The notes under the pieces are model-generated. The model made no database searches. It saw nothing but the letters and a program-made list of their open reading frames with translations, and had not been told where the DNA came from. A program made the position numbers and the translations under genes. Shown here piece by piece: positions 1 to 64,000 of a DNA stretch of 64,000 nt (its first letter is position 1; each line of letters starts with the position of its first letter). Source of the DNA: Deltaproteobacteria bacterium (GTDB lineage Bacteria; SAR324; JACQKK01); the NCBI GenBank assembly GCA_029858505.1, contig JAOUEW010000001.1, positions 310,001-374,000 on the forward strand. The letters run 5' to 3'.

Positions 1-73
1 GCGGCAAGGGCAGCTTCTTGATATTTCTTTAACTGTTGGCACTTAATAGAACCGACACCCTGAATCCGTTACC

Positions 74-1402
74 TTATTGTGCTGCCTCCTGTATCTTCTG
101 CTGCCACGCCAGCACCACGGCTTTGTTTCCCTTGGCCACCGCTTCAATGATTGTTGCCAATTCCGCTGTTTCGGCTTTGTGCGTTCCAATATAACCTGAA
201 CGGATCAACCCGAGCATATCGGCCTCTCGGAGGTAAGTTCCGTCCAGGGCGTTGTAACTGATACGAACTCCACCCTTCGGGCCTTTGGCCTCAGGGGCGG
301 AAAGGATATGGTTTAGATGGTCAAGAGAGACAAGAAACGATTTATGCGTGTTGCCTGAGATTTTGCGCCTCACAAATTTGAAGAAAAATGGATTACGGCT
401 CAGCCTGTAATCGCTCAAGGAACCTTCAAAGTCAGGAATTTGCATGCGGGCTATTTCATCACGCAACTGCTGGTTAGGACGAAACAGCCAATCAGGGTTG
501 TCACTGTCTTGCTTGTCTTCTTCAAGCATCTTGTACTGGAGCATAATGATGTTGCCCCGGGTTTCGTTGATGTAGATGAGGTCAACACCCAACAGCCTCT
601 CCAAGGGCAGTTTGTTGGCGGTGTAAATCACTAGTTGCTCGCCGTCCTTCCGAAAAACGGCCCGCCCTGTCACATCATGGGATATCTTATCGAAGCCGGG
701 CAGTTGTGTTGCATCATGATGCACCACGTTATCCTCATAGAGGTAAGTTCCGATAAGACCGAGGCAGGATGATGCGCCCCTCTTCAGAACAACTTGTTCC
801 GGTGTGTCATTACCCCGAATTCTAAAAATATCCATTGCCGACCTAATGGCATCTTCTTGTGCCCAGGGGTTATCTGTAACGCGCCTCAACCCAGGTAAAA
901 GGGAAAAAGCCATATCCAGGGCCGAATGATTTTCAGGATTTTTTGCCAGAGTTTCGACTAGGTGAGCACTAAGTTTGGGCGTGAGGTTTGTAATTCCCCC
1001 TTTATCAGGCATGCGATCAACCAGGATGCGCTTCATTTTTGCGTCAGAGATTAACGCTTCAATGGCTTGAAAGGAATCAGGGTGCAAGGCACGCAGTTCT
1101 TTAATGGTGAGGCGAGAATCGAACGTGCTCACGGTTGTTTTGCGGGAAACCGTGGCCAGGTAGCACTTGGTTCCATTGCCTTCTTGTATTTCCAGCAAAC
1201 AAAGCGTTGGTGGTTTGATCGGCTGGAGGACAGAGTGGGTCTTTACTATGGTGAGGTGTTTGAACCCCTGCCGCGAATTGTGCAAGGACTCCGAAAAATC
1301 CTCATCAAAGCGAATCAAAATCATGGGCTTCTTCTGAACCCATTTGCAGATGTCTTCGGCGGTGAAGGGCATGGGGGTCTCTGGTTGAAGAGTGCGCTTC
1401 AA
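74..1402 (-). CDS. Hypothetical protein, possible PD-(D/E)xK-like nuclease fold
   Basis: 442-aa ORF; segment GVDLIYINETRGNIIMLQYK resembles the D-x(n)-QxK core of restriction-endonuclease-like folds; no family recognised. Confidence 0.6.
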   Translation of the reverse strand: MKRTLQPETPMPFTAEDICKWVQKKPMILIRFDEDFSESLHNSRQGFKHLTIVKTHSVLQPIKPPTLCLLEIQEGNGTKCYLATVSRKTTVSTFDSRLTIKELRALHPDSFQAIEALISDAKMKRILVDRMPDKGGITNLTPKLSAHLVETLAKNPENHSALDMAFSLLPGLRRVTDNPWAQEDAIRSAMDIFRIRGNDTPEQVVLKRGASSCLGLIGTYLYEDNVVHHDATQLPGFDKISHDVTGRAVFRKDGEQLVIYTANKLPLERLLGVDLIYINETRGNIIMLQYKMLEEDKQDSDNPDWLFRPNQQLRDEIARMQIPDFEGSLSDYRLSRNPFFFKFVRRKISGNTHKSFLVSLDHLNHILSAPEAKGPKGGVRISYNALDGTYLREADMLGLIRSGYIGTHKAETAELATIIEAVAKGNKAVVLAWQQKIQEAAQ

Positions 1403-1407
1403 TTTGA

Positions 1408-1471
1408 ACCATCACTTAAAATCCCGGAACACGAAGAACACCGCTCCCATCAGGCACAGGCCCGCCCAGGC
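1408..1471. repeat. 64-bp direct repeat copy 1 (duplicate of 3' end of the DUF486 gene)
   Basis: ACCATCACTTAAAATCCCGG...GCCCGCCCAGGC matches 2414..2477 with one mismatch (T/C at 1445). Confidence 0.95.
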
Positions 1472-1513
1472 CGAGAGCGATGCCGAGATCAAGAGGGTCA
1501 CCGGGCGCGTCAT
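1412..1513 (-). pseudogene. Chimeric 33-aa ORF ending in the DUF486 C-terminus (MTRPVTLLISASLSAWAGLCLMGAVFFVFRDFK)
   Basis: Manual translation; last 20 residues are identical to the C-terminus of the 2418..2762 product. Confidence 0.55.
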
Positions 1514-1619
1514 GGATCAGGGGCCTGAGCGCATGAGTTCGGGTTGGTGTTTTCCCTAATTTCGGATAAAATAGGTAAGAAATCCAACTTTATTTCCAAC
1601 ATTCTTACTCAAAACCGCC

Positions 1620-1874
1620 ATGACCACCGTCCGGGTACGCCCCAAACACCAAATCACCCTACCGACCGCCATTGTCAACCAAGCGGGCCTGCACCCCAAT
1701 GACCTGCTGGAAGCCAGTTACGTCAACGGGGTCATCACCCTGGTGCCCAAGGGCAGGGGGGCGGGGGAGGAAGATTTGATGGCCTACGCGGGCATTGCGG
1801 AGGGCCTGTATGGAAAAACCCGCCAAGAAATTGACGCGAACATCCGCCAACTGCGTGACGAGTGGGAACGATGA
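1620..1874 (+). CDS. AbrB/MazE-type antitoxin
   Basis: N-terminal TTVRVRPKHQITLPTAIVNQAGLHPNDLLE swapped-hairpin AbrB motif; overlaps a PIN toxin gene by 4 nt. Confidence 0.85.
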   Translation: MTTVRVRPKHQITLPTAIVNQAGLHPNDLLEASYVNGVITLVPKGRGAGEEDLMAYAGIAEGLYGKTRQEIDANIRQLRDEWER

Positions 1875-2326
1875 CTACTCCCCTGGCCTCCCTGCGTGGG
1901 CACCGGGTGTATCTCGACACCAATTGCCTCATCTATTTTTTCATCCGCGACCCCGATTATTTTGAGGCGGCTTTTGATATTTTGAATGCCTGTAAACAAG
2001 GGGAGATCATCGGCATGTTTGGGCAGGTGGGGGTGGCGGAGCTTTTGGTGAAACCCTATCAAGCCAACGACGCCGCCCAAATCGCCCAATATAAAAAATT
2101 CCTATTCCAAAGCCATACCCTTCAAATCCTGCCCCACGATTTGACCACCTTTGACCTAGCCGCTCAAATCCGCGCCCAGCAAGGCGTCAAACTCATGGAT
2201 GCCCTCCACTATGCCACTGCCCTCCATGGCGGCTGCCGCTTCTTTCTCTCCAACGACCGCGCCTTCAAATCCACCCCCCGCATGGAAGTGCTGACCATGG
2301 CCGATTTCGCGGGGGAAAAGCCATAA
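1871..2326 (+). CDS. PIN-domain ribonuclease toxin (VapC-like)
   Basis: YLDTNCLIYFF ... VAELL ... LMDALHYATAL ... FLSNDRAF acidic PIN motifs; ATGA overlap with antitoxin (alternative GTG start 1862). Confidence 0.85.
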   Translation: MTTPLASLRGHRVYLDTNCLIYFFIRDPDYFEAAFDILNACKQGEIIGMFGQVGVAELLVKPYQANDAAQIAQYKKFLFQSHTLQILPHDLTTFDLAAQIRAQQGVKLMDALHYATALHGGCRFFLSNDRAFKSTPRMEVLTMADFAGEKP

Positions 2327-2364
2327 ACTTTCCCCAATCATCCCAGCACACAGACAGAAACCAC

Positions 2365-2413
2365 GAGGCCTCTACATAGACCGGGTTTTTGCCGTGAAAA
2401 ATTCACCCGTCTC
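2365..2413. mobile_element. Short MITE-like element (family M), degenerate
   Basis: Left end GAGGCCTCTACATAGACC, internal GGGTTTTTGCCGTGAAAA, right end CGTCTC; flanks ACCAC/ACCAT (4/5). Confidence 0.5.
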
Positions 2414-2477
2414 ACCATCACTTAAAATCCCGGAACACGAAGAACACCGCCCCCATCAGGCACAGGCCCGCCCAGGC
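2414..2477. repeat. 64-bp direct repeat copy 2 (3' end of DUF486 gene)
   Basis: Matches 1408..1471, one mismatch. Confidence 0.95.
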
Positions 2478-2762
2478 GAAGTTCCAAGAGGGCTTCACGC
2501 CCATGTACAGGGCGGCGAACCCGGCGAACACCAGCAGGGTGATGACTTCTTGCATGATTTTGAGCTGGGGGAGGGAATATTGGGCGGCCCCCAGGCGGTT
2601 GCCCGGCACCTGAAAGCAGTATTCAAAGAAGGCAATGCCCCAACTGGCCAGCACCACCAGCCACAGGGGCTTGGTGTTCAGGTTTTTCAGGTGGCCATAC
2701 CAGGCAAAGGTCATGAACAGGTTGGAGATGGTGAGCAGCAAGATGGGGGCGTAGAGGGTCAT
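2418..2762 (-). CDS. DMT/DUF486 family small membrane protein
   Basis: MTLYAPILLLTISNLFMTFAWYGHLKN...; DUF486-like hydrophobic protein; internal ATG preferred over the ORF start at 2828. Confidence 0.8.
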   Translation of the reverse strand: MTLYAPILLLTISNLFMTFAWYGHLKNLNTKPLWLVVLASWGIAFFEYCFQVPGNRLGAAQYSLPQLKIMQEVITLLVFAGFAALYMGVKPSWNFAWAGLCLMGAVFFVFRDFK

Positions 2763-3013
2763 GGGTTGTACGGGGGAAAGGGATGTTTTGAGAATGAATG
2801 GAGTGGAACAGGGGTTTTGTGGGGCCAATGGGTTCGGTCTAGGGCCAGGGGCCAGAAACTAGGGCCAAGGGCCAAAAAGGGGGCCAAGAAGCAGAATGTA
2901 GGAAGCATGAAGGGGGGAGAGCAGGGAGAAGGAGAAAGCAAAAGAATAGTAAGGAGAATAGGAATAGGAAGAAGTAGGCCGGGCAAAGGAATGAAACCCC
3001 AGGGCCATACTCT

Positions 3014-3457
3014 TTACGATTCATCTCCCCTGCGCCGCTCCCGGTCCTGGTCGCGCTTTTTAATGGCGTCCCGCTTGTCGTGAAGTTTCTTGCCCTTGGC
3101 CAGGGCAATTTCTACTTTGGCGATGCCCCGGGTGAAATAGATTTTGGTGGGCACAATGGTCAGCCCCCGTTCTTTCACTTTTTGGTGCAGCTTGCGAATT
3201 TCCTCCCGTTTCAGCAGCAGTTTGCGCTTGCGGGTGGGGTCGGCATTAAAGCGGTTGCCATGGGAATAGGGCTGAATTTCAGCGCCGTGCAGGAACATTT
3301 CTCCCTGCTCCACTTGGCACCAGGCGGCGGTCAGGTTCACCTTGCCGTCCCGCAGGCTTTTCACCTCCGAGCCCACCAGCACGATGCCGGCCTCGTGTTT
3401 TTCCAGCAGTTCATACTCAAAGCGGGCCTTGCGGTTGTCCACCACCAACTTGCTCAT
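3014..3457 (-). CDS. smpB: SsrA-binding protein SmpB
   Basis: KLVVDNRKARFEYELLEKHEAGIVLVGSEVKSLRDGKVNL...HDKRDAIKKRDQDRE. Confidence 0.97.
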   Translation of the reverse strand: MSKLVVDNRKARFEYELLEKHEAGIVLVGSEVKSLRDGKVNLTAAWCQVEQGEMFLHGAEIQPYSHGNRFNADPTRKRKLLLKREEIRKLHQKVKERGLTIVPTKIYFTRGIAKVEIALAKGKKLHDKRDAIKKRDQDRERRRGDES

Positions 3458-3756
3458 GGCTTTGGGCCCTGGGAAAAAGCGATTCGAAAATGGGGTTTCC
3501 CAACGGCGCGAAACCGATTTGGGGCGGAATACGATCTGGGCTGATTTTACATGGCCTTTGGGGGGAACGCCACCGGGCGTTGGGGGGTGCCTTTTGACAG
3601 CGGAGAGCCTTCGTTCTACCCTTGGGTTTCCTTTCCAAGGCCAGGATGGGTAAGATGTGGCAGATTCATTCTTTCTGGCAGGACGGCGTTGGGCGGCAAT
3701 CGCCCCCCGAACCGGTCTTTAACGGTCGGTTATCCAAAAAAATCTTCTGATCTCAT

Positions 3757-6700
3757 ATGGTTAAGCAGACGCAGGGCCGGAAACAGGTGTTTTTGGAAGC
3801 CGAGAAGTTTGCCAGTGATTTAGCTCTCCTTTCCGGAAAGCGGCCGGATTTTCTGAAGGAAGACCTGGAAGGGGTGCTTTCCCCCGAGCGGGTGGACCAG
3901 GAAATCAGCCGTTTGCGCTCCTTGAGCGTGGATGAATACATCCGGGCCACGGTGAACCCCTCCGAAAACCCCAAGCGCAAAACCGCGCCCGAGGTGATCC
4001 GCCAGCTGGGGGGCCGGGTCATCAAAGAAATCTCCGACGGGCCGCTGTTTCTGGCCGAGGTGGAGTTTCAGCAGCCAGAGAACCGGCGGCGGCTGTTGTT
4101 TTTGGCCCAGAACCGCAAGAACAAGAACGGCGTGTGGATGCCCCACCACCACAACCGCGCCGCCGACCTGATCCGCTATTATTCCTCCTACGGTATGCCG
4201 GTGGTCACCTTCATCGACACCCCCGGGGCGGACGCCGGAGAAGAAGCCAACCGCCAAAACCAAGCCCACAGCATTTCTTGGCTCATCATGGAGATGGCCA
4301 ACCTGCAACTGCCCACGGTGGGGATCATCCTGGGCAACGGGTATTCCGGCGGGGCCATTCCCTTGGCCACCACCAACGTGCTGCTGAGCGTGCGAGACGG
4401 GGTATTCAACACCATTCACCCCATGGGCTTGGCCGAGATTGCCTACAACTACAATCTGTCGTGGCAAGAGTGCGCCAAGTACATGGGGGTATCTCCCTTT
4501 GAATTGTACCGCCAGGGGTACCTGGACGGCGTGGTGGATTACTCTCCCCTGGACGACCGCCCCCCCACGGCCCTGGCCCAGGCCATCTTTTCGGCGCTGA
4601 ACAGCATCGAGCAGCGCTCCGCCCAGATTTTACGGGACCCCACCTACGAGTTCTTTTTTCAGCACTACCAAGAATCCATTGGCCGGTACCTCAATCCCTC
4701 CCGGCTGCTGATCGAAGAAAACCGCATTTCGGAAAAAACCCCCACCGGAATGCTGAACGTGTTCGGTTCGGTGTACCGGTTTCACCGGTATTTGAAGAGC
4801 CGCCTGCGGCTTTCCAGCCAGAACACCCTGCGTTATTCCCGCGCGGGGCACGTGGATTCTCCCAAGGGTCAGCTGCTGGGCCGGCTGGAGGCCGACCGCT
4901 TGGACCGGTTCAACAAATGGCTGGCCGCCCCCCTGGAAGTGCGCTACGACGACGACCTGGCGGCCCGCTATAAAAAATTCTTAGACACCCTGCGGGAGCA
5001 GGGCACCGAACGCACCCGGCTGGCCAGCCTGTTTAAAGGCAACCCCGAAACCAATTATCGCCGGGCGGTGACCCGCCTGACCCAGGGGGTGGCCCTGTAT
5101 TTGTACAATTATTGGAAGGACCAGGCCCGCGACAACCTGGGGGCCTTGCTGGAACACGTGGGCGAAGGCACCGATGCGGCCCCCCCAGCCCCCCACGAAG
5201 CCAACCTGTTGAGCATCTTAAAACTCAAGCCGGTGGCCGAGTTGTTCCCCTGGGAGGTGCAAAACCTGATTCTGTTCGATCTGGCCTTCGACAAGATGCT
5301 GGACAACATTACCCTGACCGCCCGGGAACTGAAGGAAACCAACCAGATTACCCAGGAATCATTGGAAGGGCTGCTGGACAAAGTGGTGCACGAGGCCACC
5401 GAGGCCTTCCAAAGCGTTTACGCCGGAGAAACCGAAAAGGAAACCCGCGGAAACTTTTTGCGGTGGCTGGAAGGGTTTACCAGCCAGAAGACCACCGAAA
5501 AAACCATGCGGCAGATTAGCGAATGGAAGCGGTTGGCGTCTCCCCGCATTTCCGAGCCGCTGTTTGGCCTGATGGCCTATTTGTTTACCCACCTGCTGCC
5601 CTCGCTGTACCAGGCCCAGCGTGGAGAAAAACGCTTCGACGGCCGGATCAACCCCCGCAACATCGGCATCAAAGACTTCTGGAACCGTTTGTCTCAGGCC
5701 TACGACGACCTGCAGATTCAGACCATGCTGGCCGAATACAAGCGCACGGTGCGTATTCAACCCCAGCAATTGATCGAGACGTTCTTCCAAGGCTACGAAG
5801 AACTGAACGGCCACCTCATGACCTCGGACCCTGTGCGGTTCCCTGGGTTCCGTCAGTCCATCAACCGCGCTTTGGAAACCGGCATTCCTCCGGTGGGGGT
5901 GCTCACTGGCATCGCCTCCTTTAAGCACGAGGATATCTCCACCCAGGTGGGGGTGGTGGTGAGCAACACCAACTTCCAGGCCGGGGCTTTCGACATGGCC
6001 AGCGGCGAGAAGGTGTGCAAGCTGCTGGTGGAGTGCGCCAGCCGCCGCCTGCCGGTGGTGATGTTTATCTCTTCCGGCGGCATGCAGACCAAAGAGGGCG
6101 CGGGGGCCCTGTTCTCCATGAGCGTGCTGAACGACCGCATCACCCGCTTTGTGAAAGACATTGACCTGCCGGTGATCTGCTTTGGCTTCCGCGACTGCAC
6201 CGGCGGGGCCCAGGCCAGTTTTGTTACCCACCACTTGGCCAAGGTGTTTTACCTGTCGGGGGCGGTCATTCCCTTCGCCGGTCAACGGGTGGTGCCCAAG
6301 CACCTGCCGGTTCAGGCCATCCTGGCCAACTATTTGTCTCAAAACGAGGGCACCATGCACGGCCTGGTGCACAACCCCTTCGACCCCGGCCTGGACGACA
6401 AACTGCGGGAAATTGACCCCAGCATTCCCCTGCCCTCCGAGACCATTCCCCAGGCCATCGCCCGCATTCTGCGGGGCGAATACCAGGTGCATGAAGGCCT
6501 GGGGGGGCCGGCGGTGGGCCCGGTCATTTCCTTCGAACCGTTGCAGCGGGTGCTGATTCACGCCCGGGGCTGCACCGCGGCCCGGCTGGTGAAGGGGGCC
6601 CAAGACGCTGGGCTGGAAGTGGTGCTGGTGCAGTCAGACGCCGACATGGAAAGCCACCCGGCGGAAATGCTGCGGCCAAACGACCGTTTGGTGTGTTTGG

Positions 6701-8280
6701 GGGGCAACACGCCCCAAGAAAGTTACTTAAACGGCCTGTCGGTGATTCGCATTGCCGAGCAGGAAGACTGCGACGCCATTCACCCCGGTATCGGGTTCCT
6801 GTCGGAAAACCCCGACTTCGCCAAGCGCTGCCGCCGCCACGGCCTAAACTTTGTGGGTCCCAGCCACATCTCCATGGAGATGATGGGCAACAAATCCAAC
6901 GCCATCGCCACCAGCCGCCAGTCGGGGGTGCCGGTGGTGCCGGGCAGCCACGGGGTCATCACCGAACCCCTGGAAGCCAAAGCCATGGCCGATGAAATTG
7001 GCTACCCGGTGCTCATCAAGGCGGCCTTCGGCGGGGGGGGCAAGGGCATTCGGGTGGTGTACGAGCCCGACCAGTTCGTGGAGGCCTTTAACCGCACCAC
7101 CACCGAAGCCCTGGGGGCCTTTGGCAACGGCGACGTGTACCTGGAAAAATTCGTGGAGTCCATGCGCCACGTGGAGGCCCAGGTGCTGCGCGACAGCCAT
7201 GGCAACACCCGCATCATGGGCTACCGCGACTGCTCGGTGCAGCGCGACAACCAAAAACTGGTGGAGGAATCGGGCTCTTACAAATTTACCCAGCGCCACA
7301 TTGATGACGTGACCAAGGCGGCCGAAAAACTGGCCAAGGCGGTGGATTACGTGGGGGCTGGCACCGTGGAATACATTTACGACCGGGTGAACGATTCGTT
7401 CTATTTCATGGAAATGAACACCCGCCTGCAGGTGGAACACCCGGTGACCGAAATGGTGTGCGGTTACGACATCGTGGCGCTGCAGTTTGCCATTGCCCAG
7501 GGCAAGTCCATCGCCGACGTGAAGCCCCAGGTGAACGGTTACGCCATGGAAGTGCGGATCAACGCCGAGAAGATGGAAATACAGGCCGACGGCAAGGTGG
7601 GCTTTACCCCTGCCCCAGGGAAAATCTCCCGCATGGTTCTGCCGGAAGACAAGCGCGTGCGGGTGATTCAAGCCGTGAAAGAGGGCAAGCAAATTCCCCC
7701 CTACTACGACAGCATGGTGATGCAGGTGATTGCCCACGGCAAAGACCGGGAAGACGCCGTGGAAATTTTGCTGGCCTGGATGGATAAGCTGGTGCTGGAG
7801 GGGGTGTACACCAACACGGCCCTGATGATGGCCATTTTGAAAGACCCGGTGTTCCGCCAAGGCGACTACGACACGGGCTTCTTGAAGGGCTTTTGGGGGC
7901 GGGCCAGCCTAACCGCCATTCGGCAGGAAATGGAGCGGCGCTCCGGGGCAACCTCGGTGGCCATTGATAAAAACGCCATTCTGATCGAAGGCTCTCGCGA
8001 GTTGAAGGTGCTGGCCCCCCGCACCGGGGTGTTCTACGCCTCGCCTTCTCCAGACGAGCCGCCCTTCGTGGAGATTGGAGCGGAGTTCGAGGCGGCCAAG
8101 CCCCTGTGCCTGATGGAAGCCATGAAGGTGTTCGACAGCGTGTCGCTGGCAGACTTCAACAAGGCGGGGGTGGTGCTGTACGACCCGGCGGTGAAATACA
8201 AACTGGCCCGCCGCATGGCCGAGCCCGGCAAAACCGTGAACCAGGGCGACCTGCTGTTCGTGGTGGAACCGGTGGGCTGA
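3757..8280 (+). CDS. Single-chain biotin-dependent acyl-CoA carboxylase (CT-alpha, CT-beta, biotin carboxylase, BCCP)
   Basis: AccA-like ...VVTFIDTPGADAGEEA...GNGYSGGAIPLA; AccD-like ...FISSGGMQTKEG...IPFAGQRVV; BC ...AAFGGGGKGIRVV...EMNTRLQVEHPVTE; biotinylation site EAMKV. Confidence 0.92.
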   Translation: MVKQTQGRKQVFLEAEKFASDLALLSGKRPDFLKEDLEGVLSPERVDQEISRLRSLSVDEYIRATVNPSENPKRKTAPEVIRQLGGRVIKEISDGPLFLAEVEFQQPENRRRLLFLAQNRKNKNGVWMPHHHNRAADLIRYYSSYGMPVVTFIDTPGADAGEEANRQNQAHSISWLIMEMANLQLPTVGIILGNGYSGGAIPLATTNVLLSVRDGVFNTIHPMGLAEIAYNYNLSWQECAKYMGVSPFELYRQGYLDGVVDYSPLDDRPPTALAQAIFSALNSIEQRSAQILRDPTYEFFFQHYQESIGRYLNPSRLLIEENRISEKTPTGMLNVFGSVYRFHRYLKSRLRLSSQNTLRYSRAGHVDSPKGQLLGRLEADRLDRFNKWLAAPLEVRYDDDLAARYKKFLDTLREQGTERTRLASLFKGNPETNYRRAVTRLTQGVALYLYNYWKDQARDNLGALLEHVGEGTDAAPPAPHEANLLSILKLKPVAELFPWEVQNLILFDLAFDKMLDNITLTARELKETNQITQESLEGLLDKVVHEATEAFQSVYAGETEKETRGNFLRWLEGFTSQKTTEKTMRQISEWKRLASPRISEPLFGLMAYLFTHLLPSLYQAQRGEKRFDGRINPRNIGIKDFWNRLSQAYDDLQIQTMLAEYKRTVRIQPQQLIETFFQGYEELNGHLMTSDPVRFPGFRQSINRALETGIPPVGVLTGIASFKHEDISTQVGVVVSNTNFQAGAFDMASGEKVCKLLVECASRRLPVVMFISSGGMQTKEGAGALFSMSVLNDRITRFVKDIDLPVICFGFRDCTGGAQASFVTHHLAKVFYLSGAVIPFAGQRVVPKHLPVQAILANYLSQNEGTMHGLVHNPFDPGLDDKLREIDPSIPLPSETIPQAIARILRGEYQVHEGLGGPAVGPVISFEPLQRVLIHARGCTAARLVKGAQDAGLEVVLVQSDADMESHPAEMLRPNDRLVCLGGNTPQESYLNGLSVIRIAEQEDCDAIHPGIGFLSENPDFAKRCRRHGLNFVGPSHISMEMMGNKSNAIATSRQSGVPVVPGSHGVITEPLEAKAMADEIGYPVLIKAAFGGGGKGIRVVYEPDQFVEAFNRTTTEALGAFGNGDVYLEKFVESMRHVEAQVLRDSHGNTRIMGYRDCSVQRDNQKLVEESGSYKFTQRHIDDVTKAAEKLAKAVDYVGAGTVEYIYDRVNDSFYFMEMNTRLQVEHPVTEMVCGYDIVALQFAIAQGKSIADVKPQVNGYAMEVRINAEKMEIQADGKVGFTPAPGKISRMVLPEDKRVRVIQAVKEGKQIPPYYDSMVMQVIAHGKDREDAVEILLAWMDKLVLEGVYTNTALMMAILKDPVFRQGDYDTGFLKGFWGRASLTAIRQEMERRSGATSVAIDKNAILIEGSRELKVLAPRTGVFYASPSPDEPPFVEIGAEFEAAKPLCLMEAMKVFDSVSLADFNKAGVVLYDPAVKYKLARRMAEPGKTVNQGDLLFVVEPVG

Positions 8281-8348
8281 AAGGAAATTGCCCCCTGTGT
8301 CTTGACATTTTCAATTGAAAAGCGCCCAGATGATCTTAAGAGAATAGC

Positions 8349-8407
8349 GCCCTTGGCAGTAGGCTTATCCAATCATTCGGGATAGGCCGAGCCCAAGGGC
8401 ATTTTTT
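8349..8407 (+). terminator. Rho-independent terminator after the carboxylase gene
   Basis: GCCCTTGG..GGCTTATCC / GGATAGGCC..CCAAGGGC two-segment stem followed by ATTTTTT. Confidence 0.75.
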
Positions 8408-8596
8408 CAGGTAAATCCCATGAGCACGGCGATTTTAATTGATGGGGAGTTTTTTTAGGGGAATAGATTTTGTTTTGGATCCCATGTGGAATCCAATTCA
8501 GCCATCTTTGTTTGAGCATATTGATGGTTTGCGTTCAACCTGCCCAGATCCCGCGCGCAATAACTTTAATAACGTTGTAAATTCATCTCCCGTTGA

Positions 8597-9214
8597 ATGA
8601 ATTCCCACTCTCCCCTTTGCCTGGGCATTCTGGCCTCCCACGGGGGGTCGAACCTGCAGGCCATTCTAGATGCCATCGCCAGCGGTGGTCTGCCCGCCAA
8701 GGTGGGGCTGGTGGTCTCGAACAATTCCCAAGCCATGGCCCTGGAGCGCGCCCGCCGGGCCGGGGTGCCAGCCCTGCATGTTTCCGCCGCCACCCATGGG
8801 GGCCCCGAGGGGGCCGACCAGGCCCTTGCCCTGGCCCTGCGAAACCACGGGGTGAACCTGGTGGTGCTGGCGGGCTACATGAAAAAAATCGGCCCGGCCC
8901 TGCTGGGGGCCTTCCCCCGGCGCATCCTCAACATCCATCCGGCCCTGCTGCCCAAGTTTGGCGGCCAGGGGCACTTTGGCATCCATGTTCACCAGGCGGT
9001 GCTGGCCGCGGCCGAAAAAGAATCCGGCGCTACCGTTCACTTGGTGGATGGGGAGTATGACAAGGGGGCCGTGGTGGCCCAGGCCCGGGTGCCAGTGGAG
9101 CCGGGAGACACCCCGGAAACCCTGCAGGCTAGGGTGCTGAAGGTGGAGCATCAATTGTATCCCCAGGTGCTGGCCGCCCTGGCCAGGGGTGAACTGGACC
9201 TGGACCAACTGTGA
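8597..9214 (+). CDS. purN: Phosphoribosylglycinamide formyltransferase
   Basis: LGILASHGGSNLQAILDAI...VLAGYMKKIG...NIHPALLPKFGG...HLVDGEYDKGAVVAQ. Confidence 0.95.
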   Translation: MNSHSPLCLGILASHGGSNLQAILDAIASGGLPAKVGLVVSNNSQAMALERARRAGVPALHVSAATHGGPEGADQALALALRNHGVNLVVLAGYMKKIGPALLGAFPRRILNIHPALLPKFGGQGHFGIHVHQAVLAAAEKESGATVHLVDGEYDKGAVVAQARVPVEPGDTPETLQARVLKVEHQLYPQVLAALARGELDLDQL

Positions 9215-9329
9215 CGGGCCCTGGTCTTTCCCATTTTCCTCCCGCCGGATATAATGCATCGGTCCGCATTTCATTTCTCATGGCTTCAATCGCCATGATG
9301 ATCCCCTTTCATTTCCAACGGAATTCTCC

Positions 9330-10343
9330 ATGGCCAAAGCCCCCGTTCAAAAAGCCAAGACCGCTAAAAAATCCGCGGCTGGCAAAACCTCCACCCAGGG
9401 AAAATCCTCGGTGAAAGCCCCAGCGGCCAAATCTGCCGCTGGCCCCAAGAAAACCAGCGGAAAGTTTCAGGCCGCCAGTTTGCCCACGCGGCTGGCCAGC
9501 GGCGTTCCGGCGGTGCTGGCGGTGGCGGCCCTGTTGGCCTGGGCTCCGCTGGATTTGGGGAAGTTGGTGGTGTTGGTGCTGGCGGTGTGGGGTGCCCACG
9601 AATATCAACAGATGATGGCGGGCCGGGGCCTGGAATTGCCCCGCTGGTTTTTTTTGGGTGGGGCCGCCCTGATGGGGTTGGGCGGCATGGCGTGGGGCTG
9701 GCTGGGGCTGGCCGGATTGTTGTTTATTGCCATCCACATGATGATGACGCCCATCCTGCTGTCGGTGAAAGACCGGAACGAAGTGAAGCGGCGCTGGAAG
9801 GTGGGTTGGTTGGGGCTGATTCTGGTGCCCTTCGCCATCAACCATCTTTCACTGGTGCTGGGTTATGTCCCTCCGTTGGGCCCAACCGCTTCTGGCGAGT
9901 TGCTTCCCACCGATGGCACCCAGGCTTCCATAGAAACCGGCCGCTGGGCGTTGGCCTTTCTGGTGGCGGTGATCAGCCTGTCGGACACCCTGGCCTACTT
10001 CACCGGCATTCTCATCGGCAAAACTCCGCTGATGCCTTCCGTCAGCCCCAAGAAAACCGTGGAGGGGTCTCTGGGGGGAATCGCCGGGGGGGTGTTGGCG
10101 GCGGTGGGGTTTCAGGCCATGGGTTGGGTAACCCCTGGCTTTGAGGGCGCCATGGCCCTGGTGGCGGGGGGGGCCTTCAGCCTGCTGGGCCAAGCGGGAG
10201 ACCTGACCGAATCCAAAATCAAACGCTTCTGCGGGGTCAAAGACTCCGGGCGGTTTTTGCCGGGGCATGGGGGGGTGCTGGACCGGCTGGATGCCTATTT
10301 GCTGGCGGCCCCGGCGTATGCCTGGTGGCTGCTGATGGCCTGA
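9330..10343 (+). CDS. cdsA: Phosphatidate cytidylyltransferase with Lys/Ala-rich N-terminal extension
   Basis: C-terminal GDLTESKIKRFCGVKDSGRFLPGHGGVLDRLDAYL CDP-DAG synthase signature. Confidence 0.95.
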   Translation: MAKAPVQKAKTAKKSAAGKTSTQGKSSVKAPAAKSAAGPKKTSGKFQAASLPTRLASGVPAVLAVAALLAWAPLDLGKLVVLVLAVWGAHEYQQMMAGRGLELPRWFFLGGAALMGLGGMAWGWLGLAGLLFIAIHMMMTPILLSVKDRNEVKRRWKVGWLGLILVPFAINHLSLVLGYVPPLGPTASGELLPTDGTQASIETGRWALAFLVAVISLSDTLAYFTGILIGKTPLMPSVSPKKTVEGSLGGIAGGVLAAVGFQAMGWVTPGFEGAMALVAGGAFSLLGQAGDLTESKIKRFCGVKDSGRFLPGHGGVLDRLDAYLLAAPAYAWWLLMA

Positions 10344-10347
10344 CGCC

Positions 10348-11532
10348 ATGAACAAAACCGGCGTCACTCTTCTGGGTTCCACGGGTTCCATCGGCGTGAA
10401 CACGCTGGATGTCATCGCCCGCCACCCGGACCGCTTCCGGGTAGAGGTGCTGGCGGCCCACTCTAGCGTGGAAAAAATGGCCGAGCAGGTGCGGCGGTTT
10501 TCTCCCCGGCTGGCGGTGCTGTTTGACCAGGGTGCCGCCCGGAGGCTGGAACAGATGAACCTGGGGGTGAAGGTGGCCCACGGCATGGACGGCCTGCTGG
10601 AGGCCGCTGGCTGGCCCGACACCCAGCTGGTGGTGAGCGGCATGGTGGGGGCGGTGGGTTTGCGGCCCACCTATCTGGCCCTGGAGCTGGGGCGGCGGGT
10701 GGCCCTGGCCAACAAAGAAACCCTGGTGCTGGCCGGAGAGGCCATGGTGGCGGCGGCCCAAAAATCTGGGGCGGTGATGCTGCCGGTGGATTCGGAACAC
10801 AACGCCATTTTTCAGTGCTTGGCGGGCAGCCCCAGGCGGTTCGTGGAGCGGCTGCACCTCACCGCCAGCGGCGGGCCCTTCCGCGACCTGCCCCTGGAGC
10901 GCTTTGGCGAAATTACCCTGGCGCAGGCCCTGGCCCACCCCAACTGGAAGATGGGGCCCAAGATTACCATTGATTCCGCCACCATGATGAACAAGGGGCT
11001 GGAGGTGATGGAGGCCCGCTGGCTGTTTGGGGTACCGCCGGAAAACATCCAGGTGTTCATCCACCGGGAAAGCATTGTTCACTCCATGGTGGAATACACC
11101 GATGGGTCGGTGATTGCCCAACTGGGGGTGCCCGACATGCGCACCCCCATTGCCTATTGCCTGGGCTGGCCGGACCGGCTGGCCATGGACACCCCCCGCC
11201 TGGACCTGGCCCAAATGGGCAGCCTGCGGTTTCAACCGGTGGACCCGGCCAAATACCCCTGTTTGGGCTTGGCGGTGGCGGCCCTGACCCGGGGGGGCGG
11301 CGCCCCCGCGGTGCTGAACGGGGCCAACGAAGTGGTGGTGGCGGCCTATCTGGAAGGGAGGTTTCATTTTTCACGGATTGCCGGTATTTTGACCCAGGTG
11401 ATGGAGGGGCTGGCCCAGGAAGTTTCCCGCCCCCAGGCCCCCCCGTTTCTCACCCAGATTTCCGGCGTAGACGATGCCCTGGCCGCCGACCAGTGGGGTC
11501 GTCAGGCCGCCACGGGGCTGTTGCCCGGTTAA
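10348..11532 (+). CDS. dxr: 1-deoxy-D-xylulose 5-phosphate reductoisomerase
   Basis: LLGSTGSIGVNTLDVI...PVDSEHNAIFQCL...LTASGGPFRD...DSATMMNKGLEVMEA. Confidence 0.97.
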   Translation: MNKTGVTLLGSTGSIGVNTLDVIARHPDRFRVEVLAAHSSVEKMAEQVRRFSPRLAVLFDQGAARRLEQMNLGVKVAHGMDGLLEAAGWPDTQLVVSGMVGAVGLRPTYLALELGRRVALANKETLVLAGEAMVAAAQKSGAVMLPVDSEHNAIFQCLAGSPRRFVERLHLTASGGPFRDLPLERFGEITLAQALAHPNWKMGPKITIDSATMMNKGLEVMEARWLFGVPPENIQVFIHRESIVHSMVEYTDGSVIAQLGVPDMRTPIAYCLGWPDRLAMDTPRLDLAQMGSLRFQPVDPAKYPCLGLAVAALTRGGGAPAVLNGANEVVVAAYLEGRFHFSRIAGILTQVMEGLAQEVSRPQAPPFLTQISGVDDALAADQWGRQAATGLLPG

Positions 11533-11618
11533 ATGTTCGCGGGATGCTTTCTGGCAAGGCTCCCGGGTATTTTGTTCATGGTGTATTCAGCGCAACCCTG
11601 TCCTCCAAGGAGCGGTTT

Positions 11619-12899
11619 ATGTCCATCTCCACCATTCTCATCGCGATTCTCGTGCTGGCGGTGCTTATTTTCATCCACGAGTTGGGTCATTTTATGGGGG
11701 CCCGTTGGGCGGGGGTGCGGGTGAACCAGTTTTCCATCGGCTTTCCGCCATTCGTGTTTAAAAAAACCGTGGGCGAAACCGAGTATGCCATCGGGGCCAT
11801 TCCCTTGGGGGGGTTTGTTCGGCTGGAGGGCGAAAACCCTGAGGACGAAAACGCCAATGACCCGGCCAATTATGCTTCGAAGGGAGCGTGGAAAAAATTT
11901 GTCATTCTGGTGGCAGGCCCCCTGATGAACCTGATCTTGGCCATGGCGGTGATTCCCTTCGTCTTTATGATGGCGGGAGAGCGCCCCGCGTTTCTTTCTC
12001 AACCCGCCCAAATTTTGCGGGTAGAGCCGGGGTCCCTGGCCGAGCAAGCGCAATTGCGGGCGGGAGACATCATTGTCAAAGTGGAAAACGTAGAAACCCC
12101 CACTTGGTCCGATGTGCTGACCCAGATGACTCCCCGCACCGTGTCTCAAGAGCGCACCACCCTGATCGTTCAACGCAACCAGATGGGCGTGCCCATTACC
12201 ATTCCGCCCACCGGGATGAAAATCAAAGATTTCGGCTGGGTACAGTGGGAGGAACCCGTGGTGGGAACGGTGCTGTCTGGCTCGGCCGCCCAAAAGGCTG
12301 GCTTGAAACCCGGAGACCGGGTGGTGTCGATCAACGGCAAAGACGTGAACAACTGGGAAGACGTGGTAACCCAAGTGCGGGTGAACCAGGGCAACACCAT
12401 GGCCTTCACCCTTTTGCGGGGGGGCAGCCAGCTCACCATCCCCGTGAACCCGGCGCAAGACCGCGATGGAAAATTCCGGGTGGGCATCAGTTCCATCATT
12501 ACCGAATCCTATGGGTTCGGTGAGGCGGTGGTGCGGGGGGAATCGCTGCTGTTAGACATTTCCGCCCAAATGTTCGAATTTTTGGGCCGGCTGTTCACCG
12601 GCGGGGCTTCTCTGGGTGAAGTGGTGGGGCCGGTGGGCATCTTCCAGGCCATCGGGTCCACCGCCGAGCGGGGGTTTGCTCCTCTCATCATGCTGGTGGC
12701 GTTGATTAGCCTGAACCTGGGGCTGCTGAACCTGCTGCCCTTCCCCCCGTTAGACGGCGGCCGTATTTTAATCGTGGCGGTGGAGAAAATTCGAGGTGCC
12801 GCCCTGCCCATTGATTTCAAGCTGCGGATGCAGATCGGTGGGTTTTTGCTGCTGATGCTGCTGATGGTGTTGGTCACCATTCGCGAGTTGACCCATTGA
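11619..12899 (+). CDS. rseP: RIP metalloprotease RseP, PDZ domains
   Basis: HELGHFMGARWAGVRVNQFSIGF...two PDZ segments...NLLPFPPLDGGRI; internal ATG preferred over ORF start 11157. Confidence 0.93.
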   Translation: MSISTILIAILVLAVLIFIHELGHFMGARWAGVRVNQFSIGFPPFVFKKTVGETEYAIGAIPLGGFVRLEGENPEDENANDPANYASKGAWKKFVILVAGPLMNLILAMAVIPFVFMMAGERPAFLSQPAQILRVEPGSLAEQAQLRAGDIIVKVENVETPTWSDVLTQMTPRTVSQERTTLIVQRNQMGVPITIPPTGMKIKDFGWVQWEEPVVGTVLSGSAAQKAGLKPGDRVVSINGKDVNNWEDVVTQVRVNQGNTMAFTLLRGGSQLTIPVNPAQDRDGKFRVGISSIITESYGFGEAVVRGESLLLDISAQMFEFLGRLFTGGASLGEVVGPVGIFQAIGSTAERGFAPLIMLVALISLNLGLLNLLPFPPLDGGRILIVAVEKIRGAALPIDFKLRMQIGGFLLLMLLMVLVTIRELTH

Positions 12900-13001
12900 G
12901 GCGGCCCTGAGGTTTTGTTGCAAGGAAGCCCTAGGTGGCGCAGCGTACTTGGGGGTTGGTTTTGAAGCCGAGCCCCCGGGCGACAGAAAGCCGGATATGC
13001 C

Positions 13002-13745
13002 ATGAAGGAACGGCTGGATAAACTGCTGGTGAGCCGGGGCTTGGCCCCCAGCCGTGAACGGGCCCAGGCCTACATTTTGGCCGGGCTGGTGTGGGTAGAG
13101 GATGAGCGGCAAACCAAAGCCGGTTATCCGGTAAACCCAGAGGCCAGGGTGGAGGTACGGGGGAAAGATCACCCCTATGTGTCGAGAGGAGGGGTGAAGC
13201 TGGCCGGGGCCCTGGATGCCCTGGCCGTGGACCCCCAGGGGATGACCTGCCTGGATATTGGCGCTTCCACCGGGGGCTTCACCGACTGCCTGCTGCAACG
13301 GGGGGCTGCCCGGGTCTTCGCGGTGGACGTGGGCTATGGTCAACTGGCCTGGGAAATCCGCCAGAACCCACGGGTGACCGTGTTGGAACGAACCAACATC
13401 CGCCATTTATCGCCCGAAGCCCTGGGAACCCCCGTGGAGCTGGCGGTGATGGATCTCTCCTTTATTTCTCTGGCGCTGGTGCTGCCCTCTGCCGCTCGGT
13501 TTCTGGGGCCGGGGGGGTTGGTGGTGGCCCTGGTGAAACCCCAGTTCGAGGCCGGGCGAGAGCAGGTGGGCCGGGGCGGGCGCGTCAACGACCCCCTGGT
13601 ACATGCCCAGGTGATCGAAGAAGTGGCCCAGGCCGCCCGCCAAGCCGGGTTAGAGCCCCTGCGCTGGGTGCCCTCGGAACTGCCCGGAAAAAAAAGCGGC
13701 AACCAAGAATTCTTCTGGCTGCTGCGCCGGGGAGAAGAACAATAG
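13002..13745 (+). CDS. tlyA: TlyA-family RNA methyltransferase / S4 domain
   Basis: RLDKLLVSRGLAPSRERAQAYILAG S4 domain; LDIGASTGGFTDCLLQRGA...VKPQFEAGRE. Confidence 0.92.
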   Translation: MKERLDKLLVSRGLAPSRERAQAYILAGLVWVEDERQTKAGYPVNPEARVEVRGKDHPYVSRGGVKLAGALDALAVDPQGMTCLDIGASTGGFTDCLLQRGAARVFAVDVGYGQLAWEIRQNPRVTVLERTNIRHLSPEALGTPVELAVMDLSFISLALVLPSAARFLGPGGLVVALVKPQFEAGREQVGRGGRVNDPLVHAQVIEEVAQAARQAGLEPLRWVPSELPGKKSGNQEFFWLLRRGEEQ

Positions 13746-13790
13746 GGCGCGAAAGGCGGGGCCAAGTGGCCTGAATTTTGGCCCCGCTGG

Positions 13791-13880
13791 CGCCCCCCGT
13801 CGGAGAGGGACAATACGCTTTAAACCAAGGGGTGGAGAATAAAATCTGTTCGGTGGGTAAGGCCGGAAGCAAGCGCGCAA
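13791..13880 (+). repeat. Dispersed family-F repeat, A module
   Basis: GAGAGGGACAATACGCTTTAAACCAAGGGGTGGAGAATAAAATCTGTTCGG...GGCCGGAAGCAAGC, near-identical to copies at 40652-40842 (opposite strand) and 46157. Confidence 0.8.
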
Positions 13881-13922
13881 CTCCATTCCAAAACATAACC
13901 CCAGCCCAAGCCCCAAACAAAG

Positions 13923-14912
13923 ATGCCTTCACCCCCACCGAAACCCATCCCCGACTACGCCGCCCTGGAGGTGAAAAAATCGGCCTGGACAAAACCCCTG
14001 CGCCGCTGGCTGCAGGCCGTGGTGTTCCGGGGGGCCCTGGCGGTGATTCCCCTGCTTCCCTTCCGTTTCACCCAGGCCCTGGGCAAGGGCACCGGGCGGT
14101 TGTTCTTCCGCTTTTCTAAAAAATCCAAAGCCACGGCCTTGGCCCAGTTGGCCATGGCCTTTCCAGACTGGAGCGAAGACCGTCGGCGGCAAACGGCCCG
14201 CGATTGCTTTGTTCACCTGGGTTGCACCCTGTGGGAAATTCTGGCCATGGCCCGGGTGCAGCGAGAGGCCCGCCGCTGGCTGGTGATGGAAAACGAGGAG
14301 GTGCTGCGGGCGGCCCAGGCCGAAGGCCGGGGGGTGCTGGCCCTGGTGGGGCACATTGGCAACTGGGAGATGATGTCTCCTATGCTGGGGCTGCTGGGGA
14401 TGAAGGGACAGGCCATCATGGCCCCCCGCAGCAGCGAGGAACTGACCCGCATCATGGTGGAATCCCACCAGGCTCCCCACTTGGGCATCATCATCCGGGG
14501 GTCACCCCAGGCCCCCCAACAGATGATCCGGGCGCTGAAGCGGGGAGAAATTATTTTAATGGCGGTGGATCAAGACATGGAAGCGCGGGGGGTGTTTGTG
14601 GAGTTCTTCGGGCGGCTGGCCCACACCCCGCGGGTGGCGGGGTCTTTGGCCCTGAAGCATCGGCTGCCAGTGGTGGCTTCGTTCGACGTCCGCCGGCCGG
14701 ACGGCACCCATGCCGTGCGGTTTCAACGGCTGGAAGTACCGCCGGATATCCCCCCTGGAGAGGAAGGGGTGCGCCAGATGACCCAACTGCTCACCCGCGC
14801 CACCGAAGAGCATATTCGCCAGCATCCAGCCCAGTGGGTGTGGTTTCATCACCGCTGGAAACGCCGCCCCGAAGAACCAACGGGGGCTGGACCCGTGGAG
14901 AGTGCCGGTTAG
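13923..14912 (+). CDS. LpxL/HtrB-like lysophospholipid acyltransferase
   Basis: GHIGNWEM...ILMAVDQDMEARGVFVEFFGR...FHHRWKRRP acyltransferase motifs. Confidence 0.88.
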   Translation: MPSPPPKPIPDYAALEVKKSAWTKPLRRWLQAVVFRGALAVIPLLPFRFTQALGKGTGRLFFRFSKKSKATALAQLAMAFPDWSEDRRRQTARDCFVHLGCTLWEILAMARVQREARRWLVMENEEVLRAAQAEGRGVLALVGHIGNWEMMSPMLGLLGMKGQAIMAPRSSEELTRIMVESHQAPHLGIIIRGSPQAPQQMIRALKRGEIILMAVDQDMEARGVFVEFFGRLAHTPRVAGSLALKHRLPVVASFDVRRPDGTHAVRFQRLEVPPDIPPGEEGVRQMTQLLTRATEEHIRQHPAQWVWFHHRWKRRPEEPTGAGPVESAG

Positions 14913-15101
14913 GAAAAAATCGAGACGAAGAGCAAGACGAAAAAAAAAGGGGGGGGAGGAATGATCGAGTGAATGGGCCGGAAATAGGGGGGAATTTTTA
15001 GAGATGGGATAACGTTTTGAAGAGCGAAAAGTGAGGGGCCAGTTGTGGATGCCAAAGAGAAAAAAGCCGTGCTTGGGTCAACCGCAGGGCCCGGTGAATA
15101 G

Positions 15102-15178
15102 GAGACCTCTTCATGACTAGGTTTTTTGGAGGGCAATAGGGGGCATAGCCCCCAATAAAATAGATATGCAGATGTTTC
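15102..15178. mobile_element. MITE-like element (family M), 77 bp
   Basis: Ends GAGACCTCTTCATGAC / GATATGCAGATGTTTC; perfect 5-bp flanking duplication AATAG (15097-15101, 15179-15183); internal GGGGGCATAGCCCCC. Confidence 0.85.
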
Positions 15179-15770
15179 AATAGGTATTGTACATGCGCTG
15201 AACGATGATATCGGCAAGGCGGTTGACCGCCAGTTCAATCCCCTGGTCCCGCAGGGCTGGGGTTTCCATGGTGAGAACGGTAAAGTCTAACCGTGCTGTG
15301 CCTTCCACCGGTTGATGGTCCAGCAGCACCCGGCCGTTGCGGCGGTCTCGCAGGGTCATGGTGCCAGAGAGGGTAAACTGAAAGGTATAGGCGTTGTTTT
15401 GAGAAATATCCCGGAACCGGGACACATCGAAGCGGGTCAGGTCTACCTCTAACACCAAGTCGCTGTCGTTGGGAGAGACCAAGTCGGCACTGCCAATGGC
15501 CATCACCCGCCGCTGCAGGGCCCGGTTCATCCGCAGGTCTAGCTCGCCCTGGAAGGTGTGGTTGGTCACGGACCCCAGGCCCAGGGTGGCGGCCTGGGCG
15601 GGAAGGCGGACGGTTTCCAGGCTGTACCCGCAACCCCCCAGGGCGGCCAGCCCCAGGGCCAAGGCGGCGGCTTGCAGCCGGAAGGTCCGCTTTGCAAAAA
15701 GGTTTTGCTTGGCCCTGGGCCAAGCATGGGGCCAAACACGGGGCAGAATGGTGGAGAGAAGCGTGATCAT
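15177..15770 (-). CDS. LptE-like outer-membrane lipoprotein
   Basis: Lipobox LGGCGYSL; VTNHTFQGELDLRMNRALQRRV...; stop codon lies on a MITE boundary. Confidence 0.75.
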   Translation of the reverse strand: MITLLSTILPRVWPHAWPRAKQNLFAKRTFRLQAAALALGLAALGGCGYSLETVRLPAQAATLGLGSVTNHTFQGELDLRMNRALQRRVMAIGSADLVSPNDSDLVLEVDLTRFDVSRFRDISQNNAYTFQFTLSGTMTLRDRRNGRVLLDHQPVEGTARLDFTVLTMETPALRDQGIELAVNRLADIIVQRMYNTY

Positions 15771-15826
15771 GCTTTATCTTCGGGCTGCCGGGCGGAAAAC
15801 ACAAGACCCTCTCTCTTTTCACGGGA

Positions 15827-16798
15827 ATGCTTATGGCGGCCATTGTCAACAATCATCGGATTACCTATTTCCGGGTGGAGGGCGAACGGGGGGCCTACGT
15901 TATTCTCTACCACGGTTTGTTTGGCTCTTCCGAAGACTGGTACAAGGCCGGATATGTGGAAAAAATGGCCCCGGAGTTTCGGTTGATTGTGCCAGACGGC
16001 ATGGGCCATGGGCGCAGCGACACCCCCACGGACCGGGCGGCCTATACTCTGCCCGCCCTGGCCGATGACTTGGTGGCGGTGATGGATTCCATGGGCATTC
16101 GCAACGCCCACTTTTTGGGGTATGGGTTGGGGGCGTTGGTGGGGTTCCACCTGTTGTTCCATTATCCAGAGCGGGTGCGGGTGTGCGTGCTGGGGGGAGA
16201 AAGCCCCCTGGTCTCGGCTGAAGCCAAAGCCACCTGGAAGACCCTGCAAATTCCATCAGAGGCCGGAGGAGCGGCGATTTCCGCCGAGCAGCAGGCCGCT
16301 TGGGGGGCCCTGCTGGCGGCCATGGGGGAATGGCCGGAAAACCTGGAGGCGGTCAACCCGGTGCAGTCACCGTTGATTGTGCTGGCGGCCCGCCAGGACC
16401 CCGCCCTGGAGCGGGCCAAGAAGGCGGTGCGGACCATCCCCCGGGCACGGTTTCAAGAGTTCGAGGGAACCCATGCCGGGTTGTTTGCCATGGTAACCCC
16501 CCTGTTTGCCGAGTTTCAGCGAATGGCTCATCCGGCTCCCCGCGCCGAGCCCGCCAAAGAGCCGGTCCAGCGGCAAGAGGGGCCCCTGGGTCCCCATCCC
16601 TCTTGGGAGGGCTGGGACGACCTGCTGGCGCCGCCAGCAGATCCACTTCCAGATTCACAAGTGATCGGGAAAAAACGTTCGGGGGGTAACCAAGAAGACC
16701 GGCCCCAAGAAACACCCCGCCCAGAACCGGGAACCGGTGAAGCGGGCGCAACCGGGGGGTTGGCAGGCAACGGTGAGGGAACCAAGACTGGGGACTGA
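15827..16798 (+). CDS. Alpha/beta hydrolase
   Basis: LYHGLFGSSEDW...VPDGMGHGRSDTP...FLGYGLGALVGFHL; His near FEGTHAG. Confidence 0.85.
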   Translation: MLMAAIVNNHRITYFRVEGERGAYVILYHGLFGSSEDWYKAGYVEKMAPEFRLIVPDGMGHGRSDTPTDRAAYTLPALADDLVAVMDSMGIRNAHFLGYGLGALVGFHLLFHYPERVRVCVLGGESPLVSAEAKATWKTLQIPSEAGGAAISAEQQAAWGALLAAMGEWPENLEAVNPVQSPLIVLAARQDPALERAKKAVRTIPRARFQEFEGTHAGLFAMVTPLFAEFQRMAHPAPRAEPAKEPVQRQEGPLGPHPSWEGWDDLLAPPADPLPDSQVIGKKRSGGNQEDRPQETPRPEPGTGEAGATGGLAGNGEGTKTGD

Positions 16799-16867
16799 CC
16801 GACAAGCCCAGACGGGCAGGGCTGGATGACAGCCGCCCGGGGGGAAATGGGGGGAAATGAGAGGAAG

Positions 16868-17470
16868 TTAAGAAGAGAACGGGCCCATCAGTTTGATGCG
16901 TTCTTCGGGGGGGATGACATGGGTGATGCGGCAGGAAAATTTTTCGTTCATCACCACCACTTCACCGCGGGCCAGCAGCCTGCCGTTCACCAGCAAATCC
17001 AGTTCTTCTCCCACCATGCGGTGCAGTTCAATCACCGACCCTTGGCCCAAAGTCAAAAGGTCGCTGATGAGCATTTTGGAGCGGCCCACTTCAAAGGTCA
17101 CGTCTAGTTTAATGTCCAGCAGAAATTCCAGGTTGACCTTTTCTTGGGGGGCCAGGGCAACCATGGATTTTGGCGGGGCTTTGGGGGCTGCCGAGGCGCT
17201 GGCGCTTCCGCCCCCCATGTCTCCTCCCATCTCTCCCCCCAGGTCTCCGCCCATGTCTCCAAAAGCATCCCCCAGGGCATCACCTCCTCCTCCGGCGTCT
17301 CCGCCCAGGTCGAGATCGTCCATGCCCTCGATGGAAATATCGTTGTCCCCTCCCCCGGCACCGCCAGCATCCATGGAATCTCCGGCGTTTCCCGCCGAAT
17401 CATCCCCGGAAAGCAGGGCTTCCAACTCTGGGTCTATAACCGAATCATCTGCCATGGAAGTATTCTCCAT
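16868..17470 (-). CDS. fliN: Flagellar motor switch protein FliN with acidic Gly/Asp-rich N-terminus
   Basis: FLLDIKLDVTFEVGRSKMLISDLLTLGQGSVIELHRMVGEELDLLVNGRLLARGEVVVMNEKFSCRI. Confidence 0.92.
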   Translation of the reverse strand: MENTSMADDSVIDPELEALLSGDDSAGNAGDSMDAGGAGGGDNDISIEGMDDLDLGGDAGGGGDALGDAFGDMGGDLGGEMGGDMGGGSASASAAPKAPPKSMVALAPQEKVNLEFLLDIKLDVTFEVGRSKMLISDLLTLGQGSVIELHRMVGEELDLLVNGRLLARGEVVVMNEKFSCRITHVIPPEERIKLMGPFSS

Positions 17471-17819
17471 TCCCTGTGTTCAATCCAAATCCCCTGATGG
17501 GCTTGGATAAATGATGGGGGGGGCCTGTGGCCTATTTTTTCTAATGTGTTCTTCTTTTTTCTTAATTCTTAGCACGGAAGGCGCTGTCCCGGTCAACATG
17601 CAGGGCTTTTCACAATTTGGCTGCCCACTTCTGCAAGGGATTGTTCTGCCTTTCACCGACCCACAACAACCCCAAAATCACAATATAATATCATAATATC
17701 AATAAGATTCATTTTGTCCGCCTTTAAATAAAGGGCGGAATGGACAGACCTTTCCCTCAAGTTATGCAAACCCGGCGCCTAACGCAATCAAATCGGCAAC
17801 AAACCTAACCAGAGGTTGC

Positions 17820-17935
17820 GGCGCCACACCATGGCAAACCCAGGGCTTTTGCCGTGAAAAGGGGAGAGGGGGCGAAGCCCCCAAAAAAAATCCCCCTGAC
17901 CCAGGGCAGGGGCAGGGGGATAGGAACAGCCGCAA
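17820..17935. repeat. Degenerate family-M-like segment
   Basis: GCAAACCCAGGGCTTTTGCCGTGAAAAGG...GGGGGCGAAGCCCCC...CAGGGCAGGGGCAGGGGGATAGGAA resembles the interior of the 37827-37951 element; ends not clear. Confidence 0.5.
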
Positions 17936-17957
17936 CAGAGACCCGCTGGTCATTGAC

Positions 17958-20561
17958 CTACAGGGACTTGGTTTTCAACCGCTCCAAGGCCCAGTGGGTG
18001 TACTTCCGAACCCGCTTGTCGGGGTCTTTGTTCAGTTGATCCAACAGGTCTTTACCTTCTTTGGATTCCAGCTTTTCCAGCGCCCGAATCACCGATACCC
18101 GCACGTCTTCGTCGGGGTCCCGGGCCGCTAGCACAATGCCACGGAAGGCCGCCAAACTGGCCACGTTGGAGAGGAACGCGGCGGCTTTGCGGCGCACCTG
18201 GGGGTCACGGTTGTTCAGCAGGTGAATCTGCCGTTCCACCGCTCCGGTTTTATCCAGCACTTCCATAATAAAGGGGCGCAGAGAGGGGATGTCCTGCTTC
18301 AGCAGGTCGGCCATGATTTGGGCTCCCTCATCGCCCATTTTGCGGAAGGACTGGGTGAGCAGGTCGCGGACCCGGGGACCGGCATCCTTGAACTCCTCAA
18401 TCATTTTTTCCACTTCATCCGGGTTCTTCTTGTGGCTCAGGGCCTGAACGACGTCTTCCTTCAATTCATCTTCCTCCCCTTCCTGCTCCAGTTTGGTCAC
18501 CAACAGGTGAATGGAGTCGGAAAGTTTGGAGTGACCCAACCCCAGGGCCGCGGCGCTTTTCACCGGCAGCGATTCGTTGGGGTCGTTCAGCAGAGATTTG
18601 AAGGCATCGAGCACCCGGCCGGTTCCGTGGGCGCCCAGGTCCCGGGCCACCGCCACCCGCACCCGTTCCACCGGGTCGCGCAGCACCTGAAAGTCTTTGG
18701 CCAGCACGTCCTCATCGCCATATTCGCTGAGGGCGATGATGGTGGCGATGCGCACATCGGGGTCGATGTCTTTCAGGGATTTTTTAATCAAGGGGATGTA
18801 TTTTTTATCACCGGTCACGGGCAGGGCGGCAATGATGGCGGCCCGTACCTTGGAATCGGTGGTGCCGAGATAATTTTCCACCTTGGAAGACAACATGTCT
18901 TTGGGGTACCCGCCCAGCACCTTCATAAAGTCTCGCGCTTGGGCCATGGGCATGATGTGCAGGTTTTCCAGCACGGTTTCCAGGCAGTAGGGCAGGTTCA
19001 TTTCGCCCAGCAGCCGCAAGCTTAACACCCGTACAGCGTGGGGCAGCCCGGCCCGTTCCACCCGAATCATGTCCAGCAGCGGCGGGAGGACCAAGTTTTG
19101 GGGCATCCGCTTCAAGGCGGTAATCAATTCTTCCTTGTCCACGAATTCAGCGTCGTGCAGCAAATCAAACAGCGACTGGATGAAGTGGGTGGCGCCAGCT
19201 TCTGGCAGGGCAGGCAGCAGGGCGTCCATCACTCGCTTGCTTCCCCGCCAGCGGTAAATTTGGTCTGGCAGCAGCCGATAGGCCGCGTCGGTGCCGTGCT
19301 TGCCCACGCATTCCAAGGCCGTGCGGTACAGTTCCATGTGGTCCGGTTCGCCGTTGAACTGGGCAAATACTTTTTCTGCCAGGAATCCCGACAATTGGGT
19401 TACGTGGTTCATTTGGTTAATGACCCGACCCGCCACCAGCAGGGTGGCCGGATTGGACGATGTTTTCACCACGTCTAAAAACCCGGTCACGTTCACTTCG
19501 GCGGCGGCGGCCAACAGTTTGAACGCGCGCTCCATGCCGGGGGGGTCGCCCAGGTCCAGTTCCAAAATCAACCGGTTTAGGCCGCCGCTTTTTTCCAGCA
19601 GGCGGGCGGCGGGCAGGCGCAGTTCTTTGTTTTTATGGTCCAAGAACCCCATGGCGTACTGTTCATCGTTTTTCGAACCCGGCCGGAGAAGCTCCAGCAC
19701 GTGGATGGCCTGGGTGTCGGTGTGTTTACCGGGGGCTTCGGTGTATTCCTGGGGGAACTCGGCATGGGCGCGGTTCCAGGCGGCCTGGCGGACCTCAAAG
19801 TAGGGGTCGTTCACGAACAGGTCGTGCAGGGCTTTGGAAAAGCGGTCGGTTTCGCTGGTTTTGAATTGCTGAATAATCGTGGTGCGCACCAGGGGATGGG
19901 GATCCTTCAGGGTATCCCACACCACCCGCTGAGAGCGCTCCTCCGGGTCGTGCATCAAAATTTTAGCGGCGAAAAACCGGGAGGGCCATTCGGGGTCCCC
20001 GGCGGTTTCCCGGATCACGTCCAACTTATCCTTGAATACCGCCATGGCGTCGGGGCCGCTGAATTCTTTTCCCTTGCCGGCTTCGGCCAGCCGCCGCACG
20101 TAGAAATCACCGCTTTTTTCCAGCCAGCTTACAAACTGAGGTCCAAAATCTTTATTTTGCAGGGTCACCTCAAAGCAGGTGTACAGGCCCTCTTTGGGGG
20201 CATACTTCATTACCCGTGAAAAATCTTTGGCCGTTTTGTTGGCGGCCAATTGAGCCACCCACAACGAGCCCGCCCCCGTCAGCCCCACAATGGCCGGGCC
20301 GTGTTTTTCGGCGAATTTCTCAATCAACGCCGAACGCTTGTAAACGTCTTGGGCCGAATAACGGTCGTGGAACAAGGCTTGCGCTTTGTTGGGGTTTTCC
20401 AGGGTTTTCTTCAAGGCCTTTAAAAACCGTTGGGTGGCCAGAAACCGGCTAAGAATGACGTAGCCGGTGATCAGCGCCAGCAGGGGGATGGCAACGGCCG
20501 CGGCTTGAATTTCCACCGGTTGGGCCTGGAAGGCTTGAATCAATTCATCCATGGTTGGCAA
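17958..20561 (-). CDS. HEAT-repeat protein, membrane anchored
   Basis: N-terminal TM segment; many HEAT-like units (DSKVRAAIIAALPVTGD, DPDVRIATIIALSEYGD, DPDEDVRVSVIRALEKL). Confidence 0.88.
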   Translation of the reverse strand: MPTMDELIQAFQAQPVEIQAAAVAIPLLALITGYVILSRFLATQRFLKALKKTLENPNKAQALFHDRYSAQDVYKRSALIEKFAEKHGPAIVGLTGAGSLWVAQLAANKTAKDFSRVMKYAPKEGLYTCFEVTLQNKDFGPQFVSWLEKSGDFYVRRLAEAGKGKEFSGPDAMAVFKDKLDVIRETAGDPEWPSRFFAAKILMHDPEERSQRVVWDTLKDPHPLVRTTIIQQFKTSETDRFSKALHDLFVNDPYFEVRQAAWNRAHAEFPQEYTEAPGKHTDTQAIHVLELLRPGSKNDEQYAMGFLDHKNKELRLPAARLLEKSGGLNRLILELDLGDPPGMERAFKLLAAAAEVNVTGFLDVVKTSSNPATLLVAGRVINQMNHVTQLSGFLAEKVFAQFNGEPDHMELYRTALECVGKHGTDAAYRLLPDQIYRWRGSKRVMDALLPALPEAGATHFIQSLFDLLHDAEFVDKEELITALKRMPQNLVLPPLLDMIRVERAGLPHAVRVLSLRLLGEMNLPYCLETVLENLHIMPMAQARDFMKVLGGYPKDMLSSKVENYLGTTDSKVRAAIIAALPVTGDKKYIPLIKKSLKDIDPDVRIATIIALSEYGDEDVLAKDFQVLRDPVERVRVAVARDLGAHGTGRVLDAFKSLLNDPNESLPVKSAAALGLGHSKLSDSIHLLVTKLEQEGEEDELKEDVVQALSHKKNPDEVEKMIEEFKDAGPRVRDLLTQSFRKMGDEGAQIMADLLKQDIPSLRPFIMEVLDKTGAVERQIHLLNNRDPQVRRKAAAFLSNVASLAAFRGIVLAARDPDEDVRVSVIRALEKLESKEGKDLLDQLNKDPDKRVRKYTHWALERLKTKSL

Positions 20562-20645
20562 TCCTCGGATAATGAAGGGTCGTGGTGGTTGAACGAACGG
20601 GTGAAGTGAATGAATACGAATGTTTCTTTTTCTATTTTTCTTTTT

Positions 20646-22319
20646 CTATTTTTTCTTTTTCTTTTTAGACACAGGTGCCGCGCGAATTTCTTTGTCGGCC
20701 GCGGCGGGGGGTTTTCCGGCAAACCCCACCACGTTGTAGATGGGAATCGGATTGGCCTTGCCTTTTACTTTCACTGGGGTGCGGGGGTCTAGGGTAAACA
20801 AGTCTCCCAGGTAGTCGCGGGTGTCTTGGGTGATGATGATTTCCCCCGCTTCGGATTCACCCTCCAGCCGGGCGGCCACGTTTACCGTGTCGCCAATCAC
20901 TGTGTAGTTCATTTTCCGGGCGGACCCCAGGTTGCCCGCGATCAGCCGCCCGGTGTGCATGCCAAACCCCACTTTTAGGTGAGAGGCCTTGCCCTGAAAA
21001 AATTTGCGGTTGGCCGAGTGGACGATTTGAATGATTTCCACCGCGCAAGACACGGCGTTGATGGCGTCTTGCTCGGGGTTGGAGATGGGCACCCCGAAGG
21101 CGGCCATGATGCAGTCGCCGATGTATTTATCAATGTACCCGCCGTATTTAATGACGATCTCCACCGCTTCGGTGAAGTATTCGTTCAGCACGTCAATCAC
21201 GTATTCCGGGGGGTGGCCCTCGGAAAACGAGGTGTACCCCCGGATATCGGCAAAGAACACGGTAGAGGTGAGGGCGTTGCCCCCCAGGTTGATGCTCTCG
21301 GGGTTTTCGGTGAGGTGGCTTACCAAGTCTTCCGACAGATACTTGGCAAACATGTCTTTGATCTTCCGTCGGTCTTCGGTGACCCCCGCCATTTGAGTGG
21401 CCAGGTTTTTTTCGCGGGTCTGGTCGGTGAACAGCAGGGTGGTGCCGGTGATTTTCCCCCCCTCGCCCTTTAGCGGAGAAAGATTTAGGGAGAAGTCGAT
21501 CTCTTTCTCTCGGTCTTTGTCTTCGTAGATGCCCTCGACCCCCGCCAGTTCTTTGCCGTCTTTAGCGGTGGTGGAAATGGCCTTCATGATTTTGTTGTCG
21601 ATGGTTTTTTTGAACACATCCCCCAGGGGTTTCCCCATGACAGTGTCGTCGAGGGACAGGGTGTCTTTGGCCGCCCGGTTGACGTAGCGGATAAACCCGT
21701 CTTTGTCGGTGGTGACCAGCAGGTTGGTCATGGAGGTAAAGATAGATTCCTGGTAGTGCTCCATTTCTTCAATTTTGGCCAAGTACTCTTTTAACTCTTG
21801 AAACATTTTGGCGTTTTGCAGCATGCCCGCGGCCAACTTGGTGTAAGAGTCGAGGAAGTTGAAGCGCTCCCGGTTGAAAAACAGCGGCGACAGAGAGTTC
21901 AGCACCATGACCCCCAGGCTGCCCCGGGGGGTAGACAGGGGAAAGGCCATTCCGCAGTTCATCTTGTCGTCGAGCAACAGGTCGGCGAAGGGACTTTTTT
22001 TCCGTTCGGTTAGGCACACCGACTCTCCGCACTCGTGCAGAAACCAAAGCAGGTCCGAGTCAGCTTTGAGGAAGGCCGGGGCGCTGTATTTTCCCCGGCG
22101 AAAGATCAGGCGCAGGTCGGTGCGGGCTTCTGGATTGGCATACACATACAGGCAAGCCAAATCCGAGCGGGTGATGTCCAATCCCTGTTCCACCAGGGTA
22201 GACACCAGGGCCTTGAATTCGGTTTGTTCCGACAACAGGGTGCCCGCCCGAACCAAGTCATCGAAGGTTTTGGCCTGCTGGGTGCCGGTAAGGGTGGTGG
22301 ATGCTGTGGCCATAAACAA
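20646..22319 (-). CDS. GAF/PAS-class III adenylate/guanylate cyclase
   Basis: TVFFADIRGYTSFSE...NEYFTEAVEIVIKYGGYIDKYIGDCIMAAFG...GIHTG-like GMHTGRLIAGNLGS; PAS VTTDKDGFIRYVN. Confidence 0.92.
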   Translation of the reverse strand: MFMATASTTLTGTQQAKTFDDLVRAGTLLSEQTEFKALVSTLVEQGLDITRSDLACLYVYANPEARTDLRLIFRRGKYSAPAFLKADSDLLWFLHECGESVCLTERKKSPFADLLLDDKMNCGMAFPLSTPRGSLGVMVLNSLSPLFFNRERFNFLDSYTKLAAGMLQNAKMFQELKEYLAKIEEMEHYQESIFTSMTNLLVTTDKDGFIRYVNRAAKDTLSLDDTVMGKPLGDVFKKTIDNKIMKAISTTAKDGKELAGVEGIYEDKDREKEIDFSLNLSPLKGEGGKITGTTLLFTDQTREKNLATQMAGVTEDRRKIKDMFAKYLSEDLVSHLTENPESINLGGNALTSTVFFADIRGYTSFSEGHPPEYVIDVLNEYFTEAVEIVIKYGGYIDKYIGDCIMAAFGVPISNPEQDAINAVSCAVEIIQIVHSANRKFFQGKASHLKVGFGMHTGRLIAGNLGSARKMNYTVIGDTVNVAARLEGESEAGEIIITQDTRDYLGDLFTLDPRTPVKVKGKANPIPIYNVVGFAGKPPAAADKEIRAAPVSKKKKKK

Positions 22320-22375
22320 AGGACCTCGGAGATGCGGTTTGCTGCGATAAAAAGCCGTTCACAAAAAGAAAAAAT

Positions 22376-22482
22376 GAGACCCCTACAAAATCTGCGTCAT
22401 CTTTCCCCCATCCCTGAAGGATATGGGTTGATTCGGATGGATGATTTATTTATGGCAAAAACCCTGGTTATGCAGGGAACTC
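22376..22482. mobile_element. MITE-like element (family M), 107 bp
   Basis: Ends GAGACCCCTACAAAATC / GGTTATGCAGGGAACTC; perfect 5-bp flanking AAAAT (22371-22375, 22483-22487). Confidence 0.8.
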
Positions 22483-22668
22483 AAAATGGCAACGATCAAC
22501 GAACCATTGGAAGGCCGGGGTGGAAGGGCGGCTTGGGAGTAAACGGACCCAAGACCCCCGGTCTTCTTGGCTCCCCCCAAAAGGATGTTTCATAAAAAGT
22601 TTCTCTCCTTCTATCGCAAAAGGGCATGCCCCCGCAAGGAAAAAAAACGGGTCAAATATATTGCGGGG

Positions 22669-24024
22669 TTACATGTCTTCATCACGGAAGGAAGGATTGG
22701 CGAATTTGGTGAATTCTGGAATGAATACCAGCTTTACCGTATCAATGGGCCCATTGCGGTGCTTGGAAATAATGATTTCAGCCATGCCCTGATGCTCGGT
22801 TTCTTTGTTGTACACCTCGTCCCGGTAGATAAACATCACGATGTCGGCGTCTTGCTCAATAGAGCCAGACTCCCGCAGATCGGACAACAAGGGGCGCTTT
22901 TCCGACCGGCTTTCCAGGGCCCGGTTCAGCTGGGCGCAGGCCACCACCGGCACGTTTAAGTCTTTGGCCAGGGCCTTCAGCCCCCGGGAGATGTCGGCGA
23001 TTTCCTGCTCGCGGTTGTCGACCCGCCGGTGGGTGCGCATCAACTGAAGGTAGTCCACCACAATCATGCCCAGGTTTTTTTCTGCCCGCACCCGCCGGGC
23101 AATGGCCTTCATGGCCATGGGGGTGAGTTCGGGGGAGTCATCAATGTAAATATCGGCCTGAGAAAGCCGCCCGGCGGCGGCGGCCAGTTTGTCCCACTCG
23201 GTTTCGTCGAGGCTGCCCACCCGCAGCTTGTGGCTGTTCACCCCGGCGTCGGAGCACAGCAGCCGCACGGTGAGTTGCTCTTTCGACATTTCCAGGCTGA
23301 ACACCAGGGCGGCGGTTCCGGTGGACAGGGCCGCGTTTTTGGCCAGGTTCATCACAAACGAGGTTTTGCCCATGGAGGGGCGGGCCGCCAGAATGATGAG
23401 GTCGGAGGGTTGCAGCCCGTTGGTTAGTTCGTCCAGCCGGGTGAAGCCGGTGGGCAGGCCGGTGAACTGCCCGCCCATGTCTTGCTGGCGTTCGATGACC
23501 TCGAAGGAGGGGCCCAGCAGGTCTTTGATGTGGGCGTAAGACCGGCGCACGCTGGCGTTGGCCAGGTCTTGAAAAATTCCCTCGGCCGATTGAATCAGCC
23601 CGCTCACGTCGTCGGAGGCATCGCGCCCCTTGCGGGCAATTTCTACCGCGGCGGTGATGAGGGAGCGCAGCTGGTGTTTTTCCCGCACGATTTCGGCGTA
23701 GGCCATGACGTTGGCGGTGACGGGGGTCATGTCGGCCAGTTCGGCGATGTACACCAGCCCCCCGGCCCGATCCAGCTGGTTCTTGGCCCGCAGGTGGTTG
23801 GCCAGGGTTATTTCGTCGATGGGTTCTTTACGCTCTCCCAGGTCCAGCATGGCCTGGTACAAGTCGCGGTGGGCGGGGGAGAAAAACGCATCCGCCGACA
23901 GGATTTCCATGGCCTGGTAAATGGCCTCGTTGTTGTGAATCACCGCCCCCAGCACCCCCTGCTCGGCCTCTTTGTCGTGGGGCAGAATCTGGGCGGTTTG
24001 AGGAGATTTGGCTTCTTGGCTCAT
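22669..24024 (-). CDS. dnaB: Replicative DNA helicase DnaB
   Basis: AEQGVLGAVIHN...IILAARPSMGKTSFVMNLA...SLEMSKEQL...IVVDYLQLM...DLRESGSIEQDADIVMFIYRDE. Confidence 0.98.
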   Translation of the reverse strand: MSQEAKSPQTAQILPHDKEAEQGVLGAVIHNNEAIYQAMEILSADAFFSPAHRDLYQAMLDLGERKEPIDEITLANHLRAKNQLDRAGGLVYIAELADMTPVTANVMAYAEIVREKHQLRSLITAAVEIARKGRDASDDVSGLIQSAEGIFQDLANASVRRSYAHIKDLLGPSFEVIERQQDMGGQFTGLPTGFTRLDELTNGLQPSDLIILAARPSMGKTSFVMNLAKNAALSTGTAALVFSLEMSKEQLTVRLLCSDAGVNSHKLRVGSLDETEWDKLAAAAGRLSQADIYIDDSPELTPMAMKAIARRVRAEKNLGMIVVDYLQLMRTHRRVDNREQEIADISRGLKALAKDLNVPVVACAQLNRALESRSEKRPLLSDLRESGSIEQDADIVMFIYRDEVYNKETEHQGMAEIIISKHRNGPIDTVKLVFIPEFTKFANPSFRDEDM

Positions 24025-24216
24025 GGCCTGTCAATCCAACAAAGTGAAAAGAATACACAATGAAGTGAATGGTGAAAAATGATCTTGAGAACATCCACCG
24101 ATCACGGGGAGCGTTTAACGGCGCGCGAAACATGCAGGTGATCCCAGGGTAGCGCACTTGCGTATAAAATTGGAGACAGGGACACCTTTAACCGGAAAGC
24201 CATGTTTTGATAGGTC

Positions 24217-24249
24217 AAAAAAAACCCCGCCAGACGGGCTGGCGGGGTT
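24217..24249 (-). terminator. Rho-independent terminator downstream of rplI
   Basis: Minus strand AACCCCGCCAGcccgtCTGGCGGGGTTTTTTTT. Confidence 0.85.
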
Positions 24250-24295
24250 GTCGTCTATATCACAGACGTTGGACAAGAAAGATATGCCCTGACCG

Positions 24296-24829
24296 TTAGG
24301 CTTGGGTGGCCTGGGCGGGTTGCTCGGCCGCGGCTTCTTCGCTTTCGGCGGGGGCTTCCTCTGCCGGGGCCTCTTCGCCCTTCACCTTCACCGCCACAAC
24401 CTTCACGTTCACTTCAATTTTCACATCGCTGTGCAGTTTCAGCGCGGCGGCATAGTTGCCCACGCCCTTCACCGACGACAGGAAGGAAATGGCCTTGCGC
24501 TCCAACGAGACCCCCAGGCCCTCCAGCACTTCTTGCAGCTGGCGGTTGGTCACGGCGGCGTAGAGCTTGCCGGTGGGGCCAGCCTTGGCGTGAATGACCA
24601 ACTCCAGGGCCTTTACTTTTTCGGCCAGGGCGTTGGCTTCTTGCACGGCCAGGGCCCGCTTGGCTTCCAGTTGTTTGCGTTGGTGGGCAATGGCTTTGGC
24701 GTTGCGGGTGTCAGACAAAATGGCCAGCCCCCGGGGAATCAAAAAGTTCCGCCCGTAGCCGTCTTTCACCCTCACCTCGTCTCCCAGGGAGCCGAGATGG
24801 CGTACATTGGTGGTTAGAATCACGTTCAT
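24296..24829 (-). CDS. rplI: 50S ribosomal protein L9
   Basis: MNVILTTNVRHLGSLGDEVRVKDGYGRNFLIPRGLA. Confidence 0.97.
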   Translation of the reverse strand: MNVILTTNVRHLGSLGDEVRVKDGYGRNFLIPRGLAILSDTRNAKAIAHQRKQLEAKRALAVQEANALAEKVKALELVIHAKAGPTGKLYAAVTNRQLQEVLEGLGVSLERKAISFLSSVKGVGNYAAALKLHSDVKIEVNVKVVAVKVKGEEAPAEEAPAESEEAAAEQPAQATQA

Positions 24830-24889
24830 GGTCGCCGCTTTGGAATCAGGTGGTTGAGTGGTCCCCGTGGTGAAACGGGGAAGGGGAAA

Positions 24890-25183
24890 TTATCCCCGTT
24901 GAGTTTGTTCCTGGCCCACAAAACCTTCCGAGAAGGACAGCAGACCGATGTTGCGGGCCCGCTTGATGGCCTGGGTTAACATGCGTTGGGTTTTGGCCGA
25001 GTTGCCGGTGATCCGCCGGGGAACAATGCGGCCCCGCTCGGTGATGAAGGTCTTCAGCAGCTCAACGTCTTTGTAAGGAATTTCGTTCAGCCGGTTCAAA
25101 TCCGACGACTTCCGCCGGGGGATGATGATCCGGTTGGCGGCGTTCCGCCGCCGGGGGGCTTTCGCTTTAATCTTCCGTGCCAT
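24890..25183 (-). CDS. rpsR: 30S ribosomal protein S18
   Basis: [44 protein letters not shown]. Confidence 0.97.
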
Positions 25184-25213
25184 GGTGTTCTCCTGGTCTT
25201 GGGGGCGTGTGGG

Positions 25214-25573
25214 TTAGATTTCGGGGGTCTGGGGGGTCAGGGTGCCCTCGGTCTTCAGCCGCTCGAAATCGGCCATTTCTTTTTGCACGTCGTTCACGGC
25301 CACCGACTGCCACAGAATCACGCTTTCGTTGTGGCGCAGTTGGGTGTCTAGCTCTTTGAGAGACGCGGGGGTGCGGTCGAGATAGAGCAGGTGGTAAATG
25401 CCGTAATCGTGCTTGCCCACGGTGTAGCCCAGCTTGCGCCGGCCCCAGGTGGCGGCGCCGACCACTTTGCCGCCATGGGTTTTCACCACGCCGGAGAATT
25501 TTTCCAGCAGATCTTTTTGTTCGGTTTCAGTGACGTTGGGTTGAAGAACCACAACGGTTTCGTATCCTTGCAT
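25214..25573 (-). CDS. rpsF: 30S ribosomal protein S6
   Basis: MQGYETVVVLQPNVTETEQKDLLEKFSGVVKTHGGKVVGAATWGRRKLGYTVGKHDYGIYHLLYL. Confidence 0.96.
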   Translation of the reverse strand: MQGYETVVVLQPNVTETEQKDLLEKFSGVVKTHGGKVVGAATWGRRKLGYTVGKHDYGIYHLLYLDRTPASLKELDTQLRHNESVILWQSVAVNDVQKEMADFERLKTEGTLTPQTPEI

Positions 25574-25891
25574 GGGACGGGTCTTTCTTGGGTTGGGGTG
25601 GCCACCCGCCTGGACTGTTGGCGGGCCGACCGGCGCGGAATGGCCCGGCGGTATTGCCGGAACCATGGCTTGGGGGGCACCCAGGCCGCCGGTTCGACGA
25701 CGGATACAACTTACTTCACTCTTCTTTCTTCATACTTTTACTTCACATTTCTTTCTTCTTACTTCAAAACATCCATGCTTCAAAACATTCCTCCATCAGG
25801 CACAAGCAAAGTCGGGCACCATCGAAGTCCAGTACAACTCAAGTCAAACCACACAACGTGTATGTCTATGTTTGTGTATCTATGTATATCG

Positions 25892-25960
25892 GAGACCTCT
25901 GCATCACCTGTTTTTTTCCATCCCCCATTCCCTCTTTTTACGGGAAAAACCCTGGGTCTC
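25892..25960. mobile_element. MITE-like element (family M), 69 bp
   Basis: Left GAGACCTCTGCATCACC, right ...CCCTGGGTCTC; flanks TATCG/TATCT (4/5). Confidence 0.7.
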
Positions 25961-26150
25961 TATCTATGCATGACTCAGGAGGGAGACGGAGTCACAATCC
26001 GTTGATCTTGTCCGTTGGTCTTGGGGGTATGGCTTTGGCCAGCCATAACCCACAGAAAGAATTCCGATGAGCCTTCGGTTGTCTCACGGCATCCAACAAC
26101 GACCTGTGATTCTTTGCTATCTTTTCCTATCCCTTCCGATCATTTCGCGA

Positions 26151-26702
26151 TTACGATGAGCTCCAGTTTTCCAACTGGCCCGTATCGAGAAACTTCAGGG
26201 CGATGTCGGCGGCCTGTTGGGCGGCGTCCTCCAGTTGAGTGGCTTCTTCGCCGCCCACTTGGCCCAGCACATGGCCGGTGACCCCCCCCCGTTCGGGGCG
26301 CCCAATGCCCACCCGCAGGCGTTTAAAGTTTTGGTCGGCCAATTGCCCGATGATGGAGCGCAGGCCGTTGTGGCCCCCATGGCCGCCTTCTCCCCGGGCG
26401 CGGATGCGCCCCACGTCTAGCTCAATGTCATCCACCACCACCAGCAGGTCTTCCAGGGCCACCTTGTAAAACCGCAACAGGGGCACCACCGACTGGCCGC
26501 TTAAGTTCATGAAGGTTTGGGGCTTCACCAGCAGGAAGGGGGTTTCTCCCCGCTTGCCCTTTAGCGTTAGGGCTTGGTGCTCGGCCTTCCAGGCCGATAA
26601 CTCCAGCCGATTGGCCAGCATGTCCACCACCCAGAACCCCAGGTTGTGCCGCGACCGTTCGTATTCACGGCCGGGGTTGCCCAGCCCCACGATCATCTTC
26701 AT
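26151..26702 (-). CDS. pth: Peptidyl-tRNA hydrolase
   Basis: MKMIVGLGNPGREYERSRHNLGFWVVD...KPQTFMNLSGQSV...GGHGGHNGLRSI. Confidence 0.97.
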   Translation of the reverse strand: MKMIVGLGNPGREYERSRHNLGFWVVDMLANRLELSAWKAEHQALTLKGKRGETPFLLVKPQTFMNLSGQSVVPLLRFYKVALEDLLVVVDDIELDVGRIRARGEGGHGGHNGLRSIIGQLADQNFKRLRVGIGRPERGGVTGHVLGQVGGEEATQLEDAAQQAADIALKFLDTGQLENWSSS

Positions 26703-26966
26703 GCCGCGTCACAAGTTTGTTCCGTCTCGTGATTGAGGGACCAAGCCTTCTTGTTGCTATGTGTTTCCTTGCTGCCGATGTTTTCCCATCGTTTCCCATC
26801 GTTTTCCCATCCCCCTGCCCACTTGTTACGGCAAACCCATCGAGGAATGCGGGGTGAAGCCGGGGATGGCAGAGGCCATGAACGTTCTGTCCCGCGACAA
26901 GCGGCCTGTTCCCCTCCGCTGGCTTCAACCCGCCGGTTCCCACCGGCCAGTTTGCTGGGGGCTTGC

Positions 26967-27632
26967 TTAGGAAGCCTTCGACTCGGCGGCAGGGGCTTCG
27001 CCTTCGGCGGCTTCGGGCGCCACGGCCGGCCCGATTTCTTTATCCAAGTCGTCTTCAGCGCCACGGCCAGAGACCACCACCACGGTGGCGCCGGGATCGG
27101 AGAAGGCGGTGACGCCAGCGGGGAAGGTTAGGTCTTTCACGTGCAAGTTGTGGCCGATTTTCAGGTGAGACACGTCCACCTCGATGGTGTTGGGAATTTC
27201 CTGAGGAAGGCATTCCACCATGACCTCGTGCATGATGACCTGCATGGTCCCGCCGAAGGTTACCCCCACGGGTGTTCCCACGGGGTGAATTTCCACCGCC
27301 ACCCGCACCTTGATGTTGGGGTCAATTTCGTTGAAGTCCATGTGCAGCAGGTGGCGCCCCACGGGGGTGGATTGCACCTCTTTCAGCAGGGCGGTGTGTT
27401 TGCTGGCGGGCTGGCCGTCGGCGGCGGGCAGGTGAACGGTAACCATTTGGGTGGTTCCGTGCAGGTGCTTCACCAGGCGGTTGGCTTCTTTTTCGCCCAC
27501 TTGAATGCTGATGGGGGTCTTGCCGCCGTACAGAATGGCGGGGATCAGACCTTGGCGGCGCAGTTTGCTAACGGCCGATTTCCCGGTTTGGTTGCGGCGG
27601 GCGGCCTCGAGAACGAGAGATTGGCTTTTCAT
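26967..27632 (-). CDS. rplY: 50S ribosomal protein L25 (Ctc-type)
   Basis: RNQTGKSAVSKLRRQGLIPAILYGG...TALLKEVQSTPVGRHLLHMDF; C-terminal TL5/Ctc domain. Confidence 0.95.
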   Translation of the reverse strand: MKSQSLVLEAARRNQTGKSAVSKLRRQGLIPAILYGGKTPISIQVGEKEANRLVKHLHGTTQMVTVHLPAADGQPASKHTALLKEVQSTPVGRHLLHMDFNEIDPNIKVRVAVEIHPVGTPVGVTFGGTMQVIMHEVMVECLPQEIPNTIEVDVSHLKIGHNLHVKDLTFPAGVTAFSDPGATVVVVSGRGAEDDLDKEIGPAVAPEAAEGEAPAAESKAS

Positions 27633-27719
27633 AATCGGGGTTGTCCTGTGTGTGGTGTGGTCAGACGGTGGTGGTTGTTTTTATATGTTTGGCGCGGCTG
27701 TTGTTTTCGTCGCTATTCT

Positions 27720-27831
27720 TTTGTTCTTTGTTCTTTGTTCTTTGTTCTTTGTTCTTTGTTCTTTGTTCTTTGTTCTTTGTTCTTTGTTCTTTGTTCTTTG
27801 TTCTTTGTTCTTTGTTCTTTGTTCTTTGTTC
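27720..27831. repeat. Heptanucleotide microsatellite (TTTGTTC)x16
   Basis: 112 nt of perfect 7-bp units, counted directly. Confidence 0.98.
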
Positions 27832-27846
27832 TGGGCTGTCCCAGGC

Positions 27847-28015
27847 CAACAGCACCTCTCCCCCCTGCCCCCCTCCCCATGCAGGGAGGGGGGAGTAACT
27901 CAAAGCCGACAAGTGATGGGATGACTTCCGTCCGGCCTTGGTCTTCCGAACGAATTTTATTCTTCACCCTTCGGCCGAAGCCGTATGGCTCCTCCCCGAC
28001 GGGGAGAGACAGCCG
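27847..28015 (-). repeat. Dispersed family-F repeat copy
   Basis: Reverse complement reads CGGCTTCGGCCGAAGGGTGAAGAATAAAATTCGTTCGGAAGACCAAGGCCGGACGGAAG...CCCTCCCTGCATGGGGAGGGGGGCAGGGGGGAGAGGTGCTGTTGG. Confidence 0.75.
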
Positions 28016-28302
28016 CCACAGGCGGCAGGGATGGGTGCTGTTGTGGGCCATCGAGCGGTGCGATGGGCTTAAACCAAGATTGTTCAGCAATTTATAACCT
28101 TAAATCATCTTCCCGCGCACGGTCAACTGGTTTTTCAGACTTGACCCGATTGGCCCATGGATTGCTTGAAAGAAAGCGGTTATTGTAGGTTTTTCAGACA
28201 TATTCATGGACTGTTTCATGGAGATGCCCGTTGCCGTTGGGGGGAACACCTGTTCAAAAGAGACGCATGTTGCCGATGTTGGGAAAAATTCCAAGAAAAA
28301 CG

Positions 28303-29541
28303 ATGATAAAACAGTGGGTTTTATTGCTGGCGGTGCTGTGCTGGGCCGGGTTAGGGGCGGGGGCTGCCCTGGCGGCCAGGGAGCTGGACCATGGTCTGGT
28401 GGCCTTGGCCGAAAAGCACTACGACAAAGCCTTGAAGCAGTTGCAGCCCCTGGCCGACCAAGGGGACCCGGTGGCTCAGTTTCACCTGGCCTGGATGTAT
28501 GAGCATGGCCAGGGGGTGAAAAAGGATCTGCGAGCGGCTTTTGTTTGGTATCAAAAGGCCGCCCTGCAGGGCAACGCCGATGCCATGAACAACCTGGGCG
28601 CGCTGTACCACACGGGAGAGGGAACCAAACAAAGCTTCAAACTGGCCGCCCATTGGTATCAAAAGGCCGCCGAACTGGGCCAGCCTCAGGCTTTCTTCAA
28701 CATGGCCATGATGATTTCGGAGGGCCAGGGATTCCGCCAAAGCGCCAAGGTGGCCGCCCAATGGCTGGACCGGGCCGCCCGCACCGATAACCTGGAGGCC
28801 CAATACCGCCTGGGCTTGATGTATGAGCAGGGAGACGGAGTGGCTCAAAACTTTGAAACCGCCGCCCAGTGGTACGAAGCCGCCGCCACCCGCGGCCATG
28901 CCCGGGCCAGCGCCAACCTGGGGGCGCTCTACCAAATGGGCCGGGGGCTGACCCGTTCTTATGCCGAGGCCGCCAAGTGGTATGCCATTGGGGCCGACAA
29001 GGGCGACCCCATGGCCCAAAACAACCTGGGGGCCTTGTATCAACAGGGGCGGGGGGTGGAAAAAGATCAAGCCCAAGCGGTGGAGTGGTTCCGCAAGTCT
29101 GCCGAGCAGCATTTTTTGGGGGGGGAGTACAACCTGGGGCTGGTGTATTATCAGGGCCGGGGGGTGGAAAAGGACCCCAGAGAAGCCTTCAAATGGTTTG
29201 AGCGGGCCGCCAACCAAGGGGACCCGGTGGCCCAAAACAACGTGGCCATTCAATACCAAAAAGGGGTGGGGGTCACCAAAAACCTGAAAAAAGCGGCCGA
29301 GTGGTATCGCAAGGCGGCGGAACAAAATTATGGGCTGGCCCAAATCAACCTGGGCACCATGTACCGCCGGGGGCTGGGGGTGCCCAGAGACCTGGAAAAA
29401 TCGGCCTATTGGTACCGCAAGGCCGAGGCCAACGGAATGCCCCAGGCCAAACAGGCCTTGGAAATGTTAAACCAGCCCATGCCTCCGGAAGAAGAAACCC
29501 CCCAGGGTGAAGACACTCCGGTGGAGGAATCGGCACCGTAA
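28303..29541 (+). CDS. Exported Sel1-like (TPR-related) repeat protein
   Basis: Signal peptide MIKQWVLLLAVLCWAGLGAGAALA; serial ...AQFHLAWMYEHGQGVKKDLRAAFVWYQKAALQGNADAMNNLGALYHTGEG... units. Confidence 0.92.
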   Translation: MIKQWVLLLAVLCWAGLGAGAALAARELDHGLVALAEKHYDKALKQLQPLADQGDPVAQFHLAWMYEHGQGVKKDLRAAFVWYQKAALQGNADAMNNLGALYHTGEGTKQSFKLAAHWYQKAAELGQPQAFFNMAMMISEGQGFRQSAKVAAQWLDRAARTDNLEAQYRLGLMYEQGDGVAQNFETAAQWYEAAATRGHARASANLGALYQMGRGLTRSYAEAAKWYAIGADKGDPMAQNNLGALYQQGRGVEKDQAQAVEWFRKSAEQHFLGGEYNLGLVYYQGRGVEKDPREAFKWFERAANQGDPVAQNNVAIQYQKGVGVTKNLKKAAEWYRKAAEQNYGLAQINLGTMYRRGLGVPRDLEKSAYWYRKAEANGMPQAKQALEMLNQPMPPEEETPQGEDTPVEESAP

Positions 29542-29552
29542 GCCGCGGCACC

Positions 29553-29963
29553 ATGACCCACCCCCCGCTTTCCCGCGAAGTGTTTCTGCTGTTCGCCCTG
29601 CTGTACGGGCTGGCCTGGGGGAGTTTTCTCAACCAATGGGCCGACCGTTGGTCCTTGGCCTGCCCCCCTGGCGTGACCTGGTTTTCCCCCCGGCGTTCCT
29701 GCTGTTTTCATTGTCAACAAACCATTCCCTGGTGGTGGAACCTGCCGGTGGTGTCGTACCTGTGGCTGGGGGGGCGCTGCGGGTTTTGCCGGGCGCCCAT
29801 GGGGGCTTCTACCCTGGTGGTGGAGTTGGCCGTGCCAGCGGGCATCACCGCCCTGGCGGCTTGGGTGGGCCCGGAGCGGCCTGGGGTGCTGGCGGCGGGG
29901 GTGGGGGTGTTGAGCGGGCTGATATTGCTGGGGGCCAGGGCCTGGAAGAGCCGCCATTTATAA
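29553..29963 (+). CDS. Stand-alone prepilin-peptidase N-terminal (DiS_P_DiS methylase-like) domain protein
   Basis: GLAWGSFLNQWADR...PRRSCCFHCQQTIPWWWNLPVVSYLWLGGRCGFCRAPM two CxxC motifs; no C-terminal A24 peptidase domain follows. Confidence 0.75.
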   Translation: MTHPPLSREVFLLFALLYGLAWGSFLNQWADRWSLACPPGVTWFSPRRSCCFHCQQTIPWWWNLPVVSYLWLGGRCGFCRAPMGASTLVVELAVPAGITALAAWVGPERPGVLAAGVGVLSGLILLGARAWKSRHL

Positions 29964-29978
29964 GCCGAATGAGGATGC

Positions 29979-30045
29979 AAGACTTCTGCATAACCAGGGT
30001 TTTTTCCCTGAACAGGGGGAGTGGGGGGCGAAACCCCCAATAAAA
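29979..30045. mobile_element. Truncated family-M element (left end only)
   Basis: AAGACTTCTGCATAACCAGGGTTTTTTCCCTGAACAGGGGGAGTGGGGGGCGAAACCCCC; right inverted repeat not recognisable. Confidence 0.5.
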
Positions 30046-30133
30046 TTGAATGGTTCTGTTCCTCAAGTTTTCTTGGTTTCTTCCGAAGTTTACGGTGAGA
30101 GAAAATATTCCACATAAACCGGGAGATTTGACC

Positions 30134-30529
30134 ATGAGGAATTGGAAACAGACGGCCCTGCTGGGGGTGGTGTTGGCCTCGCTGGCTGGCTCCCCCGCCC
30201 TGGCCCAAAACACTTCACCAGTGGTGAACGTGTACTCCATGTGGGTGAAGCTTTCTTTGCGGGGCTATGCCCAAGAGGAAATTGAATCGGTGTTGAAAAA
30301 CATTGACCCCAAAACCCTGGACGAGGTGAAGGGGCGCCTGCGGCGGTCGGTGATTTCCAACCTGCAATTGAAGAAGATTGACCGGTTGTACGCCCGCAGC
30401 CGCGACTACGACGACCAGAACCTGGTGATGGAGTCCATCCGGACGGAAATCCGCTTTGCCGGGCTGGAAACCGATCCGGAGCTGAAACTGTTGATCAAGG
30501 ACCGGTTTGGAATTTCTCTGGCCAACTAG
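30134..30529 (+). CDS. Hypothetical exported protein
   Basis: Signal peptide MRNWKQTALLGVVLASLAGSPALAQ; no family recognised; preferred start inside ORF 30050. Confidence 0.7.
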   Translation: MRNWKQTALLGVVLASLAGSPALAQNTSPVVNVYSMWVKLSLRGYAQEEIESVLKNIDPKTLDEVKGRLRRSVISNLQLKKIDRLYARSRDYDDQNLVMESIRTEIRFAGLETDPELKLLIKDRFGISLAN

Positions 30530-30590
30530 GGGGGGGGTTGCCCCGGCCGGGGTGCCCTGGGAATGGCCTGCCGCTGGATTGGCGTTCAAC

Positions 30591-30624
30591 AAAAAAGCCC
30601 CCGGTGTTTGGCCGGGGGCTTTTT
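30591..30624. terminator. Bidirectional terminator between convergent genes
   Basis: AAAAAAGCCCCCGGtgtttggCCGGGGGCTTTTT. Confidence 0.9.
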
Positions 30625-30641
30625 GTTTGTTTGGGGTGCCT

Positions 30642-33170
30642 TTACGGGCTCAACTTCCACAGGTCGTTTAGATAGATCTGCGCTGGCGACACGGAATCAA
30701 AGCCCCACCCTCCGATCAGCCATAAATTTCCCGCTGCATCCGACCAAGCCTTTGGGGCACTTCTGGCCCCCGGAGTATTCGTAGCTGCGGGGGTTCCTTT
30801 GGTTCCATAGACCCCGGTGGTGTTTCCTGTGCTGCTGCCGCCCATCCAAGTCCAATTGGTACCGTCCCACTTCCATAGGTCGTTCAGACTTTTTAAGGCC
30901 CCCCCCGCGGAATCATAGCCGAATCCACTAAACAGCCAAAAATTCCCGGCGGAATCTTTCCAACCAATGGTATCCATTCTTGATCCCGGATTGTTGGTGG
31001 CGGCAGCCACCCCTTTTGTTCCAAAAACCCCAGCGGCATTGGCCGTGCTGCTGCCGCTCATCCAGGTCCAGTTGGTGCCATCCCATTTCCACAGGTCGTT
31101 CAGGTAGCCAGCTACCGCCAAGGAATCAATGCCAGGCCCTCCAAACAGCCACAGGTTTCCGGCAGCATCGGTCCAGGATGTTGAACTATACCTAGCGCCC
31201 GGATAATTGGCGGCGGCAGCCACCCCTTTTGTTCCATAAACCCCGGCGGAATTCACCGTGCTGGCACCGCCTATCCAGGTCCAGTTGGTGCCATCCCATT
31301 TCCACATGTCGTTATAATAGCCCAACGATCCGGACCCCCCAAACAACCAAGCATTTCCTGCGGCATCTTTCCAAGTAGTCACGCGTTGTCTGGCCCCCGG
31401 CACGTTGGCGGCGGCGGTTACCCCCAAGGTGCCATACACACCGGTCGCATTCACCAAGTTGCTTCCACTTACCCAGGTCCAGTTGGCCCCATCCCACTTC
31501 CACAGGTCATTCAGGTTGCCTATCCCGGTCCCTGAGTCATAACCCGTGCCCCCAAACACCCATACATTCCCCGCGGCATCCAACCAATTCTCCGAATATG
31601 CTCTTGCTCCAGGCATGTTGGCGGCGGCGGCGGTTCCTTTGGCCCCATAGACCCCGGTGGTGTTTCCTGTGCTGCTGCCACCCATCCAGGTCCAGTTGGT
31701 GCCATCCCATTTCCATAGATCATTCAGATAGACGACCGTGGCTGCTGAGCCATAGCCATATCCGCCAAACATCCAGAAATTCCCCGCTCCATCCACCCAA
31801 GTGATGGGACTATGCCTGCTGCCCGGCTGGTTGGTGGCGGCGGCAGTTCCTTGGGTCCCATAGACTCCAGTGACATTCCCTGTGCTGCTTCCGCTCACCC
31901 AGGTGGTTTGCATCACCACGTTCAGCGGGGTGAAGGCGGTCACCGCCCCGCTGGTGGCGGTGATGGTGCTGGTGCCCACCCCGGCGTAGGCCACGGTGGC
32001 CAGTCCGGATGCGTTGATGGTACTAGACGCAGTGTTGCTGCTGGTCCAGGTGGCCGTGTAGCCGTAGGTAGGTAGGGGAGCCACCGTGGTATCTGAGAAC
32101 GTTCCGGTGGCCGTGTATTGCTGGGTCTGACGAGTGAGGATGGTGGCATTGGCCGGAGAGAGGGTCATGCTCAGCAAGTTGGGGTTGCCCACAGTGAGGG
32201 TGGCGGTTCCCGTCTTTCCGCTGGCCGGGTCGGTGGCGGTGATGAGGGAAGTACCCGTGATGTTTCCGGTGTTGATGGCGGTGGCCAAGCCAGAGGTGCT
32301 GACAATGGTGGCGTTGGTGGCGGTGCCGCTGGTCCAGGTCATCAGGGTGGTGATGACCCCGGTGGTTCCATCAACAAAATTTCCCATGGCGGTGAGCTGC
32401 TGGCTGGTGCCCCTTGGCACGGTGACCGGGGTCACGGCAATGCTGACAAGGGTGGGCATATCCACGGTGAGGGTGGAGGTATTGCTGAAACCCCCGCTGG
32501 TGGCGGTGATGACGGACGTGCCGGTGATGGTCCCCGTAGAAGGCAACGAAGCCAACCCGGTGCTGTTGATGGTAGCGTTGGCCGGGGTGCCGCTGCTCCA
32601 GGCGATGGTGTTGTAGGCGTTTGGCAGAGTGCGATTCATGCCATCGTTGTAGGCCCCCGTGGCGGTAAACTGTTTGGTGGTGCCCCTGGGCACCAAAGTG
32701 GTCGCCGGAGCCACCGTGATGCCGGTGAGGTAGGGGGTCACGGTCACATTCACCGTGGGTACCAGCGATGGATTGGGGGTGGGGGAGTTATCGGTGGCCT
32801 TCAAGTCGAAGGAATCCGCCCCGCTTAACGCCGTGTTAGGAGTATAGGTGCCCGTGAAGGTAAACGTATAACCGCTGGTCATGTTGCCCGTGGTGGTGGC
32901 CAGGGTAAACGCCGAGAGCGTGCCCTTGGTGGGGGCCTTGACCGCCGCCAGGGTCACCACCGGGCTGTCGGTGTCGGTGACCGTGTAGGTGAGGGTCACC
33001 GGCACGTTGGCCGGGGTGGTCACCGCCGCCGGGGGGGCGATGTCTGGGCAATACAGACAGGTGGGCAGCAGGTGATCCGTTCCCCGGTACACCTTGGGAA
33101 TTTGGCAACCAGACAAGACCAGCAGCAGGGTTAGGGAGACAGGCAGAAAAACACTGCGAAGAGAAAACAT
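30642..33170 (-). CDS. Lipoprotein with Ig-like (BIG2-type) domains and six C-terminal kelch/galactose-oxidase-like repeats
   Basis: Lipobox VLSGCQ; repeated PRGTTKQFTATGAY.../ATINSTGLA units; six LNDLWKWDGTNWTW..G(S)STGN..GVYGTKG..AA.N.PGAR....W.DAAGNLWLFGG units. Confidence 0.85.
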   Translation of the reverse strand: MFSLRSVFLPVSLTLLLVLSGCQIPKVYRGTDHLLPTCLYCPDIAPPAAVTTPANVPVTLTYTVTDTDSPVVTLAAVKAPTKGTLSAFTLATTTGNMTSGYTFTFTGTYTPNTALSGADSFDLKATDNSPTPNPSLVPTVNVTVTPYLTGITVAPATTLVPRGTTKQFTATGAYNDGMNRTLPNAYNTIAWSSGTPANATINSTGLASLPSTGTITGTSVITATSGGFSNTSTLTVDMPTLVSIAVTPVTVPRGTSQQLTAMGNFVDGTTGVITTLMTWTSGTATNATIVSTSGLATAINTGNITGTSLITATDPASGKTGTATLTVGNPNLLSMTLSPANATILTRQTQQYTATGTFSDTTVAPLPTYGYTATWTSSNTASSTINASGLATVAYAGVGTSTITATSGAVTAFTPLNVVMQTTWVSGSSTGNVTGVYGTQGTAAATNQPGSRHSPITWVDGAGNFWMFGGYGYGSAATVVYLNDLWKWDGTNWTWMGGSSTGNTTGVYGAKGTAAAANMPGARAYSENWLDAAGNVWVFGGTGYDSGTGIGNLNDLWKWDGANWTWVSGSNLVNATGVYGTLGVTAAANVPGARQRVTTWKDAAGNAWLFGGSGSLGYYNDMWKWDGTNWTWIGGASTVNSAGVYGTKGVAAAANYPGARYSSTSWTDAAGNLWLFGGPGIDSLAVAGYLNDLWKWDGTNWTWMSGSSTANAAGVFGTKGVAAATNNPGSRMDTIGWKDSAGNFWLFSGFGYDSAGGALKSLNDLWKWDGTNWTWMGGSSTGNTTGVYGTKGTPAATNTPGARSAPKAWSDAAGNLWLIGGWGFDSVSPAQIYLNDLWKLSP

Positions 33171-33301
33171 CACTTTACCCTGGAGAAGGAAACCATAGCC
33201 CCCATATAAAGGTGCATAATAATCACACATGATAAAAAAGACAACTGGCGTAAAGACGCAATCTCCATGAGTCAACTTGGGGGCGGGGTGTTGCGGAGGG
33301 C

Positions 33302-34777
33302 CTATTCTTCTGAACCCAGCACTTCTTCTTCGGGGTAAAAGGGGAAGGGCGGGTGGTGGTTCGCGCGCCGCTCGTGAGACAGGGGCAAACAGGAGAAAAA
33401 CTCCACCAAGTGGTCGTGTTCTCGCTTGGCGTCTTGATAGCCCAGATCGAGCAGGGTTTCGATGTACTCCTTCTCGAACATTAAATAACTCACCAGGTCA
33501 TTTTCTCCGTGGGGAGAGTCTTCCAGCAGGTTGCCGAAAAACCGGTGCATGGGAGAGACCGCCCGGGAACTGGCGATAATTTTGCGCAGGCTTTGGGCGG
33601 CCACCTTGCCCAGGTTTTCGGTGGGTTGAATGGTGAAGGGCCGCACCTTACGCATTTCATGGATCACCTTGCCGGGCACCATCATTTCCCGACGGTGGCG
33701 GTTGATCCGTTCCAGGGCGTCGTTCCCAAAAATTTGCTCCATGTCGCGGATGAGGTAGTTGATCCGCTGCAACTGGTTCAGGTCGTAGTCTAGTTTATCC
33801 AAGAAGATGGAGTTCAGCAGTTGGCCCGCCAGGGTTCCCAAGGGGGGTTGGGGGGCCAGGACCTGGGGCATTTGCAGGTCGGCCATGGGTTCGGAGGGGA
33901 TGGGCACCGCCGCGCTGGGGGGCCGCAGGGCAATGATGAACAGGTGATCGGCCCCCAGCTGAATGGCGGGGCTAATGGGGGTGTTCTGCCGCAGGGAACC
34001 GTCTCCAAAGTACTGCTGGTTGATGCGGATTAAGGGAAAGATGATGGGCAGCGCCGCCGAGGCCAAAATGTGCTTGGGGGAAAGGCTGGTGAAAATGGGG
34101 TGAATGCCGCCCTCTCGAAAGTGTACGTCGGGGTGTTTTTCCACAAAAATGGCCGGAAGGCCCGTGTTGATGTGGGTGGCCGAGATGGTGAAGGCGTCGA
34201 TAATGCGAGAATTGATGTTTTTATGGATGTTGAACCAAGAGATGTTCCGCCGCAGATAAAACACGAAGGGGGTGGTGTCGAGAACGCTTTTGAAGGTGAA
34301 GGGCCCCAGGGTGCCGTAGCGTTTTTCCAGCAGGCGGTACAGCCCCAGCATGTTGGTGGCCGCGAAGTACCCGGTTTTGGCCAGAAAGGTGAACAGGGCC
34401 TGGGTGTCTGTGTAGTAGATATCTTTGGAGGTCAGGCTGTTCCACAGTTTCCAGATATGCTTGCCCTGATACACCGGGTCGTGGGCGGTGGCGGCCATGA
34501 AGGCGCAGTTGATGGCCCCCACGCTGGTGCCGCAATACAATTGAAACAGGGGGCTTTCTCCCAATTCTGGGGGCAGTTGGGTGCGAAGGTAGTGAATCAC
34601 CCCCGCCTCGTAGGCGCCCCGGGCCCCCCCGCCAGAAAGCACCATGGCAAACCGGGGGCGGGCGTCTGGGTAGCCGTTTCGGCGCTCGTGTTTGCGGGCA
34701 CCCCGGCCAGAGTGCTGTGACAAGGAGGGGCTGGATTTCTTGGTGGCCAAGGGGGCTCCGGGAAGGGGGGTGAACAA
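33302..34777 (-). CDS. Patatin-like phospholipase
   Basis: MVLSGGGARGAYEAGVIHYL oxyanion loop; GTSVGAINCAFMA nucleophile elbow; GDGSLRQNTPISPAI catalytic Asp. Confidence 0.92.
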   Translation of the reverse strand: MFTPLPGAPLATKKSSPSLSQHSGRGARKHERRNGYPDARPRFAMVLSGGGARGAYEAGVIHYLRTQLPPELGESPLFQLYCGTSVGAINCAFMAATAHDPVYQGKHIWKLWNSLTSKDIYYTDTQALFTFLAKTGYFAATNMLGLYRLLEKRYGTLGPFTFKSVLDTTPFVFYLRRNISWFNIHKNINSRIIDAFTISATHINTGLPAIFVEKHPDVHFREGGIHPIFTSLSPKHILASAALPIIFPLIRINQQYFGDGSLRQNTPISPAIQLGADHLFIIALRPPSAAVPIPSEPMADLQMPQVLAPQPPLGTLAGQLLNSIFLDKLDYDLNQLQRINYLIRDMEQIFGNDALERINRHRREMMVPGKVIHEMRKVRPFTIQPTENLGKVAAQSLRKIIASSRAVSPMHRFFGNLLEDSPHGENDLVSYLMFEKEYIETLLDLGYQDAKREHDHLVEFFSCLPLSHERRANHHPPFPFYPEEEVLGSEE

Positions 34778-35014
34778 ACACGGAAAACAAACGTAAAAAT
34801 TGGGTTGAAAACCCCGGATGGAACGGCCCAGGGTTGGCGCTCACTTCAACCCCAATGTATCTGTTCTTCCCCCGCACTTGAAGGGCCCTGCCCGCCAGGG
34901 GTTCCCTCGCAAGCGTTCCCTGGCTTAGGTGTTGCCCGATTTTCTCAATTCCTACCTATACTCATATTTACGAAAGGTCGCATTGACCCGGTCCATGGGC
35001 TGGAGGGAACGGAT

Positions 35015-36001
35015 TTATGGGATAAAATCCCCCAGCAGGTTTTCCGTAAACACCGCGCCACCGTTGCCTTCTTCGTTGCTTTCCCAAAACAACACCGCAC
35101 GGGTGCGGGTGTCTCCCAGCGAGGGCAGTTCTTCCATCATCAAGGTCAGTTTGCCCTCGGTGGTTTCTACCCGCGCCAGGGGGTGCTTGAACACCCGGTA
35201 GTAAAAACCACTCACCACCCGGTTTCCCAGCAGGGTGTTCAGCAAGGGGGCGTTGTTCCAGCGTTCTCGCTCTTCGGGGGCGGGGGCTTGGGGGTTCCCC
35301 AGGGTGTAAAATCCCGAGGAATAGGTTTGCTCCAGGGTGGCGGTGACCCGCCAGCGGGTAAGCAGGGGGGTGGCGGGTTCCAGGTCAATCTGGGTTTGGG
35401 GGGGGTACCAATCTCTGGTGTGGGCCCAGGCCAAGCTGTATCCCCCCAGCCCCGCCAGCAGATACAGGGCGGTGAGGGCCGCGGCCCCCCGCAACAGGTT
35501 TTCCCAGGCGTGGGGAAATCCTTCCAGCAGCACCAAGATCAACCCCAGCAGCAGGGCCAGGGCGGGGTGGCCATCGGGGTGCAGGGGCAGAGAAATCGGC
35601 TGGGTAGAAAAGGGGGCCAGCCAGGGAAGGCCCTGGGGGGTGGTGAGCATGAGCAACTGGTGCCCCAGCAACCCGGCGGCGGTGGTGATGACCTGGGGCC
35701 AGGGAAAGCGGGACTCGTTCCAGAGGAACACCACCAAGCCTCCCATGCCCAAAATGCCCGCGGAATAAAACAGGGAGTGAAAGGGGAGCGGCCCCAGAAT
35801 CATGTCGGCTTGGTTTCCGGTCAGGGCCAGCCCCAGGGGGTAGTCGGCCAGGGGCAAAATTACCCCCAGGGCCAGCCACAAAAACGGGCGGGGGCCCAGC
35901 CGGGCGGCCCAGTTGAGGTGAGAGCGCAGCAACACCACCATCATCAGGCCAATGGCGGCGGTGAGAAGATCGTGGGAAAGAAACATGATGGAAAACCCCA
36001 A
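35015..36001 (-). CDS. Membrane-bound metal-dependent hydrolase-like (YdjM-like) protein
   Basis: N-terminal multi-TM with HD/H residues (MFLSHDLL...LPLADYPLG...PLPFHSLFY), soluble C-terminal domain. Confidence 0.55.
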   Translation of the reverse strand: MGFSIMFLSHDLLTAAIGLMMVVLLRSHLNWAARLGPRPFLWLALGVILPLADYPLGLALTGNQADMILGPLPFHSLFYSAGILGMGGLVVFLWNESRFPWPQVITTAAGLLGHQLLMLTTPQGLPWLAPFSTQPISLPLHPDGHPALALLLGLILVLLEGFPHAWENLLRGAAALTALYLLAGLGGYSLAWAHTRDWYPPQTQIDLEPATPLLTRWRVTATLEQTYSSGFYTLGNPQAPAPEERERWNNAPLLNTLLGNRVVSGFYYRVFKHPLARVETTEGKLTLMMEELPSLGDTRTRAVLFWESNEEGNGGAVFTENLLGDFIP

Positions 36002-36023
36002 GGAACGGACCGGCGCAAACCGG

Positions 36024-36572
36024 TTAGGGACTGGTGGGGGTGGGCCCTGAAGACAGCGCCCCCGGTTTGGCGGTTGCGGCGCCGGGTTCTTCGGGCTTGG
36101 CTGGTGGGGCTTCCATTAAGCCCAGCAGGTACCCCGCCACCCCGGCGGCGCACACCCCCTGATAGGCCAAGCACCGGGCCTGCCCTTTTTTCTTCATGGA
36201 GGTGTCGTACACGTAACTCCAGGTGGGCGTGTAGTAATAGTATCCCACCAGTTCGTTGGCCGGGTTGTACAGCCGGTGGTCCACCGCCCAGCCGATGAAC
36301 GCCCGGTCGTCGTCGCGGTTGACCAGGTACAACCGAGAGCGGCCGGTTTCTACCACCACGCCCACGGCCCCGCGCAGCCGGCCGTCGGTTCCGGCCAGTT
36401 CCACAAAATTAAAATACACCCGGGCTTCCCCCAGGGGTTTGCCCGCCGGGTCCTGAATGGGGGCGGTAATCAGGGGGGTGTTCAGGGTTTGGGCTTGGGC
36501 GGGGAACGCCCCCGCCCAACCACTGGCCAGCACGACCGCCCACAGGGCCAGCCGCCAGCCTGCCGGAGCCAT
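36024..36572 (-). CDS. Hypothetical exported protein
   Basis: Signal peptide MAPAGWRLALWAVVLASGWAGAFPAQAQ; start overlaps upstream stop (TAATG). Confidence 0.65.
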   Translation of the reverse strand: MAPAGWRLALWAVVLASGWAGAFPAQAQTLNTPLITAPIQDPAGKPLGEARVYFNFVELAGTDGRLRGAVGVVVETGRSRLYLVNRDDDRAFIGWAVDHRLYNPANELVGYYYYTPTWSYVYDTSMKKKGQARCLAYQGVCAAGVAGYLLGLMEAPPAKPEEPGAATAKPGALSSGPTPTSP

Positions 36573-36745
36573 TAGGCCCCTTTGTTCATCAGCAGATAGG
36601 CGGCTACCGCGCCGGCCACCACCACGGCCAGCACCACCCACACCCAGCCTTTTCCGCCATGGGAGCCATAGCCCGAATGGCCGCTGGGGCGCACGGTGTG
36701 GGGGGGGTAGGTATAGGACAGGTTGACGTGTCTTTCGCTGCTCAT
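36572..36745 (-). CDS. Small single-TM protein with YTYPPHTVRPSG tail motif
   Basis: MSSERHVNLSYTYPPHTVRPSGHSGYGSHGGKGWVWVVLAVVVAGAVAAYLLMNKGA; alternative start 36760. Confidence 0.65.
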   Translation of the reverse strand: MSSERHVNLSYTYPPHTVRPSGHSGYGSHGGKGWVWVVLAVVVAGAVAAYLLMNKGA

Positions 36746-36797
36746 GGTTGGATTCTCCAAAAGGAAGGTGAAAAGGATGAAAGGAAAAAAAAGGGTG

Positions 36798-37607
36798 TCA
36801 CCCGGATGCCGCCACGGCGGCCCCCAAGGCGGTTAGGTTGATTCCAGCATGAAACGCCCAAGGTTGCCATAGCCCCCCCGAACGGTAACGCAACCAGGCC
36901 AGCACCATGGCCATGGAGAAGATAAGGATAAAATAAAACGGATAAGATTCCCACTGGTCGTAATGCAGCAGGGTAAACAGCAGGCTTACCGCCCCAGCCG
37001 CCCACAACCCCCCCAGGGGCCGCTGCAAGGCGGGGAACAGCACTCCCCGAAAGGTGATTTCCTCGACCAAGGGAATCAACACCCCCAGCAACAGGGCAAA
37101 CCCCAAAAAGGGAAGGGGCCCCAAGGTCATCACCTGAGAAAACTGGGTCTCGAAGGTGTGGGGTGGGGGCCAAGCGATTTCGATGGGAATGGCGGCCACC
37201 TGGATCAGCATTCCACCCAAAATGGCGGCGGGCACCCCCCCCAAGGCTTGGCGGGTAAGGCCAGCTTTGGTGAATCCGGCCATGGCCCAGCCATGGGGCC
37301 CCCGCCGGGTGATCAGCAGCACCAGCAGCGCCAAGGTCAACAGGCTAGAGGCGGCGAGCAAGACATACATGGCCCCGCCATGGATGGGGGTATTTTGTTG
37401 GGGCATCCACGCTTTGGGCAGCAACCCCTGGTGGATCAATACGCCCATGGCAGCACCCGCCAACAATTGGGCCAGAATAAATATGCCAAAGGCCACAGCG
37501 CCTTCCCACCAGGTCCATGTCTCTCCCGCCAGGGTATTCCCAGAAGGACGAACGGTGTGGGGCGGGTATGAGTATCCCGTGGGGCGGCTTGTCTTGGAGG
37601 GTTCCAT
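36798..37607 (-). CDS. CPBP-family intramembrane metalloprotease
   Basis: PLVEEITFRGVLFPALQ (EExxxR) and later TM helices; N-terminal GYSYPPHTVRPSG. Confidence 0.88.
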   Translation of the reverse strand: MEPSKTSRPTGYSYPPHTVRPSGNTLAGETWTWWEGAVAFGIFILAQLLAGAAMGVLIHQGLLPKAWMPQQNTPIHGGAMYVLLAASSLLTLALLVLLITRRGPHGWAMAGFTKAGLTRQALGGVPAAILGGMLIQVAAIPIEIAWPPPHTFETQFSQVMTLGPLPFLGFALLLGVLIPLVEEITFRGVLFPALQRPLGGLWAAGAVSLLFTLLHYDQWESYPFYFILIFSMAMVLAWLRYRSGGLWQPWAFHAGINLTALGAAVAASG

Positions 37608-37656
37608 TCTGTTGGCTCTTTTCTGTTGAGGCTTAGAGACTTCTGCGTAATCTATG

Positions 37657-37691
37657 TTTTCTCTTTTCTCTTTTCTCTTTTCTCTTTTCCC
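37657..37691. repeat. Heptanucleotide microsatellite (TTTTCTC)x4 plus a degenerate unit
   Basis: Counted directly; about 50 bp upstream of the CPBP start codon. Confidence 0.9.
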
Positions 37692-37826
37692 TTCCCCCCT
37701 GGTCTTGTTCGTTTGAAATTTTCTCGGCGGTGTTGGATTGGGGAATGGCGCAGCCAGTGGAGTTCAATGAGTCCTTCAAACCCTATTGCCATTGGGGAAG
37801 AATGACAAGAGGAAACAAAATTAGTT

Positions 37827-37951
37827 GAGCGTTTTGCATGACCAGGGTGTTTTCCAAAAATAAGGGGGCATGGGGGCGAAGCCCCCCATAAACTAAACCC
37901 CTTTCCCTGGGGGCAGGGGGATGGGAATAAAATGGGAGATGCAGAGGTCTC
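37827..37951. mobile_element. MITE-like element (family M), 125 bp
   Basis: Left GAGCGTTTTGCATGACC, right GATGCAGAGGTCTC; perfect 5-bp flanking TAGTT (37822-37826, 37952-37956); internal GGGGGCGAAGCCCCC. Confidence 0.85.
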
Positions 37952-38787
37952 TAGTTTTCTTTCACCCGGGCCAGGGGGGGCGGCAGCCGCCAGATGTCTT
38001 CATCGGGGATGGGCATCATGGGATACAGATTCAGGGGATCGCCCCGCAGCAGGTCAGAGATTTTCACAAACCCGTCCACCAGCCGGTCCAGGTGGCGGGG
38101 GGGCTTTTGGAGAGAGAACAGGGTGGTGTGGAAAGGTTTCAGGGCCGCCAGGTCGTCTAAGCGGGGCAACGTGAGCAGGGGGAAGGATTGGGTCTTCTCC
38201 ACGTAGCGGTTGAAGGCCAGGGGGTTCTCGGAGAAATTGTTGATCACCCCCAACATGCGGGCGGGGAAGTGAAACTCGTGGCCGCCAATCAGCACCGCCC
38301 GCACCATGCGGTTCAGCACGAACAGCGATTCGGGGGCTTCGGTGGTGACCCCGATGACCCAATGGGCTTTGCGCAGCAGGGGGGCAATGGCACTGTCGAA
38401 GCGGTCGTCACCCACGTCGAACAGCACCACCTGATACAGAGCCGTGAGGTGGTGGGTCTGAAAGTAATGAAAGGCTTCGTCCAGCACGCCCCCATAGGCC
38501 CCGGTGAGCAGGTTCGAGGGGCCCAACTCCAGCACGTCCAGATAGGGCGTGGCCGCCCGAACGATGGCTTCTGGCTGTAGTTTATCGTAGGCAAAGTTGT
38601 TGCGCTCCAGCCCTTCCATCAGCGAATCCCCCCGCTCTTTCATCAGCGACAACACGGTGTCTTGCTTTTGGTCGCAGCCCACCAGCAGGGTTTTAATGCC
38701 CACGTAAGACAGGGCCATGGCCGTGTGCACGGCCACCAGGGTTTTTCCCGTGCCGGATTTTCCGCAAATGGCCACCAGTTTGGTCAT
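37951..38787 (-). CDS. P-loop ATPase of the ParA/MinD/NifH-like (SIMIBI) class
   Basis: MTKLVAICGKSGTGKTLVAVHTAMALSYVGIKTLLVGCDQKQDT; layout as in NifH/BchL/CooC-type ATPases. Confidence 0.8.
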   Translation of the reverse strand: MTKLVAICGKSGTGKTLVAVHTAMALSYVGIKTLLVGCDQKQDTVLSLMKERGDSLMEGLERNNFAYDKLQPEAIVRAATPYLDVLELGPSNLLTGAYGGVLDEAFHYFQTHHLTALYQVVLFDVGDDRFDSAIAPLLRKAHWVIGVTTEAPESLFVLNRMVRAVLIGGHEFHFPARMLGVINNFSENPLAFNRYVEKTQSFPLLTLPRLDDLAALKPFHTTLFSLQKPPRHLDRLVDGFVKISDLLRGDPLNLYPMMPIPDEDIWRLPPPLARVKEN

Positions 38788-39371
38788 GGGGGGGGCTCAT
38801 CGCGGGGGGCGGGGGGTTCGGCGGATTCCAGGTCTTTTTCGTAATACCGGGCGTACACCATGCGCCGGTCGGGGAACCGCACTCCGTACACGTTGGAGCG
38901 GATGTCTCGCTGGTAGTAAGACACCTCCACGTCTCCCCGCCAGCCTTCGGTCACGTGTTTCTTTAACTTTACTTTTACTTTTTGGCCGGGCTGATATTTG
39001 GGGTTCACCGGCTGGGGCCGGGGGCAAACCGCTTTAAAGTCCGATGTATCTCCGTAACACATCCAAGTGGCCAGCAGCACCACCCCAATGCGGTACACCC
39101 CCCCATGGGTGCGCTGGTATAAGTCCGGCGCCATAGAGGTTTGCACCACCCAGGTTTTGCATTTCTCCAGCTTTTTCATGCGGCATTCGTGCAGGTCGGC
39201 CACTTCCAGTTCGTAGGCGCGGTATTCGGCCCGGGCTTGGGGCGCCACGACCATGCTGACGGCCAGGCTGAGGGCTAGGCTGAGGGCCAAGCCCCCGGCG
39301 GCCCGGGCCAACCGAGCAGCCAGAGAGATTAGCGCCCGTTTTGCCATGAGGACAGGCAAGGTGGGGATCAT
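38784..39371 (-). CDS. Hypothetical exported protein
   Basis: Signal-peptide-like ALISLAARLARAAGGLALSLALSLAVSMVVAPQARA; ATGA overlaps with both neighbours. Confidence 0.7.
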   Translation of the reverse strand: MIPTLPVLMAKRALISLAARLARAAGGLALSLALSLAVSMVVAPQARAEYRAYELEVADLHECRMKKLEKCKTWVVQTSMAPDLYQRTHGGVYRIGVVLLATWMCYGDTSDFKAVCPRPQPVNPKYQPGQKVKVKLKKHVTEGWRGDVEVSYYQRDIRSNVYGVRFPDRRMVYARYYEKDLESAEPPAPRDEPPP

Positions 39372-40207
39372 TTCACTGTATTGTTGAAGGTCGCGCCTTC
39401 CATGCGGGCACCCTCGGTCAGGGCACCTTCCATGTGGGCGCCGTCGAACACCGCTCCGGTAAACTCTCCTTCCTTCATCACGGCCCCCTTCAAAATGGCC
39501 TGCAGGAACGAAGCCTTTTCGGCCTTCACCATGAACAGCTTGGCCTGTTCCAGGTTGGCTTTCACAAACTGGGCCCGGCCCATGCTGCAAGCCATCAGGT
39601 TGGCCATTTTCAGCGCGCATCCCCGCACTTTGGCGTCTTCCAGGTCGGACATGGTGAAGTTGGCACCCATCAACACAGACATGTCCAGCACGGCCCCCTT
39701 GAAGGTGGTGCCGGTGAAATCGGTTTTCACCGCCCGCAGCCGGTCGGCCTTCACGTCTACCATCAGGCAGGCCAGGAAGCGCCCCCCGTTCAAAATGGCC
39801 CGGCGCAGCTGGCTTTGGCTAAAGTCGGCTAGGTGGGCTTGGGCCCCCACCAAAATGGCCCCGTTCAGCACAGAGTCGATGAATTGGGCCTTGTGCAGGG
39901 TGGCGTTCCAAAAGCTGGCTTCTTGCATCACGGCCCCCGACAGGTTGGCCCCGGTCAGGTTCACCCGGTTGAACACCGATTCTCTCAGGTAGGCGTCGCG
40001 CAGGTCGGCCCCCACCATGTTGCTGTCCGACAGGTCGGCGCATTCCATGTTGACGCCTTTCATCACCACGCCCTTCAGGTTGCTTTTTGCCAGCAGCAAA
40101 CCCGACAGGTTGGCTTCCGACAAATTCAACCCTTCCAAATTCAGCCCATACCAGCGCTGACCGGATTTGGCTTTGTCTTCCAATTCTTCTTTGGTGATGG
40201 CCGCCAT
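39368..40207 (-). CDS. Pentapeptide-repeat protein
   Basis: Serial A(D/N)LS/xL units: LNLSEANLSGLLLAKSNLKGVVMKGVNMECADLSDSNMVGADLRDA... Confidence 0.93.
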   Translation of the reverse strand: MAAITKEELEDKAKSGQRWYGLNLEGLNLSEANLSGLLLAKSNLKGVVMKGVNMECADLSDSNMVGADLRDAYLRESVFNRVNLTGANLSGAVMQEASFWNATLHKAQFIDSVLNGAILVGAQAHLADFSQSQLRRAILNGGRFLACLMVDVKADRLRAVKTDFTGTTFKGAVLDMSVLMGANFTMSDLEDAKVRGCALKMANLMACSMGRAQFVKANLEQAKLFMVKAEKASFLQAILKGAVMKEGEFTGAVFDGAHMEGALTEGARMEGATFNNTVK

Positions 40208-40334
40208 GGATTCTTTCCTGGGGGAATTTTTTAATTGCGCTGTTATTTCTATTTTTATGGGTTACAAATCTTGTTCGTTACAAATTTTTCACAGGTCTCT
40301 TCCGGTCTGGTCTGTGTGGTCCCTTCCCAGTTGC

Positions 40335-40519
40335 CCTCTCTAACAGCACCCTTTCCCTGCGGGCATCTCCTCCCAACGGCACCCCTCCCCTGCCCTTCGG
40401 GCATCCCTTCCCCTTCGTGGAGGGGAAATGAATCGAAGCCGGGAGGTTGAATGCTTGCTTCTTTCCAGCCTCCTCATCCGAACGGATTCTATTTTCTACC
40501 CCTCGGCCTAGGCCGCATT
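40335..40519 (-). repeat. Dispersed family-F repeat copy (left part, interrupted by a family-M element)
   Basis: Reverse complement GGCCTAGGCCGAGGGGTAGAAAATAGAATCCGTTCGGATGAGGAGGCTGGAAAGAAGCAAGC... Confidence 0.8.
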
Positions 40520-40651
40520 GAGACCTTTGCATAACCTATTTTTTCCCATCCCCCTACCCCCTTCCCTGGGGGAAGGGGGATGATTTTATTGGGGGGCTAA
40601 GCCCCCCATTCCCCCCTTTCACGGCAAAACCTCGGGTTATGCAGAGGTTTC
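40520..40651. mobile_element. MITE-like element (family M), 132 bp, inserted in a family-F repeat
   Basis: GAGACCTTTGCATAACC / GGTTATGCAGAGGTTTC (15/17 inverted match); flanks GCATT/GTATT. Confidence 0.85.
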
Positions 40652-40842
40652 GTATTGTCCCTCTCCGACGGGGAGGGACGGGTGCGGTACCAGGGAGGGG
40701 TGCTGTTCGGGAACCCCTCGCACCCGAAAGGTTGGGTGCTTGCTTCCGTTCGGCTTCACCCGCCGAAAGATTCTATTTTCCACCCCTTGGCCTAAGCCGT
40801 ATTGTCCCTCTCCCACGGGGGAGAGACGGGTGCCGTTGGGTC
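40652..40842 (-). repeat. Dispersed family-F repeat copy
   Basis: Reverse complement GAGAGGGACAATACGGCTTAGGCCAAGGGGTGGAAAATAGAATCTTTCGGCGGGTGAAGCCGAACGGAAGCAAGC. Confidence 0.8.
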
Positions 40843-40867
40843 TGCCAGCCCAAAAATTGCCTGGGCC

Positions 40868-42490
40868 CTAAAACGGCAGTTTCCCACCGTGGTGCAGTTT
40901 CAACACCGCCTTGGCTTCATCAAAGGGGTGGGGTTTCATGGTCCCCCGCAAAATGCGGAAGCAGCACGACCCCAACTCGGTGGTCACCTTCAGCCGTTGG
41001 CGGCGGATGGACACCTGGGCCCCCGGATGGGCCACGTTGGCCACGAACACAAACCCCGACTCGTCGGTCATTTGCGAGACGGCTTCGATCATGTGGTTGT
41101 AGTCTTGCAGGCTTTTCCAAATTTCCTCCCGCAGTGGCAGGGCTTTTTCCAGGGTGGCGGCGATTTGCTCCACGCCCTCGCTGCGGCCAGACTTGGTTTC
41201 AAACTGGCGCTGTAAAAGGAAAAGATTTTTAGAGTATCGGTCGAAGTTGAGCAGGTTGGCATCCAGGTCAGACTGCAGCTTGTCGAACTTTTGGCGCATG
41301 GAGGGCCCCATGCCCACCTGCACTTCGGTGATCAACTCGGCGGCGCTGGAGCCCAGGGCGGGGGTCCACACCAGTTCTCCGGCCCGGGTGAGCCCCCCGT
41401 TGATAAAGCCATCGGGGCCTTTCACCACCCGCACAAAACGCCCGGCCTGCACGTCCGAGTTCAAAATGTATTCTTGAGAGACAACATCCATGCCAGCCCG
41501 CACGGTGGAATCGGAGATGAATTTGGCTTCCACGGTGTTTTGGGTTTCCAGGTGGCCGCCCATCACCCCCCCGCGAATAATAATGTTGCCCTTGCTGATG
41601 AGTTTGGCTTTGCCCACGGTGCCCATGATGTCGATGCCCTGGTCGGCCTCCACGGTAAAGCCGTCTTCCACGGTGCCCTGCACATACACCACCCCTTCAA
41701 AGCGGATGTTGCCGGTGGAGGACCCCACGCTGGCCACCTGATAGACGTTCTCTACCCCAATTTTTTCTCCTTCCACCACCATATAGCCGGGAATGGCAGA
41801 CAGGATTTGGGTGCCATCTTCGTTCAGCGAAGCGTTTTTTCCCAGGCGGAAGGGGGCTTTTTTGCCGCTTTTGGCCCGCAGGGGTTTGCCCAGCACGGTA
41901 TAGCCCTCCAGCCCTTCGGTGGGGGGCACAATGGTGGCCACCACGTCGCCTTCCGACACGGCGTGGATCAGGTTCATTTCCTTCAGGCTCACTTCCTGAG
42001 AGGAATAGTCGGGCTCGTCTTCTTTTTTGTTTTGGGGAAACTGAATGTAGCCATCCATGCCGTTTTCCGGCTGTTGGCCCCGGGCAATCACCACCGCTTC
42101 GCTTTCAATCCGGTTTTTCACCACCCGTTGAATTTCTTCCAGCAGCAGACCCTTGGTGACCCCCGCTTCTTTCAGGGCCTCCTTCACCTTCATGGGGTCC
42201 AGGCGCTTTCCGGCGGGGTTGGAGGGGGGGAAAATCGTGAGGGTGGCTTCGCTCTCGTCTTGCGAAATATCCACGTACACTTCGTAGTCGGTCAGTTCGC
42301 GGGTGGTCAGGGTTTCAAACTGGTTCGAGCCCCGCCGCATAATGGCGTTCAGGTGCTCCATTTTAAAGGCAATGCCTTTGGCCTGAAGCTCGTTGACGAT
42401 TTCTCCCGGGTCGGCGTCTTTGCCGCTGGGAGAAACCCTCAGCCTCACATGGGTGGGGGTATATTTCAGTTCGTAAAATTTATCGGCCAT
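40868..42490 (-). CDS. FapA/DUF342 family protein
   Basis: VSEGDVVATIVPPTEGLEGYTVLGKPLRAKSGKKAPFRLGKNASLNEDG...; beta-helical repeats. Confidence 0.9.
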   Translation of the reverse strand: MADKFYELKYTPTHVRLRVSPSGKDADPGEIVNELQAKGIAFKMEHLNAIMRRGSNQFETLTTRELTDYEVYVDISQDESEATLTIFPPSNPAGKRLDPMKVKEALKEAGVTKGLLLEEIQRVVKNRIESEAVVIARGQQPENGMDGYIQFPQNKKEDEPDYSSQEVSLKEMNLIHAVSEGDVVATIVPPTEGLEGYTVLGKPLRAKSGKKAPFRLGKNASLNEDGTQILSAIPGYMVVEGEKIGVENVYQVASVGSSTGNIRFEGVVYVQGTVEDGFTVEADQGIDIMGTVGKAKLISKGNIIIRGGVMGGHLETQNTVEAKFISDSTVRAGMDVVSQEYILNSDVQAGRFVRVVKGPDGFINGGLTRAGELVWTPALGSSAAELITEVQVGMGPSMRQKFDKLQSDLDANLLNFDRYSKNLFLLQRQFETKSGRSEGVEQIAATLEKALPLREEIWKSLQDYNHMIEAVSQMTDESGFVFVANVAHPGAQVSIRRQRLKVTTELGSCCFRILRGTMKPHPFDEAKAVLKLHHGGKLPF

Positions 42491-42505
42491 GGGTTTTGTC
42501 TTCCG

Positions 42506-43318
42506 TCAGTCTGGTGTCATCCAGGTTTTGGCCATCAACTTCAGGTGCTTTTCTTTTCGCGCGCCGGGTTTTTTGTTCCCCAACAATTCAGCCACCTCAT
42601 CCCGGGTCAGTCGGCGGGATTCTCCCGGGTTCAGGTCTCCCAGAATTACCGGCCCCACCTGCCAACGCTTTAATTTCAACACCCGGTGCCCCATGGCCAA
42701 AAAAAACTTCTTCACATGGTGCTTCATGCCTTCCCGCAGGGTCAGTTCTACCCAGGTTTTGTCGTTCACCGTGTGCAGCACCCGGGCCTTGGCCGGGCGG
42801 TGCCGAACGCCTTCAATGACGGGCGCCTTGGCGTGGCGGGCCAGGGCGGGCGGGTCTACCAGCCCTTTCACCTTGACCAGGTAAATCTTGGCCATGCCGT
42901 GGGCGGGGTGGGCCGCCCGTTGGGCCAGGGCCCCATCGCTGGTCATCAGGATCAAACCTTCCGCATCATAATCCAGTCGGCCCACAGGAAACAACCTTGT
43001 CTTTGTTTTGGGTAAATAATCCCGCAGCGAGGGGCGGCCTTGGGGGTCGCTGAGGGTGGAGACCACCCCCTTGGGTTTGTAGAGCGCCCAGGTTTCTTGG
43101 TTGGCGGGGGCCGCCAAAGACACCGGGCGGCCATCCACCGACACTTGATCCAAGCCGGGGTGAACCAGGTCTCCGGGGCCGGCGGTGCGGCTGTTGATGG
43201 TCACCCGGCCATCGGCAATCCAGCGCTCGGCTTCTCGCAGGCTGGCCAGGCCCGCTTTGGCCATGGCTTTGTGCAGGCGGATGCCCTCGGTTTCGGGCGG
43301 GGTGTGGTCGGTGGTCAT
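42506..43318 (-). CDS. rluB: RluB/RsuA-family pseudouridine synthase
   Basis: IRLHKAMAKAGLASLREAERWIADGRVTIN S4 domain; LYKPKGVVST...PVGRLDYDAEGLILMTSDG. Confidence 0.9.
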   Translation of the reverse strand: MTTDHTPPETEGIRLHKAMAKAGLASLREAERWIADGRVTINSRTAGPGDLVHPGLDQVSVDGRPVSLAAPANQETWALYKPKGVVSTLSDPQGRPSLRDYLPKTKTRLFPVGRLDYDAEGLILMTSDGALAQRAAHPAHGMAKIYLVKVKGLVDPPALARHAKAPVIEGVRHRPAKARVLHTVNDKTWVELTLREGMKHHVKKFFLAMGHRVLKLKRWQVGPVILGDLNPGESRRLTRDEVAELLGNKKPGARKEKHLKLMAKTWMTPD

Positions 43319-44037
43319 GGGGTGATTTCCCCCCGTTCCATGGATTTCAGGGCCCCCTGGGCGGCCATTTGCTCGGCTTGTTTTTTGTTGCGGCCTTGCC
43401 CCCGGCCCAGTTCTTTGCCCTGGAACACCACCGCGATGGTGTACCACTTGTCATGGTCGGGGCCGTGGGCTTCAACCACCCGATATTCCACGGTGTCGCG
43501 GTGGCTTTTTTGCACGATTTCCTGCAGCCGGGTCTTGAAATCATAGGTGAGGGTTTGTTCCGCCACGGCGTCGAGCCGGCGGCTGAATAGCCTGGCCAGC
43601 CAGTCCGATACCGCCGTCAGGCCGTGGCTGCCGCGGCTGTCTAAATACACGGCGGCCACCACGGCTTCCAGGGCATCGGCCAGAATGGAGTCTTTTTCTT
43701 TCCCCCCCGAACGCTCTTCCCCCCGGCCCATCCGCACCATGCCGCCCAGGCCCAGCTCACGGGCCACCTCGGCCAAAGACGATTCGCTGACCAGCGAGGC
43801 CCGCATTTTCGACAGCCGCCCCTCCCGCTCGGCGGGAAATTGAGCCATCAACAATTCGCTCACCACCAAAGACAGCACCGCGTCTCCCAAAAACTCCAGC
43901 CGCTCGTTGTGGGTGGGGGCTTCTTGGGGGTTCTCGTTGCAATAGGACTTGTGGGTCAGGGCGTCGGCCAGCAAGGCGGGGTTGTGAAAGCGGTATCCCA
44001 GGTTGAACGGCGTGGGGCTGGAGGAGGGAGTGCTCAT
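43315..44037 (-). CDS. rnc: Ribonuclease III
   Basis: ALTHKSYCNENP...HNERLEFLGDAVLSLVVSELL; C-terminal dsRBD; ATGA overlap with rluB. Confidence 0.95.
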   Translation of the reverse strand: MSTPSSSPTPFNLGYRFHNPALLADALTHKSYCNENPQEAPTHNERLEFLGDAVLSLVVSELLMAQFPAEREGRLSKMRASLVSESSLAEVARELGLGGMVRMGRGEERSGGKEKDSILADALEAVVAAVYLDSRGSHGLTAVSDWLARLFSRRLDAVAEQTLTYDFKTRLQEIVQKSHRDTVEYRVVEAHGPDHDKWYTIAVVFQGKELGRGQGRNKKQAEQMAAQGALKSMERGEITP

Positions 44038-44098
44038 GAGAAAACAAAGCCCGTGGAGGGAAAAGGAAAGAACGCTGGGGAAGGACGGAAACTTTGGC

Positions 44099-45253
44099 TT
44101 AGGCCCCTTGGGGGTTGGCCATGGGAAGGGTGACCACAAAGGTGGAGCCAGAACCTGGCTGCCCCAGCACTTCCACCTTTCCGTGGTGGGCCGCCACGAT
44201 TTCTTGCACCACGGTTAACCCCACCCCCATGCCGCCCCCCATGAAACTGTTTTTCGATGAGTGATGATACATGGTGTCGGTGACCTCGTAAAACATCTGG
44301 AATATTTTTTCTTTTTCCTCGGGGGGAATGCCCACCCCGGAATCGGCCACCTCAAAAATCATTTGGTTGTCTTGCTGGCGCCCGCCAATCCGAATGTTCC
44401 CGCCGTTGGGGGTAAACTTCACCGCGTTTTCCACCAGCTCCCACACCACTTTTTTAAATTTCATCCGGTCGGCGGTAAACAGCAGTTCGGGGTCCATGTC
44501 GAGATTCACCTGCAAGCCGCGCTCTTGAATAATTATGGACAACTCATGCAGAATTTCCTCGCACAATGGCCGCAGCGGAAAACGAGAAGGGTTCAGCGCC
44601 AGCCGCATCTGCCCCAGCTGAGACAGCTCGTGCATCTGCCCCACGATTTCAGACAGGTGCTGGGCGGATCGCCCCAGAATTTTCACCATGTTTTCCGCTT
44701 CCCTCCCGGCCATTTCTTGAGAGAGGATTTCCACCACGTTTGAGATAATGCTAACCGGGGTGCGCAGCTCGTGGCTGGTAATGGCGATGAACTTTTCCTT
44801 CATCAGGTTCAGTTCTTCCAGATCGCGGGCTTTGGCCACCAGCCGGCGGTTTTCTTGCTGAGAGTAGATTTTCTCCAGGCATTTCTTAATGACGAACTCA
44901 GCCCGGTTAAAGCTGATGGGTTTGGTGATGAACTCGTAGGCCCCGGCCTTCATCATTTCCACCGCGATTTCGATGGTTCCCTGGCCAGTGGTCACGATAA
45001 TCTCCACCTCTGGCTGCTCGCTTTTCATGGTGTGCACCAGCTCTTGGCCGGTCATCATCGGCATGGTCAGGTCGGTGATGAGCAGCTGGTAGGGCTTGCG
45101 GCGGGCCATCTCTAGGGCCTGCTGGCCGTTTTCGGCCAGGTCGGCCTCCAGCCCCCAGCGGCGCAGGAAGCGATCCCAAATGGTGCGGATGGGGGCTTCG
45201 TCCTCCGCCACCAGGATGGACGTCTTGGTGTTTAGGTTGGTCATCACTTCCAC
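44099..45253 (-). CDS. Receiver-histidine kinase hybrid
   Basis: Receiver ILVAEDEAPIR...LLITDLTMPMM...TKPISF then AITSHELRTPVSII...ELVENAVKFTPNGG...GGGMGVGLTVVQEIV. Confidence 0.93.
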   Translation of the reverse strand: MEVMTNLNTKTSILVAEDEAPIRTIWDRFLRRWGLEADLAENGQQALEMARRKPYQLLITDLTMPMMTGQELVHTMKSEQPEVEIIVTTGQGTIEIAVEMMKAGAYEFITKPISFNRAEFVIKKCLEKIYSQQENRRLVAKARDLEELNLMKEKFIAITSHELRTPVSIISNVVEILSQEMAGREAENMVKILGRSAQHLSEIVGQMHELSQLGQMRLALNPSRFPLRPLCEEILHELSIIIQERGLQVNLDMDPELLFTADRMKFKKVVWELVENAVKFTPNGGNIRIGGRQQDNQMIFEVADSGVGIPPEEKEKIFQMFYEVTDTMYHHSSKNSFMGGGMGVGLTVVQEIVAAHHGKVEVLGQPGSGSTFVVTLPMANPQGA

Positions 45254-45662
45254 GGATTTACCTCATGTCAATCGAAGGCCCAAAAACAAAGAGATTGAGT
45301 TAAGTTGTTCTCCACCCGGCAGATTCCTTCCAGACTATCCAAAAATCGTCCGGTTTCAAACCTCTTTCCCCAAAAACCGGCCCGGCTTGGTTTGGGATAA
45401 AAACCCACCCCGTGAGTGTCGCCGATATAAAAAACGCCCACCGTTTTATTCTATTGTTATTCTTGGCAAATATAAACAAATGAAAAAAATATGTTGCCAA
45501 AAACAAACCTCCGGCCAATCCTGATATACAACAAAACGATGGCGGGGGGAGATTCGTCTCCGGCGGAGAAAATCAGGAGCTGGGTTTAGGCCTAGGGCTA
45601 GGTACCGGGTGAGAGAAAAAAGAATGAAGAGAATTGAGAGAAAGAAATAGGGGAGGGTGAAG

Positions 45663-45989
45663 ATGGCGCTGGATGAGAAGGGACGAGAGGATATGGGGCT
45701 GGATGAATTGTATCAGGTGATTCTGCGGCGGCGGGCCCAAAACCCCCAGGGCAGCTACGTGGCAAACCTGTCGGCCCAGGGAGAAGCCGCCATGCTGCGC
45801 AAAGTGGGGGAGGAATCTCTGGAGGTGATTCTGGCGGCCCGGGAAGCGGACCCCGGCCCCCTGGTGCATGAACTGGCCGATCTGTGGTTTCATCTGCTGG
45901 TGTTCATGGCCCACCGGGGCATTACCCCCGCCCAGGTACAGGCCGAACTGGCCCGCCGCCGCAAAGGAAGCGAAGGGGTTGCTCCCTAA
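45663..45989 (+). CDS. hisE: Phosphoribosyl-ATP pyrophosphatase
   Basis: LDELYQVILRRRAQNPQGSYVANL...KVGEESLEVILAA...ELADLWFHLLVFMA. Confidence 0.93.
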   Translation: MALDEKGREDMGLDELYQVILRRRAQNPQGSYVANLSAQGEAAMLRKVGEESLEVILAAREADPGPLVHELADLWFHLLVFMAHRGITPAQVQAELARRRKGSEGVAP

Positions 45990-46335
45990 AGCACCCCTCC
46001 CTGGCGGCTTAGGCCGAAGGGTGGAGATAGAATCCGCTCGAAAGAGGAGACGGAAAGGAAGCGAGCGCATAACCCGTCGGACTCGGGTTGTTCCCCAACG
46101 GCACCCCTCCCTGGCGGCATACGCCGCCTGTCCCTCCCCATCGTGGAGGGACAATACGGCTTAGGCCGAAGGGTGGAGATAGAATCCGCTCGAAAGAGGA
46201 GACGGAAAGGAAGCGAGCGCATAACCCGTCGGACTCGGGTTGTTCCCCTCCACGAAGGGGAGGGGATGCCCCCGCAGGGGGCAGGGGAGGGGTGTTCTGG
46301 GGATGCCCGGCAGGGGTGCTTCATGGAGGGACTCT
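45990..46335 (+). repeat. Dispersed family-F array: A-B-A-B' with perfect 92-bp A modules (46005-46096, 46157-46248)
   Basis: CGGCTTAGGCCGAAGGGTGGAGATAGAATCCGCTCGAAAGAGGAGACGGAAAGGAAGCGAGCGCATAACCCGTCGGACTCGGGTTGTTCCCC occurs twice at 152-bp offset. Confidence 0.95.
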
Positions 46336-46441
46336 ACGGCAGTGCGAATAAATGAAACCCAGAGTGAATCAACGTATTTAATGTTTTCAGATTTTCTATG
46401 TCAGCCTATTTGTTGTTCATTCTAACCAAAAGAAAGAAACC

Positions 46442-47428
46442 ATGGCGCAGAAATTTTCGTTGTTTGACCCGCTGGTGATGGAACCTTTTAAGTGCCGCAA
46501 CCGGGTGGTGTTTTCTCCCTATCAAGAAAACATGGCCAACCGAGACGGCACGGTGTCTCCCCATTTGTTCAGCCACTACTTGTCGGCGGCCCGCGAGGGA
46601 GCGGGGCTGGTCATTCTGGAGTCGGCCTACGTGGCCCGGCAGGGCCGGGGCACCTACAACCAACTGGGCATTTCAGAAGAAATCCACCTGGAGGGCCTGT
46701 TCCGGCTGGTGTCGGCCCTGAAGGCCGAAGGCGCCAAGGTGGGCATTCGCCTGTCTCACGCCGGGGCCAGGACATCGGAGGAAATTTGCGGTGAGCAGCC
46801 CCTGGGGCCCTCGGTGATGAACCTGGGAAAAGACTTTACCCAAAACCGCGAGATGGACGAGGACGACCTGGAGGAATTGATTCTGCTGTTCATCCACGCC
46901 GCCGAACGGGCCGAAGAAGTGGACGCCGACCTGATCGAAATCAACGGCTCTCAGCAGTATCTGCTGGACCAGTGCCTTTCCGCCCGCTACAACAACCGCT
47001 CCGATGCCTTTGGCGGAGAGATCAAGGGGCGAATGCGCTTGGCGGTGGAGATCATCAAGGCCATCAAAAACCGCACCTCGGCCAAGACCCCCATCTCTTA
47101 CTATTTTTCCATCCACGACAAACTGGAAGACGGCTTCGACGAGAAGGAGCTGAAAGACCTGTTGAAAACGTTGAACGACGCCAAGGTGGATTTTCTGCAC
47201 CCGGTTTCGCTGCACGTGATGAACAAGTTCTTCGATGCCGACCTGACCCTGGTGGAGTGGGTGAACAAATTCGCCAAACAGCCCATCATCGCCGACGGCA
47301 ACCTGAAGTCTCCTCAAATTTTAAAAGAGGTGATGGCGCTGCAATCGGCCGATCTGTTTGCCCTGGACCGCACTTTGTTCTCCCGGCCCAATTGGCTGGC
47401 CTTTCTGCAAAAGAAATTCGTGGAGTAA
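46442..47428 (+). CDS. Old-yellow-enzyme-like NADH:flavin oxidoreductase
   Basis: FDPLVMEPFKCRNRVVFSPY...LSHAGARTS...INGSQQYLLDQCLSARYNNRSDAFGG. Confidence 0.88.
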   Translation: MAQKFSLFDPLVMEPFKCRNRVVFSPYQENMANRDGTVSPHLFSHYLSAAREGAGLVILESAYVARQGRGTYNQLGISEEIHLEGLFRLVSALKAEGAKVGIRLSHAGARTSEEICGEQPLGPSVMNLGKDFTQNREMDEDDLEELILLFIHAAERAEEVDADLIEINGSQQYLLDQCLSARYNNRSDAFGGEIKGRMRLAVEIIKAIKNRTSAKTPISYYFSIHDKLEDGFDEKELKDLLKTLNDAKVDFLHPVSLHVMNKFFDADLTLVEWVNKFAKQPIIADGNLKSPQILKEVMALQSADLFALDRTLFSRPNWLAFLQKKFVE

Positions 47429-47449
47429 CCCCTGCTGAACGGGAAGGTG

Positions 47450-47581
47450 GACGGTTTTGCATAACCTAATTTTTCCCATCCCCCCGCCCCCTTCCCCCAG
47501 GGAAGGGGGTTGATGATATGGGGGGGCTTCGCCCCCCAATCCCCCGTTTCACGGCAAAAACCTGGGTTATGCAGCGGTCTC
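47450..47581. mobile_element. MITE-like element (family M), about 132 bp
   Basis: GTTTTGCATAACC ... GGTTATGCAGCGGTCTC; same interior as 40520-40651 (TTTTTCCCATCCCCC...GGGGGGCTTCGCCCCCC...TTTCACGGCAAAAACC); target duplication not clear. Confidence 0.75.
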
Positions 47582-47656
47582 GGTTTGGTAATTGTCAGGG
47601 GCATGATACACTGCCCCGTGAAATGGTTTCCCATTTAATCTTCTTTTTTGGACGGC

Positions 47657-48628
47657 ATGGACTTCGAAGCCCTCTCCGGCGAATACAGCCAGGATTTAAA
47701 ACGGGTGGAGGAAGAGATTCTCTCTCACCTTCACACCGACATTCCCCTGCTGAACGAGTTGTCCCGCTATATTTTTGACTCGGGGGGAAAGCGCCTGCGG
47801 CCGTTGGTGCTGATTTTGGCCGCCCGGATGTTTGGCGGGGCGGGAGACCACCTGTATCGGGCGGCGGGGGCGGTGGAATTTTTGCACACGGCCACCCTGC
47901 TGCACGACGACGTGGTGGACCAAACCGACCAGCGCCGGGCCCGCCCCACCGCCCGCGTGGTGTGGGGAAACCCCGCCAGCGTGCTGGTGGGCGATTATCT
48001 GTTGGCCACTTCCTTTCGCAACCTGACCGCCCTGGGCAACATGGTGATTCTAGACACCATCTCCCAAACCTCCGCCCTGATGGCCAAGGGAGAAATCTTG
48101 CAGTTGATTCACCGGGTAGACTCAGCCACCCCCGCCCATTACATGGAAATCATCATCGCCAAAACCGCCTCGCTGTTTGCCGCGGCGGGAAAAATTGGGG
48201 TGTGCTGCGGCGGGGGGCTGCCCGACCACCAGGAGCGGATGTACCGCTATGGCCATGACCTGGGCATTGCCTTTCAAATGGTTGACGACGCCTTGGACTA
48301 CGCCCCCCGGCGGGACAAAGTGGGCAAGCCCCAGGGCACCGACCTGAAGGAACGCAAAGTGACCCTTCCCTTAAGCCGCCTGCGGGAACTGGCCCAGGGA
48401 GAGGACCAACGGGCCCTGGAAGACATTCTGGGGGGGCGGGAGATCACCGATGCCGATGTGGCCTTGGTGGTGGCCATGATGGAGCGCCACCAAGTGCTGC
48501 CCTATACCTTGGCCCAGGCCCGCACCTTTGCCACCCAGGCCAGGGAGCAGCTCTCTGGTCTGCCCGCCGGGGTGGAGCGGGATCGGTTAGACGCCTTGGC
48601 TTCGTTTGTGGTGGACCGGGAGTTCTAA
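47657..48628 (+). CDS. Polyprenyl diphosphate synthase (IspB-like)
   Basis: GGKRLRPLVLILAA...HTATLLHDDVVDQTDQRRARPTA...GIAFQMVDDALDYAP. Confidence 0.94.
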   Translation: MDFEALSGEYSQDLKRVEEEILSHLHTDIPLLNELSRYIFDSGGKRLRPLVLILAARMFGGAGDHLYRAAGAVEFLHTATLLHDDVVDQTDQRRARPTARVVWGNPASVLVGDYLLATSFRNLTALGNMVILDTISQTSALMAKGEILQLIHRVDSATPAHYMEIIIAKTASLFAAAGKIGVCCGGGLPDHQERMYRYGHDLGIAFQMVDDALDYAPRRDKVGKPQGTDLKERKVTLPLSRLRELAQGEDQRALEDILGGREITDADVALVVAMMERHQVLPYTLAQARTFATQAREQLSGLPAGVERDRLDALASFVVDREF

Positions 48629-48681
48629 CCGGACTTCCGAACCTCTCCCAGGATTTTGACGTTTGGAAAGTGAGGCAGGTC

Positions 48682-49212
48682 ATGGCGCATCCCCTCATCC
48701 ACTTGGCCAGAGAAACCCTGGGGGCCTACCTTGCCGGAAAGCCTTGGCAGCCCCAGTCGGGAAGCCTGCCCCCCCAGGCCTGTTTTGTTTCGTTGAAAAC
48801 CCCATCCGGTGACCTGCGGGGGTGCATGGGTACCCTGGCCCCGGCCTGGGACTCGGCGGAGGAAGAAGTGGCCCGCAACGCCGTAGCCGCCGCCGTCCGG
48901 GACCCCCGGTTTCCTGCCGTGGGGGCCCATGAATTGCCCGGTTTGGTGCTGTCCATAGACTTGTTGAGCCCTCCAGAGCCCATTTCTGGCCCGGAGGCGT
49001 TGGACCCCAGGGTGTACGGGGTGATTGTGCGCTGGAAAGGCCGCAGCGGGGTGTTGCTGCCAGACCTAGAGGGGGTGGACACCCCCCAGCAGCAAATCTC
49101 CATCTGCCGCCGCAAGGGGCAAATTCCCCCAGATGCCCCGGTGTCCCTGGAGCGGTTCCGGGTCCAACGGATCCGCGAAAAAGAGGAGGGGGAAGAATCA
49201 GGGGGAGACTAA
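48682..49212 (+). CDS. AMMECR1-domain protein
   Basis: CFVSLKTPSGDLRGCMGTLAP...NAVAAAVRDPRFPAV...LSIDLLSPPEPI...GVLLPDLEGVDTPQQQI. Confidence 0.9.
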   Translation: MAHPLIHLARETLGAYLAGKPWQPQSGSLPPQACFVSLKTPSGDLRGCMGTLAPAWDSAEEEVARNAVAAAVRDPRFPAVGAHELPGLVLSIDLLSPPEPISGPEALDPRVYGVIVRWKGRSGVLLPDLEGVDTPQQQISICRRKGQIPPDAPVSLERFRVQRIREKEEGEESGGD

Positions 49213-49413
49213 AGCAGCGAAAATAAAAAATATAACAGTAGAGTACGGAAATAAGGAAAGAAGAAGGAAAAAAGAAGAAAAGGGCAAGGAAAGGGCAAGG
49301 AAAGACTTTCCCTTTTGGCTTCCAGACTATAATATAAAGGGAGTCTATTGGATACCTGACAGGCCGGCTTCCGGCCCAAGAAACCGACATCGGCTCAACA
49401 GGAAAACACTCGG

Positions 49414-50652
49414 ATGATCCGTCGGATCCGCATTGAACAACTGGTTCCCCAAATGTATGTCTCCCGGCTGGACCGCAGCTGGTTGAACATGCCCTTGTTC
49501 CGTCCGTTGATTTCCTCTGCCCAAGAGGTGGCCTGGCTGAAGGCCCAGGGCATCCAAGAGGTATACATCGACACCGACAAGGGGGGAGACATCCCCGCCG
49601 GGGTGGCCGACACGGGCCTATCCGTGGCGGCCCAGGCCGCCCAAGAGGGTCACGATACCCGGCCGGTGCCCTTTGCCCAGGAGGTGCCCCAGGCCACCGC
49701 CCTGCTGCGGGAGGCGGAACACGCGGTGTATCAGGCCATGATTCAGGCCCGGGGGGGCCACCCCCCGGCTCTAAAATCGGCCCAGGCCGCAGTGGACCGG
49801 ATGGCCGCCTCGATTTTGCGCAATAAAGACGCCCTGGCCAGCGTGGTGGCCCTGAAAAGTTTTGACGAAAACGTGTATCTGCACTCGGTGCGGGTGTGCG
49901 TGCTGTCGCTGGCCTTTGCCAGCCACCTAGACATGAACTGGAAAGAGATCAAAACCGTGGGGATGGGGGCCCTGCTGCACGACATTGGAAAGATGCGGCT
50001 GGCTCCGGCCCTGGTGGCCAAAGCGGGTCCCCTCGACACCCAAGAATACGCCGACTACAAGCGCCATTCCCTGGAAGGGGCCAAGCTGCTGGATGACTCT
50101 CAAGATTTGACCCGGGATGTGCTGGCCATTATTCTGCAGCACCACGAGCGGCCCGATGGCAGCGGTTTTCCCCGGGGGCTTTCCGCCGGGGAAATTTCCG
50201 ACTACGCCAAAATGGTGGCCATTGTAGACGCCTTTGATAACCTGCTGCACAAAACCCAATTTCAAGAGAAGGTGACCCCCTTTGACGCCCTGCAATGGCT
50301 GCGAAAATGGGCCGGGGCGGCCCTGGACAGCCAGCAGATTGAACAGTTTATTTCGGCGGTGGGCATTTACCCCCCCGGCAGTTTGGTGCGCATGAGCGAC
50401 CAGCGGATGGGAATTATTTTATCGGTGCACCATTCCCCCACCCAGCTTCCCAAAGTGTGGGTGGTGTTCGACGCCAACCACCGCCAGCTGGCCCAGCCAG
50501 AAGTGGTGGACCTGGCGCTGCAAACCGGGGCGAACCCGGTGACTATTTTGGCCCCCATGAACCCAGACAAAATTGGGTTCAATTTGTCGGGCTATTTGGA
50601 AGACAAAGGATTGTTTTCCGGAAACCTCCCCATGGAGAAACCTGCGAACTAA
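49414..50652 (+). CDS. HD-GYP domain protein with DUF3391-like N-terminus
   Basis: IEQLVPQMYVSRLDRSWLNMPLFRP...; HSVRVCVLSLAFASHL...LLHDIGKMRL...ILQHHERPDGSGFPRGL. Confidence 0.93.
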   Translation: MIRRIRIEQLVPQMYVSRLDRSWLNMPLFRPLISSAQEVAWLKAQGIQEVYIDTDKGGDIPAGVADTGLSVAAQAAQEGHDTRPVPFAQEVPQATALLREAEHAVYQAMIQARGGHPPALKSAQAAVDRMAASILRNKDALASVVALKSFDENVYLHSVRVCVLSLAFASHLDMNWKEIKTVGMGALLHDIGKMRLAPALVAKAGPLDTQEYADYKRHSLEGAKLLDDSQDLTRDVLAIILQHHERPDGSGFPRGLSAGEISDYAKMVAIVDAFDNLLHKTQFQEKVTPFDALQWLRKWAGAALDSQQIEQFISAVGIYPPGSLVRMSDQRMGIILSVHHSPTQLPKVWVVFDANHRQLAQPEVVDLALQTGANPVTILAPMNPDKIGFNLSGYLEDKGLFSGNLPMEKPAN

Positions 50653-50918
50653 CCGGATGCGGGTTTCATAGGTATCCGCTTTTCATTTGTTTCCACGTTG
50701 ATTGTCTTCTAAAAATAGCCAATATTCGTCGGGATATTGCACGTTTATCCGCAGGGTGGAGTCCTATCAACCACCCCATTGTCAACAAAGTTGAGAACCC
50801 AAGCCTTATGAAACGGTTAAAAGAAAAATCTCGTATATATGATTATCTGACAACCCCATACCCGGGCCAGGGGAGGGTCGTCCGTGCCATTCAACGCGGT
50901 TCACACGGAGGGTTCTTC

Positions 50919-52115
50919 ATGAACAGACAAACGTGGGCAGGTGGTCTGGCCGTATTGCTGGCCCTGTTGTGGGCGGGAGAAGGACGAACGGCGGAACCTA
51001 GGCCGGTTCTGCCGGAGTCTCCGGTGTTTTTGCAAAGCTGGACCCAGGCCCTGCGGACCTACCTGGACCGTTACGCCGAGGGGTATGTGATGACGGCCCG
51101 GGTGGAGACCGGGAACTCGATGGATTTGTATGAAAACCAGAAGGTTCGCCGCTACCTAGCTTTGTACGCCAACAATTGGCGGCCCATGTTTCAGCAGGGG
51201 CTGGACCGAGCGGGGAAGTACCTGCCCATGATGCGCCGGGTGATGGCCGAGGAAGGCCTGCCCCAGGAGTTGGCGTATTTGGCCATTGTGGAGTCGAACC
51301 TGGACCCGGCGGCCCGCTCTCAGCGCGAGGCTTTGGGGCTGTGGCAGTTCCGGGCGGTGACCGCCCGGGAGTTTGGCCTGCGGGTGGAGGAACCCTGGTA
51401 CGATGAGCGCCTGGACCCGGAGCTGTCTACCCACGCGGCGGCCCGGCTGCTGAAACACCTTCACGCCCGCTATGGCTCGTGGGAGCTGGCCCTGGCCGCC
51501 TACAACGCGGGTGAGGGCCGGGTCAACAAGGCCCTGCGTCAATCCCAGGCCCGGGGCAAAAGCCAAGACTTTTGGGGGCTGCCCCTGCCTAACGAAACCC
51601 GCTCGTATGTGCCCATGTTCATGGCCATCGTGCTGGTGTATCAAGACCTGGAAACCCATGGCTTCAGCCAGCCAGAGGAAGAACTCCAGCCCCGGCTGGA
51701 CCTGCTGCGGGGGCCCTATCTCACCACCCTGTCCGATGCCGCCCAACGGGCCGGGGTGCCCACGGAAGAGATGGCCCGGTTAAACCCCGCTTGGCGCTTG
51801 GGGTGGCTTCCTCCCCGCGCCATGGCGGGCCGCAAGGTGGCCCTGCGGTTTCCCCTGGGCATGGGCCAGCGCTTCCAGGCTTCGGTGGCAGAGGCCCCCC
51901 TGGAAGACCAATGGCCCATCCACCGGGTGCGCCGGGGAGACACCCTGGTCAAGGTGGCCCGCCAAGAAAAAGTTTCTTTGCAAGATCTGGCCGGGTTTAA
52001 CGGTCTGAAGCCCCGCTCGGCCCTGCGGGCCGGGCAGGAACTGCTCATTCCCCTGTCTGGGGAAGAAATGGAAACCCGGCGGCTGGCCCAGGAACGGACC
52101 CTGGCGGGGCGGTAG
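50919..52115 (+). CDS. Lytic transglycosylase (MltD-like, SLT + LysM)
   Basis: LAIVESNLDPAARSQREALGLWQF...LALAAYNAGEGRVNKAL; LysM HRVRRGDTLVKVARQEKVSLQDLAGFNGL. Confidence 0.92.
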   Translation: MNRQTWAGGLAVLLALLWAGEGRTAEPRPVLPESPVFLQSWTQALRTYLDRYAEGYVMTARVETGNSMDLYENQKVRRYLALYANNWRPMFQQGLDRAGKYLPMMRRVMAEEGLPQELAYLAIVESNLDPAARSQREALGLWQFRAVTAREFGLRVEEPWYDERLDPELSTHAAARLLKHLHARYGSWELALAAYNAGEGRVNKALRQSQARGKSQDFWGLPLPNETRSYVPMFMAIVLVYQDLETHGFSQPEEELQPRLDLLRGPYLTTLSDAAQRAGVPTEEMARLNPAWRLGWLPPRAMAGRKVALRFPLGMGQRFQASVAEAPLEDQWPIHRVRRGDTLVKVARQEKVSLQDLAGFNGLKPRSALRAGQELLIPLSGEEMETRRLAQERTLAGR

Positions 52116-52137
52116 GGGGGTTTGCTATTCTGACCCC

Positions 52138-53580
52138 ATGGCCCGCATCCCCTTCACGGTAGACATTCCGAACGTGCCCCCGGATTCCTCCGGGGAATCC
52201 TCCACGCCTCCCGCGGACCGGGTGTGGAGCGTGTCGGGGCTGACCCGGCAAATTCGGGGCGCCCTGGAACAAGCCCTGCCCCACGCCGCCGTGGAGGGAG
52301 AAATCTCCAACCTAAAGCGGGCCGCTTCTGGCCACCTGTATTTCAACCTGAAAGATTCTCAAGCCCAGTTGCGCTGCGTGATGTTTCGCGGGGCGGCCCA
52401 GTCGCTGCGTTTTCAGCCCCAAGAGGGCATGCAGGTGGTGGCCAGGGGAAAGATCACCGTGTACGACCAGCGGGGGGAATACCAGCTGCAAACCCTGGTG
52501 CTCGAACCCCTGGGGGCGGGGGCCCTGCAGGCAGCCTTCGAGCAGTTGAAGGCCCGGCTGGCCGCCGAGGGCCTGTTCGACCCCGCCCGCAAGCGGCCCC
52601 TGCCCCTGCTGCCCAGGGGCATTGGCATTGTCACCTCGCCCCAGGGGGCGGCCATCCGCGACATGCTCACCGTGCTGGCCCGGCGGTTTCCCTCCATCCC
52701 GGTGGTGATTGCCCCCGCGGCGGTGCAGGGAGAACAGGCGGCGGGAGAAATTGCCCGGGGCATTGAATGGTTGAACCGGCTGGCCGAGGGAACCCTGCCG
52801 GGGCTGCCCGCCCAGCCGCTGGATGTGCTGATTGTGGGGCGGGGCGGGGGCAGCGTGGAAGACCTGTGGGCTTTTAATGAAGAGCGGGTGGCCAGGGCGG
52901 TGTTTCATTCCCGGCTGCCGGTGATTTCAGCCGTGGGGCACGAGGTGGATTTCACCATCGCCGACTTTACGGCGGATGTGCGGGCCCCCACCCCCTCGGC
53001 CGCGGCGGAACTGGCCGTGCCGGACCGCGAGGCCCTGCGCCAAACGGTGGCCGGCTGGCGAGAGCGCATGGCCCACGTGCTGAAACGGCGGATGACCCAC
53101 ACCCACGACCATTGGGAGCACCTGCGGGCCCGCCTGGGCACCCCAGAGGGGTGGATGGCCAGGGCGGCTCAACGGGTGGACGGGCTGCAAGAAGCCCTGG
53201 AACGGGGGGCCGCCAACCGGCTGGCATTGGCGGCCAGCCGGGCCGACAACGGGCGGCGGCAGCTGTTGGCCCTGCGGCCCGACCGGGCCGTGCCCCTGCT
53301 GCGGCGGCAGGCCCAGGGGTTACAACAGCGCCTTGCCCCGGCCCTGCACCGGGCGGCGGGGCTGGCCCGGGAGCGGCTGACCCAGGGGCTTGCCCGGCTA
53401 GACGCCGTAAGCCCCCTGGCCACCCTGCGCCGGGGCTACGCCACCCTGGCCGATGCCCAGGGAAAGCCCGTGACCCTGGTGGCCCAAACCACCGTGGGAG
53501 AAACCCTCACCGCCCGCCTGGCCGATGGCACCCTGGAAACCCAGGTGCGGCAGGTTCACCCCAAAGGATCGGACGTCTAG
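52138..53580 (+). CDS. xseA: Exodeoxyribonuclease VII large subunit
   Basis: SVSGLTRQIRGALEQALPHAAVEGEISNLKRAASGHLYFNLKD...VGRGGGSVEDLWAFNEE...SAVGHEVDFTI. Confidence 0.97.
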   Translation: MARIPFTVDIPNVPPDSSGESSTPPADRVWSVSGLTRQIRGALEQALPHAAVEGEISNLKRAASGHLYFNLKDSQAQLRCVMFRGAAQSLRFQPQEGMQVVARGKITVYDQRGEYQLQTLVLEPLGAGALQAAFEQLKARLAAEGLFDPARKRPLPLLPRGIGIVTSPQGAAIRDMLTVLARRFPSIPVVIAPAAVQGEQAAGEIARGIEWLNRLAEGTLPGLPAQPLDVLIVGRGGGSVEDLWAFNEERVARAVFHSRLPVISAVGHEVDFTIADFTADVRAPTPSAAAELAVPDREALRQTVAGWRERMAHVLKRRMTHTHDHWEHLRARLGTPEGWMARAAQRVDGLQEALERGAANRLALAASRADNGRRQLLALRPDRAVPLLRRQAQGLQQRLAPALHRAAGLARERLTQGLARLDAVSPLATLRRGYATLADAQGKPVTLVAQTTVGETLTARLADGTLETQVRQVHPKGSDV

Positions 53581-53589
53581 TTATCCCTT

Positions 53590-53815
53590 TCCTCGAATCC
53601 TCCGGCTATTCTGTTCAACCGTTCGAAAAATATAGACTGGAAGGAAGAAATCACATTACTCATCGGATTCGAGCCATTCCCCCCTCCCTGACTGGGGAGG
53701 GGGGCAGGGGGGAGAGGTGCTGTTGGGACAATCCTCGAATCCCCCGGCTATTCTGTTCAACCGTTCGAAAAATATAGACTGGAAGGAAGAAATCACATTA
53801 CTCATCGGATTCGAG
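53590..53815 (+). repeat. Family-F-like A-B-A array: 84-bp A modules (53590-53673, 53732-53815)
   Basis: TCCTCGAATCC[T/C]CCGGCTATTCTGTTCAACCGTTCGAAAAATATAGACTGGAAGGAAGAAATCACATTACTCATCGGATTCGAG twice, one mismatch, 142-bp offset. Confidence 0.95.
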
Positions 53816-53842
53816 TAAAGGTGCTGTTGAATGCGTGGGAGA

Positions 53843-54709
53843 TTATGACCGGCGAGTGTTGCTGGCCCGAAGTTTTTGGGTGACCAGAATGGCGATTTTT
53901 CGAAACAGTTTTAAGGCCAATATGTCATCGGGTTCGTTGAAAATTTGGCTGTGCACTTCCATGGCCATGCAATCGGAAACGGCCACGGCGGCGGCGGAGC
54001 GGGGTTCGGCATCGACCACGGCCATTTCACCAAAGCAGTCTCCAGACCTGGCCTGGGCCAGGGTTTCTTCCCGCCCGCCCAGGTTTTTCACAATGTTCAC
54101 TTGACCCGACAGCAGCACATACAGCCGGTCGCCCTGCTCTCCCTCGTGAAAAATAAATTCCCCCTGAGAAAACTTGCGGGCTTGGCAAATTTTTAACAGG
54201 CGCACCAGTTCTTGATCGGTGAACCCGGTGAAGAAGGGGATGCGGCGCACCTTGTCCAGGGTATCCCGGAAGTTGGTGGAGAACCGCCCTTGAGAATCCC
54301 GCAGGGCTTTTTCCAGCCCGTTGATGTCGAAGGGTTTGGGAAGAATGGTGTTGATGTTGGCTTCAGACGCCAGCTGGCGCATGTACATGTCCACCTGGGG
54401 GGCCATCAGGATCAGCCCCACGGATTGGCCAACCTGAAACTGGCGGATGGAGCGGGCGGCGTCGAAGGCGTTCATTTCGGGTGGCTTGTGGTCCAGAATG
54501 ATGACGTTGGCCGGGTAATCGGCCAGGGTAAACTCGATGTCTTCCGTGCTCTGGCGGTCGCGCACCTCTTGCACAAAGGGCACAGAGCGCAGGGCGGTTT
54601 TCATCAGCATCCGGCTTTCTTGGCTGGGATCGATGATGAGAACGGACAGCGCCCGGGCCCCCCTGGCGGGGGGGCGTTTCAGCAGAGGATTGGCGGCGGG
54701 AAAGTTCAT
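53843..54709 (-). CDS. Receiver + cyclic-nucleotide-binding domain protein
   Basis: LIIDPSQESRMLMKTAL...VIILDHKPPEMNAFDAA...PKPFDI then FFTGFTDQELVRLLKI...GEFIFHEGEQGDRLYVLLSGQVNIV...GDCFGEMAVVDAEPRSA. Confidence 0.92.
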   Translation of the reverse strand: MNFPAANPLLKRPPARGARALSVLIIDPSQESRMLMKTALRSVPFVQEVRDRQSTEDIEFTLADYPANVIILDHKPPEMNAFDAARSIRQFQVGQSVGLILMAPQVDMYMRQLASEANINTILPKPFDINGLEKALRDSQGRFSTNFRDTLDKVRRIPFFTGFTDQELVRLLKICQARKFSQGEFIFHEGEQGDRLYVLLSGQVNIVKNLGGREETLAQARSGDCFGEMAVVDAEPRSAAAVAVSDCMAMEVHSQIFNEPDDILALKLFRKIAILVTQKLRASNTRRS

Positions 54710-54754
54710 CCGATGGGACCTTGGGATGGAAGCATCGAAATTCGGTGGGTTGGG

Positions 54755-55231
54755 TTATTTGTTGATGTTGGCATGGTAGTAGTCCCACACATCATCGGGC
54801 CACAGGTTCATGAAATAGGCCATCACCGCGTTGGCTTGGTCGCTGGTCAGCCGTCCGGCCACAGCCCGCATGGGCGATTCAGGCGCGGAGCCGCCTTCCA
54901 GAATCACCCGTTTCAGGTCTTTCATGGGGTGGTGCATGGCGTGGCCCGTGTGGTTCAGGGCGGGGGCCAGCATCCGGTCGCCGATCATGCCCCCCTTGGG
55001 CTGAGACGGGTCTTGGCCTTGAGCGTTGGGGCCGTGGCAAACTTGGCAGTTGGCCTCATAAATAGATTTCCCTTGGGCCACCATTTGGGGGGAGGGGCGT
55101 TGCTTGCCGCCGGGAAGCCAGAAGAACCCCAGGGCCAGGGCCAGCACCCCCAGGCCAATGGTGACGGCGGCCAGCCGCACCTGGGGGTTTTGGATATCCC
55201 AAGAGGGAGAAGATTTGGAGGACTTTGCCAT
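54755..55231 (-). CDS. Membrane-anchored cytochrome c
   Basis: SIYEANCQVCHGPNAQG CxxCH haem motif; N-terminal TM. Confidence 0.9.
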   Translation of the reverse strand: MAKSSKSSPSWDIQNPQVRLAAVTIGLGVLALALGFFWLPGGKQRPSPQMVAQGKSIYEANCQVCHGPNAQGQDPSQPKGGMIGDRMLAPALNHTGHAMHHPMKDLKRVILEGGSAPESPMRAVAGRLTSDQANAVMAYFMNLWPDDVWDYYHANINK

Positions 55232-55366
55232 GGATCGAAAACCAAAAAAAAGAAAAAGGTCGTCAAAAAAATAAGCCGGGAAATTCCGGCTGTTTCCCCC
55301 AAACTTTACCCTTGATTCCCCCATGGATGCAAACGGTAAGGCGGAGAAACCACGCCATCCGGCGGA

Positions 55367-56422
55367 TTAAGGGATGGTGAGGGTGAGAATGGGCGGGCTG
55401 GAGGAAGGAACCCGGCCCATGCGGCGGCTGACCTGGAAGATGGCGTTTACGTAAGAGGTGGAGTTGTTGTAGGCCCACACGGCTTTTTCCAGCTCAGGCA
55501 GTTCGGCATTGGGTTTCCAGCCATGTTGGTGCAGGTAGTTGCCCACGCTCAGCACGGCATCGGGCAGGGTGTTTAAATCAACCCGCCCGTCTTGGTCTGC
55601 GTCTACTCCCCAACGCAGGTAACTGGAGGGAAGAAACTGGGGCATGCCCAGGGCCCCGGCGTAAGAGCCCTTCATGTCGTAGGGGTTTTGGCCGGTTTTT
55701 TCGGCCAACACGAACAAATAGAACAATTCTTGGTAGGCCCAATCGGCTTTCCGGCCCATCCGTTCGGCCACTTGTTCCCGGGTTACCGTTTTGCTGCGGC
55801 GGTAGAGCTGCTGGTATTGCTCGTCAATCATGGCCTCTTGACGGGCCAGGGCCATGGTGGAAAACACCTCCAGGGCCCGGTGCCGCATGGGAAAGGTGCC
55901 GAAGCGGGTTTCCACCAGCAGCACGGCCACGATCACGTCGGAGGGAACCTGATAGCGGGCTTCGGCCTGGGCCAGGATATCGGCGTGTTGCTTTTTGAAG
56001 GATTCGGCCAGCCGCAGGGCCGACTTGTTGTAGAACTGCCGGTAGCGGTGGTCGCCCCCCTGATACACAATGTTCAACGACAGGGAAAAGGGAGACTTCC
56101 GCAGGCGGGGGTCTTCCAGGGCCGCGGTCACCACCTCGCGGCGCAGGCCGTCTTGCACCAAATTCTGAATCACGGGAGAAAGCTCCCCCTGGGCAAAGGG
56201 CCGGGGGGGCAAGCGTTTTTGCTTGGGTCGGCGGGTGTGTTTGCGCCGGGGAGCTTTGGGGGTGGCCGAGACCACCGGGTGGGCCTTCACCACCGGTGGA
56301 GGCGGGGGGGGCGGAGGGGGGTCGGCAGCGTACAGCGGCGCCGCCGCCACGCACCCCAGGGTGAGCAGGACGGCCAGACGCTGGCGTAAACCCATCGGTG
56401 GTTGCATTTGGATTGCCCGCAT
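55367..56422 (-). CDS. Lytic murein transglycosylase (MltB-like)
   Basis: VPSDVIVAVLLVETRFGTFPMRHRALEVFSTMA...KGSYAGALGMPQFLPSSYLRWGVDADQDGRVDL. Confidence 0.92.
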   Translation of the reverse strand: MRAIQMQPPMGLRQRLAVLLTLGCVAAAPLYAADPPPPPPPPPVVKAHPVVSATPKAPRRKHTRRPKQKRLPPRPFAQGELSPVIQNLVQDGLRREVVTAALEDPRLRKSPFSLSLNIVYQGGDHRYRQFYNKSALRLAESFKKQHADILAQAEARYQVPSDVIVAVLLVETRFGTFPMRHRALEVFSTMALARQEAMIDEQYQQLYRRSKTVTREQVAERMGRKADWAYQELFYLFVLAEKTGQNPYDMKGSYAGALGMPQFLPSSYLRWGVDADQDGRVDLNTLPDAVLSVGNYLHQHGWKPNAELPELEKAVWAYNNSTSYVNAIFQVSRRMGRVPSSSPPILTLTIP

Positions 56423-56497
56423 AGAACCCTTGGTTATCCCCCAGCAAGCCTTCCTCCATGCATACCAAACGCCAAATGGGGAAGAAAGGTGAAAAAA

Positions 56498-56682
56498 AAG
56501 CCCCCCCCAGCACCCCCCCCTGCCGTACGGTTTAAGCCGATCAGGGGAGAATAGAATCCATTGGGTTGATCAAATCCGGAGGGAACCAAGCGCGTCACCA
56601 AACAGATGAGCGCAATCCCCCTCCCTGATGGGGGAGGGGGGCAGGGGGGAGAGGTGTTGTTCGGAGGGGACGAGCGTTCCTG
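56498..56682 (+). repeat. Dispersed family-F repeat copy
   Basis: CCGTACGGTTTAAGCCGATCAGGGGAGAATAGAATCC...CCCTCCCTGATGGGGGAGGGGGGCAGGGGGGAGAGGTGTTGTTCGG. Confidence 0.75.
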
Positions 56683-56683
56683 A

Positions 56684-57262
56684 TTATCCCCCGAAGTTTT
56701 TAGAGACGAAATCCCAGTTGACGAGCTTCCAGAAGCTTTCCACGTATTTGGGCCGGGCGTTGCGGTAGTCGATGTAATACGCATGCTCCCACACGTCGCA
56801 GGTCAGCAGGCAGGTTTTGCCCTCGGTCAGGGGGGTGGCGGCGTTGCTGGTGGAAACAATCTCCAACTTGCCGTCTTTGGTTTTCACCAGCCAGCCCCAG
56901 CCAGAGCCAAAGGTGCCCACGGTGGCCTTGGTAAAGGCCTCTTGAAAGGCGGCCATGGAGCCAAAAGCGGCATCGATGGCCTTGGCCAGCCCGGCGGAGG
57001 GGGTGGTGGGTTTGGGGGAAAGGCAGTTCCAATAGAACGTGTGGTTCCAAATCTGGGCGGCGTTGTTGAAGATGCCCCCGGAGGAAGTTTTCACAATGTC
57101 TTCCAGGGATTTGTTTTCAAACTCGGTGCCCTTGATCAGGTTGTTCAGGTTGGTGACATAGGCCGCGTGGTGCTTGCCGTAATGGTATTCCAGGGTTTCG
57201 GCGGAAATGGTGGGGGCCAGGGCGTCTTTGGCGTAGGGCAATTCGGGCAGGGTAATGGCCAT
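56684..57262 (-). CDS. sodB: Superoxide dismutase (Fe/Mn)
   Basis: [36 protein letters not shown]...GSGWGWLV...[23 protein letters not shown]. Confidence 0.97.
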
Positions 57263-57405
57263 GGAAATCTCCTTTGGATGTGGGTGGTTCTGGCAGAGTC
57301 ACGAAATTATAGTAGAGCCGAGACCGCCTGCGAAATATTTTCTCTCTAAAAAACGAGGGAAACAAGAATTGTTCTATTTTACGCAATCTCCGGCAGAGGG
57401 CAAGC

Positions 57406-58281
57406 CTAACGTCCATCTTCGGTCAGTTTGCGGCGCATCTGCTCCACCAGCCAGTCACTTTCTCGCCGGGCGGTGGCCAAATAGGGGCCCAGGTAGCCCG
57501 CGGCGTGGGTGAACAGGTCATCAAATCCGGGGCCGTCGGCGGAGCCCACCATGGCTTTCAGCCGGCTGGCGTTGCCCAGAAATTCCTCCAGAATGGGCAG
57601 GTTTTCTGGGTTGGCCAGCTGAATTTCTCGGTACAGGGCCGGGTCGCCGCTGAGAATGCGGCTGAGCATGGCAAAGGCCACCCGGTACACCGGGCTGCAC
57701 ACCTGCAGCACCTGCTCCAGGTTTACCTGGCGGCTTTCCAGGGTGGCGGCGAAGGAGATGTTGATAAAATGGGTAAGCCCCTGAATGACCGCCATGGAGC
57801 GGTCGTGTTCCTCCGGGGTCATCCGGCTTACTTTCATGCCCAGGGCCAAGTACAGGTGTTCGTACCAATCCAGCCAGGGGCCGGGCCGGGCCGGGCACAG
57901 CACCACGTTTTGCCCGGCGGGGTTGGGCATGGGTCCAAAAATGGGGTGGCAGCCAATCACCGCAGCCGGGGAGGCCAGCATGGCCTCCACCGGTTGGCGC
58001 TTGATGGAGGTGAAATCGCTGAACAGTTTCTCCGGGCCCAACAGGGGGGCTAACCGGGCAATGGTGTCTTGGGTGTGGTGAATGGGCACCGTCACAATCA
58101 CCACCTCGGCCCGGCGGGCGGCGTCCTCTGGGGTGAGAGGGGTGCTGCGGCCCGCGGCCAGCACGGTGTGGCCCAGCCCTTCCAGCAGGGGGGTCATCAT
58201 TCGCCCCATGCCGCCAGTGCCCCCAATCAGGGCAATGATTTTGGGGGTGCCGGGGGGGTGGGGCGTGGGTTGGGCGGTCAT
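57406..58281 (-). CDS. tyrA: Prephenate/arogenate dehydrogenase
   Basis: IIALIGGTGGMGRMMTPLLEGLGHTV...SDFTSIKRQPVEAML...GCHPIFGPMPNPAGQNVVLCPAR. Confidence 0.9.
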   Translation of the reverse strand: MTAQPTPHPPGTPKIIALIGGTGGMGRMMTPLLEGLGHTVLAAGRSTPLTPEDAARRAEVVIVTVPIHHTQDTIARLAPLLGPEKLFSDFTSIKRQPVEAMLASPAAVIGCHPIFGPMPNPAGQNVVLCPARPGPWLDWYEHLYLALGMKVSRMTPEEHDRSMAVIQGLTHFINISFAATLESRQVNLEQVLQVCSPVYRVAFAMLSRILSGDPALYREIQLANPENLPILEEFLGNASRLKAMVGSADGPGFDDLFTHAAGYLGPYLATARRESDWLVEQMRRKLTEDGR

Positions 58282-58359
58282 GGTGTTCACGAAGGAAAGG
58301 GGGTGAAAGCCTGATTGCATGGTAGCGAAAAAATCCGTACTTTTCCTCTGGATTTTTCA

Positions 58360-58388
58360 TTGACAAACCCCCCCCCCGGCCCTACATT
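58360..58388 (+). promoter_or_regulatory. Candidate sigma70-type promoter with a C10 tract in the 17-nt spacer
   Basis: TTGACA - AACCCCCCCCCCGGCCC - TACATT. Confidence 0.5.
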
Positions 58389-58511
58389 GAATTCCAGCAA
58401 TCCAACACAGATGGTCCGACAAATTGGCAGGTTGCAGGAATCCCCGTTGTATATACAGTCACGCACTTGATCTTGTGTCTGAGGTGTTCGGGACGACGGG
58501 GGTGCTCCATA

Positions 58512-58542
58512 TCAGGTGAAATACCAATGGTAATTCACCTGA
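58512..58542. promoter_or_regulatory. 31-bp inverted repeat in the tyrA/speD intergenic region
   Basis: TCAGGTGAAATACCA A TGGTAATTCACCTGA; 15-bp arms with one mismatch. Confidence 0.7.
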
Positions 58543-58762
58543 AATGAAGGCCCAAAACCACGTTTGAAGGGCGTTTTAACCCGCTGTTTTCCCCTTCCGG
58601 AAAACACCGCGGGAAACGAACGACCCCGGCAAACACCAGGCCAGTGAACCGGCAGGCGGTGATCGCCGTTTCACAAACCATGGGGGTATAAGGGTTGGGG
58701 CAGAAAAACCGGGAGCCGGGGGCAAGTGTAGCCAGGCAGACCGGAGGGTATCGGCAGGCGCG

Positions 58763-59416
58763 GTGCGGCATCACAGCCAAACCGGGAGCCGCCGGTGGAA
58801 CATTCGGCCAAAATCACGCCCTGTACGGTGGCGTTTGGTGGGAGGTGAGAGACCTGAAAAATTGAAAACCCAACTGAAGATGCATCCCGCGCCCGCGCGC
58901 GAGGCCCAAAAGGCTCATTCTATTCCTGGCAGCGCCCTGTCCAACGGCCCTGTGTTCAACGAACACGCGCCGCAAGGACACCTCGGCCCCCTGTCCTCCA
59001 ATCCCGATTCCCATCGCCCAGAGTCCGGCGCCGTCCGGCATTGCGAGGTGGTGCAAATGCACACCTCCAAGGGAAAATTCCCCACCCCCTATATTGACCA
59101 TTGGGTGGTGGAATGCCACGGCGTGAATCCGGACCGCATCAACCACCCGGACGTGCTGCTGAAAAGCCTGCAAGACGTGGTGGACAACCTGCACCTCACC
59201 CGGGTGAGCGATCACAGCCATTATTTCGTTCCGGGGGTCAGCACGGTGATCATCCTGTCGGAGTCTCACCTGTCGGCCCACACCTGGCCCGAAACCGGCT
59301 ATATGCACGTAGACATTGTGACCTGCGAGCCCAAGCTGACCCGGGAAAACCTGGAACGGGAGTTTCTGCAGCACTTTGCTCCGGCGGCTCTCTCTCTGGT
59401 GAAGCTAGACTACTAA
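58763..59416 (+). CDS. speD: S-adenosylmethionine decarboxylase proenzyme (true start probably about 58880)
   Basis: IILSESHLSAHTWPETGYMHVDIVTC AdoMetDC cleavage region. Confidence 0.92.
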   Translation: MRHHSQTGSRRWNIRPKSRPVRWRLVGGERPEKLKTQLKMHPAPAREAQKAHSIPGSALSNGPVFNEHAPQGHLGPLSSNPDSHRPESGAVRHCEVVQMHTSKGKFPTPYIDHWVVECHGVNPDRINHPDVLLKSLQDVVDNLHLTRVSDHSHYFVPGVSTVIILSESHLSAHTWPETGYMHVDIVTCEPKLTRENLEREFLQHFAPAALSLVKLDY

Positions 59417-59474
59417 GCCCCCGCCCCGGGGATTAACCCGGGGTGGTGTGTTTAGGGTTGACGGGTCCTGGCAG

Positions 59475-59715
59475 GGGGCTGGCACAGAGATCTCCCAACA
59501 ACACCCCTCCCCGCCCGCTTTGCGGGCTGCCCCTCCCGTTTGTGGAGGGACGATACGCGAAGCCATTGGCGGAAAGATTCATCCGTTCGGATGAGGGGGC
59601 TGAAAGGAAACACATAAATAACCCATCGGATTCACGCTGTTTCCCTCCACCAAGGGGAGGGGATGCCCCGTCAGGGGCAGGGGTGTTTCGGAGAGGGGTG
59701 CGGTTGGGAGGAAAC
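59475..59715 (+). repeat. Dispersed family-F repeat copy
   Basis: GTGGAGGGACGATACGCGAAGCCATTGGCGGAAAGATTCATCCGTTCGGATGAGGGGGCTGAAAGGAAACACATAAATAACCCATCGGATTCACG...CTCCACCAAGGGGAGGGGATGCCCC. Confidence 0.75.
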
Positions 59716-59791
59716 GTCAGCACGGGGGGAATCGTCATCTTCACGGCTTAGCCAAGCCAGCCCTTGTATTCTTAATATTCTTGGTTCTTCC

Positions 59792-60625
59792 ATGACCGAC
59801 TGGTTTACCGAAAAGCAAACGCCGCACCTGGGGCTGACCCTGGAGGTGAAGCGCCGTCTGTTCGACCGCACCGGCCCCTATCAGCGGGTGGAGGTGATGG
59901 AAACCGTGGAGTTTGGAAACCTGCTGGTGCTGGACGGCTGCGTGATGGTGACCGACCGGGACGAGTTTGTGTACCACGAGATGATTGCCCACCCCGCCCT
60001 GGCCCTGCACCCCAACCCGGAACGGGTGCTGATTATTGGCGGGGGAGACGGCGGTAGCGTGCGGGAGGCGGTGAAGCACGAGGCCGTGAAGTCGGTGACC
60101 CTGGTGGAAATTGACCAACTGGTCATAGACGCCTGCCGCGAGTTCTTCCCGGCCCTTACGGCCTCGTTTCACCACCCCAAGGCCCAGGTGCTGGTGGCCG
60201 ATGGCTTTGCCCACCTGGACGATCACCCCCAGGCCTATGATGTGATTCTGGTGGATTCCACCGACCCGGTGGGCCCGGCGGAAGTGTTGTTTTCCCCGGC
60301 GTTCTTTCACAAGGTGCGGGCGTCTCTCCGCCCTGGGGGGTTCGCCGTGTTCCAGTCGGAAAACCCGTTTCTGATGGGGGGTATCATCCGCAAAATGCAC
60401 CAGGACCTGCGGCCGTTGTTCGGCCAGGTGGCCCTGTATTTGGCCCTCATTCCCACCTATCCCGGGGGGCACTGGTCGTTTACGCTGTGCGCCGACCAGG
60501 TCAATCCCGCCCAAGTCCTTCCCCGGCCCCTCTCTTTCGAGGATTCCCTGAAGTATTACAACCAGGGCATTCACACCGCGGCATTTCAACTGCCGGGGTA
60601 TCTGCGGCGCCTGCTGGCCCCCTGA
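59792..60625 (+). CDS. speE: Spermidine synthase
   Basis: MTDWFTEKQTPHLGLTLEVKRRLF...VLIIGGGDGGSVREAVKH...VILVDSTDPVGPAEVLFSPAFF. Confidence 0.96.
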   Translation: MTDWFTEKQTPHLGLTLEVKRRLFDRTGPYQRVEVMETVEFGNLLVLDGCVMVTDRDEFVYHEMIAHPALALHPNPERVLIIGGGDGGSVREAVKHEAVKSVTLVEIDQLVIDACREFFPALTASFHHPKAQVLVADGFAHLDDHPQAYDVILVDSTDPVGPAEVLFSPAFFHKVRASLRPGGFAVFQSENPFLMGGIIRKMHQDLRPLFGQVALYLALIPTYPGGHWSFTLCADQVNPAQVLPRPLSFEDSLKYYNQGIHTAAFQLPGYLRRLLAP

Positions 60626-60750
60626 CGACCCTCTCATTCCCCCCCCATAAGCTTCGTCTCGGAATCGCTTGATTCTTTTGGCCGTTTGCACTAGGAATGA
60701 GGGTGAATCCAATCCTCTTTCTCCCTCCCCCCTGTCAAGGAGTCCGGCGG

Positions 60751-62502
60751 ATGTTTACTCTGATCAACAATCTCCGCATCGGCGTGAAAATCTCCCTCGG
60801 TTTTGGGGCTCTTCTGCTGATCGTGCTGATGTTTTTGGCTTTCTCTTGGGTGGTGTTCTTGCAGTTAGAGGGGCAAGCCCGGGGGACCCTGCTGGAAGAA
60901 TCCGAGATGGTGCGGCAGGTCGGCTCCATGCGCACCATGGTTTTGGAGATTCAGCAGCAAATGACCAACGCCGCCCTGGCCCGCTCCCCCGCGGTGCTGG
61001 CGGCCAACCAAGGCGAAATTCAAAGCAAGAAAAAAGAAGTGACCCTCACCCTGCAACGGGTAAGCGCTTTTTTCTCCAACTCCGACCGCTCCCGGATGGA
61101 GGAGGTCAACAAGTTAACCGCCGATTTTGACACCTTCATGACCCAGGGAATGCGCTTTGCCCAGACCTATGCCGGGGGTCGGTCTGATGAAAACCTGCGG
61201 CGAGAGTTTAACAAAACATCCGATGCGTTGTTGTCGAGCATGGAGTCGCTGAACGATGACTTTGTGGCCAAGGAACGCCGGGGGATGATTGACCTGTTGA
61301 GCGCCTTGGAGTCCTTCCGCTATCAGTCTCTGATGCAGGGAGGGGCGGCCTTTGGGTTGGGGCTGCTGCTGGCCCTGATCATCACCCGCTCCATTACCGC
61401 TCCCCTTACCCGGTTAATGCGGATGATTCAGGATTTGACCGAAGGAAACCTGCGCAACCGCATGAACCTGCGCCGCAAGGATGAAATTGGGCGCATTAGC
61501 CGGGCGTTGGACACCTTTGCCGATAACTTGCAGCACGAAATCGTGGCGGCCTTCCATAAGCTGGCCAGCGGCGACCTCACCTTCCAGGCCCAGGGGGTGA
61601 TTCGTCAGGGGTTGGAAGACACCAACATTCAGTTGAACGGAACCATTCTGGGTCTGCGGGCCGTGGCCGAAAAACTCACCGTAGACTCCATGAGCATCTA
61701 CGGCCTCAGCCAATCCATCTCCTCCGCCGCCGAGGCCCAGGCCGCCAGTCTGCAAGAAATTTCCTCCACCATGGCCGACCTGAACAGCCGCACCCGCAAA
61801 ACCGCCGACAACGCCAAGGCCGCCAACCGTTCTACCCAGGTGGCCCTGCAAGAAGCCCAGGTGGGGAACAACCGGATGACCGAAATGGTGATGGCCATGG
61901 GCGAAATTTCTAAATCCGCCGAACACATTCAAGACATCATTAAGGTGATTGACGAGATTGCCTTCCAAACCAACCTGCTGGCCCTGAACGCCGCGGTGGA
62001 GTCTGGCCGGGCTGGCGCCCACGGGCGGGGGTTTGCCGTGGTGGCCGACGAGGTGCGGGAACTGGCCGCCCGTTCCGCCCAGGCGGCCAAAGAAACCGCT
62101 TCCCTCATCGCCGACTCGGTGGCCAAGGTGCAGCACGGGTCCGACACCGCCACCAAAACCGCCGAGTCTCTGGGGCGGATCGTGGGGGAGATTTCCAAGT
62201 CCTCCAGCCTGATGAGCGAAATTTCAACGGCGGCCTCTGAGCAGGCCCACTCCATCAACCAAATCTTTAACGCACTCAGTCAAATCGAAAACATCACCCA
62301 CACCACCAGCAAGAACGCCACCGAGTTCATGTCGGCCTTTGAGAACATTGCCGCACAGTTGTCGGTGATGGGCGAGAAGCTGGATCACTTCCACTTGCGC
62401 CAGTCGTTGTCGTCTCCGGCCCCCCGGGCGGGGGGGCAGCCCCAATTGATGGGCCCCACCAACGCCATTGCCTTGGATGAACACCGCTTCGGGAAGTATT
62501 AA
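60751..62502 (+). CDS. Methyl-accepting chemotaxis protein
   Basis: TM-periplasmic-TM, HAMP ITAPLTRLMRMIQDLTEGNL, signalling IAFQTNLLALNAAVESGRAGAHGRGFAVVADEVRELAARSAQAAKET. Confidence 0.96.
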   Translation: MFTLINNLRIGVKISLGFGALLLIVLMFLAFSWVVFLQLEGQARGTLLEESEMVRQVGSMRTMVLEIQQQMTNAALARSPAVLAANQGEIQSKKKEVTLTLQRVSAFFSNSDRSRMEEVNKLTADFDTFMTQGMRFAQTYAGGRSDENLRREFNKTSDALLSSMESLNDDFVAKERRGMIDLLSALESFRYQSLMQGGAAFGLGLLLALIITRSITAPLTRLMRMIQDLTEGNLRNRMNLRRKDEIGRISRALDTFADNLQHEIVAAFHKLASGDLTFQAQGVIRQGLEDTNIQLNGTILGLRAVAEKLTVDSMSIYGLSQSISSAAEAQAASLQEISSTMADLNSRTRKTADNAKAANRSTQVALQEAQVGNNRMTEMVMAMGEISKSAEHIQDIIKVIDEIAFQTNLLALNAAVESGRAGAHGRGFAVVADEVRELAARSAQAAKETASLIADSVAKVQHGSDTATKTAESLGRIVGEISKSSSLMSEISTAASEQAHSINQIFNALSQIENITHTTSKNATEFMSAFENIAAQLSVMGEKLDHFHLRQSLSSPAPRAGGQPQLMGPTNAIALDEHRFGKY

Positions 62503-62504
62503 CC

Positions 62505-63323
62505 ATGGCCGTGACCATTCACCCCAGCGCGGTGATCGGCCAGGGGGCCGTGATTGGAGAGGGCACCGTTGTTGGGCCCTTTGTGGTCATCGAGTCTGGC
62601 GCCCGGCTGGGGGAAGGCAACCAGATTGGGGCGGGGGCCTATATTCACGGCACCGTGGAAATGGGCAGCCATAACCGGGTATTCACCCACGCCACCCTGG
62701 GGGGAGAGCCCCAAGACAAGGGGTACAAGGGCGAACCCACCCGCCTGATTATCGGCAGCCGCAACATCATCGGCGAACACATCACCATCCACCGGGGTAC
62801 CCCGGCCTCTGCCCACAAAACGTCCGATGCCACCGAGGTGGGGGATGACAACTTCCTCATGTCGGCGGTGCACATTGGCCACGACTGCCGCCTGGGGAAC
62901 CACACGGTGGTGTCGAGCAACACCATTTTGGGGGGGCACTGCTTGGTGGAAGACCGGGTGGTGTTTGGGGGCGGGGCGGCGGTGCATCACAAATGCCGCA
63001 TTGGCCGCATGGCCATGGTGGGGGGCCAAACCGCCGTCACCCAAGATATTCTCCCTTTCGCCATGGTGTCTGGGCGCAACAGCCTGCACGGTTTGAACCG
63101 GGTGGGCCTGCGGCGAAACGGGTTTTCTCCCGCTGAAATTGCTCCACTGAAAGAAGCCTATCGGCGGTTCTGCCGCCAGCGCCAGGGGCGGGAGGACGTG
63201 CTGGCCTGGATGGCCTCTCAACCAGCCAACCCCCTGCTGGCCGCTTGGCAGGCCTTTCTGGCCCAGGCCAGCCCCCGGGGTTACGCCCGCGACGCCCACA
63301 CCGGCCCCAGTGAAGAAGAATAG
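62505..63323 (+). CDS. lpxA: UDP-N-acetylglucosamine acyltransferase
   Basis: Hexapeptide repeats; GGEPQDKGYKGEPTRLIIGSRNIIGEHITIHRGT...FGGGAAVHHKCRIGRMAMVGG...GLNRVGLRRNGF. Confidence 0.95.
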   Translation: MAVTIHPSAVIGQGAVIGEGTVVGPFVVIESGARLGEGNQIGAGAYIHGTVEMGSHNRVFTHATLGGEPQDKGYKGEPTRLIIGSRNIIGEHITIHRGTPASAHKTSDATEVGDDNFLMSAVHIGHDCRLGNHTVVSSNTILGGHCLVEDRVVFGGGAAVHHKCRIGRMAMVGGQTAVTQDILPFAMVSGRNSLHGLNRVGLRRNGFSPAEIAPLKEAYRRFCRQRQGREDVLAWMASQPANPLLAAWQAFLAQASPRGYARDAHTGPSEEE

Positions 63324-63384
63324 GGAATAACGGGAGCCAGGAAAACAGGGCAGCCTTGCCCAAAGAACCCTTCCGATCCATCCC

Positions 63385-63807
63385 ATGACCAATCCCATCT
63401 CCCTCATTACCCTGCCGGAATATTACCCCCTGTTCGCCGTGTATTTCGATTACCTGGTGAACCACCAGCACCACTTGGCCCAAGAGCAGCTCCGGCGGAT
63501 TCAACAATCCTTGCGCTCCGTGCATGCCAGGGCAGAAGTGGGCGCCCCTTGGCGCAAGTCGTGGACCCTGCGGCTGTTTACCGAACGATTCTTGCTGGAA
63601 CGCTTCCCTCCCCACCTGGTGAAGGAGGCTTGGCTGTTCCTGCGGGAGGAACTGGAAGGGCTTCCCCTGCAGGAAGCTGGCGACCAACCGCCGAGAGGGG
63701 AGAGAACCCCCCGCCGTGCCCGGCCCAAGCCGGCCTCCCTGCCCGAAACCCCCGCCGAATCCCCCGCTTTTCCCCGGCCTCCGTTTCTTCCGCCAGAATC
63801 GGTATAA
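63385..63807 (+). CDS. Hypothetical protein
   Basis: 140-aa ORF in operon context between lpxA and a phosphoesterase; no family recognised. Confidence 0.55.
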   Translation: MTNPISLITLPEYYPLFAVYFDYLVNHQHHLAQEQLRRIQQSLRSVHARAEVGAPWRKSWTLRLFTERFLLERFPPHLVKEAWLFLREELEGLPLQEAGDQPPRGERTPRRARPKPASLPETPAESPAFPRPPFLPPESV

Positions 63808-63870
63808 TCCATCCTACCCAAACCCGCCTCGTTCCAGTTCACCTCCTGCTCCCATTCTCCCTCTCACTTC

Positions 63871-64000
63871 ATGAATATCTGGGCCATATCCGATATCCAT
63901 TTGTCGTTCACCCGTGACAAACCCATGCACGTGTTTGGAGAGGGCTGGCGCAACCACTGGGAAAAGATTGAGCAGAACTGGCGGCAGCGGGTGGCCCCCG
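63871..64000 (+). CDS. Metallophosphoesterase, truncated by the window end
   Basis: MNIWAISDIHLSFTRDKPMHVFGEGWRNHWEKIEQNW; SDIHLS metal-binding motif. Confidence 0.75.
   Translation, partial: MNIWAISDIHLSFTRDKPMHVFGEGWRNHWEKIEQNWRQRVAP

Follow-up and report, generated by a model that had tools for sequence, protein, structure and literature searches.

The described systems closest to the element reported here are BrickBuilt and MITEPgRS/MITE464 of Porphyromonas gingivalis, whose ends, GAGACCTTTGCA or GAGACTGTTGCA, match those of the IS5-family elements ISPg1, ISPg9 and ISPg4 (PMC4596501). These elements are non-autonomous, intergenic and thought to be moved in trans. ATR of Neisseria meningitidis is, as cited in the same source, also a MITE with IS5-family ends (ISNme1 end GAGACCTTTGCAAAA), but it differs from the element described below in its A/T-rich interior, its 19 copies and the phylum of its host (PMC4596501). 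Correia, ERIC, Chunjie and QMITE resemble our element in being mostly intergenic, hairpin-forming and present in high copy number with truncated copies, and a review of prokaryotic MITEs describes the same kind of element (PMC10969869).

We describe here a MITE family from the 2.79-Mb draft genome of a SAR324 bacterium (G000), with emphasis on one window of 64,000 nucleotides (positions 310001-374000 of contig C4). The family shares with the P. gingivalis elements all the properties listed above, whereas its interior consists of two G/C-rich hairpins rather than 23-nt or 41-nt tandem repeats. It is present in about 100 copies as opposed to about 20, and its target duplications are uniformly 5 bp whereas those of P. 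gingivalis are irregular (CT, GAAA, AAAAA). Furthermore, the full-length IS resides in the same genome in P. gingivalis but appears to have been lost from G000. Judged by description rather than by alignment, Correia, ERIC, Chunjie and QMITE have other ends, duplications and parent families than the SAR324 MITE. Literature searches returned the 12-mer core GAGACCTTTGCA but not the exact 17-mer ends and, within the library searched, no paper on SAR324 dealing with a MITE and a transposon. The family represents a new instance of a familiar type of element, and adds a well-documented MITE to the little-described mobile-element content of SAR324.

Copies in the window

The original prediction, made from the bare sequence, placed seven MITE-like elements with 17-bp inverted ends and two degenerate pieces in the window. 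All seven lie at the predicted positions, with the extents and flanks given in Table 1, and both pieces are real. As predicted, three of the seven pairs of flanks are perfect 5-bp duplications and another three match at four of five positions. The end motif GAGACCTCTGCATAACC, allowing at most 3 mismatches, occurs nine times in the window, compared with 0.14 expected (at most one per shuffle in 100 shuffles). The same threshold gave 124 matches over the whole of G000, compared with 2 for a reversed-pattern control. The ends are thus far more frequent than chance would give, and the original observation is confirmed; its reading of the copies as MITEs is supported.

Table 1. Copies and fragments of the MITE in the window (window coordinates).
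Feature	Position	Strand	Remarks
MITE copy	2365..2413	-	49 bp, strongly deleted; target duplication ACCAC/ACCAT (4/5)
MITE copy	15102..15178	-	77 bp; perfect 5-bp duplication AATAG
Internal MITE fragment, no terminal repeats	17842..17926	-	Profile positions 24-115; C4:327842-327926, E 1.6e-10; predicted at about 17820
MITE copy	22376..22482	+	107 bp; perfect duplication AAAAT; interior degenerate
MITE copy	25892..25960	+	69 bp; only GGTCTC left of the right end; TATCG/TATCT (4/5); profile match
One-ended MITE fragment	29979..30045	-	Has GGGGGGCGAAACCCCC hairpin; far end not recognisable
Solo terminal repeat GAGACTTCTGCGTAATC	37636..37652	+	Followed by a (TTTTCTC)n tract; missed by the original prediction
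MITE copy	37827..37951	-	125 bp; perfect duplication TAGTT
Full-length MITE copy	40520..40651	+	132 bp; GCATT/GTATT (4/5); second-best profile match of the genome
Full-length MITE copy	47450..47581	+	132 bp; outermost bases of the left end decayed; flanks AGGTG/GGTTT without a convincing duplication

The family in G000

A profile was built from the alignment of 22 longer paired copies, which have a 132-bp consensus (GAGACCTCTGCATAACCTATTTTTTCCCATCCCCCTGCCCCCTTCCCTGGGGGAAGGGGGnTGATTTTATTGGGGGGCTTCGCCCCCCATTCCCCCTTTTCACGGCAAAAACCCGGGTTATGCAGAGGTCTC), and gave 103 matches on the contigs of G000. MITE copies at positions 3915, 59888 and 67620 occur on both contig C6 and contig C11, so that three of the matches are probably duplicate counts and the assembly probably contains one stretch in two copies. 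The further copies on which the original prediction depended thus number about 100. They are 49-186 bp long, lack a transposase gene and have a mean pairwise identity of 0.79. Roughly half of them measure 71-107 bp; these keep both ends and have mostly lost one or both internal hairpins, in agreement with the internal deletions that had been proposed from the lengths, and the deletion joints often lie within C-runs. Short size, lack of a transposase gene, terminal inverted repeats, duplications of constant length and many dispersed copies are all features by which MITEs are recognised. The longest end pair around the end sites fetched from G000 spans 597 bp and consists of two neighbouring MITEs; none encloses an interior of transposase size. 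The MITE itself had no match in viral contigs, phages or plasmids.

Target duplications were scored in 51 well-supported pairs, taken from stretches around end sites in G000 and therefore missing pairs far from such sites. Perfect 5-bp duplications flank 18 of the 51, and 30 agree at four or more positions, while not one pair has a perfect duplication of length 4 or 6. When left flanks were paired with the right flanks of other elements, identical 5-mers averaged 0.55, with a maximum of 4 (2000 trials). The duplicated 5-mers are rich in A and T; A prevails at their beginning and T further on.

Three MITE copies contain, at comparable internal positions, another repeat, the REP-like hairpin GCGCTGTCCAGCGGGGCCAATATTCAGGCATCTTGGCCCCGCCTTTCGCACC, which is also found free-standing elsewhere (L192, G000:C5:69229; L196, C14:237522; L190, C1:155286; L194, C9:2223; L198, C4:65059). 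It is a nested repeat that was perhaps moved by a REP-type transposase.

Ends shared with IS5-family elements

The ends, which were not recognised in the original prediction, can now be assigned: IS5-family elements that encode NF033581-type transposases have GAGACC(T/C)(C/T)TGCA as their end. Ends closely similar to those of the MITE are found in the published IS5 elements ISPg1, ISPg9 and ISNme1 (PMC4596501, Table 2). A full-length IS with these ends, which the prediction proposed to look for, is absent from G000, but a related one is present in G008, a SAR324 cluster bacterium of the same family and a different genus (contig JACZSY010000162.1). This IS (locus L031) is 1185 bp long and has the ends GAGACCTCTGCATTACC / GAGACCTCTGCAAAACC, which start with GAGACCTCTGCA. 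Its 334-aa transposase scores 307 bits against NF033581 (IS5 family; cut-off 140) and contains the Pfam domains DDE_Tnp_1 and DUF772. A second full-length relative, with ends GAGACCTTTTCATAAGCCC, was found in G006 (L120), again in a genus other than that of G000. Both resemble the MITE in the 12-bp end core, which is GAGACCTCTGCA in G008 and the related GAGACCTTTTCATAAG in G006, and differ from it in their autonomous size (1185-1189 bp) and in interiors that the MITE does not share. No homology is visible between the MITE interior and that of any IS, so the match is limited to the ends.

Five distant, plasmid-borne IS5 relatives with 39-44% identical transposases, from Solidesulfovibrio, Desulfolutivibrio, Moraxella (ISAba23), Azospirillum and Rhizobium, have related ends, GAGACC-like in the Desulfovibrionaceae, Azospirillum and Moraxella, and exact 5-bp duplications (ATATC, ATATA, AAAAA, ATTCC and GCATG). 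Clean 5-bp duplications are not visible at L031, at L120 or at one copy of ISAba23 (L146).

A more direct connection is found in G003, a member of the same family as G000 and of a different genus. Locus L042 (232 bp) joins the MITE end GAGACCTCTGCATAACTGG to the start region of a transposase, in which an AGGAGG resembling a ribosome-binding site precedes a short reading frame. In L040 (about 360 bp) the same start region runs into the C-terminus of a transposase, LLVMVFILKRMTLLEAAA, and the end GAGACCTCTGAATAACC, and a matching transposase remnant, FLLVMAFNIKRMTVLEAPA, lies in L052. L042 and L040 are copies of an IS5-family element that have lost internal parts, and the end of this element is the MITE end. 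An intact NF033581-type transposase was found in neither G000 nor G003, the latter having fragments only; this concerns present mobility rather than descent. In G000, whose assembly is 97% complete, there was no match to the G008 transposase, PF01609, NF033581 or DUF772. The link to IS5 is shown through the relatives and through the deleted IS copies of G003, and the earlier suggestion that the elements move in trans is supported.

Distribution among relatives

With 58 relatives searched, all from outside the genus of G000, the MITE profile gave 55 matches in G003, the only one noted with the element, and none in the other 56. The copies in G003 have a mean pairwise identity of 0.93, compared with 0.79 in G000, and most of those examined are flanked by perfect 5-bp duplications. 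The family therefore looks old in G000, whereas the near-identical copies of G003 look like the product of recent activity. The two genomes form a pair in which recently active copies can be set beside copies that seem to be decaying after transposase loss.

One G003 copy has an inserted repeat, GTCCAGCACCAGCACAGCCCTGCGTTGTGTC...GGCTGGTGCCTTTCTTT, which also occurs elsewhere in that genome (L038:280-506 and the end of L052). In G056, from outside the class, 37 ends GAGACCTTTGCATAACC were found on elements with a different interior made of GATTCTTCACTACGTTCAG / TTTGTCATTCTGA repeats (L034, L035, L036 and L045), and the genome holds just a transposase fragment. We rejected these as copies of the same MITE. 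Their different interior and the lack of a profile match make them a parallel case: a MITE-like family independent of the present one, with similar IS5-type ends.

Origin and mobilisation of the family

The ends and the 5-base target duplications together point to an IS5-family transposase as the mover. We consider it very likely that the copies belong to one MITE family, mobilised in trans by an IS5-family transposase that is now lost, and the lost enzyme would have belonged to the NF033581 subgroup (DDE_Tnp_1 and DUF772). On this reading the 17-bp ends would be the recognition ends of a cognate IS of about 1.2 kb with ends GAGACCTCTGCATAAC(C/T), and its transposase would bind and cut the MITE ends in trans. 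The target, mostly A/T-rich DNA between genes, would be cut with a stagger of 5 bp, and joining of the element to these cuts would leave the 5-bp direct repeats; these catalytic steps are modelled on the known chemistry of DDE transposases. The founder was probably a 132-bp element made of two end repeats and a C/G-rich double-hairpin interior, whose copies would later have lost parts of the interior, with the remaining joint often in C-runs. G000 would represent a stage without the transposase, in which the copies drift apart, and G003 a more recent amplification of the same element. The IS partner of the G000 copies may either be lost or lie within the unassembled few percent, and loss is favoured because the copies in G000 have diverged. 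This ties the MITE to one particular subgroup of IS5, whose stagger is 5 bp.

That the common ends are due to chance or to assembly artefacts is refuted by the motif counts in the window and in G000, and by the presence of the same element in the independent genome G003. It also seems highly improbable that a transposase of another family, still encoded in G000, moves the elements by cross-recognising IS5-like ends. The persistence of 103 profile matches in a genome without a PF01609, DUF772 or NF033581 match fits such a scenario, and the transposase search in G000 covered some families rather than all. However, no end pair around the end sites fetched encloses an interior large enough for a transposase, and the lower identity among the copies in G000 than in G003 is what would be expected once activity had stopped.

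A different kind of explanation is that the element is a functional extragenic repeat under selection, a mobile terminator or RNA-processing hairpin whose terminal repeats act as an RNA stem. Both strands fold with the two ends forming a stem around the hairpins, the single-strand folds are very stable (z -2.2 to -8.7), and a hairpin with trailing T-rich sequence is found at window positions 40557-40579. The inverted repeats account for this fold, which is no evidence of an RNA function. Moreover, covariation in the stems does not exceed that of shuffles (score 0.069 vs 0.072; 5 vs 5.8 double-change pairs), an Rfam search matched no family, the internal hairpins are gone from many copies, and the target duplications are those of transposition. 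With genes predicted by a simple codon-usage gene finder, none of 60 examined elements lies inside a gene, which speaks for the transposon reading. Their placement relative to gene ends could be read in favour of a function: a gene end within 10 bp of the facing element or overlapping it was seen for 10 of 61 3' ends compared with 1 of 59 5' ends. Such a preference for gene 3' ends is, however, also expected from tolerated insertion, and we regard selection for an RNA function as very improbable.

A stop codon at the element junction or close to it was seen in six cases, two of them in the window. The gene at 15177-15662 (-) ends in a TGA made of the last T of the AATAG duplication and the GA of the element end (T|GA), and that at 37951-38787 (-) in a TAG made of the TA of TAGTT and the G of the element end (TA|G). 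Junction stop codons are easily made because the ends begin with GA, so no selection is needed to account for them. It is very improbable that the roughly 100 copies were kept after transposase loss because they serve the host as portable gene ends, supplying a junction-spanning stop codon together with a terminator-like hairpin. Mobilisation in trans by a lost IS5-family transposase is the reading we retain, and the main use of the family lies in annotation and in repeat masking of metagenome assemblies.

Other features of the window

A perfect heptanucleotide tandem repeat, TTTGTTC x16, lies at 27720-27832 between predicted genes, upstream of the gene at 28303-29541 (+), where it may possibly provide phase-variable spacing. 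The gene at 30642-33170 (-), with Kelch and Big_2 domains, contains two 213-bp repeats (31460-31904). The 1507-aa reading frame at 3757-8280 combines acetyl-CoA carboxylase carboxyltransferase, biotin carboxylase and biotinyl domains in a single chain, a fusion that is, to our knowledge, unusual.
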